In this document: piece after piece, positions 1 to 64,000 of the stretch | How positions within the stretch are numbered: position 1 is the stretch's first letter | Layout: each line of letters opens with the position of its first letter | Assembly: GCA_029532415.1 (NCBI GenBank) | Contig: JAQOTA010000059.1 | Coordinates: 930,001-994,000 of the forward strand | DNA length: 64,000 nt | Reading direction: 5' to 3' | Source: Marasmius tenuissimus | Lineage: Eukaryota > Basidiomycota > Agaricomycetes > Agaricales > Marasmiaceae | Program-made: the position numbers and the translations under genes | Notes under the pieces: generated by a model | Seen by the model: only the letters and a program-made list of their open reading frames with translations | Told to the model about the DNA's origin: nothing | The model's database searches: none

Positions 1-1270
1 AACGCACCTATTTTGTGAATTCCATCTCAGCACGTCAACTCTTATCCCCGTTTGAGCTCTATAGTCCATTTTCAGGCTTCTAAACCATATCCTAGTGGCT
101 TTCGACACGACAGTACCGTGATGAACTGGCCGGTGGAAAGTAATGGTGGTGGTTGAAAGTCAAGAGCGGCACGAGTCGTGACGCGTCGATTGCGTGTGAA
201 CTATTCTGCCAGCGCTATTGATTCCAGTGCAAGCGCCGGGTGAACCATGACTCTACACTATATACCACGCCAGCGACAATGCGGTTCTGAACATTCGATA
301 TTCAATGACCACCACATTGAGTCCGCGAAGAATCTCCAGTCCTCGGTGAGCTTCCAAAATTTTGACTCAATATACTGGGTTTTTATGTCCACATTTCGAG
401 TATCTCACGGCCTTTGTATGGCTGTTTCAGTGAATGGTGCGCGGCGGGCAGTCTGGCCCCCCTTGATAAGTGCATGGTAAGTGCATGATGACATTACCAC
501 CAGTCCGTGTATATCTGACAATCTTCTGAGCATAGCCTGGTCGGGCGTTACCATTCTGATGCATTCTGACCGGACGCGGCCAATCTTGGGCTTTCTGACC
601 AGCCGCTGGTCACTCTCTGGTCAGGTTCCCCAAGGCTAAAGATACTTGTTGTGCCACTTTCAGACTAAAGGTACGTGACAATGCAATGACCATTACATTC
701 CATTCTAATTCTACATTTACAGCGCATGGCCACCTACGGTAAGTCTTATCTGTACTGAGAATACCCGTCAGATACTGACCAGGTCGGCATCGTTTCGCTG
801 GTGACTGTGTCGAGCTTCGTGGGGGACCAAACTTGGCCCATGAGCAAAGGCCGTTGGTATTGTTGACAGTAAGCTCTAGACGACCCATAGTTTGGGAAGG
901 ATACGCATCAATCGAGTCCCACGCAGCCGTAGCCCATGTAGAGCACTGCTCGACAGCTGTCAGAAGGCACAAGGTTTGACCTTCGTCAAGGTCTCCCTGA
1001 TCCTCAGCAAAATCGTACCATTGACGCCAGCGATCTCGAATGCGCTTCTTGAACTCGAGAGTCCTCCGAAGCTGCCTCAAGACGCCGCCCTCGGGAAGCA
1101 CCAAGAGGGCGCCACAGGGATATAATATAAAACTTTTAAATAATAAAGCACTTTTGCTATCGCACCGCTTTTAAAAGCCTAAACCCAATATACCGTTTCT
1201 AGCTCTCACTGGCAAATGTCGTTCAAACAACCATTTAAATGGTATTATCAAATTCACATTCATAGAGATA
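1..1270. other. No recognisable gene in the left flank
   Basis: I see no convincing spliced gene here. The longest open frame (about 610-1104, minus strand) has no ATG start and matches no family I know. It could be a decayed gene fragment, because its N-terminal half is basic and helical-looking, but this is weak. Confidence 0.4.
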
Positions 1271-1274
1271 CATT

Positions 1275-1700
1275 AGCCAAGTACGAGGTAGAAGCAAGGC
1301 GAGAACCATGACAAAGGAGGTTGCGGTCTCTGCAGAGGTCTTCGTAGCAAACAGGGCGTCTGGAAAGGGCGTTTAAAAGGGCATTTAAAAGGGCATTTGA
1401 AAGAGGCGTTTGAATGGGTGTTCAAAAACGTTGTTCAGAACAATGGAATCTAATAGGCGGCCTATTGGCGCAGTGTCAGTCAAGAGCGACCGACGTGTAT
1501 GAGGGCCAAACATACCACTACGAATTAGAAGCAGGGCAGGAACCACAAAGGAGGTCGCAGTTTCCCTAGTGGTCATCGCAGGCAGTAGAACGAGGACTCG
1601 GAGGTTCAGATAGGGTGTTTAAATGGGTGTTTAAATGGGCATTTATATGGAGCGTTTACATGAGCGTTTAAATGAGGCGTTTAAATGAGCGTTGAATGAG
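1275..1700. repeat. Duplicated ~170-base unit carrying two minisatellite-like arrays
   Basis: Two degenerate arrays of a 12-13 base unit close to GGGCGTTTAAAT lie at about 1354-1432 (five to six units) and 1612-1699 (seven units). The sequence in front of each array is also duplicated (about 1275-1353 and 1513-1611, sharing the GTAGAAGCA / AGAAGCAGGGC stretch), so the larger unit was copied with its array. Unit variants differ at one to three positions, which indicates age. No coding potential is visible. Confidence 0.7.
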
Positions 1701-2074
1701 CAAACCAGGTAAATTTAAGGATGGACCTACCTAGTTGTCCTATTTCCTTATCCTCTCTCCCCGACCAATCCTGTAAGTTGTGTCATATACAGCACACACA
1801 CAAGGGACTTCTGTTTAGGAGAATCAGATTGTTGGATAGAGTAATAAGACGAAGCTAAAACATACGCACAGAACACTAGGTGGTGCCATAATTGACCTTG
1901 AGGTGAGGACACATCCTTGAGGGGTTTAGGAGGAACAGGGGTTGCAAGCTGGGTCGATACAAGAAGTCCTTGGTCAATAGGTTGTGTGTATGTCGAAAGA
2001 GAAAACCTGAAGGTGTAGTCTTTTGCATATGTTGAGAATGAACAGGCTAGAGAGGACTCGGCTGCGAGCTCAAC
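1701..2074. other. Flank of the KDZ transposon, no gene recognised
   Basis: A minus-strand open frame crosses this stretch and continues into the transposon's terminal repeat. It is therefore unlikely to be a native gene. Nothing else is supported. Confidence 0.4.
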
Positions 2075-2081
2075 GCCGGAG
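2075..2081. repeat. Left target-site duplication GCCGGAG
   Basis: GCCGGAG abuts the outer end of the left terminal inverted repeat. The same seven bases abut the outer end of the right repeat at 23764-23770. A short direct repeat at exactly these two edges is what a cut-and-paste insertion leaves. The eighth base differs (C to the left of the left copy, A to the right of the right copy). Confidence 0.75.
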
Positions 2082-2327
2082 CACCTAAGTGTCCCACCCT
2101 GTACCACAAACGAGTGGACTGAACCGGGCCGGAAACGGCTGCCAGTTTGTGGTAACCTGAGGTGGCCTCCACCATATCCCATTATCTCCTTAACATAACC
2201 TCAATATCTCATTATCTCTCCCCTCATACACACCAAGGCTCTCTCACCGCGTCTGCCCTTCGCCCTCCCGCCCTCGCCCCGACACCTCTCGTGACCTCTT
2301 TCCATTACAAGCAGCACCTCATGACTC
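2082..2327 (+). repeat. Left terminal inverted repeat of the KDZ transposon
   Basis: This stretch matches the reverse complement of 23517-23763 almost perfectly. Differences are a one-base gap near position 17, a two-base change in the GCCCTTCGC stretch and one base near the inner end. The inner half is CT-rich and leads into the transposase start at 2453, so it probably includes the transposase promoter and leader. Confidence 0.85.
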
Positions 2328-2452
2328 TGACTCAGCTCGCCATCACCACCGTCTCTTCCAACTGTCTTACCGTCTCACCTCCACTTCACCACATCGCTAG
2401 TCCCGCATATACTCAACAATTTTACATTCATTTTTAACGACATTCCTTTCCT

Positions 2453-5400
2453 ATGGCCTACAAACGCCGACGTGGACATGATGCCCTCGCAGATACGGTC
2501 AACATTATCACGATCGACGACGACGACGACGTGGTGGAGGAGGAACATTCAGGAGCTGGGGAAAATTATTGGAGTTTGGCGAAGGCTCAACTGAGTTCTA
2601 TGTGGGAGCGTACGTGGCTTTCTTTTGACATTCCGTTCGGTGACTTATGTTTCGGTCGACGACAGTCCTCAGCTACCAGAGAAAGGAACTCTTCAATTCT
2701 GCTGGTCATGGCACCTCTTTTTCTGACATTCCCATATACAACACCGATGCTCCTGACGACGACGACTGGAACGACGATGACTTTCAAATCCCAGTCGGTG
2801 AAGAAGGCGCCATGCATAGCAATGCCGGCGGGGAGTTTGATTATCACAACTTCCTCGACACCCTTTTATCTGAGGCACCGAGGTACGTCCTCAGGCTTTA
2901 TGACCCTAGGTTCAATCTAAGTTTGACATCCAGCCGCATCGACATGAGGGAACGACACCACCGAACCGAACGTCAGAATCAAAGTTGGGAGCGTCAACTA
3001 CCTCGACTAGTAGACGCATATCTCTTACACCAGTCTCACGGAGCCCCAGATCCTGGCGATGATGACTTATGCGAAGGCCAGCCATGGACTATCGCACGTA
3101 TGGATTTGTATGGTGCGTTCGCTGAGAGTCATTTACCTGTGCTCCATCATCTGATTTGATTTGACAGAATATTGCTATTTGGAGGATATTCGACATGTTC
3201 ACGGCTCGCAGACCGCTAACGAAACCCTGGCCTTCTACGGATACCTCGGCGGTAGTCCTGATGACCCCACCATTGCTTTCCCGTTCAAATTCCTCGAAAC
3301 CTTCCGTCAGATACATCGCGTTTGTCCTCGATTCAGTATCTCAGGGCTGTCCTGCACACTCACCAACACTCACGGTGTATGTTTTCTCAATTTGCCACTC
3401 TATATTCTAATATACTGAGCTTTTGAACAGCGCTTCCCCATGCCTCATCTTGAGCAGCAACTACGGGTTGCATATGACACATATCTCTCTATCAAACGCG
3501 AAGTTCAGTTATGTGTTGACAATGCCCTCGGTCGCGACTCCCACAGTCACTTTGTACGCAACGTTTGCCCTCCTTGTACGTATCAGTTGGAGAATGAAGT
3601 TGCATTAACACCAACAATTTTGATGGCAATGGACGGTAATAACTCCTTGAAGCTTGTTGACGCCAGCAAATGGTATGGGCGAGCACGGCTTGATACACGT
3701 CGTCTCCGGCATCCCCGTTGGTTGGATGCCAAGTTTGTTGATGAGTTCCAGGATGAGGTTGCGAATGCCCGGAGAAAGGGACCGGTATGTTTCCATACGG
3801 CTGACGTTCAGTGTTCAGTGTCCGGTTTTCATTCTTGGTCAACTCATTGAAGATTTCACGTAGAACCCCACGTCAAAACCAATCAACACGGGATCTGGTT
3901 CCACCGATGGCAGCCCAGAGCCGGACGACCGCCGCGATACATGGCTCACCGATGATGAGCTGGATGACTTGGCCGGCATCATCAATCCATGTGTGGAACG
4001 ATGGAAGGCCGCTGGACCGGAGGCAAACAAGAAAATGTTTTCCTTCTTTGCGATATCCAGAATATTTCTCTCTGTCTGCCGGCACGGACATGTACTGGTG
4101 ATCTGCGATATGCGAAGGAGCGGTGAGCTGTGCGTATATTCTATCTTCACCTTGACTTCACCCAATACTCAATCCTGGTTTAGCATGAAGTATCCCCTAG
4201 CCATCGTCAAGGCCCTTCTGGACCGGTATGGGAAGGACCTGGGGCTCGGATATGACATCATGTGTGCGTTCTACCGGACGTTACTCCGGAGCGAGAAACT
4301 GGGAAATCAAGTCGTCGCGTTTCGCCTCAAGGGAGTTGTTCCCGCTTTCCATGGGCACGCTCATAACCGTCGGTGCCAGGTCAGCTGGCATCCGATGTAC
4401 ACTCAGGGTGTAGGACTTGAAGATTTTGAAGAATGTGAGCGTACATTCTCAGAGTCCAACCATCTCGCATCCACTACGCGCCTTGCAAGCGAGTTCCACC
4501 GCCATCAGTCATTGATGGAACACTTCGATTTTCACGACGTGGACAAACACATTGCTTCAGGTACGCAACCGTTTTGACTCTGGTCCTCAGTTTGGTCTGA
4601 TCCTCATTGACAGGTAATTTCATATTTCAAAACTACCGCCAGGCTCTCCTCAGGATAGAAGCGGACGAGCCGTTGTTTCAAGACTTGTGCGAGCGTCAAG
4701 GGATCTCACAGGAGGACTGCGAACGCTTTCTGCAGGAGGAGATCGAGCACTTTTCGAAGGAGCACAAAGAGCCACCGGACGTTGCTATGAGGCTTGATTA
4801 TGTCGAGTTGCTCCAAAAGTTGACCAAACAGAAGTGAGTAATCATACTCAGGGTAGTACAACGGGCTAAGATATTTCCCAGAGCGGCCTCCGACGATGCG
4901 TATGGTGGTTATCAGAGTGCCCAGCGCAGCAAGCAGGTTACCGCCAAGCAGCTCCAATCACTCCACACTCGATCACGAACTACGCTCGACCGCTATCGCT
5001 CGACCCTCGAAGAGGTACTGGACTTTGAGAACGAACACGACTTCTACCGACGATGGAAGCCGACTGATCAGGAATACATCGAGACCCTCTCGGCCATGCG
5101 AGCTCGCAACTATCGCCGAGCACTCGAACGATTGGAGCGGCTTGTGGTGCAACGGTTACTCGAGCTGACAAAGCTGAACATGAGTGGCACCGGTACAGTA
5201 CCCTGGCAATGTGATCGCAAATCTCTTTGCTGACTGAAGCCAGGTTATAAGCAGCGCGAAAAGATCACACAGGCTCTACGTGCACGAGCCAAGGCTATCC
5301 AGAAGGCACTCGACAAGTACAACGAGACCGCATCAGCTATGAATCCCCCACGACCCAGGCTTGACTGGAAGGATATCTTGGAGATGGTGACCTTGGCGGA

Positions 5401-6036
5401 TTTCGATCTGCTAAAGGACACACATCTGGATCTCACCAACGTTGCATGGGCCCAGCCCCTCAACCGTGAATCTATTCGGCTATACTTCGGGCTTAAACGC
5501 GCTTGTGAGGAAATCACACAGCTGAATGTCGAGATACGCCGTTTGATATCCTTCATGATCGATAATTATGCTGACCACGTTCACGCCTTCGAGCAAGCCA
5601 TTGAGCAGGGGAACGACCAACTAGCGATGGAACTCTCCGAGCGCATGACGGTCATGAACGAGATAGACGGACATATTGCGATACGACTAGTGCAAATGAG
5701 CGAACTCAAAGGCTTCTCAGGTATGTCCAACATCCGTTATTCCGTGTTGCTATATTACTAATTCAGATCCTAGGTACCCTTGTCCCCGGCCGGAAAAAGG
5801 ATCGCGACCCTTCTATAACCGATTCTGCACGTCTCCCTGGCTGGGCTACCATGGTCCTTGGGTTGACTCGTACCTATCCGCCACAGCAACAAGGACAGTA
5901 CAGTACCAGCGCCCCAACTGTCAACTTATCGGAACTGGCGCCGGAAGGCAACATGGAAGACGCCGACACAGAGGGCCTCTTAGATTATTTTGAGGGTATC
6001 TCCATCGACAAATCTAAATCCCATACTGATGTATAA
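2453..6036 (+). CDS. KDZ-family transposase, apparently intact, 11 exons, 1009 aa
   Basis: This is the predicted transposase of the element, acting in the nucleus on its terminal repeats. Exons by eye: 2453-2609, 2666-2882, 2934-3112, 3168-3376, 3431-3784, 3864-4129, 4184-4560, 4614-4833, 4882-5192, 5244-5720, 5774-6036. All introns are GT-AG, and the total of 3030 bases stays open. Family landmarks seen in order: an acidic N-terminus with a D run; a cysteine motif VCPPCTYQLE near residue 298; MDGNNSLK near 320; CDMRRSGE near 452; GYDIMCAF near 484; then HGHAHNRRCQVSWHP and LEDFEECERTFS near 540. The last four form the conserved core of fungal KDZ transposases with acidic catalytic residues. 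The C-terminal 350 residues are helical and charged. The start ATG lies 126 bases inside the left terminal repeat. No frameshift or stop was found, so it may still be active. Confidence 0.88.
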
Positions 6037-6201
6037 TATTTCAAATCTATACCTGTTGAACCACATGCAGCGGAAGGATTCGTGCCTTTAAGTTTCGTGA
6101 CCATCGTCAGCGGGTCCTGCTGTTGACTCCTCTGTGACCGATTCAGTATGTTGTTTGCCCGACTTCTGGTTTTTGTTGTAGACTCACCTTTCCAGCTCAC
6201 T

Positions 6202-6764
6202 ATGAACGCTCAGAACCAGTGGCATGAATGCCTAAGGCTTCAAGGGAAAGCGGAAGCGCAGTGGTTGAGGCTATGCGGGTACCCAGCAGAGGATATTCCT
6301 GCCCTGGTGGAAGAGCGCCGTGTCTTTCGGCAATACATGATCAAGAGATATGGTAGAATGTGAGTTTCTAAGCTTGTAATGCAGGTTCAATGCTAACTAA
6401 GACTAGGATCGACACTAGAGTTGAATTTCGCGACAAAATGTGGTAAGTATTGCCGAGTTTGTTCATCGGATGGTCAACAGTCTACTCATTTCTACACGAT
6501 AGCCGCCGTGCACGGTCTTGCGCACAGAAGCTGTCCGAGGTCACAGTAAAGCGGAAAGATATCCCGAAACTGACCCAATTGAAGGAACACTTCGAAGAGC
6601 AACATGACGAGGCCCAGGCGAATATCATCTTCCTGTTCGGAGCCATTGATCGCCTCAAAGCCCCTACTCTCATCATCACTCGAAAGAAAAAGGTTCATGC
6701 GACACCAGAGGTGGAGGTGCTGGTGTTATTTATGGTTGATGCCGTAGCTAAGGGCCGTGTTTAG
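6202..6764 (+). CDS. Hypothetical 151-aa protein downstream of the KDZ transposase
   Basis: Three exons (6202-6359, 6407-6442, 6503-6764) join in frame to 456 bases. The protein is charged, with a Trp- and Arg-rich N-terminal half and a helical, Lys-rich middle (KRKDIPKLTQLKEHFEEQHD). I do not recognise the family. It starts 165 bases after the transposase stop on the same strand and lies inside the terminal repeats, so it could be an accessory protein of the transposon. The 36-base middle exon is short but has good splice sites and keeps the frame. Confidence 0.6.
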
Positions 6765-6887
6765 TTAGCTGGAATACACGCTTGTGTTTGTATGTCTCGC
6801 AGAAACTCATCAATACTGAGTATACAGTGATAGTACGATGGCACGGGTATGAAGAACAGAAAAAATAACTCGTTGTAACGGAACAGT

Positions 6888-7693
6888 CTACAAACCGGCT
6901 ACCTCGTACTTGTACCGAAGCCCCCCCTCGAACATCTTGAGACTTCTCATGTCATGTCGCTCTTCCAAGGTCTGGTAGTGAGAAGAAGCCGTCACCTCGT
7001 CCACTTGGTCCACCAAGTCCTCCTCCAGCAAGGCGGCATTTAAATCGTTCACACACATCAGCAGATGGAGCACAAAAATGCAGAGTGCATGAAACTTTTC
7101 TATAAGAAGGAAATCAAGCACACTGCACCGAAGTTCTTGAAGAATCTTCTTGATGGTATGGTCGAGTGACTGGAGAATAGCTGTGGGATGGTCGAGAGGT
7201 GATACAGCTGGGCGATTCGCATTCTTCCACAAGACGAGCTCTTGAAAAAGTCGTTCGAGGTATTGCAGCGGGTCATTGTTGAGCTCCCGCTGCAAAGAGG
7301 TCTTGATTGTACGCAGGTGCTGCTCGAGATATCTAACGAGAGTTTCAGTAAACAGAACAAAGTAGGGTAAGATGTATAACACACTTGGAATCTCGGTCGC
7401 AGCGTTGTAGATCTCTTTCGTCCGGGTCACCTTTATCCGCCGAAGGAGTGTTTATGTCGCGTCGGCTCTGGGCTCGACTTTTTCTAGCATGAAGACGTGT
7501 CAGCGGATTGGATGAGTGACACAGAGTGTGGTATCACTTACTCTGCCTCCATCAGCGCCTTCTTACGGTTCTTTGCCTGTCGCATTCGATGAGCATCCCA
7601 AGTCAATGGGGGGTTGCTAGAGTTAAGTAGGTGAGGAGAGAGGTGATGTGTGGAGTTATTGACTTCTTACCGCTGTTTCTGCTGGCGTTTCAT
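6888..7693 (-). CDS. Hypothetical 213-aa helical protein (KDZ cargo)
   Basis: Four exons on the minus strand (7671-7693, 7542-7616, 7385-7483, 6888-7332) give 642 bases in frame. The first part is strongly basic (MKRQQKQR, then MRQAKNRKKALMEAE). The second part is a long helical region with leucine-rich stretches, for example HALCIFVLHLLMCVNDLNAALL near the C-terminus. That stretch is hydrophobic but probably an amphipathic helix rather than a membrane anchor. No known family is recognised. The ATG at 7693 is the first in frame after an open but ATG-less stretch, so a further upstream exon is possible. The gene ends 124 bases from the convergent gene before it. Confidence 0.6.
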
Positions 7694-7783
7694 TGACAAG
7701 ACGCGGTGTACGGTGATGGTTGGAGGCAAGTTTCCGATGCGAATCGGTGCTCTTTAAGTAGTCCTATTAGGCGCTCGCGGGCG

Positions 7784-8631
7784 CTAACACATCTGGTACC
7801 AGTAAATACTATCGTAAATCGGCGATAGATCCTCCAGTTCCACCTTGGGTCCATGGCGGTCTAGCTCCTCCTGAAGTACCTCTAGGCACCCAATAAACTC
7901 TGACACGACCCCCTTGTATATCGTGAAGTCTCCCCTTTTATCGTCCCACTCGACCCCGACCTTTTCCCGAGTTGCATAGCAATACTCATCCTCGAGAGCT
8001 TCGCACTCACGAATTTTGGATTCGAACGGGCCTTTAGCATCGACGAGTGGGCTTCGACAGGTTGGCCGCTCCATGAAAGGTAGGCGACCAGCTCGTTTCC
8101 AATCAATAGCTTGCAAACAGAGCTTTTTGAGTACGGTGGTCTCCTTCGGTTCAACCAGCTGCCTATAACCCTTCCTGAGTATGTCCAATTTACCCTCCAG
8201 ATCCCTGTAAGTACATTTTCAGTTGAGTTCGGCGATAATGAGACCTAGGAACGCACCTGAGACACGAATTCAGACCGTCAGACTGAACTGGAACAGGCTC
8301 CTTCACTCCAGGAATCTCCACAGGTTTTTCCCTTGGTTGCTGCTTCTCCTGGTATTCTCGACGTTTCTTGCGAAAACGTATCCTGCAGAGAGTGTTATAG
8401 AGTAGATATAGAACCGTGGAATAATACACACTCTTCCTTTTCTGCCGCGAGATTATCATTATGGCGTTTGACTTGCTTGGACTCTAGAATGACGGTACGG
8501 TGCCTTAACCAGCGCATTAGAACCTTTTCAAGAAGAAATATATGAGCTTACTTGTTGTAAAAGTGTCGGTTCTTGATCCTGTTTGCCACTCGGCGCTCGG
8601 CTTTGGTATGATATAGTTTGGGTCGAGGCAT
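7784..8631 (-). CDS. Hypothetical 232-aa protein with basic MPRPKLYHTKAERR N-terminus (KDZ cargo)
   Basis: Four exons on the minus strand (8552-8631, 8432-8503, 8257-8382, 7784-8204) give 699 bases in frame. The N-terminus, MPRPKLYHTKAERR followed by VANRIKNRHFYNK, resembles a short basic region seen in many Agaricomycete proteins of unknown function. It is followed by a charged helical linker (LAAEKEEIRFRKKRREYQ). The C-terminal half is acidic and contains several Trp and Tyr residues. The arrangement suggests a nucleic-acid-binding basic segment plus a separate globular part, but no enzyme motif is visible. The choice of the exon 2 acceptor at 8503 rests on keeping the frame. Confidence 0.6.
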
Positions 8632-9161
8632 ACAATATGGTGGAGATAGAGTTGCAATGGCAGATGCGTATGCACAAACGAACATAACCTCCATTTCCTG
8701 ACTTTTTCATCCGATGGCCATTCACCTCAATTTTTCTACAGATAGTAGATATACATAGAAAGATGCTAATATTACGATTTCTAAGTGAAAACTTCAACCA
8801 GTGTCCTCCGATGAGCACCTCAATATTTTGCCGACACCCCGCACTAGTAATCGGACCGTAGTAGAAACTCTATTAAGTATTAAGTATTACTTGAAGCGTC
8901 GATCCTATTGAATCCAATTCAATAGAGATCTTCGCTACTCGAGGTCTATTGAGTTATAGTAAGAGATTCTACGGGTACTGGTACTCAGACTGCAAGCTGC
9001 TGTCGCAGCAAATGGATCCGTATCACCTTATTGGACTGAGTTGAACTGAGCACGAAAAATGAAATATGAATTTTACGTGGGACACATACAAACACTGACG
9101 CAAAGGAGTATGTAGGAGTATGTATAGTTACGTGGTAAGGACGAGCAAACCACGCAGGCCC
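8632..9161. other. Non-coding spacer within the KDZ element
   Basis: AT-rich spacer of about 530 bases between the divergently oriented halves of the cargo. No open frame with a plausible start or splice pattern was found. Short CTATTGA / TCAATAG inverted words occur around 8870-8960. Confidence 0.5.
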
Positions 9162-10064
9162 TCACTCACTAGGAGTGTATGCCAGCCCCAAAGTCTCCAA
9201 ATCCTCCAGGTCGTCGACAACCTCGGCGTACTCTTTCAAATCCACCTCAAGCCTCTCGTTACTCTTGATGAGCACTGAGCGCTCATTATCCAGGGCACGC
9301 AAGGCAGCACGAAGAGGCTCCTGTTTGACCCGAACTTCGTCCATCAGTGAGAGGTTCAGTGCGATGTCCTGCTGAGCGGCAGATACGTTCGCTTTAACAA
9401 CGGACTTTCGGTCTCGAACTTCAGCGAGAGTGAAGTCGGGGCCCGGAATCCTGGCATGTTGGGCTTCGGGGAGACACCGAATAACTAGGTAATAATGAGC
9501 AACCTGATCAAATGACAAGACAGAGAAAAACTCACGTTGGGTCCGTGCCCATTTCTTACTGTCTGCTCCCGTCAAAGGGGTTACTCTGGGCTCTCCGAGA
9601 GGCGCGATGATCCTGAAGAGATCACGACGCACATAGAAGATGACATGGTGGTGGGAGGGTCGTCCAGATTCTCCAGAAGTCCGCCAACGAAATACAGAGG
9701 GCTCGGATGAGGTGCCCCAGCCGGATCGGCCTGGATTGAGTGAGACGATCTTGGGGCTCTGGAGGTTGTCACGATCGACCCAGACACGCTCGGTCTCCTC
9801 AAAGTCCTTTCCACAGCCAGTTGCCCTGCCCCAAGTATTTGAGATACGGTGCTGCGTCAATACAGCACTATGCTGGGCGTCCAGATTGTCGTCGTCATGC
9901 TCCGAGAGCACAGGTAGATGGGTCTGAGGGTTATCAACATCCAAGGGGTGAGGCGTGGCTTCGTCATTCAGAAGGCTGACCATGACTGCTTGTGAATCTG
10001 GTGACATTGAAGCAACAATTGATGGGGAGGAGGTAGCAGTAGGGTTAGACATGGCTGTCATTCG
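9162..10064 (-). CDS. Hypothetical coiled-coil protein (KDZ cargo)
   Basis: A minus-strand gene encoding about 280-300 residues. The frame is open from 10106 to the stop at 9162. I chose the ATG at 10064 (MTAMSNPT), because the upstream residues are a low-complexity histidine run. A 51-base GT-AG intron (9485-9535) is likely. Being a multiple of three, it does not close the frame if retained. The N-terminus is Ser/Pro-rich and acidic. The middle has aromatic segments (HHHVIFYVRRDLFRIIAP). The last 90 residues form a predicted coiled coil (RAALRALDNERSVLIKSNER, then LEVDLKEYAEVVDDLEDLE). No family is recognised. Confidence 0.6.
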   Translation of the reverse strand, partial: RMTAMSNPTATSSPSIVASMSPDSQAVMVSLLNDEATPHPLDVDNPQTHLPVLSEHDDDNLDAQHSAVLTQHRISNTWGRATGCGKDFEETERVWVDRDNLQSPKIVSLNPGRSGWGTSSEPSVFRWRTSGESGRPSHHHVIFYVRRDLFRIIAPLGEPRVTPLTGADSKKWARTQREFFSVLSFDQVAHYYLVIRCLPEAQHARIPGPDFTLAEVRDRKSVVKANVSAAQQDIALNLSLMDEVRVKQEPLRAALRALDNERSVLIKSNERLEVDLKEYAEVVDDLEDLETLGLAYTPSE

Positions 10065-10542
10065 ATGATGGTGGTGGTAGTAATGAGATAAGAGGACAAG
10101 AGTCACAGTGGTATGATTTTATGAGGGACCCGATTTTTTTCTTCCAGCGTCAGTTACCTATAAGTAGACAAAGTGACAAGGGAACATGGCCAAACTTCCA
10201 TTTCATTAATCGTCCTTGCTACCGCTTCAAGGATTTGGGATTCACGACGGTCCAAAACACAATCCCCACTAAACCCGTATCTACAATTACTTCAGCTCAC
10301 TGTATTACCTACCGAATGAATTGTGACGATTGCCTTCACCACCCCAATTCAGTGCACTGGGCAGTCTACTGTCTGCCTATCATTGATAGAGGATAATCAA
10401 TTACCCCGAGCTGCTGCGCGATGCGCATCACATCGTTGCCATTGCGATGGCCCAGTCAGGTGAGGATTCATTCTTCCGAGGTTCAATCAAGTTTGAGTAC
10501 GAAAAAAGCCTATAGAATAAGATACAACACGCTAGTACCAAC

Positions 10543-11473
10543 TTAGATCGACAGGCTATTTACAAGATCATCCAAACCATGATCAGCCAGCTGCGTGTCC
10601 AGTGGTGCGGTATTCTGGTATTCGTCCAGAATCTCGATGGATCTAGACATGTAACATTTGTAGTACACGAGCCAAGCTTGGTAAAATCGGCGCTGGCTTT
10701 CGTGCTGGGCACCACTGATACCAGTAACAAGGCTAGATGCCTTATTCCTGTAATGGAGGGTGAGCGAGAAGGAATGCGAGAAGCAGTAGAGACGGCACAC
10801 CAGTCAGTGAAAATCCCGACCTCAACGCCAGCGGTAACAACGTAAAACATACGAGTCGTTGTAGCTGGAGCCCTGAGGGTTTGGGGGTCCAGAACTTTGC
10901 CTGGGTATCTAACCTCATAGAACCTCGCAAGGGACTCCTCCGTGTCTCCAGACTCAGCAGTTGGCGGCGAAGATGTAGGAGAGGAGGCTTGGGATGGAGG
11001 AGGGCTAGGCTGAGATCGAGTGGTTGATCGAGGGGTGCCATAGGTGTTGGAGACTGTGGCGGAGGATGAGGCAGTTTCTGGCTCCAAATCGGTAGCGAAC
11101 AAAATCGTCGCATCCTCATTTGGGTTGTCGGAGTCGTCGTGACGGGTGGATTGACGGGAAGAGGTGGGTTTATAGGAAGAAGACGCACGACTCAAACGAG
11201 ACGGACTTTCCGTGACCACCGTTGTACGGGTGGTGGTACGTGTTATGACTATAGATAGAAGGTAAGAAATGTGTATGGAGACAGTGAAACAACATCGAAT
11301 TTTTACCTTTTCCGGGGCTTTGTTCTGTGACCGTCCGCGTATGTGTCCTCATCCGTGTTCGGCTCTTAGGGGAAGAACCTATCCAGTGGACACAGGGTTC
11401 AGTAAACTGAAAGACGGATAGATAAAAAATATAGCAAAATATTACCGCTGTGAGATGAGCTGGCACTGGTCAT
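10543..11473 (-). CDS. Protein with C-terminal RNase H1 N-terminal-type (hybrid-binding) domain, 250 aa
   Basis: Four minus-strand exons (11446-11473, 11307-11378, 10801-11248, 10543-10747) give 753 bases in frame. The first 120 residues are disordered and rich in Ser, Thr, Arg and Pro. The C-terminal part carries the pattern of the RNase H1 N-terminal / caulimovirus viroplasmin fold: RFYEVRYPGK, then MFYVVTAGVEVGIFTDW, then VTGISGAQ and RRFYQAWLVYYKCY. This is the YYVV...GIFxxW...V.G..A...F...A...Y signature, which binds RNA:DNA hybrids or dsRNA in RNase H1. No catalytic RNase H domain follows. The intron after TDW splits the domain, and the joint is in frame. Domain call from family knowledge; role in the transposon is inference. 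Confidence 0.7.
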
Positions 11474-11999
11474 TTTGCTGCGTGGCCCTGTCGAGCTAGA
11501 GACAATGGGGGAAAGTGGAATGAAGTCTGGCCGGCTATCGATGAGATTTGCCAACAGTACACGTGATGTGAGCGTCGGTATTCGCCGAAGAACTCAATTG
11601 GGCCGAACTCAATTGGGCTCAATTAAATACGAGTTGAACTCAACGCTCGTCATCACTCAGATAGTAGCGCAATAAACACGCAGGACAGTCCATCTAGCTA
11701 TATATCAAGGTACTGAACGTTATTGTCTCAGATGAGACTAATATGAATGGTCTTTCCTCAGGATCGGAGTTATCGGGCTCGAATCTCGATGAGCAACAGG
11801 TGCAGTGGTGCGTGGACCATTTTCAAATCTCAACATCCCAGACGCACGAAATAGACATTGGTTTGACCTCAAATTTTCCTATCAAAAATGCCTGGTCTGT
11901 GGCCCGATTTTTTGTCCTTTTGATCCCGGTTTGCTCCCTCTCACGCCTCCTCAATTCCCCCAACACTCTTCCTACTTTTTCTCACCTCTCCCTCTGACA
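11474..11999. other. Spacer between divergent cargo genes
   Basis: Probable shared upstream region of the minus-strand gene starting at 11473 and the plus-strand gene starting at 12000. The last 100 bases are CT-rich, as is common just before fungal starts. No gene is supported. Confidence 0.5.
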
Positions 12000-14079
12000 A
12001 TGGGCAGAACCGTTGGCGTACGCCACAAACGCCACCTCAACCTGCTTGCTGCCAAATACAGCTCAGTCGTTGCGCCTGCAGCATGCATGAAGAAGACGAG
12101 GAACAAGGGCCAAAAACGCGCACCTGTGACTCGAGCAGAACGCGAGCGACGTCGACAAAATCAGAAGAGCCGTGATATTACTATCAAGAAGAGGATAGCT
12201 GCCCTTCGACGGCATGTCCGCGACGAATGCAACACATTAGCAGGCGAGTACGACATGAAGGCACGCTACTTCCTCGACATGTTCTTCCAAGGCGGCGTTC
12301 GCCTCACTAAGCCCGTCAATAAACCTAATCCTTTCAACGCGTTCAAGTGGGTTAAGTCGCGTGAGATTCGAGCCGGTGAGTTCTCTGGCACTCTCAGCAT
12401 CACTGCTAGTCTCATACAACTCACAACCAGCCGGTGGACCCGTTTTGACTGTCCAGCAAATTCAAGACCAGTTCAAGGACGAATACAACCGTCAGACGCC
12501 TGAGGAACGGCAGAAAACAATGGATCAGTACTTGGCAGGTCGGGATCAGGATGCTAGGGAGCGGGTGAAGCGTCCGACTGTTAGGGAGAAGTGTGCTGAT
12601 GCTGCGGGGGTATCAAACAAATAACTGGCATTGTAAATTAACATTTGACTCTATCGACACCCGTTCTGATATTTTTTTATTCAGTTTTCCAGTCTTAAGC
12701 AGCGGGTGGGAATTGAAGCGGCTGCTGTCATCGTGAAAAATCGGCCAGAGAAGATAATGAAACCCCAGTGGATTTTCACAGACTCTCGCATTCCAGTCTA
12801 CTTACCGACGATCCTAAAAGGGTGGAATACGGCGATGGTTGGTAAGAAGATTGAAGCTTTGGCTGTTGCGGGCTGCGACCCTACCAGTGAGTACAGCTAC
12901 TAGTATGACTCGCAGCTCAAAGCCACTGACCACTTATTTCTTAGAACTGGTGAAGAATACGAAGGACCAAATTGATATATTGAAAAAGGAATCTGCCGCG
13001 CTCATACAGGACTCCCTCGGTACGTGCTTCTCAGGCTCATGTCAGTTTTTACCTCTGATTCGGAGCGTTGCAGACGAGGCGTGCTCAACCAAAAACCTCA
13101 CCATGCAATATGAACGCTTCGACAAGCTTATCACTCTGGTTTACGGAGTCGTCTGCGAAGGCTGGCCTGAGGGACTACCATTCCAAAAGCCAAGCTCGTT
13201 TGGGACGAGTGACGAGCTCTACGAACTACGTGACGCATGGCGCGATGGGACCGCCACATTCCGCAAGCTTGACAACGACGAGTTTGAGGCGTGGAGGAAG
13301 GCACGTGAACAGGGTCTTCACAACGGTACGATCATCCCTAAGGCCCGGAAGAAGCGTCGCGATGCCGGAACAAAGAGGGGGAAAAGGGGTAAACCCAAGG
13401 TAGCGGAGGCTGAAGAAGAAAGCGAGAGCGAGAGCTCTGATGACGAGGGAGATGACGAAGGGAAAGAAGCAGAGAACGTCTCACCCCCGACAGCGGCCAC
13501 CAAGGTATGAATTTGCTTGCTCTGAGGATGCATCATGCCCCGTTGTTCACAATATTTTCACAGGGAAAATCGGCAAAAGCCTCTGGTTCGAAGGTGAAAA
13601 AGCCGGTCAAGTCTTTGCAGAACGCCAAGGCAGTTGACGTTCCGGCTGTCGGAAAGAAGGCAACCGCATCCGCCAGTTCTGCCAACTCCCCGACGTCCGA
13701 CTTTGCACCCATTATTCCTCCCGACGACTCTTCTCCACCGACTCTTCCCGTCAAACCCCCTCGACCGCGACCTCAACGTCGGCCAAACAAGACGGAACGA
13801 GATGCTCTTAATAATACGATTGACAGTTCAATATCCCCTATCACTCCTGGTCTGGATTCATCCTCCAACGAGCCATCTGAACATGCGGTAACTACGCAAT
13901 CACCCTCCAGCGTCCAGATCGACGATGAAGTAATCGATCCTCAACTTCTCCCTCCGCCCTCGCCAGTTCACTCTCCCGCTCCTGATCCAATAAGTGATCC
14001 TAAAGCACCTCACGTCGACGCAACCGTGGTTTCTAGGGAGCCCTCTGCTGGGCCCTCTACGTCGAAGCCTCCACCCGCA
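12000..14079 (+). pseudogene. 5' part of a cargo gene interrupted by the Ty3/Gypsy insertion
   Basis: Six exons precede the insertion: 12000-12375, 12431-12609, 12685-12886, 12945-13019, 13074-13504, 13564-14079. The seventh coding piece is 22908-23102, beyond the retrotransposon. Together they make 1974 bases, 657 residues, with the frame preserved exactly across the CCGCA duplication. As it stands the frame stops four bases into the LTR (TGT TAG), losing about 65 residues. The N-terminus is very basic (RAERERRRQNQKSRD). Then comes NPFNAFKWVKSREI ... LTVQQIQDQFKDEYNRQTPE, which has the spacing of an HMG-box-like domain (low certainty). The later part has a GTKRGKRGKPK basic patch, an acidic Ser/Glu run and a long Pro/Ser-rich tail. 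It lies within the KDZ element. Confidence 0.75.
14075..14079. repeat. Target-site duplication CCGCA, left copy
   Basis: CCGCA directly precedes the TGTTAG edge of the LTR. The identical pentamer follows the other LTR at 22903-22907. Five bases is the usual Ty3/Gypsy duplication length. Confidence 0.95.
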
Positions 14080-14792
14080 TGTTAGGATCGTGCGGATATG
14101 ACAGCCCGGACGGAAGTCCGAGCGGAAGGGACTGAAGCCGACGTGCCGGAATGGACTAGTCGGAGTTGAAGAGATTCCGACGACCGGAAGGCCGAACGGA
14201 TGGCTGGACAATAGTCGAAGGTTTCGCCAACGACACCGTTGAGTTGAGTTGTCCTTGACCGGAAGGAAAGGAAGATAAAGATGAAGAGGAGATAGAGATA
14301 AAGAGATGGAATGAGACGAAAGAGATAAACGGAAACCAAGTTGATTTTAATTCTAAGGAATACAAGTCGTGAAGTATCTAGCTTATATATATATCGATCT
14401 CCGAGACCTCCGAAGGGGTTCCGGCGATCGTAATACCGAGGATGAGTCAAGAGCGGGAGAGAATGTATGTACAGTACGGAATCCGAGACGGAGGGTGAAG
14501 TCCCGGAGTCGGAGATGAATCGGAAATGAAGTGTCAGAATGGAATGTACGGGATGAGTCATGATAGAATGGAGAGCGGAATGTCGGAATGTAAAGTATAC
14601 GTATTACTCGGAAATGAACGGTGTATATGTATCTCCGATCCGTAAGTACCGGGGACACGACGTCGGAATCCGAAGTCATGTTCCGGAAAGGATCGTGAAG
14701 GAAGAGACAACATAAGGTAGATTCCGAGTATCGGAATCTCCGGAAGGTGGATAGAAGCCTTCGGAAACCCCGGAACCGGCATGGATGTAACA
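14080..14792 (-). repeat. 3' LTR of the Ty3/Gypsy element (713 bases)
   Basis: This copy is identical line by line to 22190-22902. In the element's orientation it runs TGTTACATCC to CCTAACA. It has a TATATATATATAA stretch (14383-14394) and a sequence complementary to the PBS just downstream of it (14344-14354). Open frames inside it are chance reading frames. Confidence 0.97.
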
Positions 14793-14795
14793 GTA

Positions 14796-14805
14796 TCCCC
14801 CTCTT
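14796..14805 (-). other. Polypurine tract
   Basis: On the element's sense strand this reads AAGAGGGGGA, ending three bases from the 3' LTR edge. This is the expected plus-strand primer position. Confidence 0.8.
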
Positions 14806-14979
14806 AAGGCTCTCGCCTCGAGAGCCGCGGAGGAAGTAAGAAGAAAATCGTAAGACGTAAAAGTTCGGAAGCATTCGGAAAGAAGACATAAAACAATAGA
14901 AACGTGATGAGTCAATAGAACGTTCTGGAACATGAAAGAATATTCTGGAAATCCAAACAAAGAACAAATAGAAAAAAGA

Positions 14980-14986
14980 TATATAA
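14980..14986 (+). promoter_or_regulatory. TATA box of the antisense gene
   Basis: TATATAA lies 48 bases upstream of the ATG at 15034 and is oriented with the antisense gene. It is in the internal region rather than in the LTR, so the gene appears to have its own promoter. Confidence 0.6.
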
Positions 14987-15033
14987 GAAGCGCACCAAGC
15001 GAATCCCAACTTCATTTCCCCGACTCATCAATT

Positions 15034-16278
15034 ATGTCTCCCACCCCCTCTCGTTCACCAACTCCCTCCGATCTCCTGTTCACCACTCCGCGACCGGATG
15101 AGACACTTCCGGAGTATATTACGAAAAAACCCAAGGTGCTCGAATATCTCGGCCGGTACTCGGAAGACGAGGAAGAGAAAGCAACGGCGGAGTTCAAGTC
15201 CGACGTAGAGGCTTGGACGAGGAATCGGAACGAATGGAATGCGGAGCAGCAGGAGGGAATAGATGGACGGATTGCGGATTGGGAAAAAGAGAAAGCAGAT
15301 ACCGAACGAAGACTGGCGGAATGGCGAGCGGAGCGGGATGGTCGAACGGAAGCGAGGCGGAAGCAGAGGGAGACGGAAGAGGAGGAAATTCGAAGAGAGA
15401 CGATGGTTCCGGAAGAGGTGAAGTCTGAGCCTTTCGAATATTACTTCTCCGACGCCGACAAGCAGTCTATTGATATGGACTGGGATTCGGTGTGTCCGAC
15501 CGGATCGGATTTCTTTATTCTGAATTTTTTAACTCTTCCTTAGTTCTACTTATCGCTGACGCAACCTCAACAAATGATTTTTCAGTCCGGATTCGCTGCA
15601 GGGAAGAAGAGCGCGGAGAAGACGTCAACCGGAGGCGGAGGTGCGAGGAAGAAAGGAAAGGCGAAGGATTCCGGAAGAGAGATTACGGATCCGGAGGAGG
15701 TCGGACTAGGACCCCTTCTTCCGACATGTGAGTTCCATTCCTTTTGAATGGTAAATTTGCCTAAGTCCATGACAGCTTGCAACCGATGTTCTGCGCAGGA
15801 CGCGGAATGTCGGATCAACCTCAACGCCGCTACGAATTTTCGCGGAAAGAACAACGCCTGCTTCCGGTGTCGGAAGAGAAAGGTGAAATGCGTGTTCCCC
15901 GACGGAAGCGGTGACGGAAGCCGATCGGAGGCCGGGTCGATGAAGTCGAAGAGTTCGGAGGGGAAACGGAAGGCTGCGGTCGGGAAGCCGGTCCACTTGG
16001 CGCCAACAGTGGAAAAGGACTTGCGCCAAATCAATCGCGGGATCCAACTCCTGTTGGGTGTCTGGGGAGTGGACTTCCCGGATAGCTCGGATGAAGGCGA
16101 AGCGGACGCGGAAGCGGATGAGGAAGAGGAAGAGGATCGGGAGGAGGGACCATCGTCGAGGCCGAGCAAGAGGCCCGCATCGCAATCTCCGAAAAACCTT
16201 CGGAAGAAGATGAGGAGCACGGAAACGATCCCGGAGGAGGAAGAAGAAGAAGCGGACAAGGATAGGATGGAAGAGTGA
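15034..16278 (+). CDS. Antisense accessory gene of the retrotransposon with Zn-cluster-like cysteines, 366 aa
   Basis: Three exons (15034-15489, 15586-15727, 15776-16278) give 1101 bases in frame. Introns are 96 and 48 bases, GT-AG, in the orientation opposite to gag and pol. Residues 1-150 are charged and helical (WEKEKADTERRLAEWRAERD). After intron 2 comes a six-cysteine motif: CNRC, SAQDAE, C, a 16-residue spacer, then ACFRCRKRKVKCVF. That is C-x2-C-x6-C-x16-C-x2-C-x6-C with a basic RKRKVK, recalling fungal Zn2Cys6 DNA-binding domains. The rest is acidic (runs of E) with a PSSRPSKRPASQ stretch. A DNA- or nucleic-acid-binding regulator is plausible. It is not part of the standard Gag-Pol set. 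It ends 149 bases from the end of pol. Confidence 0.8.
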
Positions 16279-16426
16279 AGAACGGAACGTCCGGAACGCG
16301 GACAATTTCTTGTTTTTTTGTATAATTGTAGATTATTCTTGAAACGTCGCCCGGCCGGAAGGCCTTTCTCGGAATCATGAGTGATCGTAAGATAATCGGA
16401 AGCGGAATCGGAACGATTAAATGAAC

Positions 16427-19400
16427 TTAGATAGAATCGATAGGTCCAGGCTTGTGAGGATAGCGTTCGTGGAATGCTCGGAGGAGGTCCGGAGCGTTGA
16501 AGTTGTCTGCCGTGACCCAAGAGAACTCCTCGTCGGTGCCTTCGTAACCGAGCCATCGGATGCGATATTGTAACTTGCACTTGAAGCGACGGTCGATCTT
16601 GGAGTCTAGGATCTCGGAAATCTCGTAATGATCTTCTTCTCCGGTGTCGAGTTCGACGGGACCCGGAGGAGGCTGGACACGATTCGGAATGGGGTTCGGA
16701 AGGATGGATTCGAGTTGGGAAACGTGGAAAGTTGGATGGATGGTACGGAATTCAGTCGGAAGTCGGAGGGTATAAGCAACTGGAGATGGTGTAGCAATGA
16801 TCTCGAAAGGACCTAGGAATTTCTCGGAGAATTTAGCGGTAGGTCTGGTCGTTTTGATGTACTTAGCGGAGACCATAACTTTATCGCCAATCTTCCATTC
16901 CGGCTGAGGCTGGAGATGTCGATCCTTCTGTTCCTTCATACGGGTTTGGGCGTGAGTAAGTTCTTCTCGGAGCATGGAATGAAGCTCATCTAGATCAACC
17001 ACAAACTCTCGTGCACGGGCGGAAGCCATGTCTCGTTCCGGGTGGATGGTGATGTTCGGATGATAACCCTTGTTGGCAAAGAATGGTGAGATTCCGGTGG
17101 AAGCGTTCGGAGCATTGTTGTAAGCGAACTCGGCAAGAGGCAGGAGTTCATCCCAGTTGTCCTGCTGGTAAGAACAGTAGACTCGGATATACTGCTCAAG
17201 CGTCTGATTCGCCCGTTCAGTCTGTCCGTCGGCGGAAGGGTGATAACCGGAAGTGTAATGAAGATTCATGTCAAGGGCTTTCCCGAGGGAACGCATGAAG
17301 TGGGAAACGAATTCGGAACCACGGTCGGAGGTGACGTGCTGAGGAACTCCATGCTTAGAGAACACATGGATAACGAAGAGTCGAGCGAGTTGTTCGGAAG
17401 TGATATGGATGTCTGTAGGAATGAAGATTGCTTGTTTCGAAGCGCGGTCGATGATAACTAGGATGGAATTGAAACCGTTAGAGTTCGGAAGTTCCTCGAT
17501 GAAGTCCATAGAGATAGAGTCCCATGGTCGTGCGGGAACCGGAAGGGGTCGTAGAAGTCCGTATGGCCGATGTCGTGGAGTCTTGTTCCGTGCACAGATT
17601 ACACAGGAGCGAACGTAGTCTCGCACGAACTCTCGGATGAGAGGCCATGTATATTGACGTCGGATGGTTTCTAGGGTCCGGTTCTGTCCGAAGTGACCAG
17701 AGATGATATGATCATGATATTGTTGGAGGATTCTAAGTCGGAGGTTGTTGGCTTCAGGAACGTAGATTCTGTCATCTAAACGGAGGAAACCTGTCTCGTC
17801 GACAGTCCATCTAGTCTCGTCGGAAGTGTCGGATGCGGATCGGAAGTGTTGGATGAGGGAGGAATCTTCTGTCTGAGCAGTTCGGATGTCTTCATGGAGC
17901 TGCTCGACGTCCATGATAACGCTTGCGCGAAGAACTGGACCTTCAAGGAATGTAGCGCGGAGGGAAGCGGTGAGTTGTTCCTGAGTGAATACAGGTCGGA
18001 AGTTGTGTGGATTAAGATGGGCGTAAGGCGTATCCCCCTCTTTAGGATAGACGTCCCATCGTCTAGTCAAAGCGTCCGGTTTTGCACCGAGCTTGCCAGG
18101 ACGGAAACGAATTACCATGTTAAAGTGAGAGAGGTACTCGGACCAGCGTACTTGTCGTCGGGTGAGAATCTTCGTAGTGGTGAAATATTCAAGATTTTTG
18201 TGATCCGTTACCACGTCGACCGGATTCTCGGAACCTTCCAAGTAGTGCCGCCAACGTTTGAACGCCTCGAAGATGGCGAGGAGCTCTTTGTCGTGCACAT
18301 CGTAGTTAAGTTCCGGAGGAGTGAAAGTCCGGGAGTGGAATGCGATAGGATGGATCTCACCGTCGTCGGTCCGGATAGAGAGGATAGCCGCCAACGCATA
18401 GTCGGATGCGTCGGTTTCCACAATGATTTCTCGATCAGGAATCCAGTGCGTGAGGATAGGAGCATGAGTGAATGCCTCTTTCAGAGTATCGAAGGCAGCC
18501 TGGCATTCCGGGCTGAAGTTCCAACGAATGTCTTTCCGAGTGAGGCGGGTTAAAGGAACGGTAATGGCGCTATAGTTGAAGATAAAACGCCGATAGAAGT
18601 TGCAAAAGCCGAGGAAAGATTGAATATCCTTAACTTTGCGCGGCGTAGGCCATTTAGTAATGATATCCATTTTGGACATATCCATTCGAAGACCTTCCGG
18701 CGAAAGAATGTAGCCGAGGTATTCGATAGTATCGGTATGGAATTCGCACTTGGAGGCTTTGCAGTACAATCCGTTTGCCCGGAGGCGTTTGAGAACCTCC
18801 CGGACATGCTTCTTGTGAGAGGAAATATCGTCGGAATAGATGAGGATGTCGTCTAGGTAAACTAAAACGTTAACATCAAGCATATCGGAGAAAATGTTGT
18901 TGACGAAGCGTTGGAAGACTGCAGGTGCGTTGGATAGTCCTTCCGGCATAACCCGCCACTCGAATGAGCCGTAACGGGTCCGGAAAGCGGTCTTGTATTC
19001 ATCACCATCGGCGATACGCACAAGGTGATAAGCGTGACGGAGGTCAAGCTTGGTATAAATCCGAGCCTTCCGCGGAGCGTCGAGAAGGTCGGAGATGAGA
19101 GGGAGCGGATAGCGATCCTTTTTGGTAATCTTGTTAAGACCCCGGAAGTCGACGCAGAGTCTAAGATCACCACTCTTCTTCTTGACGAAGAGAACGGGAG
19201 CGCCAAAAGGAGATTTGGATGGAGTGATGAGCCCGGCCTGAAGATGTTCATCGATGAATTCTCGGAGAGCTGTGATCTCCGTTTGAGAAAGGGAATAGAT
19301 CGGACCGAGAGGTGGTTCCGTTCCTTCCTCTAACTGAATCTTCATGTCGTCTTCTCCCCGATGCGACGGAAGCTGTTTCGACATTTCTGGGCTGAAGACG

Positions 19401-20089
19401 TCAGTGAATTCATGATAATCAGGCGGAATGATTGCCAAGTCTTCTTCAGAAAGTTCCGCCGCACGTCCGGAAGCCGTGTCGGAAGGCGTCATCTGGATGG
19501 TGAACGCCCGAGCACCGGATTCGGACTTCGCTCGGAGGTAAGCGCCAGCAGATATGAGGGAAACCTTCGGAGCTATAGCAGACGGAGCTGAGAGAAGATC
19601 AGCGTAGGAATAGATGGGCTCGAATGGATAAGATGGAGACTTAGCCTTGCGCCGAGGCGTACTAGGCTGAGGAGAGACTTCCGAGAGCTCGGAAGAGCGA
19701 GTCGGAAGGGCCGGCTGAGACGGAATTGGCTTTGTCCGGAATTCGATACTGTTGTTCGACCAGTCAACCAACGGGTTGTAGCGGTGAAGCCAGTTATATC
19801 CTAAAACTAGGCTGCAAGCCGAATCAAGGTGAGTGACGTAAAAGTCAATCGGAAGGATGTCTCCAGAAGAAAAAGTGATAGGTAAAGAGGCCATGCGCGA
19901 AATAGTGGAACCATGAGAACCATTGAGAAGGCGAAGAGAAATAGGTGGTATTGGAATAGTAGGTACTTGGTTACGTTCCACGTACTTTGTATCTATAAAG
20001 CAGTGGGACGAACCGGAATCAACGAGAGCAGAAAAAGATAATGGTACAGTAGTAGATGACTGTTCGTGTATATCGGAAGAAATAGACAT
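16427..20089 (-). CDS. pol: Pol polyprotein: PR-RT-RH-IN-chromodomain, 1220 aa from its first ATG
   Basis: The retrotransposon replication enzymes. Aspartic protease: DSGSS at residues 24-28, LGYNWL at 96. Reverse transcriptase: KKSGDLRLCVDFRGLNK near 305, catalytic D349, YLDD at 411-414. RNase H: D560, E602, D629. Integrase: zinc-binding H794/H799 and C829/C832, with catalytic D862, D922 and E958. Chromodomain: about 1153-1215 with KCKLQYRIRWLGY and EEFSWVTADN, which in chromoviruses targets insertion to marked chromatin. All key residues are present and there is no stop. The frame is open upstream of the ATG back to the gag stop in the -1 frame, so synthesis by frameshift from Gag is likelier than initiation at 20089. 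Confidence 0.97.
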   Translation of the reverse strand: MSISSDIHEQSSTTVPLSFSALVDSGSSHCFIDTKYVERNQVPTIPIPPISLRLLNGSHGSTISRMASLPITFSSGDILPIDFYVTHLDSACSLVLGYNWLHRYNPLVDWSNNSIEFRTKPIPSQPALPTRSSELSEVSPQPSTPRRKAKSPSYPFEPIYSYADLLSAPSAIAPKVSLISAGAYLRAKSESGARAFTIQMTPSDTASGRAAELSEEDLAIIPPDYHEFTDVFSPEMSKQLPSHRGEDDMKIQLEEGTEPPLGPIYSLSQTEITALREFIDEHLQAGLITPSKSPFGAPVLFVKKKSGDLRLCVDFRGLNKITKKDRYPLPLISDLLDAPRKARIYTKLDLRHAYHLVRIADGDEYKTAFRTRYGSFEWRVMPEGLSNAPAVFQRFVNNIFSDMLDVNVLVYLDDILIYSDDISSHKKHVREVLKRLRANGLYCKASKCEFHTDTIEYLGYILSPEGLRMDMSKMDIITKWPTPRKVKDIQSFLGFCNFYRRFIFNYSAITVPLTRLTRKDIRWNFSPECQAAFDTLKEAFTHAPILTHWIPDREIIVETDASDYALAAILSIRTDDGEIHPIAFHSRTFTPPELNYDVHDKELLAIFEAFKRWRHYLEGSENPVDVVTDHKNLEYFTTTKILTRRQVRWSEYLSHFNMVIRFRPGKLGAKPDALTRRWDVYPKEGDTPYAHLNPHNFRPVFTQEQLTASLRATFLEGPVLRASVIMDVEQLHEDIRTAQTEDSSLIQHFRSASDTSDETRWTVDETGFLRLDDRIYVPEANNLRLRILQQYHDHIISGHFGQNRTLETIRRQYTWPLIREFVRDYVRSCVICARNKTPRHRPYGLLRPLPVPARPWDSISMDFIEELPNSNGFNSILVIIDRASKQAIFIPTDIHITSEQLARLFVIHVFSKHGVPQHVTSDRGSEFVSHFMRSLGKALDMNLHYTSGYHPSADGQTERANQTLEQYIRVYCSYQQDNWDELLPLAEFAYNNAPNASTGISPFFANKGYHPNITIHPERDMASARAREFVVDLDELHSMLREELTHAQTRMKEQKDRHLQPQPEWKIGDKVMVSAKYIKTTRPTAKFSEKFLGPFEIIATPSPVAYTLRLPTEFRTIHPTFHVSQLESILPNPIPNRVQPPPGPVELDTGEEDHYEISEILDSKIDRRFKCKLQYRIRWLGYEGTDEEFSWVTADNFNAPDLLRAFHERYPHKPGPIDSI

Positions 20090-20151
20090 ATTTGAAGAAA
20101 GAGTAAGAGTAAGAGAATTAGGCGAAGAAAGAGCGGCTGCGTTGAGAGTTA

Positions 20152-20223
20152 CCTCGGTGGAACGATCCGGCTCAACGCAACTCCGAACTCGTTCCGAGGG
20201 TTCGGAGTTGCGGACTATTTTTT
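20152..20223 (-). promoter_or_regulatory. Predicted -1 ribosomal frameshift signal between gag and pol
   Basis: Gag ends GCG AAA AAA TAG, giving a run of six A (20218-20223) directly before the stop. A five-base spacer follows. Then come a perfect 13-base-pair stem (CGCAACTCCGAAC, 20200-20212, with 20176-20188) and an 11-base loop. Loop bases CCTCGG (20194-20199) can pair with CCGAGG at 20152-20157, making an H-type pseudoknot. Shifting back one base at the A run enters the pol frame, which is open through to the Pol ATG. Confidence 0.8.
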
Positions 20224-22152
20224 CGCCTCATCCGGTTTGGATGTGGAGGCGTCCGAAGTAGCCGCAGCACGACCTTTAGCCTGAGAACCGGCCGCAGGTC
20301 GCTTCCTACAATCATCTGTCTTGTGCTTTCCGCCACAGAACATGCACAAGTTGTTCTTCTTCCGACGTTCCTTCTCTTCCGGCTTCAACTTTCCGTCCTT
20401 ACCAAGATACTGGGCAACCGGGTTAGTAGTGTTGGAAGTTGGATTCGACCCAGTGTTGTTGTTGGCGTTGGACTTGTTGCCGGAAGAGTTGCTGGAAGAG
20501 TTACCGGAACTCTTGTTGGAGCCACCGGAACTACCGGAACCTCCGGAAGAGTTGTTGGAACGATTTCCGGAGTTGTTGTTGGATCGGGAGTTGGAATTCG
20601 AATTGTTGTTGTTGGCTCGTTTCGCTGCTCGGCCCTCTCGGGATTTCTCCCCTTCGCGTACCCAGTGCGTCCGATCGTATTCCCGGCACACTACACGCAA
20701 CTGTTTGAGAGTCGAAGGACGAGCACCAACGTTCGGAAGTAAATCTTTGATACGCTTTGGCATAGCGCGATAATAGGCATGACGGAGAGCGTTCTCGCCG
20801 TAACCAATCTTGGCTGCGAGAGTGTTGAAACGAACCTCGAACTTTCCGATTTTCTCCCCTTCTCCCATCCGGAGGTTGTCGAACTTGTCTTCGGCTTCCT
20901 CTATCGTATCCACCTGTCCGAAGAACATTTCGAGTTCATCGAGGAATGCTCGGAGGCTGAACATCCAAGCGGGCGGATCGGAATCGGTTTCATAGGATAG
21001 GATTTCGGGTTGGAAATATTCGAGGCACATGCCACGGAGGTAGGAAATGATGTAGTGGATTTTATCGGCATCGGTAGGAAAATCGGAGGGACGGTGATTG
21101 AAAACGATCATACATGAGACGATGAAGCTCGGAAGTTTGTCGGGTTGCGTTCCGTCGAAGGTATCAGGTTCCTTGACGTTCCCCTTCTTTTCCGGCTTCT
21201 TCCCAAGGAGCTGGGCGATGATTTTGTTGTGCTCAAGCATGGATTGTACGAGTGCCATCATATTGAATTGGTAGAGATCGTTTCCGGGACCTCTAGGGAA
21301 TCCAGGTCCCCCGCCTCGTCCACCGGAGGGTCCTCCGCCAGGAGGTCCACCGCCAGGTGGTCCGGGGGGTCCGGGGGGTCCGGGTGGTCCGGAATCACCG
21401 GGTTCGTGATCGGATCCGTCGTCACCTTCCGGCTCCGTATCCGTGTCTCCACCCCTATTGCTACCTGCTCGGGATCCGCCCCTACTGCCACCTCGAGAGC
21501 CCTTGGGTTCATCGACCTGTTTATGTGGGTCGGATCCCTCGGGTAACGCTGTCTCTGTTGGTAGTTCAGTATCCCGGGGCATAACCGGAGCTGTAACTGG
21601 ATGAGTGGATGGATGTTCTTTGTCAACGGCGGCATCGAAAGTAAAGTCATCAATTAACCCCTCATCGGCCTTGCTTTTCCCCTTAGCTGTTTTCGGAGGT
21701 GGTTCGTTATGAGCCTTGTCAAGTGCTAGTGCTAGTTTTGCAGGATCAAGCACCCCCCGAGGATCTTCAATAGTAGCTGGAGAGAAAACTTGGCGGGATG
21801 CGGGTTTCGGAGGTGGAGGAGGACGACTAGGAGTTTCGGGTACCTTATCCCCTACATAGACGGTTCTGCCATCCTCAAGTGTCCTGTATTTCGAAGCCAT
21901 TGTTGTAGGACGTCGGAGCTTGCTAGGCGGAAGTGGTGCGACGGTATTAAGTGTGCCGATACGTGGAGTTGATTGTACGTCGATTTGATATTCGGAAGCA
22001 CGGACGCTGCTGCCGAAAACCGCTTGTCGTTCTTTACGTCGACCGTAACGGTTGGTTGAGATAGATTCGGAAGCGGAGATACTTCCTACGAATTGGTTGG
22101 GTGGATCTTCGTCGAAGTGTCCAGGGAATTCAGGATTGACTTGTCTGGACAT
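20215..22152 (-). CDS. gag: Gag polyprotein, 645 aa
   Basis: The structural protein forming virus-like particles. The N-terminal third is disordered, with a GPPGPPGPPGPPGG collagen-like stretch. The capsid region (about residues 300-480) contains PDTFDGTQPDKLPSFI and YFQPEIL, typical of fungal Ty3 capsids. A Ser/Asn-rich linker precedes the zinc knuckle CMFCGGKHKTDDC, a C-x2-C-x3-H-x4-C variant one residue shorter than the usual CCHC. Starts at ATG 22152, 38 bases inside the 5' LTR edge, and ends in the A-rich frameshift site. Confidence 0.95.
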   Translation of the reverse strand: MSRQVNPEFPGHFDEDPPNQFVGSISASESISTNRYGRRKERQAVFGSSVRASEYQIDVQSTPRIGTLNTVAPLPPSKLRRPTTMASKYRTLEDGRTVYVGDKVPETPSRPPPPPKPASRQVFSPATIEDPRGVLDPAKLALALDKAHNEPPPKTAKGKSKADEGLIDDFTFDAAVDKEHPSTHPVTAPVMPRDTELPTETALPEGSDPHKQVDEPKGSRGGSRGGSRAGSNRGGDTDTEPEGDDGSDHEPGDSGPPGPPGPPGPPGGGPPGGGPSGGRGGGPGFPRGPGNDLYQFNMMALVQSMLEHNKIIAQLLGKKPEKKGNVKEPDTFDGTQPDKLPSFIVSCMIVFNHRPSDFPTDADKIHYIISYLRGMCLEYFQPEILSYETDSDPPAWMFSLRAFLDELEMFFGQVDTIEEAEDKFDNLRMGEGEKIGKFEVRFNTLAAKIGYGENALRHAYYRAMPKRIKDLLPNVGARPSTLKQLRVVCREYDRTHWVREGEKSREGRAAKRANNNNSNSNSRSNNNSGNRSNNSSGGSGSSGGSNKSSGNSSSNSSGNKSNANNNTGSNPTSNTTNPVAQYLGKDGKLKPEEKERRKKNNLCMFCGGKHKTDDCRKRPAAGSQAKGRAAATSDASTSKPDEAKK

Positions 22153-22176
22153 TCAGTAATTTCAACTCAAGGTTCG

Positions 22177-22187
22177 AGAATTAAAAT
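22177..22187 (-). other. Primer-binding site, self-priming type
   Basis: Two bases inside the 5' LTR the element's sense strand reads ATTTTAATTCT. It is not a TGG-starting tRNA complement. It is exactly complementary to AGAATTAAAAT in the LTR (22454-22464), placed where the RNA should start. In Tf1 an 11-base match of this kind lets the transcript prime itself. Confidence 0.7.
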
Positions 22188-22189
22188 AC

Positions 22190-22902
22190 TGTTAGGATCG
22201 TGCGGATATGACAGCCCGGACGGAAGTCCGAGCGGAAGGGACTGAAGCCGACGTGCCGGAATGGACTAGTCGGAGTTGAAGAGATTCCGACGACCGGAAG
22301 GCCGAACGGATGGCTGGACAATAGTCGAAGGTTTCGCCAACGACACCGTTGAGTTGAGTTGTCCTTGACCGGAAGGAAAGGAAGATAAAGATGAAGAGGA
22401 GATAGAGATAAAGAGATGGAATGAGACGAAAGAGATAAACGGAAACCAAGTTGATTTTAATTCTAAGGAATACAAGTCGTGAAGTATCTAGCTTATATAT
22501 ATATCGATCTCCGAGACCTCCGAAGGGGTTCCGGCGATCGTAATACCGAGGATGAGTCAAGAGCGGGAGAGAATGTATGTACAGTACGGAATCCGAGACG
22601 GAGGGTGAAGTCCCGGAGTCGGAGATGAATCGGAAATGAAGTGTCAGAATGGAATGTACGGGATGAGTCATGATAGAATGGAGAGCGGAATGTCGGAATG
22701 TAAAGTATACGTATTACTCGGAAATGAACGGTGTATATGTATCTCCGATCCGTAAGTACCGGGGACACGACGTCGGAATCCGAAGTCATGTTCCGGAAAG
22801 GATCGTGAAGGAAGAGACAACATAAGGTAGATTCCGAGTATCGGAATCTCCGGAAGGTGGATAGAAGCCTTCGGAAACCCCGGAACCGGCATGGATGTAA
22901 CA
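22190..22902 (-). repeat. 5' LTR of the Ty3/Gypsy element (713 bases)
   Basis: Identical to 14080-14792. It contains the promoter that drives gag-pol on the minus strand. Confidence 0.97.
22493..22504 (-). promoter_or_regulatory. LTR TATA element
   Basis: ATATATATATAA on the sense strand, about 30-40 bases before the AGAATTAAAAT sequence (22464 downward). This spacing fits transcription start at or near the self-primer sequence. Confidence 0.65.
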
Positions 22903-22907
22903 CCGCA
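22903..22907. repeat. Target-site duplication CCGCA, right copy
   Basis: Exact match to 14075-14079 at the opposite edge of the element. Confidence 0.95.
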
Positions 22908-23102
22908 GCACAACAGAACATTCAAAAACGGAAGCATAGAGAGATTTCTCAAGACCCGGGTTCCAGGAACTCTCTGACTCCGGGTCCCGAGGATCCAGAA
23001 CATTCTCGACCCAAACGGAACTGCGCACCGCCCAAAAGACCTCACTTGGGAGCAAGTACACACCCAGCCTCGCACGCAGAGCGCTCTGACGGGGAGGACT
23101 AA
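22908..23102 (+). pseudogene. 3' part of the cargo gene interrupted by the Ty3/Gypsy insertion
   Basis: After the duplicated CCGCA the reading frame of the gene starting at 12000 resumes with no shift. It runs 64 codons to TAA at 23100-23102. The segment is Pro/Arg/Lys-rich (HSRPKRNCAPPKRPHLG) and matches the composition of the tail before the insertion. It has no start codon of its own and would not be made from the disrupted allele. Confidence 0.75.
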
Positions 23103-23516
23103 CCCGACTTTTTTGTATCCGTATAGTATTCCGAACAACGTTTGTATGATATTCTATAGAATCAATTCATTATATGCTGAACAACGATTGATACAACATG
23201 CGAAGGACTAGTAGCTATATGAACTTGAATACCTATACACCTGAGCACTCGGGATATTTGCGGATGAGCTCGGTGAGGTGGCGACGAGGTGAGTAAAAAA
23301 CATGGTAGGAAGTCATTGTGGTAAAAAGTAAGCTAGAAACTGGGGAGCGACGTGGTGGAGGGAGTGAGAGCCTCAGGTTTATTTTAGAGAGCAAGTAATA
23401 CATCTAGAGGAATGTTGCGGTGGAGGGAACGTTGGAGAATAAATTTTGTAAGTACAGGCAATAGCATGGGCGGGTGGACGTTGGTTGGCGAGAGATGTCG
23501 GTAAATGTTTTGAACT
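23103..23516. other. Spacer between the split cargo gene and the right terminal repeat
   Basis: About 410 bases, presumably the 3' untranslated region of the cargo gene and internal transposon sequence. No gene is seen. Confidence 0.5.
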
Positions 23517-23763
23517 GAGTCATGAGGTGCTGCTTGAAATGGAAAGAGGTCACGAGAGGTGTCGGGGCGAGGGCGGGAGGGCGGGGGGCAGACGCGGTGA
23601 GAGAGCCTTGGTGTGTATGAGGGGAGAGATAATGAGATATTGAGGTTATGTTAAGGAGATAATGGGATATGGTGGAGGCCACCTCAGGTTACCACAAACT
23701 GGCAGCCGTTTCCGGCCCGGTTCAGTCCACTCGTTTGTGGTACAGTGGTGGGACACTTAGGTG
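23517..23763 (-). repeat. Right terminal inverted repeat of the KDZ transposon
   Basis: Reverse complement of 2082-2327 with about 98% identity. It ends GGTGGGACACTTAGGTG at 23763 and is followed directly by the GCCGGAG direct repeat. Confidence 0.85.
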
Positions 23764-23770
23764 GCCGGAG
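23764..23770. repeat. Right target-site duplication GCCGGAG
   Basis: Matches 2075-2081 and lies directly outside the right terminal repeat. Confidence 0.75.
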
Positions 23771-24555
23771 ACGATGGTGGTTTGGGTTGAAGAACAGATC
23801 CACACGCCAAAAAGGGGCTTCCGCTCACAACGCGGCGCACGTGCATTTTGTTTGGACTTCGCCGATCTTAATCAGGCACAGGCCCTTCTTTCTCTTTGTT
23901 TCTCTCTCGTTCAAGCTCCTCACCCGCTCTTTCCTGGCCCGCTTCTCTACCCATCTATAGCTCTAAGCTGATGACCAGGCTGCCGTACAAGCGCATAGGT
24001 AGCCTCTTTGACGTAGGTAGGTTTCGGGTCGCTCGCTATATCTTCAACATTGTATTGTGTCCTAGATGCTGAGAGGATCCTGATATAGAAGGTAGAGAAG
24101 AAGTCAGATATTGGGCATGGAGGAGAGGAACGGATAGGTTTGGAGGCCGGCTGGTAAAATGTGATTGGCGAGAAGATATGATTACATTGACTATTTTCCT
24201 GCCTCTGACTTGTGGCGTCGACGCTGGTATCAGAACTGGCAAAGAGTGGAAGGTGGAACCGTGGAAGTGTAGGTGTGGGAGAATACGCGTGGCGATATGG
24301 ACGCGTAGACTGTGCCGGATCGCCGCCGGCCCGTTTGAGACGCTTCGGACTTTAGCGGTACCTCCGCGGTCGATGATGCTGCGACTTAGCCTGACGGTGG
24401 CCATGTAATTAAGAGCAACCGCCATGGGAGGTCGGCGGCAACCAAATTCATGGCAAATAGTTATGTTCGTACGATTTAGAAGCCTGGGAGAGGGTGGCTG
24501 AGCGGGGGGGAGGCATTTAAAATGCGTGCGATCGTACTTGTGCTTTGTTTTTTAA
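23771..24555. other. Right flank of the KDZ element, no gene supported
   Basis: About 790 bases with only short unsupported frames on both strands. Confidence 0.4.
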
Positions 24556-24559
24556 AAAT

Positions 24560-25250
24560 TTCATATTCATCTCTTGGGCGCCACCTTTCTCAGAAAGATT
24601 GAAAGTAAGCACTCTGTTGAGAAGGCTGAGTAAAACCCGACGCTTTTCAGTTACACTATCACGTACTAGACACACCTTGAATCTTCCCCGTTGTGCTGAT
24701 TCTGGTCTGAGATAGCCCCTCCTGGGCGTATCAGAACCTCGTCTGTTTGGTGATACCCAGTATCCACGGCTATACTTCCCCGTGTATCGCAGGGTGGACC
24801 AAGATCTTCGGGCATCTGATGATCCGTAATGTTGAAGAGTGTATGAAAAGGATTCATGTCGGAACAGATTCCGACGTCACCGATGTTGATCGTGTACCGT
24901 TCACCAGTATCAGTGCAGGGAGGTGACGGCTTCCAGAGAGGGTATCCGAACTGACAAGTCGATAACAAATCTACATATCTCTCGCAAGGTGTCCTAGAGT
25001 CCATGTATTCGGCCAATGGTCCCGCCTGAGTAGCAGGGATGGCGGCGATGGAATCTCGTGAGCGCGAAAGAGGGGGTGGGCTTTCGAAGGAGGCAGTTGG
25101 TCTCGCATGAGGTATAGAAGGACTCAAAACATGCCGTGAGTCGACTGGATCTACGCAATTCATGGAACTCGTACCTTGAGCCGGGAGCTTGAAGATAGTA
25201 TAATTTAGCCTACAAAAGTGTGAGCAGATGAGCAGAGTCATTGTTCGGGA
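24560..25250 (-). pseudogene. Probable 3'-truncated member of an Agaricomycete GYPLW-motif protein family
   Basis: The frame between about 25200 and 24666 contains PCERYVDLLSTCQFGYPLW, then TINIGDVGICSDMNPFHTLF and FNITDHQMP. From memory of basidiomycete genomes, GYPLWxPxP ... IGDVG ... F..LFNI marks a widespread protein family of unknown function. Those proteins usually continue into a segment like SSxxGAxLxLP. Here only a short FNLSEKGGA-like trace follows near 24600 before stops. Several possible introns (donors GTGCGT, GTACGT and GTACGA) lie between this piece and the large frame ending at 25318. I could not decide whether it is a separate decayed gene or the 3' end of that gene. Confidence 0.4.
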
Positions 25251-25317
25251 ACGTACGTGGTCTCCTAGCTTGAACACTAGTAAAATGAATATGTGAACTT
25301 TCGCCGAATAAAGAGTC

Positions 25318-28300
25318 TCAGCACGCACCGTGAGACCTGGTGAATGTCTCATTGAGGTCCCCAAAGTTCTCAGTGGTCCCGGAGCTCAGAACGGTAGGTG
25401 ACTCATGCGGCATTGGCTGGGAACGGAAGTCACGGGGCTGTCGCTGCGGGTCCTCAAGTAACAAAGCAGGATTCTCTTCGAGGACTGGGTCGCCGAGTTT
25501 TGCTTCATGGCGAGATCGTGGCTGCGAGGAGGGCCGTCTCGAAAAGGGTACAGGGTTCCGACTGCTCGTATGATTTTCAGCAGAAGTGGGTTGAGAAGTG
25601 TTCGTTGGCACCATTTGCTGAAACGCGCATGCCGCTGTAACAACAGTAGGGCCTGAAGTTGGCACCTCAGGAGCCCAAGCCCGAGGCAAACCCTTTCCGT
25701 CAAGCTCCGCGACATTCAGATTTGTTGGTCTAGATTCCAGTGGTCTCGAGCTCTCGGGGGAGGGGACAGAATTGGGGGTTTGTGGAGGGATAACCAAAGC
25801 CCCTTCACCATCTCGTGTTATGGAGCGCGTGTCCTTGACCTCTGAGGGCGAGAGTGTAGATTTTGCCCTATGAAAGGAGGGCGTTTTGTGGGAGGAACGG
25901 TCCGGCGTAGGAAGGGAAGGAGGATCTTGGGCATTGGAAGGCTTTTCTTTAGAAGAATTCGATGATACCGGGCTCTCAGATGGAGGTGCCGTTGCTTGAT
26001 CAGGCTTTTGAAAAGGGGTGAGTGGGTGGGGTCTAGAGGACCCGTTGGGCAGCAGATTCGCACCCTTGAGACCTTGGACTGGATCCCCATCATGCTGAGA
26101 CGTTCTTTCAGAAGAGGAGTAGCGTATGGGAGGCGCAGAAGGGGGAGCATCCTGCCGCCTTAGATCCGTTAGGTCCGGAAGGACGAGCTCGACATGTGAT
26201 AGTATTCCGTCAGAACGCTCAAGGCTAAGAGGAGGAGGCGCAGGAATAGCGGCTGACGATGATGACGCAGCAACCGCAATCTGTTCAATGCGATGAGCTC
26301 CTTTGGGCACTGCGGGTGGCTTCTTGGGCACTGCGGGGGCTGCGCGGTGAGTTGTTTTAGACTTTTGACTAGTCAAAGGCGCACAGGCAGGAGGGGACTG
26401 TACATCCTGTTCAACCGTACCGGTGGGCCTCCTTCGGGGTCGTACTGGCTTGGTGGGCGCGGGCGCTCTATCGGAGCCCATCGGAGGAAGAGTTGACGGC
26501 AGTGGAGGTGTGACTGGGGTAGGACTCGGCGGTCGTGGGCTCTCGAGCTTTGAAGCGGCCGGGGCTGCTACACCGTGTTGAGATATCTGTTGAGAGAACC
26601 TCCGACTCGTTGTGGACGGAGAGAGAGGCGAATGTGTATCCTGTCTGCCTGTCTCACTCGTCGTTCCCTCTTCAAATGAACGTGCTGGGTTAGGGAGTCT
26701 CAATAGGGGATTTGGCAAGGCGACAGACTCATGCAACTCATGTGGAATTGAAGTCTCGTTCTCCGACTGCGACTCTGTGATAGAGGCTACTTCTGGGTTA
26801 GTTGACATCCGGGAGGAAGAATGGCCGATAGAGCGAGCTGAAGAAGGTTCGACGGCGACTCTATGCTCCATTTCGAAGGGCCGCTCTATAGCTCTTAGCT
26901 CATCACGCAACGACTCGGACGGTGGATTATTGGGCACTGGCGTCTCTGTGGGCGTGATAGCAAACCTGACCTGGGTATCATGCCGAGGATCAGCTGCTCT
27001 ACGATGGTCAGCAGTTCCACAGTCATCACGATCCGCCGGGGCTTGCTCAGGAAAGATTAGCAAAGGTAGATTGGAGATGAACGTTGAGTGCCGGGCCCCA
27101 AGCCAAAAGAGAAGCATTGCACTGATTGTTACCTGACACGATTTGTTTAAACATTTGAAATTGGTCTCCAGTCGAAAGAGCATATAAATGCGAATCATGA
27201 ATCAGACGGGGGAAAGCAACGTAGAAGGACTCACGTCTGCTGCACAGCTTGACAGAAATATCCACCCCAATTCATTCCCTCGAAGGGCAATCATGATAAT
27301 GATGTTCACCTGGAGGATGTTAAACAATAACGCCCTAACTGTCAGCGCTCCGCGAACCAGATTTACAAGTCGTCGAAATATCATAACATACGGCGGATAC
27401 GGCCCAAATCCCACAAGTACTACAACCGAAATGTTGAAGGCTTGAGTCAGATTTTTGAGTCACCATTGTACCTCCCGGAAAGGATGATGAACGCGGGACC
27501 CCGAACGATACGTGACGGGATGGCATGTAGGACAAAGCTCACCATAGCATATTCTCAACCCAGAACCTCCTAGTTCGCCGATGACGCTCCATATTGGCCC
27601 CGGAGACTTGACTAGCGATTCTAACGATGTCCCATAGGGTCATCCCGACAAAGAATGCACCTTGTGCGAGCTCGTAGGCGACAAGTGGGATCGTTCTTTG
27701 ACCGCCCACGGGCCAGATCGAAATGATTAGTCCTCATCAAGATGATGGTACGAAAAGAGAGTGGCAACGCACGAGGAGGATTTCAACCCCAACATGTACA
27801 CTCCGTCCGTATTTAACGAGCTCGTCCGACCTAAGAACATGAGGGCCACAACAACCACATACCCCAATTGGACTGTAGAGCAGATCCAAGATACTGTCTG
27901 GGCAGGATAACGACCATGGACCTAAACGAAGGAATCGAATAAGTAAATTCTGATTCTGGTGAACTTGGAAAGAAGCGGGGTACACAGGGAGCGAACAGAT
28001 GGCAGAGGGTCTGGGATTGAGACAGCGAGGAAAGGCTTACTGAATAGAGGTATCCCGCGCAAATTAGAAGCTGGAAGAGGGTTCGGAGTCAAATGGTGTC
28101 CACTGTCGTATAGGAAGGCAAACATGCAGAGGTACCTTCGTACTCCCGTAACAAACAATGCAAACTATTATCGCAATTTCGCACGTCGTCGCTGAACCAG
28201 CGAGCCCTACACCTGTTGAGAGCATGCCAGCTGGATAAGAAGTCCGCGGGGAAATGTCAACACGATTCCGCTGGTACATTGAGGAGAAAACAGGGAGCAG

Positions 28301-28510
28301 GAGCCCCGATTTGATAAATGGACACGTATGCGATATTGAAGAGGCACTGGGAGGAAAACACAAGTCGGTAATAACGTACAGAAAACCACAAATACCCATC
28401 TGGACCAATAAGTTCAGTATGCTTCCGAAAACAGGATATCAGGAAAGACACACGAGTCAACCAATATTGGCAAGTCAAACATTTTCCTCCTCAGTGGTAG
28501 CTCCTTCCAT
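25318..28510 (-). CDS. Seven-membrane-segment-type protein with a long Ser/Pro-rich tail
   Basis: The ATG at 28510 opens a short first exon (MEGATTEEEN). Hydrophobic exons follow: GVGLAGSATTCEIAIIVCIV near 28150, RTIPLVAYELAQGAFFVGM near 27650, ILQVNIIIMIALRGNELGWI near 27270 and VTISAMLLFWLG near 27110. Their order matches a membrane-protein family common in Agaricomycetes (function unknown, receptor-like topology). The paralogue at 43312-45159 has the same exons. The last membrane segment runs into about 590 residues of Pro/Ser/Thr-rich, presumably cytoplasmic sequence ending near 25318. The paralogue has only about 130 residues there. Exact exon borders in the membrane part are not all resolved, and the 3' end may continue by splicing. 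Confidence 0.6.
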
Positions 28511-29831
28511 GCGTCCCAACTGTTCGAAAGTGGTAACCGTCGGGATATACAGTATGACAGGATAGAGGTGCCTAGATATACACACCAGCGCACTGATTAG
28601 TATCATCATTACTTGATGCAGATGGAGATGTCAACAAACAGATTAGATGTATGGCACTGGCAAGGATCTGAAGGGAGTGGTATTTGTCCCGTGAGGGTGA
28701 GGACTCAGTGTTGGCCCCTGCAAGGCCGATAACGGCCATTGTTGAGGGGTTGGGTTGGGGATTGGGAAGGAGTGACGTGGATTTTAAGGACGGAATAGGT
28801 GGATTTAGTTTGGTAACGCCAGACAGTCAATGTAGTCGAGGGGCCACTTGGAAGGTGATGTAGTGGCAGCAGTGGAGGTGTACGATCTATTGGTGCGCGC
28901 GATTTGGGTGGCGAAGCGGGAAAGAGAACGGTGAGAGGGGAGCCGAGTGGGCACTGGGTATAGGGATATACGGGCAACGCCTATGGAAGACCGACTTCGA
29001 TCCTTAATCTTCCAAGCAACGTTGTGAAACGAGGGATAAGGGAAAGGGCGGGAGAAAAACCTCTGTTTCCAGTGCATCAAGCCTCTATCATAGTCTCGAC
29101 ATCTCCAAGAAAGCCGCTGACTCCACAGTGTGAGTCCACATCAAAGAACATGTGAACGCTAGATCGAACACCGATTGATAGAAGGTGAGGAACAATGAAA
29201 TCTGTCACACCGTATTCACAGCTGTTGAAAGGATCCGATAAAATCGAGGGTCAAAAAACATACTAGCCTTCAGAAATAACGTCGCGTTCACAAGCCCTAT
29301 ATATCCATTCAATATACTTTAGAGGCCCCGGAACACGCCTGAAGCAGCAGTTTATTGCGAAGGAATGGGTCAAAGCATTGCGGGTTACCGCTCCCACAAA
29401 GCCCATGACTGGTCCGGCAGCAGACGAAGATCTTGGACGCGAAAATTGAACAACTCGCCGCAGATATTTCAACGGCTGTATCGAATATGCTCCCTCAGGA
29501 CCCAGCAGGATTCAGGACCCCATTATACCTAGTAAAATTAACAGTAAGAATATACACTGGGAAGCATAAAACTAAGTGGTAGCCAACCTGGACCACGAAT
29601 ACCATTACGAAGGGTCATTTGGGAAGCATGCAATCATAAAGCATAGACGAGAACCGCGGCCTGCGCCTAGTAAGGGAAAACAATAATGGTATGGAACAAA
29701 TAATGATAGCAAGATATAAGATAACCCTAAGTTTTCATAGCATGATGTCGATGAGGCCCAAGAAAAGAACATGAATAAAAAAACAAGAGCCCAAGGGGTG
29801 AAAGGAATCGAAGTCCCAGCTGGCAAGGGCT
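28511..29831. other. Intergenic; upstream region shared with the paralogue at 45 kb
   Basis: 28.5-29.1 kb resembles 45.2-45.75 kb (for example a GGTATAGGGATATACGG stretch in both). The duplicated unit therefore includes the upstream region of the membrane gene. From 29.1 to 29.8 kb nothing is recognised. Confidence 0.5.
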
Positions 29832-32606
29832 TCAAAACCAACCTTTTTCGAACGAACTCACCGAGTCAGAACGCGTTGGAGGATTCCGCGACTGCACCAC
29901 TGGCAAATCGTCACTCGTCATCACGGACTCTGGTCCTGTGTTGCGGGTTCCACGTCGAGACGAGTGACGACTGGAAGGGGATACAACGGGAGGATCGACA
30001 CGATGGTTTCTACCATTCGTTCGATTCGACAACATCGAATCCTTGAGTGCAGGTACCGAACCAGAACGTCCCGTAGGTGGCGTACGCTGCTGACGCGACC
30101 CATTCGTGACTGGGAGAGTGAACGTCGGTTCATGCTGGGATGGTTTTTTGGAGGTGGGACGAGTGATAGGAACTTCCTTTTCCGTATTCGTACCCGATGG
30201 AGGCGCCTGAAAAGCTTTCTTCAAGGAGGATGTCGTTCTGGATGTTGTCGATGAGTTTGACGGACGTCGTGAAGAGCCGTTGAGTAACGGGGGCCGGTCT
30301 TTGAGATCCTGAGCTGGGGCTGCACGCCGAGTCGATCTCCTGGAAGAGGAACGACTCGTGGAAGACCAAGAGGAGGGAGTATCTGGTCTCCTTGCATCCG
30401 TCAGATCAGAGAAGACTGGCTCCTTGGAGGAAGGTCCGGGAGGGACGCCTGAAGACGATGAAGGAGCGACCGGGACATGTTGATGCGATCTATCTGGTTT
30501 TGAAGGTAGATTATCGCGTTCCAGAACGGGGCCTGTGGATTTCCATGTACCATGAGCTGACCTCTTGGAAGAGTTGCGACTGATGGGAGGTGTAGAGGAA
30601 GGAGAGTCGTGCTGTCGAGCAACCTTCGTTTCACCAGTGGTTCGAGACACTGTTTCTTTGACCGGCCGCGCTGTTTCAGAATGCCTCGGTGGGAGAGTTG
30701 AACTTGGCGAAGGTATGACTGGAACATGTCGATGTGTTCCATTAAGCACTGAGGGTGAAGTCTCGGGCTCTGAGACCGGGGTATCGCGACGACTTGGTGG
30801 TTTGGAAGAAGACCTCCGGCTGCTCAACGGCGGAGGGGTAGAAGGTGACCGTGCACCCTCTTCGATCGTACCGGTACGCTTCCCCCGGGGAGGCTCTCGC
30901 GAGACTAATCCAGTAGGTGGGCGGATCGGCAGTGGTGACACAACCGCAACGTGCTCTGGGTGTGCCTTATCTGGCAACGAAAGTGGGTCCTCGAGCTCCA
31001 GAGCCGGGACCGGCACACGACGAGAAGACAATCTGGAAGAGGACCTTCGGCTCACAGGAGGCGAAGAGTGAGGAGGTAGTGGTGGGGATGTACCCGGTCT
31101 ACCTGTATCAGTCGCCCTCATCTGAGAAGAATCCAGCTTTTCAGATGAACGAGCCGTGTCGGACCGTCTCGGAGGCGGTTTTGAGAACTTTGGGGCAGGG
31201 GTGACCGGAACAGGTCGATGCAAACCGTCGACCTCAGAAGCCCTAGGGTCAACAGACTTTCCTTTGGGACGAAACGATGTTTGAGAAGATGAACGCCTGG
31301 TTGACAGTGGGAGGGGGGTACCAGTATCCCGCCTGGCCATCTCGGTCGACTTGACTTCAGAAGAATTCACGGATGAAGGTGGTGGTAACGTTGATGATAG
31401 AGAGGTGACTGAAGCATGGGTTGGACCTGGACCACGACCAGCGGGTGGTAAAACCCCGTTCGGGAATTCCGGGACTAGGGCTATAATAGTCGTACCAGAC
31501 TGGGGGGAGCCGGTTGGTGGCACGGAGGGAAGTTCAATGTCATTCATAGGGGTCGGAGAGTCCTGCAAAACCGTCTTCGCGACGGGAGACACTGCTTTCG
31601 AACGGACAGAGGTCGAACTCGATGGAGGCGTGTCCGAAACACCCTGTGCACGCGGCGACAATCGACTCGGAGAGGAACGAAAATTCATCGACTCCGTGAG
31701 CGAGACCACTTCTAGGCGAGATGGCGCCCGGGAAGAGGCGCGGCTGATCGAGGGAATGGAGGTAAGATCGGCGATGTCACCCGCTTTGGAAGAGCCTGCC
31801 GACACCGGAACATCAGGTGGAGGTATCGGAGCCAATCCAGAGTGTCCCGCACTAGTGGAGAGCGGCGGAAGTTGTATAACCGGAACACGAGGGAGCTGCG
31901 ACCCATAGGTCACTGGAGGCGGATGGCTGTGCTCCAATATCGTGGGGACTGAGCTAGCCCCATGGCGAAACGGCGTCCTGGAAGGTAGACGACTGGTAGA
32001 AGGCGTGGAGGGAACAGTCTGCAGAGTTGTGTGCGCAGAGCCCGACTGATGGACCCGCGTCAGAGGAACAGGTGTCAGCTTGAAGTCCAAGGTATAGGTA
32101 TCCGACTTCGAGTTGACTCTAATGCTTGTGCGCCCTATTCCAACGTCAGAAGAGGGCATCTACAGATCGAATTTAGATTGCGTGACTCACCGGCGGCCGT
32201 ACGTCTCACCTCCTCGACCTTGTCAATTGTCAAGTTCCCAGTCGCAAGTAGGGATCGAAAGCACGAGAGAACACAGTTTCTTCGCACTTCAATAAATATG
32301 CCAGCGGGGTCCGTAACACGAGATCTTTGCAAGACCAAATCAGTCAGAATCCAAATACGGAAGCGGAAGAGGTAGAAATCACATTTCGAGACCGACTTCC
32401 CATTTTCTACCGGTGGGATCGCCTTTCACTTTCTTTACCTCCTGGCGTTCGGGGCCGTAGTGGATCAGCAGAAAGTATTTCACCGGACTTATACTGGGCA
32501 TGCCATCTGCAGCTTGACGAGCTATAAATGTAGAATGCGTGAGTGGTCCAAGCAGCCACTTTCTACGGAAGAGGTCCTCACGGCGAATTGACTCGATTGT
32601 TGCCAT
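29832..32606 (-). CDS. Ser/Pro/Arg-rich protein with conserved N-terminal domain, copy 1, 866 aa
   Basis: Four minus-strand exons (32582-32606, 32383-32521, 32191-32324, 29832-32134) give 2601 bases in frame. The N-terminal 100 residues form the only globular-looking part: MATIESIR, then VKYFLLIHYG, then FIEVRRNCVLSCFRSLLATG and NLTIDKVEE. The rest is low-complexity and disordered, with a repeated unit of RRSSSRxSxRR, a Pro/acidic stretch, then NGTHRHVPVIP-like text. It ends SDSVSSFEKGWF. It is a tandem paralogue of 35315-38071, and exon 3 is 134 bases in both. I do not recognise the family. A small plus-strand gene remnant diverges from it upstream. The 13-base shift of the last acceptor relative to the first AG was chosen to keep the frame. 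Confidence 0.7.
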
Positions 32607-33711
32607 TCGTACCGATCTAGAGCAAAATAATGCGTCAACGAGATTGCCATTGGCAAGCAGAACAACGTCCACTGACCTTTGGTTTCGAGATCGATGCTTT
32701 CCACGACGAAGAACAGAGGGTTGAGTCCTGAAGTAAATTCGCGGCTTGGTGGTGAGAAATATAGCCTGCGGTGACGGCACACGAGCTTCCAGCATGTTGG
32801 GTCGACGATCCCATTACTGTCCAAGCGATGCATCGTTGCCGTCAGCTGGGTGCCGAGCAAGCAAGATGTCCGAGAATCTCGAGGGCTCACTTGGGATCGC
32901 GTAGTTCAGGAAGTGGCCCAGACTGTGAGGTGTGGTGTTTCAATAAAACGCCGGTCAGGAATAGAGAAACTTTGATGATGGCAGTTTCCGGCCAGTTGGT
33001 GAGCTGTCCAAATTAATGGGCGCCTGCGATTAGGTGCCAAGATACGGCTTGTAAACCGCATTGGAACCGAACGCTCGAAACGACGAAGACATACCAGCGA
33101 TTCAAAAATTGAAGTTATCCATGCTCCAACGTCACCAATCATAATGGCCCAAAACCATTGAAGTTCGAGATTCCACTGAGATTAAGACTGGGCTGTGATC
33201 AAACGTGAGCGCTTCTGCATGACAGCTCCTCTAACAGCAAATATAATACGCACATTCACCCGATCACCGACAGCATCACATGTGTAAGCAGAAACGCAGG
33301 CGCCGAAAGCGGCTCTGGCGGGCCTGCCGTTGAACTCAGAGTGCGATCTTCAAGTCTTCTGTCAAGATTGGCAGAAGGAACCGAACTAGAGCTATGAACG
33401 TGGTGGCCTTCATGACAGTGCACAGGTTTGTGTTCGAGTCCGTGGCCATACAACGTAGCCGTATAAGAAGAGGTTGCGAAAAACAACCCGCCAGTGGCTG
33501 TCCTAGCAGAATGGCTGCCAAACCTAGTCTCCGTTACTCTCTACTACCCACCCGCCGCATTCTATGGAGTATATGAGGCTCAAACTGGGCCCAAAACCGC
33601 CCATAGCATCGTAAACCTGGAATCCAATCAACCACGATTCCCCAAAACCACGAGCAAGAACGACGACCGCTCCACCACCACCCGACAACAACGGCTCGCT
33701 CTCTCAGCAAC
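32607..33711. other. Divergent upstream region between copy 1 and its small partner
   Basis: About 1.1 kb. An in-frame exon further upstream of 32606 is possible, because an acceptor-like CTAG lies 12 bases before the ATG. No separate gene is supported. Confidence 0.4.
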
Positions 33712-34126
33712 ACGCCTTCACAGAGAAGCCTCACCGCGACCAAAAGGCATGTCCGCAGCGACGGGATGGATGCTCTCAACTCTTGTTATGAAGCTACCAC
33801 AGACAAGGACAAGCTCAAGGCCGAACCCTGCAAAGCGCTCGAAGTCTCCACGCCCGGAGACTAAACCGCCGTATCGCTCAGAGCCCTATATTGAGGCCGT
33901 CCACTCTCTGACACGCCAACGGAGTGATTTCTACTCCATATTCTCCGCCACCATCGATAACGATAGCGATTGTAATAGAGCAAGGGTAGAACCGTGGAGA
34001 CCCTACAAGTGGATCATGGCGGTGACAGAGGAAGATAGGGGGATGGCGAGACTTAAAAAGAAAATGGATGAGGCTGTTGATGACGAGGAGCAAGCGGTGA
34101 CAGCGCTGCTGTTGGCCATGAACTGA
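33712..34126 (+). pseudogene. Dead copy of the small acidic gene at 39234-39644
   Basis: Aligned with the intact copy, the start codon is ACG (33712-33714) instead of ATG. In that frame the sequence reads TPSQRSLTATK and later TTDKDKLKAEP, then stops at TAA (33862-33864). The C-terminal half (RSDFYSIFSATIDND, VTEEDRGMARLKKKMDEAV) continues in another frame to 34126, so at least one frameshift occurred. Its neighbour and orientation match the second copy of the duplicated pair. Confidence 0.7.
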
Positions 34127-34584
34127 CAACTGCAGAGCGGTGTTACGCTGCAACGCAAGTCAGACCGTAGGGATTCGAGGAAAGTGTGAGAGCGTCACAG
34201 TGCGTGGATGGTAGTTGCGTACGTGTAGCCCAAACGCTAGCTTGAACATCAATAACAAAGTTTTATGCCGTGAAAAAACGCCCGCATATACTTACCTTCA
34301 AAAATTATCTGAGGCAGTGAACCCAAACGTGCAGTCCGTGCGGTGCAGAACGAATCGACTCCGTGCTCCTGAAACATGCTCCTGTTGAGATAGCGCCACG
34401 AAATATGGTGTCTACATCAAGCCACAGATCAGGCCTGCTCGAACGAGTCTCGACGAACTTAAAAATCGCGGCATACCCTCCGGCAGGTCAGATGAAAACA
34501 ACCTTCCTGCTTCTATCCATTATTAGGACTCCTACAAGGTATGGTCAGCACAAGGAAAGTCATCAAGCCAACTGAAAAGACAAG

Positions 34585-34980
34585 AAAAGGGTCAGGATAA
34601 CTAGGATTTGACAAAAAACACATCGCGTCGTTGACGCTCGTTAAATGTTCAGGTAAAAAAGTTGTCATCGTGAGAGAGAAAGAGAAGGAACTTATAACTT
34701 ACAGTGATAAAACCGTGATGCTCGTAGTACGCGAGACTTCAGAGCTTCGACTTTTGACGAATAATGATTATTTGAAGGGCAAGATGATGATGGTTGACGT
34801 TGAGTTCTGAGAGTGGTCCGGTCCGGTCTCACAGTGGAAGGAACTGCCGACCCGTGTGAACATCCTCAGAGCCAGTCACGACCCCTGCCACTCACAACAC
34901 TCTCAAACGACCATATTCATGGCTCGAGTCAACCAACATCTCGACAACTAATTATCTTTCGACACTGGAGACTAAACGGG
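34585..34980. repeat. Duplicated non-coding block, copy 1
   Basis: It contains GTCAGGATAACTAGGATTTG and, 200 bases on, GATGGTTGACGTTGAGTTC. The same order recurs at 40660-41090, and the first part recurs again at 40085-40210. It marks the boundary of the tandem gene-pair duplication. Confidence 0.6.
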
Positions 34981-35314
34981 ATACATACAGCATACTCTCT
35001 TGAAAGCGTGGGAGTACGAAGCCAATTACTATACCAACGGTCAATTTGGACTGTGACAGATACCATGGGGAACTAGTAGAGTGTATAGCATAAAAAGCGT
35101 ACCAGGAAGGACGGCGGAGCATAAACGAGGACTATATCCAACGCATAGTAAAGTGACAGTAGCAGTATGAAATAAGTGTTAGTAATAACAAGATATATGA
35201 TACGCAGTCTCCATGCTCGAGCGTAACGCAAGCGTAACGTCGACGCCGAAAGAACGAGTGAAAAATGAGAGCTCACGGGAGCATAAGAAATCGAAGTCAT
35301 GACTAGCAAGAGCT

Positions 35315-38071
35315 TCAAAACCCCCCTTCTTCGAACGATTTCACCGAGTCGGAAGGCGACTGCAATGGTGATTCACTACCACTCAATATGTCAAACTTTG
35401 GTTCCGAGTCACGAAACTCGCGACGAGACAGAGGTCGGCTGGTCAGAGAGGATGTAACAGGGGAATCAATATAATGATATGCACCATTTGCCCCGGATGA
35501 AAATCCCGCAAACGCTGGAGTCTCGAGCGAAAGTATCAAACCCCCTGTGGGCGGCGTACGCTCTTGATGCGACCCATTCGTGGCTCGTTTGGTGGATATC
35601 GGTTCTTGCTGAGATGATTTTTTGGAAGAGGTGAACCGGCGAGTAATAGGATTCGTATCCGAGGGAGACGACTGAGAAGAATCCGACCTCGGTTTCTCCA
35701 GTGAGGGCGTCATTTTGGATGTTGACATTGGGAGGTGCGGCTGTCGCGATGAGCTATTAGGCAACGGAGGCAAGCCCGTGAAACCCTGATCCTGAACTGG
35801 GTCTGCAGCGCGTCTAGTTGACCTCCTGGAAAAGGAACGGCTCATAGCAGACGCAGGAGCTTCCTGCCTCATCGTATCCAGATCGGAAGATACTTGTTCG
35901 TTGTGAGGAAGCCGCTCGTTAGAACGTCTGGAATGGATGTCTGGCTGTAATGACAAAGCAACAGCCTTTTTTCGATACGATTTATCTGGTTTTGGAGGTA
36001 GATTTTCGTGCTCCAGAACGAGAGGCGTAGACCTTCCTGCATTACGAGCCGATCTCTCGGAGGAGGTGCGGCTGCTGGAAGGTCCAGAGGAAGAAGAATC
36101 ATCCTGCCGCACTGCTTTTGCTTCGCCAGACATTCCAGGCCTCGTGTCTTTCGCCGAATGTGCCGTCGCAGAACGCCTCGGTGGGGGTGTGACCGGAGCA
36201 TGTTGTCGGAGTGTTCCATTGGGCATTGGGTGTGGATTCTCGAGCTCCGAAACCGGCGTTGCACGACGAGTTGAAGTTCGGGAAGAAGAACTCCGGCTAA
36301 TCGAAGGCGTAGAGCCAGGAGAAGACCGCGTACCCTGCTCACTCGAGCCAGTCATTTTCCTTCGAAGAGACTCTCGCAAGACTGGTTCGGTGACTGAGAG
36401 TATCGGAGAGGCAGTTGATACAGCCGGAGGCGTGACTGGAACATGCTGACGCGTCCCGTTGGGCATTGGAGGTGAACTCTCGGGCTCCAAAGCAGGAACC
36501 GGTACACGGTGAGTTGATCCTTTGGAAGAGGTCCTTTGACTAATGGAGGGCGCAGAGCGAGAAGCATTCTTTCCGCCTGAATCAGTCATCCTCGAGCCGG
36601 CTCGAGAAGGCTCTGGCAAGGCTGGACTCCTCGACCCTCGAGTGAAATTCGACGAAGATGGGGTCGCTACTGCGCTAGGCTGTCGCTGAAGCACATTGGG
36701 TAACGGAGGGAGAGCCTCGATTTCGGGAACTGGTTCATTAGATCTTGCTTCGCGGCGAGATACTGTTCCGGAGGAGGAACGTCTCGTGAGAGGTAAAGCG
36801 TCTTGACCAGTCGTATTCCCATCGGTGAGAGTCATTTGAGAAGCATTGGTCAACGCCGATTGCTGAGATAAAAATCCCGCTATAACAGGAGGAGTCAATG
36901 CTGGTAGGCCACTGAGTCGAGGAATTTGAAGCTCACGGAGGTTGTGAAGCGAATCCTGTCCATAGAAATCCGAGTCTGAAGCGGAATTCATGCTATAGGA
37001 CGATGATGATTCGGAAGCGGTGCTGTTGGAAGGTGTAAGAGGGTAATTATCCTCAATGCCAACTTGGTTCATTGGAGCAAATCCTGGCGACGTCTCAAGT
37101 GGGGGTACAGGGTTGGAGGGCCGGGGAGGGATAGCCGAGATATCCTGCTCAGGCGTCTCGTTCTGAGGCGAAAAGGGCTGATCTTTTCCTTTCAGGAGCG
37201 AAGGTCTATAGTTCGCTTCATGACGAGATGATGGTCTAGAATGAGAACGACCAAGAACATGAACCCGGGGAAAGACAGCAGGAGAGCCGGAGTGATCGCC
37301 TGGGTTTGTTGTAGAGGAGCCCGACGATGTCGATAGCTTGGATAGAGGTGTCGTTGCAGGAGGCTCGGGAAGGGTGGATAACGGATAAGATGTAACCGAA
37401 GCTTCGCTTGCGTACGTTGCTTGAAGGCGGGATAATGCGTCAGCGGTTAAAGGGGTAGTGGAAGGCGCAAAGGGTGAATTGAGTCGCGATGTTCCGTTCT
37501 GTCCGACGCCTGACGGTTGTTGTATGGGAACCTTCAGCTTGAATTCCAAGCGTAGTGGATTCTGACCGCGCTCATTCGACGCCATAGACAACTGAATTTG
37601 GACCTTTGCCACGCCTGCTAGTGGTTTCTCAATGAGAAAGTCTTATTTAGCGGTGAAGAAAGGTATCACGTACCAGGTGGTTGACCCTCTCTCCATAAAG
37701 GTTTTTCGGCCTCATCGAGAGTCAATACCCCATTGGCGACTAGGGACCGAAAGCAGGGGAAAATGCAGTTCCTGCGCACTTCGATAGGCACGTTCGTTCC
37801 GGGAGACCTACGGCAAGCCACGTCAGACTAATGCTTTGCAGGATGGGGAAGGACAGGTCACATCTCGATGGCGGCCTTCCAATCTTGGCCAGAGGAATCA
37901 CCCTTCAAGGGTTTCTTGACAAGACCTTGTAGTACCAGAAAGTGCTTCGTTGGGGTGACACCGAACTGGTTTTCAAGGGCTGCAAAGAGTAGGTGAGTAA
38001 CAAGTAGATGTCACGCAATGGTGGCCCTTGGAGGAGTACTTACGACGAATCGAAACGATGGTTGTTTCCAT
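35315..38071 (-). CDS. Ser/Pro/Arg-rich protein with conserved N-terminal domain, copy 2, 859 aa
   Basis: Four minus-strand exons (38044-38071, 37862-37979, 37674-37807, 35315-37614) give 2580 bases in frame, the same architecture as 29832-32606. N-terminal landmarks: METTIVSIR, then TKHFLVLQGLVKKP, then VPIEVRRNCIFPCFRSLVAN and GVLTLDEAEKPLW. A phase-matched exon then starts the long low-complexity tail, with RRSSSRTSTRRATPVSELE-like repeats and the terminal SDSVKSFEEGGF. The conservation of the short domain against the fast drift of the tail suggests selection on the domain. No known function. It diverges from the intact small gene at 39234. Confidence 0.72.
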
Positions 38072-39233
38072 TTGCACCAATCTGGAGTTATAAAACGTCA
38101 GCCAGGTCAACCTCGGCCAAAAACGTTGGGATAGCTGAACCTTGGAACTCGAGAGCGATAAATCTGTCTCCAGTTACCGGTATGATGAGGAATCAGATGG
38201 GAGAGGAAAGCTGGGGAAAGCTGGATTCGAGCTTACGAGATTTAAGACTACGGCAACATTATGCGCACGACGTTTCAGCGTGCCCTATACAGGTCCCTTT
38301 CGCCTCCGCCCGTGGTCGCGCCCCGTGAGCAGAGCTGGGTGCTTGGAGAACGAGCTACTCCAGGACTTTGGTCTGGAACGTGTTCCACGTAAAAGACACC
38401 ACAAGGTATGTGATGAACGACAAATATTGCGTGTCTAATGTGGAAGCAGCAGAGTCATATTGTATCCGAGGCCCATGCTCGAATCAACATGAGGCGTGGC
38501 GTTTCTATAGGACGCCGAACCGGTTTGGCTGGTCTGCGGTAACTTTTGACTTCCAGGTCTCCTGTCTACCAGATTGATGAAAGATTGAAAACCAGTCAGA
38601 AAACATATTGAAGCGGGCTGTCAATGATGGTTGAAAAACATACAGGCAGATCAATGCGAAGAGTCAGTAGTCTCCCTTTTCATGTTACGCGTCCGACGTT
38701 GCTGCTTGTTAAGACCAACATGAGTCTGCTTCATTTCTCCCTCCTTATCCAATTGAACGTATTTGATATGGGCTGCGACAGGACGTCGATATCTTGACTT
38801 CGACGGAACTTCTCCGCAGCAAATGTATTGTGCACCCTTACTTGATCGGTGGCTACATCGAGCCACCATAACGCGAGGTGCAGAGCGCCAGAATCGCAGA
38901 TCACTGGAATCTCCTTGACAGCGGGGATCGAATGGGACGGTGAACACCGTTCTCCCTCTTGAGAGCACACAAGGAGGCATTTCGAATCCGTAGGTGCATG
39001 GACAAAAAATGGTATGGAAAAGCAGCCACAATAGCCGGCCAAAGCAACGTAGATGCCAAATTCAGGTTCATTGTTCTCCACTTCCCACCGGCCACATTCT
39101 ATGGAGTATATGAAGTTCGACCGTGCTCGAATCCCCACAACGTCGCAAACAGGCTGTCCGACCACCCATGATCCACCCAGCACAACATCCGCTCTGCCGC
39201 CGCCCGACAACAACGGCTCCCTCTCTCAGCAGC
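38072..39233. other. Divergent upstream region between copy 2 and its small partner
   Basis: 1.16 kb without a supported gene. A CCAG acceptor-like site 12 bases before the ATG at 38071 leaves room for an extra 5' exon. The last part shares GGAGTATATGA and neighbouring text with 33560-33580 of copy 1. Confidence 0.4.
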
Positions 39234-39644
39234 ATGCCTTCGCAAAGAAGCCCCACTATGACCGAAATGCCTATCGGCAGCGATACACAGGATGCACCCA
39301 GCTCTCGAGCTGAAGCCACCACAGACGAGGATGAGCTCAAGGCCAAACCCAGGCCAAAGCTTGACGTCTTCAAGCCCGGAAACGCGGTCTCACTCCAGTT
39401 CCTCAGTAGAGTCCGCCCACTAACACGCGCTCGGAGCGATTTCTATTCCATATTCTCCGCCACCACCAATGACGATACGAACGAAAACCAAGCAGAGGTG
39501 GAACCACGGAAACCCTGTAATTGGAACATGTACGTGACAGAGGAAGAAAGGGAAATGGCAGCGAGACTGAAGGAGGTGATGGATGAGATTGTAGATGGCG
39601 AAGAAGAACAGGCTGTGGCAACGATGTTGTTGGGCGGGGAATGA
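39234..39644 (+). CDS. Small acidic hypothetical protein, 136 aa
   Basis: Single exon from ATG 39234 to TGA. N-terminal half polar (MPSQRSPTMTEM, TTDEDELKAKPRPKLDVF). C-terminal half conserved with the dead copy (RARSDFYSIFSATTNDD, then YVTEEEREMAARLKEVMDEI), ending in an acidic helix. The frame is open upstream to 39123 without another ATG. I do not recognise the family. It forms a divergent pair with the large gene at 35315-38071. Confidence 0.6.
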   Translation: MPSQRSPTMTEMPIGSDTQDAPSSRAEATTDEDELKAKPRPKLDVFKPGNAVSLQFLSRVRPLTRARSDFYSIFSATTNDDTNENQAEVEPRKPCNWNMYVTEEEREMAARLKEVMDEIVDGEEEQAVATMLLGGE

Positions 39645-41979
39645 CGTTTGGACACAGGGCGAGCTTGAGCAGAGACAGGGCAGCATCCGTAGAAGCCGTG
39701 AGGCATTGCCAGGTCGGAGAATCCGGGGAGTACGAGGGCGTTGTAGCGCATGGGCAGAAGCAGTGCCCGTACAGCTTAAAGGCTGGGTTGTGGATCAATA
39801 AGAAAGTTTTGCAAAAGAAGCCTACGCATACCTTCAAACACAGAGCCGAGCCGTGAGCGCTTGAGCCTCGACGTTGCAGCTCGTGCGGTGAAACAACTCG
39901 ACGGAATTCCCCTGAAACTGGTCTACATCGAGACGAAAGGCGGAGTTTTCTTCGAGCCATAGCTCAGCTTGAACAAGATCACACGCCCTTCGCCACGTCA
40001 AACAGGAGCAACTATCCCGCTCCTGCCTTATTGAGAACTTCTGCGAGGTAATGCATTATCAGCACAAGAAACCAGGGGGGAAAAGGGGTCAGGATAACTA
40101 AAATTTGACATGAACACATCGCGTGCGAAACGCTCATTGTTGTTTCAGGTAACGGTGTGCATTACAATCGCGAGATAGAGATTTGGGAGGCTTACCAGTA
40201 GCATGCACCGTAATTCTTGTTTTCTCGTAAAATTGGCCCTTAGATCGTCCCGTCAAATTCTGCGCCGCGTATTTGTGACTGGTGTTTAAGAACTGAGGGT
40301 TCTGAGAGAGAGAAAAATAAGTATGATGATTTACAGTGATAAGGGAAGCACAATACACCTCTTGCTTGTTCCCGTTTACCGAATCGATGCAAAGTCGCCG
40401 CGTTTATAACCGTTACAGATGAATCTATAACAGAACAGCCTCGGAATAAGATCGGAGGGCGAGGTTAACGATAGCACGCACCCTTTCGTCTGTTCCATAC
40501 CACAAAAACGTGGCTCCTTGCTTCACGTTGGTTTGCAGTCTTCAATCAATCCCAATATATCCATCTATCCTTCCCATCCATGGCATTCTTCTGAGCTGTC
40601 GAGAGAGTACTTTAGCCAAATGTCCGAGAGCAGATAAAGAAAGAGAATCGAAGAGAAGGATATCAGGATAACTAGGATTTTTGACAGTAAACACATCACG
40701 TCGACGACGCTCGTTTAATGTTCAGGTAAAAAGGTGTCATCTTGACGATAAGAGAGAGAAGAACGAAGTTGAGACTCACAGGAAGAAGACTAGGTAATCC
40801 AAGATACTAAAAACTTCACATCTTAACGTTTGAGGGCAAATAGCCAAAAAGAGCAGACCAAGAACAGACAATGCGAGATGATGGTGGTTGAATTCCAGGT
40901 GGTCCCGGACCGGGCTTTGCAACGGAAGGGATGCCGATTCGTGAGAACATTCTCGGAGCCGGTCGTGAGCACGAGCCGCGAGGAGCCTTGTCTGAGTCTC
41001 CTTGTCAAACTCAAACTACCATCACAATACCGCAAATCTATGGCGCTAGCACCCACAACGTCTCAGGATATTCTCAAGGTCACGCTATTACGGGCTTCTC
41101 AGCATGATTATTGCTTGGTTTTTGTTGGGATTCTCACCGGCAACAGGAAAGACCTTCAACTTGTCTTCTGCCTGGCACCATTCCTTCCGGTTACTGTTTT
41201 CTTCGGCTATTCTCAATCTCCTCCGCGTCTTGGGTGAGAAAAACATTCTGAGGGGCTTCTGGCAGCATATTCGAGCTCTCTGAAATGTCGGTAAAGTCAC
41301 AGACAACCACAGCAGGCTACCCACACAAGAACTTGTCAAAGACCCAGTCGATAAAGAGCGCGCAACACGGTCGACCGTATCTTTTGCTCATCTTTCCTCG
41401 AAGATTTACTCCATCTAGCTCTAATATAGTGTGGGAGTTATCTCTGCACGAATATTTGTCTAGGTGATTGATCTACGCGCCAAGGATTGGCCACTTTCGA
41501 CTGAGAGCTCTGTTAGATCTGAAGATGCTTGCTGCTCTGTTCAAGTGCCATTCAATCCAGCCACTTCTCGCCCGGTGATCTCAGGATCTAAATTCGGCCA
41601 AGGAATTCCATTGATATGTCCCCTCATGTCCCCCCGAAGCGTAATCCTGCGTAATCCCGTTCACATCAATCACTCGGGATCCCTTTGCTGTGTCCTGGAG
41701 TCGTAGAGGACGTAGAGGTCTAGCTTCGGAGGCTAGCTTGACAGGAAGCAAGTTGCTATTCTAGGATGGATGGTCTGCCCCGAATCACGGAGAGATCGTC
41801 GGTAGCCTTCCTCTTTCTCGCGAAGTTGGTGCTCACCCAAGACAACGAAGAAACGCTTCGGAAGGCTTTCGCTCCTCGGCGCGCACTGAAGCTTAATAAG
41901 TGCCGCCAAGATTACTGTCTCACGTGCAGACCCGTTGTTGGATCGCAACGGGCCAAGAGCCAAGGCCCTCGAGGCTACA
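39645..41979. other. Intergenic region with duplicated blocks
   Basis: Blocks at 40085-40210 and 40660-41090 repeat the non-coding sequence found at 34585-34980. No open frame here has a convincing start, splice pattern or family match. Confidence 0.45.
40660..41090. repeat. Duplicated non-coding block, copy 2
   Basis: Starts ATCAGGATAACTAGGATTTT and continues through GATGGTGGTTGAATTCCAGG. It aligns along its length with 34585-34980. Confidence 0.6.
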
Positions 41980-41985
41980 TATAAA
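41980..41985 (+). promoter_or_regulatory. TATA box upstream of the secreted beta-barrel gene
   Basis: TATAAA, 70 bases before the ATG at 42055. It is the only good TATA motif in the preceding 200 bases. Confidence 0.55.
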
Positions 41986-42054
41986 GGTCAAAGGGGTGTA
42001 TAATGGTCGATCTCCCACAAACCTGTCGACGTCACCCGCAGACCACCACCAACA

Positions 42055-42541
42055 ATGTTCTTCAAACTCTTCCAGCTTGCGATCTTCATGGCTGGCGTTG
42101 CTAACGCCTCACAATTCCGTGGTACGTGTACATACACAGCACCTTGGTTGTCTCTATCCAAACCGGATGGTTAATCTCCTATTCAACGCGCATAGCTCAT
42201 CTCACGGGAGAAGACGCCTTCACCGGAGTCGTATCTTGCGGAAGCTGCGGCGACATCGACAACTCTGTCGTCTTGGTCCCCGCTGACGTCGGGAGCCTGA
42301 GAATACCATGTTGTACACCCGTTACACTTTCCCGTGAGTGCCCTTGTTCTTCTCGGTTGTTAGTTGTAAAAGAGGAGTTTACTGACTAACGTTAAAAATA
42401 TTAGGCGACGGAGTCAAAGAACAAGGGGTCTTTACCCATACTTGCCCCCATTGTAACATGGGTAGCTTGTCTGTGAGTAAAGGATTATACGAGAAATTGA
42501 ACCCAGGGGGATCCGGAGCATTCGACGTTCACTGGGATTAA
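42055..42541 (+). CDS. Small secreted double-psi beta-barrel (expansin/RlpA-like) protein, 113 aa
   Basis: Three exons (42055-42121, 42196-42333, 42405-42541), 342 bases in frame. Residues 1-18 are a clear signal peptide (MFFKLFQLAIFMAGVANA). The mature part has ACFxGVxxCG-like text (DAFTGVVSCGSCGDIDNS), then LVPAD and PCC. It ends with CPHCNMGSLSVSKGLYEKL and FDVHWD, the typical closing strand of the DPBB fold shared by expansins, barwins and RlpA (lS..lyekL...G.f.v.W). Six cysteines suggest disulphides. Fungal relatives are extracellular and bind or loosen cell-wall polymers. Catalytic activity cannot be inferred. Confident on secretion, moderate on fold. Confidence 0.75.
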
Positions 42542-43311
42542 CGTTTTTCCTTGACGTCTGGGTTAGTGTATTTATGGACGATTGGGATGAGACCGATGGG
42601 GAAAACTGTAACGAATCGAAGACACGGACATCATTTCATTCGTAATGACATCTGCACAGCTCAACACAAAACTTTGGCCGCCTTCTTCCTTCAAAGAAGC
42701 CATTGGTTCTTCAGCCATTATACCAATGATCGAATGGACGGAGGTACAGGGATTGACGCTTCGGTGATAGAGGATAGAGATCAAGTTTCGAGTTGAGTGC
42801 AAACCTCAGTCTAAACCGTTTTACCGTCAACACAAATCGGCTCGAAACCAATTGATCCTCGTCTTCAACTCGTCCCAGCATGACAGGGAGGCGCGAAGGG
42901 TCCACTCTATGATCCTTTCGTCATGTTACTTCCCTCTCGGGTTTGCTCCTGCGACCCAATTCATGATCCAAGGTATTCCCTTTCACTTCACGAATTCATA
43001 TGCCCGAACAGCTACAACGGTTTTGCCGCCCGAAGAGTTGAATCGGCTCCTAACCAATGGGACAACTGAATGATTCTCGAAGTTTACGTATTGACCGTCG
43101 ATGCCAGGGGGCTGTCGGGCCAATAACGTCCAGTTTCACCAGCAAAACGGCTGGGATCGAAGCACTTTGTAGTAGTGTTCATAACTAACTGTCGAATGGT
43201 ATCTGTTGTGACGAGTGAAGTAAATACTAGTGGCTACATGTCATGTCGAAGATGCGATTTTATAAACAAGAAAATGAGGATTCTAGCAGGATTTGTTATC
43301 GCCGTAACTGT
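42542..43311. other. Intergenic, no gene supported
   Basis: About 770 bases. Short frames only, without family resemblance. Confidence 0.4.
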
Positions 43312-45159
43312 TCAATTTCGATTTCCTTCCCTAGATGGTGATTCAGTCTCAGTGAACATGTGCTGGGAATATGGATGCTCACCTATCCGTTCATCCTCTA
43401 CAGACTCCCTTGAGGTAACTGTAGTTGAGACTTCCGTCGCAATGGACTCCCTCTTCATCTCTCTAGCGTCCACCTCATTCCGTATTGATCGCCCCTCACT
43501 GTTCTCGTCATCAGCCTCGCTTTCCCGCCTGACTCTCCCATCTTCCGCACTCGCTTCGCCTTCTTCCTCATCCATCTGATGTCGGTGATCCTTCGGAATA
43601 TAATCATACATCTCCTCTGGGAATTTCGTCATCGTCGGACTCTGCATTGTAGTCCCCGTGAGCGTAGTTCCAGTCCTAGCCTGCGCAGTTGAATCAAGAA
43701 CAGCCAAAGGACCCATATCCATCGGGGGTAGCGAGAATCGGTCTGTACACTCTTCGGAACGAGAGATCGTTGAGGGTCCACTGACCCAGAAGAGAAGTAT
43801 TGCGTTGATTGTTACCTAGAGGAAGTGCATGAGTCGTGAACTTGAGGTAAAGAATGATACGGCCAAAGGATGGAAGGGGAGGAGGACTCACATCCATTAC
43901 ACAACTCGTCAGACATATCCATCCTAATTCGTTCCCTCGAAGTACGATCATGATGCCGATATTTATCTGCAGAACGTCAAGCGTCATTATGCCAACTGTG
44001 AGTAAACCACGTTTGCCAAGTCTAGGAATACGAGAACATACGGCGGATACGGTCCAACTCCCACAAGCAGCACTGTAACCGAGATGAAGACACAAGCCAG
44101 ATTAGTGAGTCACTTCGCGGGAAGGAGGATAGAAGCCGAGACCCGAATGGTGATTGCGGAGTGGATTATAGGGAAAAGACTCACAATAGTGTTTTCTTGG
44201 CCACGGCTCTCAACCCGGAACTCATCTGATACCGCTTCCAAAACGGCCATAGGAACATCCCGACAAAGAATACGTTCTGTGCGAGCTCGTATGTGACGAG
44301 AGGGATTGTCCTTTCAGCACACGCCACCAAAATAAATCAGTACTTCTTTGATAAAACGAGGCTAGACCGGGAACGCACGAGAATGATTCCAACCCCAACA
44401 TACATACCCCGTCCATATTCAATGAGCTCATCCGACCTAAGACCATGAGAGCCACAACAACCACATATCCCAACTGGACTGTGCAGCATATCCGGTATAC
44501 TGGCGTCTTGAAACGAGGGGTCTGGTTCCCTGAGGACCATACGATGTAGACCTGAACGGAGGAATAAATGAGCAAATCTTGCTTCCGATAGGGGACTCGG
44601 GAAGGAGCAGGGTATGTAGGAGGCTGCCACGCGACGAGGGGTTTGCGATATCGCGACAGAGAGAAAATAAGGAAACACAAGCTTACCTTCTCGACTAGAA
44701 ACGCGTATATCAGAAGCTGTGGCAGAGTTTAAGCGATGTCGAGGTATCGTATGAGGTGTCAAGTCCGAGCGTACCTTCGTACTCCCGTAACAGACAATAC
44801 AGACGAGTATCGCGATTTTGCACGTTGTTGCTGACCCTGCGAGTCCTACGCCTGTTGAGAGTATTCCGGCTGGATAAGAAACGCGCAGGGAAGTGTCAGC
44901 ACAACGCCGTCGAGATTACAAGGGGAAGGGTCGGGGAGGAGATAGCAGAGGGCAGGGGCTCTGACATGTGTATGCAGATGTCAAGTGCTGGGGGGGATAG
45001 GGAAACACGAGATGGACACGTACAGAATAAGACGAATATCCATCTAGATCAAACACGTTCAGTATCACTTCTAACTCCAGAGACAGAGGGCCAAAAAACA
45101 CGCACGAGTCAATCAGCACCAAAATGATACATGTCCTCCCCCACGTTAGATTCTTCCAT
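43312..45159 (-). CDS. Seven-membrane-segment-type protein, short-tailed paralogue
   Basis: The ATG at 45159 (MEESNVGED) aligns with the start of the paralogue at 28510. Membrane exons seen in order: TGVGLAGSATTCKIAILVC near 44830; VQLGYVVVVALMVLGRM near 44460; RTIPLVTYELAQNVFFVGMF and LWPFWKRYQMSSGLR near 44260; QINIGIMIVLRGNELGWICL near 43930; VTINAILLFWVSG near 43780. A tail of about 130 residues (acidic, Ser-rich: EEEGEASAEDGRV) ends at 43312. This order matches the Agaricomycete family noted for 25318-28510. Introns of about 50-90 bases separate the segments. Exact joints near 44.0-44.1 kb are uncertain. Function unknown; the topology is receptor- or channel-like. Confidence 0.62.
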
Positions 45160-46817
45160 GCTCCCCACCTGTTCAAAGACGGTGTCCGTCTGGATATGCA
45201 ATACGACAGAATAGAGGAGCCTAGAAACACGCGTCAGCCTGTCGATTAGTATTTATTGGATTCTCCAATGTGGGGGAAGATCTTGACGAACCGATTAAAT
45301 GCATGACACTGGTGAGAATTTGGAGGGAGTGATATTCGCCTTTTGAGTGCGAGAACTCAGCGTTGGCCGCTGCAAGGCCAATAGTTGACATATTGCTGGG
45401 GGTGGTGTTGAGTTCCAGGAGACAGTTATGTGGATTTTGGGGAGAATCCAGAGAAATTGTAGTGCGGTTGCACGAGAATTGAGATAGTTGAAAGGCGATA
45501 TAGGTGATGGTGGTGGTGTAAACGAATTCGGATATATCGGTAGCGGATTCGGTGGCGAGGAAGCGGGAGAGGATAAGACAGCGTGTGAGGGGGGCTGTGG
45601 GTGCTGGGTATAGGGATATACGGAAAACGCGTGTTTGGGACCGCCTTCAATCTTCGACGTCGTGGAGGGAGAAGGGAAAGAGACCGGAAGAAAATCTGGT
45701 TACCTATTTACCTACCTATATCAATCACTCAAAACCACCGAGAGCCGTTGGGATGTTATCGAAATCAGAACATTTAGAACGCCGAATCGAACGCGTGCGG
45801 GCAAGCGATCGAGGGAAGGGCGGGGGAATGTAGAATTTTGGGAGCCTGATTTGTTTCATCTCAGTTCTCAGGGTCATGTCGTACGCATGTCACTTAACTT
45901 TTTGAGTGTATGTCGTAACACTTCCGACATACGTTCGAGTCGCGGGGTCCTTCTCTGGGCATCATAACCTATCATTGACAAGGGTAACGGCCCGCAGGAG
46001 ATGCACATAAATTCGAAACGTATAGTAGCCGGTAATAATTGCGGTACTTTGTAGTCGCGAGTGCGAAGATCCGAATTTACCTATATAAGGAAACTTCCGA
46101 CTACGCGACGGGTGAACCTCAGCCTCAAAGGGAACAAGGGAGGTGATCGTCAGGAAAACTTGGAAAGGCCCCGGAATATGATGATGTAGTATTACAAAAG
46201 TTATTAGGACGGTGTTCTAGGTATAACGTCAGGTTACTCCTACAAATATCACCATGAGAGGTCCCAGACGCCACAACACATGGATATAAACACAGATCTC
46301 CGATATACCTTCCAATCCAAGCCGGCGCCGAGTGTGAGTCAACAAGTTCCGGACTTCTATAGATCAGAAGCTACTTGTGCGCGATATAAGTGCTCCGCGA
46401 TATATGCCAAGATTGAATATTCGAGGCTGCAATCAAGCTGCGCAACAGAGCATAAGTAGCTATTTGTAGAGAATACAACTCATATCATACCGCTAGGGGG
46501 ACTCACACTGGGTCTTCCTTTGATACGATATAGTACCATATCTACCTGTTGTCCACCTGCCCGTCCACGTATTCTTCACACACTACCAGCATTGTGTCTC
46601 AAGCCCCCTGGACACCGAGGGAGTTGTTTAATCGAGCCCAACCCTATTCATTTCATTCGGCGCTCGTCTATTTGATTGCGTTCAGCGCTAGTACATATAC
46701 ATACGTTACATTCCCTGGACCCTGCTGCAGCACCGATCCCGGCGGCAAGCACGCACGGTCTTGCTGCCATTCCTCCCTTCGAATGAGGAGGGCGATCGAT
46801 CGAGACGTCGGTCCATA
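45160..46817. other. Intergenic, no gene supported
   Basis: The first 600 bases match the upstream region of the paralogue at 28.5-29.1 kb. 45.8-46.8 kb shows only short frames. Confidence 0.45.
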
Positions 46818-47190
46818 TTAGACTTCTACATAATGAGCAGAGGTCCCTTGAGAGCGAGCAGCGGCAGGGTGGCGTGTTGACGCCTCTGGGTCCTCGATTT
46901 CCGAGTCGGAGACTCCCAATTCTCTGGGTCTCGATGTGAAGCATCGATTGTCTGAGGGCCCATATTCGGAAGGGCGGGTAGGGCTGGGACTCGTCTGAGA
47001 GACCTGTGACATGGACCAGCCGAACCTGCAAAGAAGAAAGGATGGAAGGACCCGAAAGACGCATATCGTGCTGAGTAACTCGATAGCACGAATAATACGG
47101 GTTTATCTGACTGGAACTGGTAGTGACCCCAAGCGGGAGATAGAAGTATATCCCGAAATCATAAATTCTAGTAAAGTACATGAATATACC
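46818..47190 (-). other. Possible 3' end of an unresolved minus-strand gene
   Basis: A frame ending at 46818 reads as a typical polar C-terminal tail (SQTSPSPTRPSEYGPSDN, ELGVSDSEIEDPEASTRH). A short acceptor-bounded segment lies upstream (FMISGYTSISRLGSLPVP near 47150). I could not build a consistent gene from the fragments between 47.2 and 48.6 kb, so this may be a decayed membrane-protein gene. Confidence 0.25.
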
Positions 47191-49431
47191 GAAGATCAGG
47201 GAGAAAGCCGCTGTACCTACTCACCACAAGGTCGACGGACAATCTTCTTTCCCCGGACCCCGGGACGAATTTGGATTTCCTTGTAAACTGCACGGGGCAT
47301 GAGCCGCGCTGGAGCTCATGTTTGCCACCGATTGTGCAGAGCGTTGAATTCTGCACTCTAAATGCTGAACATAGATGCGAGCGGATAGATCCTTAACACG
47401 AATGTACCGTTTTGTCAGGTATCACATCACAACGCGTACATCCGTCGTCCAAGACTACATGAGAATAAACACAAGAGCAACAAAAATGACGGTTTATATT
47501 CAGGCTCGCAGATCTACGGGTACTCCTGCCATGAGAGCGGGCATCCTGAAACTCAGGGAGCTTGGTATATTAGGCCACAATACTAGGCATCCTTCTCAGA
47601 CTCGGGCCGTAGCTGCCTGGCAACCATCGGCATACCGTCGTCTATTCGAACATAGAACATAGAACAGAACGGAGCGACTCTTGAATGGTCTTCTTCATTC
47701 CTCCGTCCAGTCTTAAATCCCAGAACGACGGTCCAGGATTCTTGCCTAAACTCCTTCACTCTCGGGGGCGATGAATCGAATTCGACGCGACTAGGCCGTT
47801 TACCCACTGAAGAACATTGACGAGTTATCCTTGATCTCTTTCGTGCTCGGCAGATAACGTGTTATGACTCACGCGAGTCCCTCCCTGTTCGTGGTCAAAT
47901 CGAGATCCAAGGCACAGTAACGAGAATTCGAACGTTCGATGCATGGGGTTCAGGCCCAGGTCCCGAAGCAAGACGACATTGAGGGGTCGATGCAATGCGC
48001 ACCGATGGGAAGAGGAGGTTTCCTCATTATCTTGCTAGGGGACCCATGCCCCAGGCTCCAAAGAACCTTTTTCGGTCCTTTGCGTCGACTCAGAGGTTCA
48101 CTCATTACATCGGCAGCCTGGAATCGAATGACGGATCATTATACAGAAGGATGAAGATGAACTAGTCACCTGAACGCGAACTACATATTGTTCTCCTCGG
48201 CAGCCGGTCGCCTCCTTTCGCCCGGTTAGACTCTCTCAGGACTATGTGTGTCAAAACAACATAGGAAGTAGGTAGGCAGTGTTTGGCATCATGCATTCGA
48301 ACCCCGTGACTAACAGTACCAAGGTGGTCCTGGCAGTCGCCACCCTTTATTTCTAGCGAAGCCAGCCAATAGCCTTATGAACCCTACATGGGACAAGACG
48401 GGGACTTACCAAGTAGTTTACCAATGCATTAGAGCCCCGGCAGGAATATGCCGGTGACTGTCGTGCCTCCAAAGGAAGCGCGACCATGGCATTCCTGGTT
48501 TCGTCTGAGTGACGTCTACTCATCCAGATAGTATCAAAGGCAGCATTCATGGTCGCGGTGAGAGCAGTGAGCACAGAGACAAGTCGTCAAGTCATCAGTA
48601 TGCGGACTGTGCGTGGAAGAATTGCGACGAGAGTGCTGGGGGGGAAGTTGAGAGACTTCAAGACTGAACGATCACCGTTCAGTCCCCTTCGACAAACTGT
48701 GAATTCCATATCGAAACCCTTCTTAGTAGCTACGAAATCTGTAGTATTTCGCCACACAGCATCTTTGTCGCGAAATGCTACAATAAACCCAAGTTCTCAT
48801 ATAAAATCCTCCGAAGACCGACTTTCTCACCAAACTCACGAGCGCTTGTGCCCATTGAGACACTTGGCATCCTGATATCAGTATCGAGATTCAAATATCA
48901 CATTCGCGGATGCAAAAGAATCTATGCCTGCGGGGCGATTGGGTCGGTGGGAGGAGTCGGCTTCAATGCAAGATATTTGTCTTTAAGAGTAAGTATGCAT
49001 CAACCCTCGTCAGTAATGGCGGTGTCGCGCTCACCACGGTACAGGAGCGCAAGCGCGCAGAGCATAGAAGGTGTAATTAATCTAGATTTCGTAAGGCAAT
49101 GGCCAGGACAATTCACGAGTAGAATAGGATCATCACTCACGTACACGATTCGGCCTCAATCTCAAGCCTTCATTCCCCTTGTCATCCAACTTAGAACAGC
49201 CTTGGAGATATCCGATATCAGTATAACGAAACACGGTCTGAGCCTGACTTGGAGCTTGATGACTTGTTCGTAATCACATAACTGTCGTACAACTGCGAAC
49301 TTGTGGCATAAACTCCAGAAAGGCGGGCCAGAGGAAATGGAGTACGCGACGTGGCAGAGGTGAGAGCTCAGAGGGAACAGCAATTTGACAGCAATGGATG
49401 GAGGTCCGGGCCGGAATGACGGATGTCGGAC
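47191..49431. other. Gene-poor stretch, nothing firmly supported
   Basis: Several short frames on both strands lack starts, splice logic or family resemblance. A Met-containing frame near 48353-48574 (minus) might be an exon of the same unresolved gene as 46818-47190. Confidence 0.4.
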
Positions 49432-49642
49432 CTGGCACAGCTGGGGGGAAAAACCTATTTTGATGCGGAATATGAAGCAGAAATATGACGCCTTACCTTT
49501 CTGGTGAGTATTTTGAAGCCAAATATGTGGAACCCAATTTAGTTTCAACTATTTCCAGCCCAAATATGTGTTGAACTGTGAGGCGTCATATTTTCCTGGC
49601 ATATCTTCATGCAAAAATAATGTTCACCCCCAGCTGTGCTGG
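49432..49642. mobile_element. MITE with 57-base terminal inverted repeats and CTGG duplication
   Basis: The element is 49436-49638 (203 bases). Left arm 49436-49492 starts CACAGCTGGGGG and ends AAATATGACGCC. Right arm 49582-49638 is its imperfect reverse complement, ending CCCCCAGCTGTG. A CTGG tetramer flanks both sides (49432-49435, 49639-49642). There is no coding capacity. The middle has two related AAATATGTG words. This structure is that of a non-autonomous DNA transposon. The family of the mobilising transposase is unknown. Confidence 0.75.
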
Positions 49643-50838
49643 ATTTGGACAACAGACACTGAGACAGCCTGTCTCGAGCTCGAACTCCCGGATTGCCGGT
49701 CTTTCTGAATTTGACCTACCCTCATGCCAGCGTTTCGGCTGCTAGACCGGCTGCGCACGTTCCAATTTTCGACCTCAGCTTCTCCGGCAGGTGTGCTTGC
49801 AACTTCGAATCTGGCCAGGATCCTACCTCTACGAGGCATGATCAATACTATGGACAAACATGGAACACCCATTCACTTCAATCGGTAAGCTCACGAGCTT
49901 TCAAATTTTTGGGATCTGCTATCGTACCGGAAAGGATTTTCGTCCAGAGTCTGATTAGTGGAAGTTCTGCCCTCGCTGAATTTTGAACTGCTTGGGATAG
50001 TCCATAGCTCCATCCCATTCCTCCACTTAGGCTGTCTACCACCTTCAATCTGCCAATCTTGACGACCGGCTTTGGCAGATCAATAGAACAATTCTGCCAT
50101 TAACACCACCCCTGGACGAAGTCTCCCGACAGTCCAGTAACTACATGCAGGATTCGGATTCTGTAGGCTGTCTGATTCCCGAGACGACTCGGTCGCGTCG
50201 TCGATTCCCAATCCGCCTGTCAATCATCCTCGAGTCCTCCCTCGCATCTCTCTCCTTCATCTATGATCACCAGCCTCCCTCGAATTCTGCTCATACTAGT
50301 GGCCCATTGATCCAACACTCACACTCTGCTCTCTCCAAGAGTTACCAGTTGCTTCCCCTGTCGTCACCTTGTGACCGCTCACCCGAGCTCGTTGGAATTG
50401 CGTTGGAACATTCTTTACCTGAATTAACGTCTCGCGAAGTTCATCATCAAACGGATGCAGAAGACTTAGTCTGTAAGAATCAATTCTCTCTTCGAACCTC
50501 CCACCCACCCGTTCGATCCTGATGATTCTACTCATTCTCATCTCACCATTTATGAACAAGCGAGGAACGCAAAGAACTTCGTATGATCGGGAGAAGCAGA
50601 TGTGCTTGATTTAGAGCCATACTAGGACCCTAACTTTGTGCCACCTGGATCATGGGGGTTCAGCGCTCAGCGCTCAGAGGGCCTCAGGAGTTAATAGCAC
50701 GGACATAATAAGAATCCTCACGAGCTATAAGATTCACTCTTGAAGCTTGAGGTCCATCGACATCTCGCATCGTCTCAGCCTCAACCTCTCTACACACGAG
50801 ACTGACTCTATAAGACAGGGCCGCTTCCGCATCAACTC
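49643..50838. other. Intergenic, no gene firmly supported
   Basis: A plus-strand frame at 50145-50522 is open for 125 codons but is not recognised. A possible TATA-like CTATAAG lies near 50725, about 115 bases before the next gene. Confidence 0.35.
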
Positions 50839-51220
50839 ATGTTCCGCCAACTTGTCTCTGTCGTCGCTGTCACGGCCCTCGTTGTTCACATTGTCCTACT
50901 GTCTGGGTGAGCAATGGCGAAAGGAAACTCTTTACGGATGTTCATGCTTCTCGACTACAGAACCGCTGCAGTTGCGTTTCCTTTGAAGGGTTCAGCTTCA
51001 GAGGACTCCTCTCAAGTTGATGCATTGGTATGTCTTTCGTAATGCCGGCTTCCCCCCACTCACGTATCCTCCAGGGCATAACTGTTCGCGGATGTGTCGA
51101 TCCCCTTAACCCCGTAAGTTGCTTTGCCTGAACTCAAGCTCGTTATTCAGACAAAAGTGTTGATTTCGTCCCCCTTTTTGCTGCATTTCGTAGAATTGCT
51201 GTGAACATAGTGGATGTTGA
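50839..51220 (+). CDS. Small secreted cysteine-rich peptide, 66 aa, four exons
   Basis: Exons 50839-50906, 50961-51027, 51075-51113 and 51194-51220 join in frame to 201 bases. All introns are GT-AG and 47-80 bases. Residues 1-23 form a signal peptide (MFRQLVSVVAVTALVVHIVL). A short pro-like segment follows (GSASEDSSQVDALG). The C-terminus is cysteine-rich: TVRGCVDPLNPNCCEHSGC, four cysteines within 16 residues. The short final exon encodes the last eight residues. Size, secretion signal and terminal cysteines fit the small secreted proteins abundant in Agaricomycetes. No known family or activity is recognised. Because each exon is short, the model depends on splice-site choice. Confidence 0.6.
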
Positions 51221-52674
51221 AGTCAAGAATGTGTTTAAACAGACGTCTTTATTAACCGGACGTGCGGTGTTATTGATACTTTGCTGCCCTCTAATTTCCA
51301 AATCATTGTACTCCGAAGAAGGTCGGGGATTGAGTCAGCGTCCCGTCTGGAAGACCGCAAATGGCGGTCTATGATCATCATGATTGTGAGTAGCCATCTG
51401 GCGTGTTCTATACTAAGGCCCTATAACAAGCCAGTGAGGACAGTGAATCACATAGGCGCTATAAGATATGAGGGGTGAACTTAGCCACAAGCCGCGAATC
51501 GGAACCCCAATATCGTCAACGAGCAGCCTACCTTGGAAGCTTCAGATGATATAGACCACCATACAGCAGACGTTCGCAGTCGATATCAGGAGCAAAATGA
51601 CTACAACTTCACCGAGCACCGCTCTAGGTCTCTTTATTCGATTCCTTTGACTTGTCCGGAGGGTCCCTGTCAGCAGGCGTCAGCAGAGAAATTGGATAGT
51701 ACCTTCATATCATCTTGACGGCTGCAAAGGTGAGGACCAAGGAGACGCCTGAACGTCGTGTTTATTGAGTACTGAGCAGCGTTCGGATTGGGATGGAGAA
51801 CGATATATGTACACCGTGGAAGATTTCAGTCGGTCACAGCTGCACGGATGGTAATGGAGTCTCAACGTTTCAACTCCCGTACACCTCGAACAACGAAAAA
51901 GGCAAACTCTCCGGAAACGCCGAGCACAAAGACAAAATGGGTGCAAGATTCCATAAGTGTCTTGAGAAATGGACAAGAAAGATGTCGATGATGAACCTTA
52001 TGTAGGGAATTAAGCATGAGTAGTGGAACAAGGGTACTAGGTACTTGACAGTGTGCCAGAAATCAGATCCAAGTTTTGCGCTCGGATCCTGCATTTCTCC
52101 CAAACCTGACAGTTCCTTGCACCCGGCGAGACGTCATGAATACCATTACAACCAAAACTCAAAGTTTGCGGGTCCTGAGGCCTGATTTCTTGCGATCTAC
52201 ATACCATTGGAGGCTGGTCTGATCCTTCTATGCAAGATTATCTGTCGGTAAGAACCATGCATATTTCTTGTCAGCAATGGCGCTCACCACGGGCGGATTT
52301 GGAACGCGTACGTACCATGTGCTACACGGTCTACTGGACTCCACAGCACCGATTGGTATGATAGATAGATAAATACGTACTTTTTGCCTTGATTGCGCAT
52401 GTACAATGTGTATGAGATGAAGAGATGTATATGCAGGTGCTAGTTGCCGGACACGTATGTATATGAAGGTAAATGAAAAGAAACCAGATGAAAAAGAAAA
52501 GAAACGGAAAACACAAAGATAAAACCGAGTCCGAACTATCCAAGAATCGCAGAGCCGAGAGCATAAAAGAAAAGACCAAAGCAAGTTGCGGGATATAGCG
52601 ACCAGAGCAGGAAACAACGCCCCTCGGCAGTACTAGCCTCGGAGCGATAACCACGAGCCCGCGCGACCACAAGC
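51221..52674. other. Intergenic, no gene supported
   Basis: Short frames only. The last 350 bases probably include the 3' untranslated region of the SEC2-like gene on the minus strand. Confidence 0.4.
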
Positions 52675-54530
52675 CTACGACATCCTCAGATACGCAGCAG
52701 CGTAGAACGAATTCGAATCTTCCCTCTTTGGCGCTGACACAAGCCTCGGCGAAGAGGGCAGAGACGCTGACGAAGGAGCATCCGCCCACGGACTAGGCTC
52801 GTCGAATCCGAGTCCTGGCGTAGAATGCGACGATGCCGGGGCAGTAGAAGTCGAGGTCAAGGATTGAGGCGTAATCGTGAACGTGCTGGCATCTGAGGAC
52901 GCTGTTGATGGCGCCGACCCTGGATGCGACGATGATGCTGTTGCACCAGAGTCCGAGCCAGCAAGTGCTGGTGGCTGATTGACCTCCTCGTCAGTTTTCC
53001 GGCTCTTCGCCGTCCACGACTCCACCTCTGGCTCAAGTACGACCGTCCTATCGGCCTCTTCTTCAACTGTTTCGAGATCAGGATCATCCCGCTCCCTCTC
53101 GGGAGACAAACCCCGAATCCCAACCTCCGACGCGCTCCTCAGATGATAAGGTCGATGCTGGTGTAACGAAACCTGCTCCTCCGTCTGCAAGATATCCTCC
53201 ACCTCCTGCACCTCGTCAGCAGAGCTACTCGAGCCCGGACTCGTCACCCCACCACCGGAAGGCGTCCCAACTACGCTCCCATTGAGACTTCGCATGGCCT
53301 CAATCTCCCCCTCGACAACCCTGAGCGCGCTCTTGAGCGCATCCTTCTGTTTCATAGCCTCCTTGAGCTCTTCTTCAGTCTCTGCGCGTTTGATGCGTTC
53401 GGTGGCTACCATTTTGTTTGCCTATAGTAGGGAAAGGGTCAGCGAAGAATCACCGAAGGAGTGAGAGGAAGGTTGTGGATACGAAGGAAGGAGAAGGTCC
53501 TGTCTAGTGGCGTAGCGCAAAATGACAGCCTAAACTTCGGAGGTCATGCTGAAGTGAAGAAAGAACAAGCCAGCGAGCCCAACAGACATCGAGAGAAACA
53601 GATCAGAAAAGAAAAGGTGACAGAACTCACTTCCTCAAATAACGCCTGACTCAAGCTCTCCAGTTCTTCCTCCAAAGCCTTCTTATCCTCCACGACCTTC
53701 AAGCGTGCCTCTCTCTCCTTCACTAGCTCTTTCCGAAGCTGCTCCTTCTCCTGCCTCTCCTTCTCGGTCTCCAGTTTCTCCTTTTCTAGCCGCTCGTCGG
53801 CTGCCGACGATGTGCTGTGCAAAGAGGACGTGGAAGTTGAAGCCATGTGTTTTGGGGTCGCAGATACAGGTGTCTCTGGCCTCGAGCCAGGACCGGGAGA
53901 TGATACCCCATTACTCGAGGATCCAGACGAGAATCTGAACTTGAAGAATCTCGACTCGGTGGGAGGTGCAGTCACCGGTGACGGTGACGGTGCCGTCGAC
54001 GTGAAATACGGATGCGTGTTCCCAGCCGCCATATTCACCATAGGATGCTGCTGCAGCGGTGAACCAGGAACCGACCCACTCGGACTCGTCGGTGAATGAT
54101 CACTCGACATCGATGACCTGCCCTGTTGACCCAGTGACTGCTGCTGTGATCTCCTCCACCCAACGTCCTTCGCCCCAGCACCCTGCTGCATCTTGAGCGC
54201 CTCCTCGAGCATCTCATTGTTCGAAATGACCAACTTGAGGTTGCTCCTCGCGACATTCAGTTGAACCTCCATTTCTGCCTGCGCTTTGAACGTCTCCTTC
54301 AAGAGCGTTGCGAGGTCTTCGACCCGTTTTATTACGACACCCAGAGCCATACGAAGGTCATCTTCCTGTCCGTGCGATTCAACACGTCTTATGTCGTGCA
54401 ATTCCTCATGGACTTTGAGGAGAAGAGCATCATTTTTCGATGTGGAACCGCTGCTGCTGCGTGTCTGGGTTGCGTTGAGGCTATCTGAGCGACGTGGAAG
54501 GGACGTTGAGGACGAAGGGAAATGCAGCAT
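52675..54530 (-). CDS. SEC2: Sec2-type Rab guanine nucleotide exchange factor, 548 aa
   Basis: Two minus-strand exons (53631-54530, 52675-53421) with a 209-base GT-AG intron. The joint creates LFEEANKMVATERIKRAETE, the hallmark of the Sec2p/Rabin8 coiled-coil domain. It is preceded by a long heptad region (LEKEKLETEKERQEKEQLRK ... KALEEELESLSQA) and followed by another helix (KQKDALKSALRVVEGEIEAM). In yeast and animals this parallel coiled coil activates Sec4/Rab8 on secretory vesicles and drives polarised exocytosis. The N-terminal 180 residues contain a shorter helix (LEEALKMQQG) and Ser/Pro-rich linker. The C-terminal 180 residues are disordered and acidic/Ser-rich. It appears intact and ordinary, and is the best conserved cellular gene in the window. 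Confidence 0.88.
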
Positions 54531-54639
54531 GACCCCTTCACGGCGGGCGGTGAGGACGTCAAGGTCGTGGTGGTCGTGATGAAACGACGATAATGGCCCT
54601 CAAATGGCCCTGTGGTTACCGGATACGGAAACTCCGAGC

Positions 54640-54705
54640 CCGTGTGCCGTGGCCGACGAGGGCCATCACGGGGACGTATTGGGGTTAGGGCTAGGTCAGT
54701 CATCC
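54640..54705. repeat. Short repeat shared with 58245-58305
   Basis: The stretch around GCCGACGAGGGCCATCACGG and TTGGGGTTAGGGC recurs at 58245-58305 with few changes, and partly near 57660-57720. It shows that promoter-side pieces of the array were copied. Confidence 0.55.
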
Positions 54706-54819
54706 TCATCCTCAACCTTCACTCGACCTTCACTAGGATTATTGAGCAAAGGTATCACTGAAGTCGCTCAATTTCTCAACACTATCAGCAAACTGAGATC
54801 ACGATTGGGAAAATTCGTC

Positions 54820-55396
54820 AAAGGAAACGATCTAGACTTCTCATCCTGAACGATCAAAGGTATATTCAAGAGACAGTGAGCATTTTGACTTTTTTCTATC
54901 TTTCGGACACATTCACGCAGAAGAGCGAGGAGATTATAGAGAAAGCATGGAGCGGCTCGCACAATTTTCGACTCTGTGCAGTACTGCTAGCGTCTTTAGA
55001 GTCCTCAGATGCCGACCATTTGCCTAACGGAACTCCCTCGTAGCCGTATAGAGTCACCGGAAGTCGGATTAGATGCCTTCCCAGCATACTGGTACAGTTT
55101 TCTTGAATCAGCGTCATTCCGCCTTCCCAGACTGAATTTGATGTGATCAGTTCGAAGACGTCGTGTACAACTCATAGCATTGCGTTCGACCAATATGGGT
55201 CTCTTGAAGTTTCGCCGCACACATGTCCAAAGCAGCGGTTCGGCTCGTGTCAGGAGCGATCACCCTGGCACAGGTAGCGGGTCACGCAGTCGAGTAATCT
55301 GAAGACGAGACGATGGAGGATGGTGGCGGCCTTCCATCCCAATCAATATCTCCAGATCAGACAACCGTGGACGGCTGATCCAAAGTAGCATTATTA
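54820..55396. repeat. Segmental duplication, copy 1 upstream block
   Basis: Near-identical to 60852-61426. Both contain CTTCTCATCCTGAACGATCA at the start and the same sequence down to GATCCAAAGTAGCAT. In copy 1 this block runs directly into the membrane gene at 55616. In copy 2 it is separated from its gene by about 1.2 kb of inserted sequence. Confidence 0.8.
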
Positions 55397-55615
55397 CTTA
55401 ATGCCGGATGGTGAGCACTGAAAACTTGATGATCATGGAGCCCGCTGGTGTTCGAATGCAAGCCGTCATTACATATGGCGGCGGAAGGGAGATGGACCGC
55501 ACAAATCACAATTCACCGAGTAGACCAAGAGGAGGCCAAGGTTCCCGCTCAGGAGTTGAAAGGAGCTGAACCATCAATCCTAATTGCCTTCTTCCCCCCC
55601 CCACCCCGTTCTAGA

Positions 55616-57130
55616 ATGGCTCTTCAGCCCGATGCTTCAAATACTATGGAAGAACTTGGTCTGGTCGCTGGGTACGCTAGCAACATTATTCTGAATTCTA
55701 CTGTGATGATGACAAGTGCGGTCCTCCACGGTGTGTACTTGTCCTTTGTCAGTTGTTCATTGACTGTGACTCACTAGCGGCTCCTTTAGGCGTTTACTTT
55801 TTCCTCACTACCTCAGCTTTGGTCATTCTAATCACGTACGCGTTCTGATATCATACCTCCCCGTTCTGTCGAGTTTTTGTTGACTTTTTTGATTCAAAAA
55901 GACGAAAGGAAGGAGTAAAGAGAGCTAGGGTGGGCCTCGGCGTGACAGTGATCATTTTATTCAGCATCTCGACCGCAGACCTCTGCTGCAGGATGACATC
56001 CTACATGCTCGTTCTGGAACGACTCAGCGGCGATTTCAATTCCAATCTGGTGCCCGCGGCTACCCAGGGCCCATTTGACCTTACGAAATATTACACCTTG
56101 GTGCTCATAAGTGAGGCATTGTTTGCCATCTCGGTCCGTCGCCCTGTTTCGTCTAAACCCGGCACACCACTTGACTTGGAACTAGTTCGTCATTGGAGAC
56201 GCTATCGTCATCTGGAGGGCATGGGCGCTTTCCGGCGGGAGGATGAGAATCATGTTCTTGCCAGTCGTTCTGCAGGTGGCCCTCACAGGCAAGTGAACTA
56301 TTCGCGGGTGCACCCCTTTCACCAATATTAACATGAGTAATCAGGCACTGCGTTTGGTTGGATTGGCTGTTTCTTACGTGCAGGCACGCCAACCAGCGTT
56401 GATGTTCCAGTGCAGTGTAGACCCAGTTACAGGGCGACATACCTTCTATCTATATTAACTAACATATCCGGAACGTCTGTCATTGGCTACACAACTTGGT
56501 ATGTTCGAATTTCACTTACAGTCCCCACACCGATGCAGTGTTTACGTGTATTCTCGCGGCCGCCTAGGTGCTATCGAAAGTCGATACGGAAATATCTCGA
56601 CACATGCCGCCATCAAGCCAGGGCGGGCAAGATTATGGCGTTACTACTCGAGTCTGGCATCCTCTATACCTCTCTACTGGTGAGTATGCTTCGGAAGGCA
56701 TTCTTCATTTCGAGTCGAGCATACCATTGAGCCCTCCAACTTGGTAGATCATCCAATTCACGTTCGTAGTTGCCCCATCCAACCCCGACTCTGAGTTTGC
56801 CTATCAAGCGTTCCAAAAAATCTTCTCCGGTGTTCCAACACAATTGGTGGTACGTCAAGATTCATAGATATTTTCAAAAATCTCGAGGCTCAGGAGTCTT
56901 ATCGTGGACAGGGGCTTTATCCAGTAGCAATTATCGTCCTTGTTTCTCTGCAGCGTTCCCTATGGGATACAAATGGAGTCCCATCTCCACAACTAAGCAG
57001 CGCTCGGACTTCGAAGGCATCTCGACACATGGACCTGGAGAGTTCCGGTCACCAAGTCCTTCAACGGAGCACACCCAGTGACATCAGGCGAGTAGACGGG
57101 GGCTTTGTTCTATCAAAGAGTCGATTTTAA
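55616..57130 (+). CDS. Seven-membrane-segment protein of an Agaricomycete family, array copy A, 360 aa
   Basis: Eight exons: 55616-55730, 55790-55835, 55902-56133, 56186-56288, 56345-56498, 56568-56679, 56748-56849, 56912-57130. They give 1083 bases in frame. Hydrophobic segments in order: HGVYFFLTTSALVILIT, GLGVTVIILFSISTADLCC, TLVLISEALFAISFVIGDAI, MFLPVVLQVALTGTAFGWIG, ILTNISGTSVIGYTTW, MALLLESGILYTSLL and LYPVAIIVLVSLQRSLW. The IVIWRAWAL, LLLESGILY and LYP..IIVLVSLQRS motifs are typical of this family. A polar C-terminal tail of about 60 residues follows. The topology suggests a receptor-like protein in the plasma membrane; ligand and partner are unknown. Intron 4 appears to be GC-AG and intron 3 has an unusual GTCCGT donor. 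Confidence 0.78.
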
Positions 57131-59108
57131 CTGGGAGACTTCAGGCCGCTTTCAGTCGTACTTGTTACAGGGGAGACACGTGAGGTCGAGGACCAGAAAG
57201 AAGATGGAGGATCACCTCCTCGGCTTCGTTCCTAAAGATTCCATTGTTCACCAAATGATTGATACGCCGTAAAAGCGTGTAAGTTATTCCGTCGAATGTA
57301 TCGCGGGGAATCCTTTTCGCAAAGGGCTATAATATACGAACATCACGAAAACCACCTTCCGGTTTGGACGATTCGGCACGTCGGACGTCGTAGCGTTCCT
57401 CGTGAATTTCGGGAAGGAGAGTGCTGTTATTCGACGTAAGCCCGCCGCTGCATGCTTAGATTGTGTTGAGGTTGTTTGAAAGACCTAAGACGGAAATTTA
57501 GGAGGAAGGAAAATCCAATACCAGCATGTCGTGGCGAGGCGGATAAGACGCCCGCTCGAGCCTGAGGTCAGCCGTCGTCATCATAATCACGCTGGTCTTC
57601 GAATACGGCAATGGCAGAAACTCTAAGAAACTCCGGGAACACGATTAGCTGGCCTGTTCGGTCGGGACTGTTTTGGGGTTAGGGGCCGCTGAGGTTAGTA
57701 CAGTGATTAGAGTTACTGACTTGTTGCTGACGTGCTTTTCTTCCTTAACGTCAACATCGGTGGAACAACGGGAAGTCGGTCGATTCTAATATGACCCTCA
57801 CGAGCTTCCGTGACTCAGGTAGCACTATATTTGCTTGATACCGAAAATTGAGCATCAGAAAGGTGATAACAATGAATCCTGTCACCGGAAGATGGCGGTG
57901 GTGTTTGAGCACAGTCTATCCTATTTGCATCTATTCTCATTCAGCATGGGATATTTTCAGCAATACTAACTGTCGTTCAAAGTTCGCTATGGGATTCCCA
58001 TCTATCGATCAATCATAGTGACACCGGGATGCAGGGAATACAGCAAACATAGACCTCGCGAAGGGACTGTGGTCACCGGCGAGAGAAAAAATTTCCGTGA
58101 AAGGTACTACCGTCAATGGTTCGATCAAGCCTCTCGTCAAACCCAAACTCCCCGAATCAGTCAAACCTCAATCTCAATAATGAAGTGACAAACGTCATGC
58201 TTGTCATCGTTATTGAAGGACCAGTTACAGGTCTATATTAGTACATAGCCGACGAGGGCCGTCACGGGGACGTGTTGGGGTTAGGGCCATGTCAGTCATA
58301 GTTATTAGTGATTACATCGGATCACCAACGACTCTGCTTTTCTTCCACAACGTGAAAATCAGTGGAACGACCAGAAGTCGTTCAATTCTGATCGATCTAT
58401 CACTAGCTTGCACTCAGGTGGCACTATAATCGCTCGATACTGACTGGTGAGCATCAGAAAATTGATGACTATCAATCCTACTTCACTGGGAGATGATGGT
58501 GGTGTTTGAGCAGTCATACGTACGTCTGTTCTCTTTCAGTATGTGATCTTTTCTACAACATTTAATTTTCTCGTTTCTTGGAAACGTTCGATGTGGGACT
58601 CCCATCTATCAATCACAGTGGCACTGGGATCCAGGGAATATAGCACGTACAAACATAGACCTCGCGAAAGGACTGTGGTCACCAGGAAGAGAGACTGGAG
58701 GGGAAGAGATTCTCCGGAAAAGATATCACCATCAAGGGCTTGGTTAAGCTCCTCGTCACACCAAACCCCGAATCTTCGGTCGAACCTCAGACCCAGTAAC
58801 GAAGCTACAAATGCCTTTCGCTCTGGCAATCGTACGTCGTATCCGCGCCGATTTTTTCCTTTTCTTTTGTCCTATTCTTGTCAGCACTAGATGCAGCCGG
58901 AAAGACGGAAGCACATCATCCGCATCCAATTGCCAAGATACTCTCCGGAGTCCGGATTAACTACAGTGCCCCGTGCCTTGCCTTACTGCGATGCTATCGA
59001 ACGGAAGCTGAAAGGAGAGCGCAATATATAGGTTGGCGTTCGCAGAGTCGTTGATGTCCATCTTTCCCCAATACTTCATCGCTTACTGTTTCCTGGCAAC
59101 CATTCAGG
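57131..59108. other. Intergenic of the membrane-gene array
   Basis: Contains decayed partial copies of sequence seen upstream of copies A and C, and the 58245-58305 repeat. No intact gene is seen. Confidence 0.45.
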
Positions 59109-60458
59109 ATGGCGAGCCCGCATTCCACAAGCATCCCACAGGTTTCGAAGGACTCTGTACTGTTTAGCATTATGTACGGGAGGAATCTTGTCCCTGGTGT
59201 CACCGGGATATTACTGACTGGGATTGTTTATGGTAAGTACGTCCTTGGCCGCTTGACACTCATTAATGATCACGGCGTCCCCCGTTCAGGTCATTACATG
59301 ATACTCACCTTGGTAGCTATTATCATCTTATGGCGGTAAGCGTTCAATTTAGACTTGTTATGCAGTTTACGCTGACCTTAGAACAAGTCGCAAGGACGGA
59401 ATCAAGAGAGCTAGAGTGATTCTTGGCCTAGCCGTGGTCGTTCTGTTCTTTCTAGGGACTGCAGACCTCTGCTGTACTGTGGCATACTACGTGATGGGCC
59501 TTCAGAAGTTTCTCGTAGACGATGCCGAGGTGCCCGATAGACCCGTCACTCAAATCGATACTGTGACTCGCACGATGGAACAACATCGTATATTAGGGCT
59601 CATGCATTCTATCTTGTTCCCAGTAGCGGTGAGTTCCCTTCTGCCGAGCCTCAACTTGACGTGTAGCTCACGTTTGTTGTCGCTAATAGTTCGTCATTGG
59701 CGATGCTGTTGTCATTTGGAGGGCTTGTGCGTTATCCGGTAAGAAGAAAAAGATCGTGTTCCTGTTGGTGATTCTGCAGCTTGCTCTGACGGGTCGGTAT
59801 TGAGCGTGACTTTGACATATCCTTGTTGACAATGAGAACCAATGACAGGTGCTGCATTTGGCTGGATCGGATGTTATGTAGCTACGGGAATGCCCTTAAC
59901 CAGGTCGGACAGATGCGAACCGTTCTATAACACAACATTTGTTCTCTCTGTCATGACAAACATAGGAGGAACCGCTGCGATTGGCTACACGAGTTGGTAA
60001 GTACTCAACTTACCATCAGATCATCATTTTTTCGGTGACTACGCCTTTGTAGGTCTCATTGGAAGGCCATAAGGGAATATTTCAAGTCGTCCAACCGGCC
60101 CGCCAGAGCGGAGAAAGTCACCGTTTTGCTCGTAGAGTCCGGTCTCTTTTATATTGTCCTTCTAGTGAGTCCCAATCAATCTCCGTAACCAATGGGTTTC
60201 CTCAGTGATTTATTGATTTTAGATCGCTCAGGTCGTCGCTACGACCTTCCCAGATAGCCGACTGAGCTACCTAACGTCTGGGGTAGATGTTCTCGGAATT
60301 TCGACACAATTGGTGGTACGCTAAATCACCGTTCGAATCTCGGAGTCCTTGATCACGCGCGTCTCTGGCAGGGGATATATCCTACAGCACTCATCGTCCT
60401 CGTTTTCCTGAAGCGTTCGTTGTGGGAGATAAATGGAGTCCCATCCGGCAAGTTGTAA
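59109..60458 (+). CDS. Seven-membrane-segment protein, array copy B, 319 aa
   Basis: Eight exons: 59109-59232, 59290-59335, 59382-59628, 59690-59792, 59849-59996, 60053-60164, 60223-60315, 60372-60458. They give 960 bases in frame. Exons 2, 4 and 6 have the same lengths as in copy A (46, 103, 112). Landmarks: GLAVVVLFFLGTADLCC, FVIGDAVVIWRACAL, FLLVILQLALTGAAFGW, VTVLLVESGLFYIVLL, GIYPTALIVLVFLKRSLW. It lacks the long tail of copy A, ending GVPSGKL. Clearly diverged from A and C, so it represents an older duplication. Confidence 0.78.
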
Positions 60459-60851
60459 CCACGGTTTTTACACAGCGACACTCGGCGCGTGGATGATTGC
60501 TTCATCCCCCTTCCGCTTTTGAAGACTCCGAGATGTGTATAAGAAAGAGTAAATAAGGGTCTCCACTGACTCTCCAGGGTCAATTTGCTCTATGATGGTT
60601 CTTAAATCTCCCTGTCCGTGCGACTCACGTCGAACTTCGACGGGTGTGCCTTTCTTCGTTGAGGGGAATAGTATCCCTGGAGCCGCTGCTACGTGTTTGC
60701 GTTGCGTTGAAGCTGACTCAGAGTCGTGCAAGAAAGGTCAACTGATGCCTGGGCAGAAAAAATGCAGCATGCCGTGGTAAGGCGGTGAGAGCGTCGCGAT
60801 CGTGGTGATCGTGATGACATGACAGTTGACAAGTACGGAAACCCAAATGGC

Positions 60852-61426
60852 AAGGAAACAATCTGGACTTCTCATCCTGAACGATCAAAGGTATATTCAA
60901 GAGAGTGAGCTTCTTGACTTTTTTTTTTTCTATCTTTCGGACACATTCACGCCACGTTGACCGCTACTATTTTGGAGAAGGCATGGAGCGGCCCGCAAAA
61001 TTTTCGACTTAATTCAGTACTGCTGGCGTCTTTAGAGTACTCAGATGCCGACCATTTGCCTGACGGAACTCCCTCGTAGCCGTATAGAGTCACCGGAAGT
61101 CGGATTAGATGCCTTCCCAGCATACTGCAGTTTCCTTGAATCAGCGTCATTCTGCCTTTCCAGACCGAATTTGATGCGATCAGTTCGAAGACGTCGTGTA
61201 CAACTCATTTCATTGCGTCCGACCGATGTGGGTCTCAACTTTCGCCGCACACATCTCCAAAGCAGCGGTTCAGCTCGTGCCAGGAGCGATCACCCTGGCA
61301 CAGGTAGCGGGTCACGCACTCGAGCAATCCGAAGACGAGACGATGGAGGACGGTGGCGGCATTCCATAACAAGCAATATTCCCAGATCAGACTGACAACC
61401 ACGAATAGTTGATCCAAAGTAGCATC
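60852..61426. repeat. Segmental duplication, copy 2 upstream block
   Basis: Near-identical to 54820-55396, with small indels. Homology stops at GATCCAAAGTAGCAT (61426) and resumes at about 62611. Confidence 0.8.
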
Positions 61427-62610
61427 ACTAATAATTTTCGGGAAGTTGGCCAGGTAAGCGGTTTGACGCCGTTATTTTGGTAAACTCAGTTACACTTGGG
61501 CAGCGAAGGTTTTGACAGTACTTTTGGACATCTGAAGTCCATACCATATGAGTTTCATGAGCTTGGGTTTTGTGCCGGTCAAGAAATGTTCGCTTTGCTG
61601 ACGCGAGTCCAATTTTCGGCAAAATGGGGTAGTTGGCCGGCTGTGAGTATTCACGGATGTTGGTCACTGTAACCCCCGATATGGGTCAAAAGCAATGTAT
61701 TTAGGTTCAAATTAAGATTCAAGAGTGTTAAAAAGATGTATCAAGTACATACCGATATCAGATACCGGTCGTTCACGGGCATCCTGTGTGGGGAACCGGC
61801 CCCAGGCTAATAGCACACATTATTGACACTAGAGCTTCACAGGGCAATTAACATAGTCCTAAAAAGCTAAATAACCAACTAGAAAAGGTATTTGTCCAGT
61901 GCGGATGCCCACGGGACTGGGTGATAAGCCAGGTAGGCCGTCGTGAATATGGCAGATGGCGTGGGTATAAAATAGACGCCGTCAGAAATTCTATCATATA
62001 CGGAGGAAAATAGGCCACGGTGACGGATAACCTGCTCATATCTCTTGCTGGAAGGCACATCCATTGATGTTGAGCTTCTGGAGATAGATATACAGATGAA
62101 GTGCATCATAATTCTCTCAGTGAACTACTGCGACGGCTAAGAAATCACGTAATTTGCTGACTTTCCCGGATTTTTCCGGCCACACCCTGGTCCAAACTCA
62201 CTGAATCACACTCAGGTGGTTTCTACAGGTCGGTACAGATTGAATGTACACTACGTGACTAGCTTTGAGTGACTAGAACACAATGACAGCTGTGTGGAAC
62301 CCAAGTGGCCAACTTCCCAGGGGTGGCCAACTAGGTGAGGGCCTATAGTACAGCTGCTAACAAAATTGTAGATAGGTTCCGGATTTTTTCTTGTTCCGCG
62401 CCTTTGTTTATGGTAAATACAAAAAACCTATAATGGACCTATGAAGCTACCTTTAACTTATACGGAAGCTTCGCGTCCTTGACTCCACCCCGCCTTCATG
62501 GGCCCTCGTCGGGACATTCAGTCGAGGTGGAGCTGGGTTGTTTGGTATGAACAAAGGCGCTGAACGAGAAAAAAAAGCAAAAACTATCTACAATAACTTT
62601 GTTAGCTGCT
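61427..62610. other. Insert of about 1.2 kb inside the second duplicated block
   Basis: Copy 1 runs without a break from GTAGCAT into TATTACTTAATGCCGG. Copy 2 has about 1,180 unrelated bases between the same landmarks. No coding gene is seen. AGTTGGCC-type words recur in both orientations (near 61443, 61627 and 62307-62330), and the last 260 bases form a foldback. Confidence 0.65.
62352..62610. repeat. Foldback / MITE-like element with 24-27 base inverted ends
   Basis: The left arm (62352-62375) reads AGCTGCTAACAAA then ATTGTAGATAG. The right arm (62584-62610) is its reverse complement apart from one substitution and a three-base gap. The right end coincides with the point where homology to the first duplicated block resumes. 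Confidence 0.55.
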
Positions 62611-62831
62611 CTATTACTTGATGCCGGAAGGTGAGCATTGAAAACTTGATAATCATGGAGCCCGCTGGTGTTCGAATACAAGCCATCATTACATATGGCG
62701 GTAGAAGGGAGATGGACCGGACAAATCATAAGTCACGAGTGAACAAAGTAGGCAAAGGTTCCCGTTCAGGAGTTGAAAGGAGGTGAACCATCAATCCTAT
62801 CTGCCTCCTTCCCCCCCCACCCCGTTCTAGA

Positions 62832-64000
62832 ATGCCTCTCCAGCCTGATGCTTCAAATACTATGGAAGAACTTGGTCTGGTCGCTGGGTACGCTAGCAAC
62901 ATTATTCTGAATTCTACTGTGATGATGACAAGTGCGGTCCTCCACGGTGTGTACTTGTCCTTTGTCAGTTGTTCATTGACTGTGACTCACTAGCGGCTCC
63001 TTTAGGCGTTTACTTTTTCCTCACTACCTCAGCTTTGGTCATTCTAACCACGTACGCATTCTGATATCATACCTCCCCGTTCTCTCGAGCTTTTGTTGAC
63101 CTCTTCAATTCAAAAAGCCGAAAGGAAGGAGTAAAGAGAGCTAGGGTGGGCCTCGGCGTGACAGTGATCATTTTATTCAGCATCTCGACCGCAGACCTCT
63201 GCTGCAGGATGACATCCTACATGCTCGTTCTGGAACGACTCCGCGGCAATTTCAACCTCAATATGGTGCCCGTGGCTACCCAGGGCCCATTTGACCTCAC
63301 GAGATACTATACCTTGGTGCTCATAAGTGAGGCATTATTTGCCATCTCGGTCCGTCGTCCTGTTTCGTCTGAACCCAGCACACCACTTAACTTGGCACTA
63401 GTTCGTCATTGGAGACGCTATCGTCATCTGGAGGGCATGGGCGCTTTCCGGAGGGAGGATGAGAATCATGTTCTTACCAGTCATCCTGCAGGTGGCCCTC
63501 ACAGGCGAGTGACCCATTCGCGGGTGTATTCCTTTCACCAATATTAACATGGGAAATCAGGCACTGCGTTCGGTTGGATCGGCTGTTTCGTACGCGCAGG
63601 CACACCAACCAGCGCTGATATTCCAGAACAATGTAGACCCAGCTACAGGGCAACATACCTCCTATCTATATTAACCAACATATCCGGAACGTCTATCATT
63701 GGCTACACGACTTGGTATGTTCGGATTTCACTCAGTCCCCACACCGATGCACAGTGTTAACGTGTATTCTCTTGGCTGCGTAGGTGCTATCGAAAATCAA
63801 TACGGAAGTATCTCGACGCATGCCGCCATCAAGCCAGGGCAGGCAAGATTATGGCGTTACTACTCGAGTCTGGCATTCTCTACACCTCTCTGCTGGTGAG
63901 TACGCTTCGGAAGGCATTCTTCATTTCGATTCGAGCATACCATTGAGCACTCCAATGAGGTAGATCATCCAATTCACGTTTGTAGTTGCCCCATCCAACC
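62832..64000 (+). CDS. Seven-membrane-segment protein, array copy C, partial (runs off the window)
   Basis: Starts MPLQPDASNTMEELG at 62832 and follows copy A exon by exon with a few per cent divergence. The same GTCCGT donor and GC-AG intron are present (CTCACAG followed by GCGAGT). The window ends within the exon corresponding to residues IIQFTFVVAPSN, so the last membrane segment and tail are missing here. Differences from copy A include GDFNSNLVPAA against GNFNLNMVPVA. No stop or frameshift was seen in the visible part. Confidence 0.78.

Follow-up and report, generated by a model that had tools for sequence, protein, structure and literature searches.

The 64,000-nucleotide stretch of Marasmius tenuissimus DNA analysed here (the window; contig JAQOTA010000059.1 of assembly GCA_029532415.1, positions 930,001 to 994,000) carries a KDZ transposase gene and six other genes between two long inverted repeats. 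This raises two questions: whether everything between the repeats moves as one unit and, if so, whether the six genes are passengers or a regular part of the transposon. Positions 2082-23763 were found to be a single complete transposon, with an exact 7-bp duplication lying outside inverted repeats of about 246 bp:

2075..2081, strand not applicable: target-site duplication GCCGGAG, left
2082..2327, + strand: left terminal inverted repeat (TIR), starting CACCTAAGTGTCCCACC
2103..2153, strand not applicable: subterminal palindrome, left, with arms of about 21 bp and a middle of 9 bp
14080..22902, - strand: Ty3-type LTR retroelement of 8,823 bp with chromodomain, RT, RNase H and integrase
23517..23763, - strand: right TIR
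23691..23741, strand not applicable: subterminal palindrome, right
23764..23770, strand not applicable: target-site duplication GCCGGAG, right

The preliminary description of this locus had proposed one mobile unit with these boundaries, the GCCGGAG duplication and TIRs of about 246 bases with some four differences; both the inverted and the direct repeats were verified, the left and right TIRs being separated by three mismatches and one 1-base indel. The nested retroelement it reported is likewise borne out by LTRs of 713 bp each (14080-14792 and 22190-22902), which are identical, and by a 5-bp target duplication, CCGCA. Without the retroelement the unit measures 12,854 bp, and its closest copy, on contig C9, measures 12,855 bp.

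Other copies with the same ends, for which the preliminary description suggested a search, are present: the left TIR has 9 matches in the genome, and among these a repeat pair enclosing an unrelated interior, named there as evidence against a single unit, was seen 0 times. Six matches at 98-100% identity define three elements (the window copy, C9:158979-171833 and C10:5857274-5870122), the two at 68-69% belong to a fourth element (C34), and the remaining one, at 71%, lies on C25, where it pairs with a second end. The genome holds two sister copies, 99.7% (C9) and 98.1% identical to the window copy, and nine further, more distant complete relatives, giving 12 complete elements in all; this count leaves out element I (C10:4.37 Mb), for which one end only was found, and element N, for which the 52-kb contig C42 shows a single end together with inversely arranged repeats. 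All 12 have CACCT..AGGTG termini and an exact 7-bp target duplication; TIR lengths range over 246-433 bp. The subterminal palindrome is homologous among the elements: in comparisons of left ends, or of one end per family, 78.6% of cells are paired, versus 30-42% when the pairing is slid (its window coordinates are a manual conversion of alignment columns, 23-73 on the left).

Uninterrupted sites complete this picture. For the window site (A), four paralogs were fetched, each 81-84% identical and uninterrupted with a single GCTGGAG; of the empty site with a single GCCGGAG that the preliminary description suggested looking for, the uninterrupted state is thus seen in diverged paralogs, while the exact GCCGGAG version was not seen in this genome, the only one searched. 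The target site of element B has one uninterrupted paralog (74%), and that of element C none in the 211 of 300 bases searched. Uninterrupted matches were also obtained for elements D, G and H (9 sites searched, covering 2,702 of 3,300 prepared bases with elements L and M left out; 40 of 535 candidates scored), and for one relative an exact uninterrupted site exists. Mobility is therefore shown by the boundaries, the 7-bp duplications in 12 of 12 elements, the uninterrupted sites and the recent copies. That the repeats pair by chance or result from misassembly is refuted, and has virtually no probability left, given three near-identical copies at different sites, each with a different 7-bp duplication, and the existence of uninterrupted sites; nothing was found in its favour.

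As to when the window copy moved, its left end is 100% identical to that of the C9 copy, and the right-hand 861 bases show one mismatch. Since the ends of the two copies are nearly identical, the left/right differences of the TIRs are older than the split between the copies, and TIR identity is therefore no clock for insertion. The earlier suggestion of a recent move thus loses the high TIR identity on which it was founded, but the move itself stands: judged by sequence comparison, the 99.7% identity with the C9 copy does show that the window copy moved fairly recently.

Between the ends lie seven genes, and the earlier count of an intact KDZ transposase just inside one end plus six other genes is upheld:

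2453..6036, + strand: KDZ transposase, 11 exons, 1007 aa, frame intact
6202..6764, + strand: G1b, 151 aa, frame intact, without a Pfam match above cut-off
6888..7693, - strand: G2, 213 aa, frame intact (C9 copy, NCBI PM082_006939)
7784..8631, - strand: G3, 232 aa, frame intact
9162..10052, - strand: G4, 279 aa, frame intact
10543..11352, - strand: G5, 232 aa, frame intact, with an RNase H1 N-terminal hybrid-binding domain (PF01693)
12000..23102, + strand: G6, broken in the window, 665 aa in the C9 copy (NCBI PM082_006935)

Applied to the C9 copy, this transposase model contains the KDZ transposase domain (PF18758), which scores 247 bits (cut-off 26.6; E 2e-73). In one relative G3 weakly resembles G2, at 27% (E 8.5e-5), and G4 has only sub-threshold Pfam matches, of coiled-coil type, in a relative. 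The PF01693 match of G5 scores 32.7 bits against a cut-off of 21, and that of a relative's G5 scores 26.5 bits. A tyrosine recombinase was not detected by Pfam among the seven genes. TET/JBP was rejected as a companion gene: the whole genome yielded one weak sub-cut-off match (C3:4475557), which lies outside the 12 elements.

G6 contains a domain whose predicted fold may resemble that of the GTF2I repeats. In its family 11 of 17 members match PF02946 (GTF2I repeat) at E<=1, the best at 0.0063; member P0001 scores 15.5 bits against a cut-off of 27, and there is a PDB profile match at E 0.017. Relative to the GTF2I (TFII-I) repeats the identity is 16-26% and the rmsd 3.3-6.5, and G6 differs from them in being a fungal transposon protein. 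HMG-box (PF00505) matches at E<=1 occur in 3 of the 17 members, of which P0008 alone exceeds the cut-off (28.2 vs 25.4), and P0001 has none; the fold-search listings for G6 contain no HMG structure, which is uninformative either way. From the putative GTF2I-like fold and the HMG-box matches of some members, G6 is a probable DNA-binding protein. In the window copy its last exon holds the retroelement and it also carries a 1-base deletion. The private substitutions of this copy are CpG transitions in 30 of 31 cases, a type of decay which suggests that the elements are methylated.

The preliminary description had regarded the six genes as cargo, and this is its main point that finds no support. 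Counting one row per locus and gene (best exon row, hand-picked) against 94 KDZ reference places, hand-picked among the matches listed (165 in all), plus one more, 102 of the 109 gene-locus cases are at most 15 kb away from a KDZ domain, a distance that takes in 3.9% of the genome. The seven more distant cases are G6 of C25 (16.9 kb; it belongs to element E, which an insertion has lengthened), G6 and G5 at C7:4.97 Mb (18-20 kb, in a locus rearranged over C7:4.95-4.97 Mb), G4, G5 and G6 at C3:2.85 Mb (a KDZ-less cluster of three, over 450 kb from KDZ), and a lone G6 match at C21 (37 kb). Gene order and orientation are kept in most relatives, and KDZ and G6 are divergently oriented in some distant families, six or seven in number (C12, C17, C33 twice, C27, C9:140 kb, C10:6.2 Mb). 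The proteins of the set are about 50-70% identical between elements, and between diverged elements all seven genes show an excess of synonymous change (pN/pS 0.19-0.65); the close pair B-C, with few changes, reaches 1.27. In another species (M. sp. AFHP31) the same set is indicated: 3 of 3 G2 matches are on a contig equal in length to that of a G6 match, with locus tags 2-4 apart. Because the genes are tied to KDZ loci and conserved across diverged elements, the cargo reading is unsupported, and the six companions look, from these comparisons, like a conserved module common to the relatives.

The companions do not all share one history. Distances between G6 proteins agree with those between transposases over seven elements including C36 (r 0.947; 24 of 5040 permutations) and also without C36 (r 0.829; 26 of 720), whereas those of G2-G5 disagree with KDZ over all seven (r -0.04 to 0.27). 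This disagreement led to the recognition of C36 as a mosaic: once it is left out, G2, G4 and G6 agree, whereas agreement is still weak for G3 (54 of 720) and G5 (96 of 720). In C36 the block is inverted, and a KDZ and a G6 of deep lineage flank an inner cassette of the window's clade; by this arrangement it is a mosaic element whose inner block was exchanged as a cassette. Element M stands only a little closer to certain KDZ places than to the rest, with no clear backbone donor.

Several explanations of the gene set can be weighed on this evidence. Captured host genes riding as passengers would fit the mostly unknown functions of the six and the swapping of the inner block as a unit in C36; yet the proximity to KDZ domains, the conservation of the set between elements and the lack, in searches of the M. 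tenuissimus genome, of a separate host family other than the seven distant cases make this improbable, and host-gene cargo was rejected as the main reading. Even less credence is due to the idea that the 12 elements comprise several transposons which are unrelated apart from a common transposase and acquired similar genes separately: the many kinds of KDZ-domain matches in the genome and the one mosaic element could be cited for it, but ends, duplication length, palindrome and gene order are all held in common.

A more serious contender, though still less likely than not, is that the companions are selected for a role other than transposition, such as counter-silencing, with the KDZ protein moving the element alone. 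The exchange of the inner block independently of KDZ and G6, the hybrid-binding domain of G5 and the CpG-type decay with its hint of methylation are all in keeping with it, whereas the tracking of KDZ distances by G6, and the lack of a known silencing-related domain in G1b-G4 by Pfam, speak against it. This alternative lies close to the favoured explanation, and the inner block may be a case to which it applies. The favoured explanation, in which we have good though not full confidence, is a seven-gene KDZ unit that moves as one and consists of KDZ, G6 and an accessory inner block.

In such a seven-gene unit the KDZ protein would cut at the CACCT ends and might bind the subterminal palindrome, and G6 might aid the bridging or bending of the ends in so long an element. 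The inner block G1b-G5 would be an accessory module, replaceable as a cassette and perhaps aimed at chromatin or RNA:DNA hybrids. The window copy, after its fairly recent move, acquired CpG transitions, the deletion in G6 and the retroelement insertion. A bolder and rather doubtful version is a multi-protein transposition machine, made up of KDZ, a co-evolving DNA-binding G6 (HMG-box-like plus GTF2I-repeat-like) and an exchangeable five-gene cassette that includes the protein with the RNA:DNA-hybrid-binding domain. Were it true, the TFII-I repeat and a DNA-transposon protein might have a common origin, and such transposons would evolve in part by exchanging cassettes between backbones.

The usual description of a eukaryotic cut-and-paste transposon is that of a transposase accompanied by at most one helper; here a large DNA transposon may depend on several proteins acting together rather than on its transposase alone. 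The retention of six companions under purifying selection and in mostly fixed order, the co-evolution of G6 with the transposase and the replacement of the middle block as a cassette in one relative make it directly testable what large KDZ elements require beyond their transposase, and the 12 complete elements with exact ends plus one exact empty site form a ready test panel. The TFII-I repeat is a vertebrate feature of unexplained origin, and the GTF2I-like domain provides a lead on it.

Comparison with known systems places the element as follows. In the literature surveyed, which excluded supplements and Iyer et al. 2014 (the founding KDZ paper), no conserved companion gene set was found; PMC10641963 concerns GTF2IRD2 only. 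The window element belongs to the KDZ superfamily of cut-and-paste DNA transposons and is, judged by its ends, Kyakuja-like. Kyakuja-1_LB and Kyakuja-2_LB of Laccaria share with it the KDZ transposase, 7-bp target duplications and 5'-CA..TG-3' termini (both of these traits in 12 of 12 elements here), but those two families are reported to lack TIRs and to carry a TET/JBP gene, whereas the Marasmius TIRs span about 246-433 bp (PMC12730594). Zisupton and Dileera likewise have a KDZ transposase, with reported duplications of 8 bp against 7 bp in all 12 elements here, while hAT7 has 7-bp duplications with a hAT rather than a KDZ transposase (PMC12730594). KDZ1, KDZ2 and KDZ3 of Cryptococcus neoformans, whose movement has been shown, are similarly large (~9-11 kb) and their TIRs are likewise long (139-241 bp), but they have duplications of 8 bp (KDZ2/3: 4-8 bp) in contrast to the exactly 7 bp found here; their transposase has a CxC1 domain (PMC12810828). 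A CxC cysteine cluster is reported to accompany the transposase of several KDZ elements; the CxC1 match of the Marasmius transposase stays below threshold, with 13.6 bits (cut-off 26.9; E 0.078). Starships are also multi-gene fungal transposons, but they are described as tyrosine recombinase elements of Pezizomycotina (PMC12134995), whereas the Marasmius elements have TIRs and a KDZ transposase and carry a small gene set that is fixed.

The preliminary description had reported inverted repeats, a 7-bp duplication, a KDZ transposase and a nested retroelement in the window (930001-994000 of contig 2 of the 71-Mb genome), and all are present as stated. Further copies with the same ends, for which it had proposed a search, also exist: the left TIR has nine genome matches, of which six, at 98-100% identity, belong to three elements, two (68-69%) to a fourth, and one (71%) to an element whose second end was paired later. 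The window copy is 99.68% identical to the C9 copy across 12,003 bases and 98.1% identical to the C10 copy across 12,004 bases. The family was enlarged by protein-query searches of the genome, a subset of elements being fetched, and contains 12 complete elements.

Complete elements in the genome (C numbers are contigs)
A, window: 21,682 bp
B, C9: 12,855 bp
C, C10:5.86 Mb: 12,849 bp
D, C34: 12,926 bp
E, C25: 21,020 bp
F, C3: 12,798 bp
G, C10:4.68 Mb: 12,793 bp
H, C7:5.52 Mb: 18,420 bp
J, C23: 13,544 bp
K, C7:4.82 Mb: 12,984 bp
L, C63: 18,132 bp
M, C36: 14,318 bp

Genes of the element (gene models)
KDZ transposase: 1007 aa
G1b: 151 aa
G2: 213 aa; C9 copy is PM082_006939 over its full length
G3: 232 aa
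G4: 279 aa
G5: 232 aa
G6: 665 aa; C9 copy is PM082_006935 over its full length

The five models other than G2 and G6 are based on our gene finder and comparison of relatives. Six genes of the window copy lack internal stops. The exception is G6, from which one base is missing and whose last exon holds the retroelement; the C10 copy has broken frames for KDZ, G2 and G3.

The six companion genes had been viewed as cargo, a reading that gives way to one of a conserved companion set: 102 of 109 accessory gene-locus cases lie <15 kb from a listed KDZ domain, against 3.9% of the genome. Gene order and orientation are alike in elements of the window, C9, C10, C34, C25, C3, C7 and C63 type and also in C23, and deviate in C36 and the distant families. 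When diverged elements are compared, all seven genes give pN/pS values between 0.19 and 0.65, the exact values carrying no weight because synonymous sites are near saturation. Among the best 8000 database candidates, G6 homologs comprise 23 proteins from Marasmius and a weak match in Ceratobasidium (E 2.5e-6); all seven G2 matches (146 candidates) are from Marasmius. In M. sp. AFHP31 all three G2 matches lie on a contig equal in size to one with a G6 match, with locus tags 2-4 apart; the protein P0028 looks like a fused G3-G2 annotation.

Several loci outside the complete elements were also recorded. KDZ and a G6 homolog are divergently oriented, 7-9 kb apart, in distant families on C12, C17, C27 and C33 (two), and likewise at C9:139-149 kb and C10:6.19-6.20 Mb. 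At C3:2851235-2858100, G4, G5 and G6 are clustered, and the nearest listed KDZ match is more than 450 kb away; the cluster may be a remnant or a set that stayed in place. The sole TET/JBP match in the genome (C3:4475557-4475760) is below cut-off and lies ~15 kb from the KDZ domain at C3:4459519.

The genes do not all track the transposase equally. G6 distances agree with KDZ distances over seven elements (r 0.947, 24/5040 permutations) and with C36 left out (r 0.829, 26/720), whereas G2 (r 0.886, 4/720) and G4 (r 0.840, 11/720) agree only without C36; G3 is then weaker (r 0.701, 54/720) and G5 weakest (r 0.209, 96/720). The KDZ and G6 of C36 are more distant from B, D and F than those of J, K and L are (opposite in 0/300 bootstraps), whereas its G1b, G2, G3 and G4 are nearer (300/300 each), as is G5 (240/300). 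The inner block (G1b-G5) is physically inverted in C36 (C36:526429-540746). C36 joins a KDZ and a G6 of deep lineage to an inverted block from the window's clade, a mosaic that we read as replacement of the inner cassette within an older backbone.

All 12 complete elements start with CACCT and end with AGGTG, and each lies between two exact copies of a 7-bp sequence that varies from site to site. Element G has an empty site in C53, identical over 600 bp through the junction with a single GTAAATG, and the targets of D and H have uninterrupted repeats elsewhere in the genome. For the window site, four fetched paralogs (81-84%) cross the junction uninterrupted; their single motif is GCTGGAG, not GCCGGAG. 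Element H contains a 5.6-kb insertion (C7:5530508-5536122; 33-bp inverted ends, 8-bp flanking repeat GGAGAGCT), which is another, nested DNA transposon.

A palindrome with ~21-bp arms lies ~22 bp inward of the end in eight family representatives. Pairing holds in 78.6% of cells versus 30-42% when slid, and double-change cells number 14 versus 5.7 +/- 2.0 in shuffles (0/500 as high); two further measures were matched by 26/500 and 66/500 shuffles. The palindrome may be a symmetric transposase binding site, which would explain the pairing. It is near-perfect in the TIR of K (23-bp arms) and degenerate in other family TIRs, including the window's (2103-2153, 23691-23741).

Of the 31 substitutions private to the window copy within the 12.0 kb on the left side of the retroelement (window 2082-14079), 30 are C>T or G>A, all 30 at CpG, which accounts for 24% of cytosines there. 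The C10 copy has 185 private differences of unpolarised direction; if read in that sense, 144 count as C>T or G>A, 132 of these at CpG. Both patterns fit deamination of methylated CpG. The retroelement is recent, since its 713-bp LTRs are identical and both sister copies (C9, C10) lack it. Elsewhere, the window encodes two Pro/Ser-rich open frames of 775 aa each (29832-32159 and 35315-37642, both minus strand; 42% identity over 447 aligned positions) without a match in a Pfam search, and direct repeats of 91-96% identity (54933-56784, 60969-64000), ~6.0 and 7.2 kb apart, reach its edge.

G5 contains an RNase H1 N-terminal hybrid-binding domain (E 8.7e-8); a Pfam search with G1b-G4 gave no match above a cut-off. 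HMG_box is matched at E<=1 by 3 of 17 G6 family members (best 2.6e-6), and GTF2I by 11 of 17 at the same limit (best 0.006). As background, HMG proteins are known cofactors of RAG and Sleeping Beauty. In this search P0001, the G6 of the C9 copy, has a sub-threshold GTF2I match and no HMG_box match. The predicted G6 model has a mean pLDDT of 57, with 10-residue blocks at 76-90 over 41-90 and 111-170 and at 71-90 over 261-370; its eight best Foldseek matches (all E at least 0.015) and nine best VIA matches are all GTF2I domains. GTF2I repeats are known as a vertebrate feature. The available part of a paper on GTF2IRD2 (PMC10641963) does not state such a restriction.

A literature search that did not include the founding KDZ paper found no description of a conserved set of six companion genes, of the co-evolution of part of it with the transposase, of cassette exchange or of the GTF2I-like domain. 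In the parts of these sources available to us, the size, long TIRs and activity of KDZ transposons (PMC12810828) and their large share of the DNA elements of Marasmius oreades (PMC8290104) are already reported. Likewise, the portion seen of PMC12730594 gives 7-bp duplications and CA..TG ends for Kyakuja, which the 7 bp and CACCT..AGGTG of all 12 elements here resemble.
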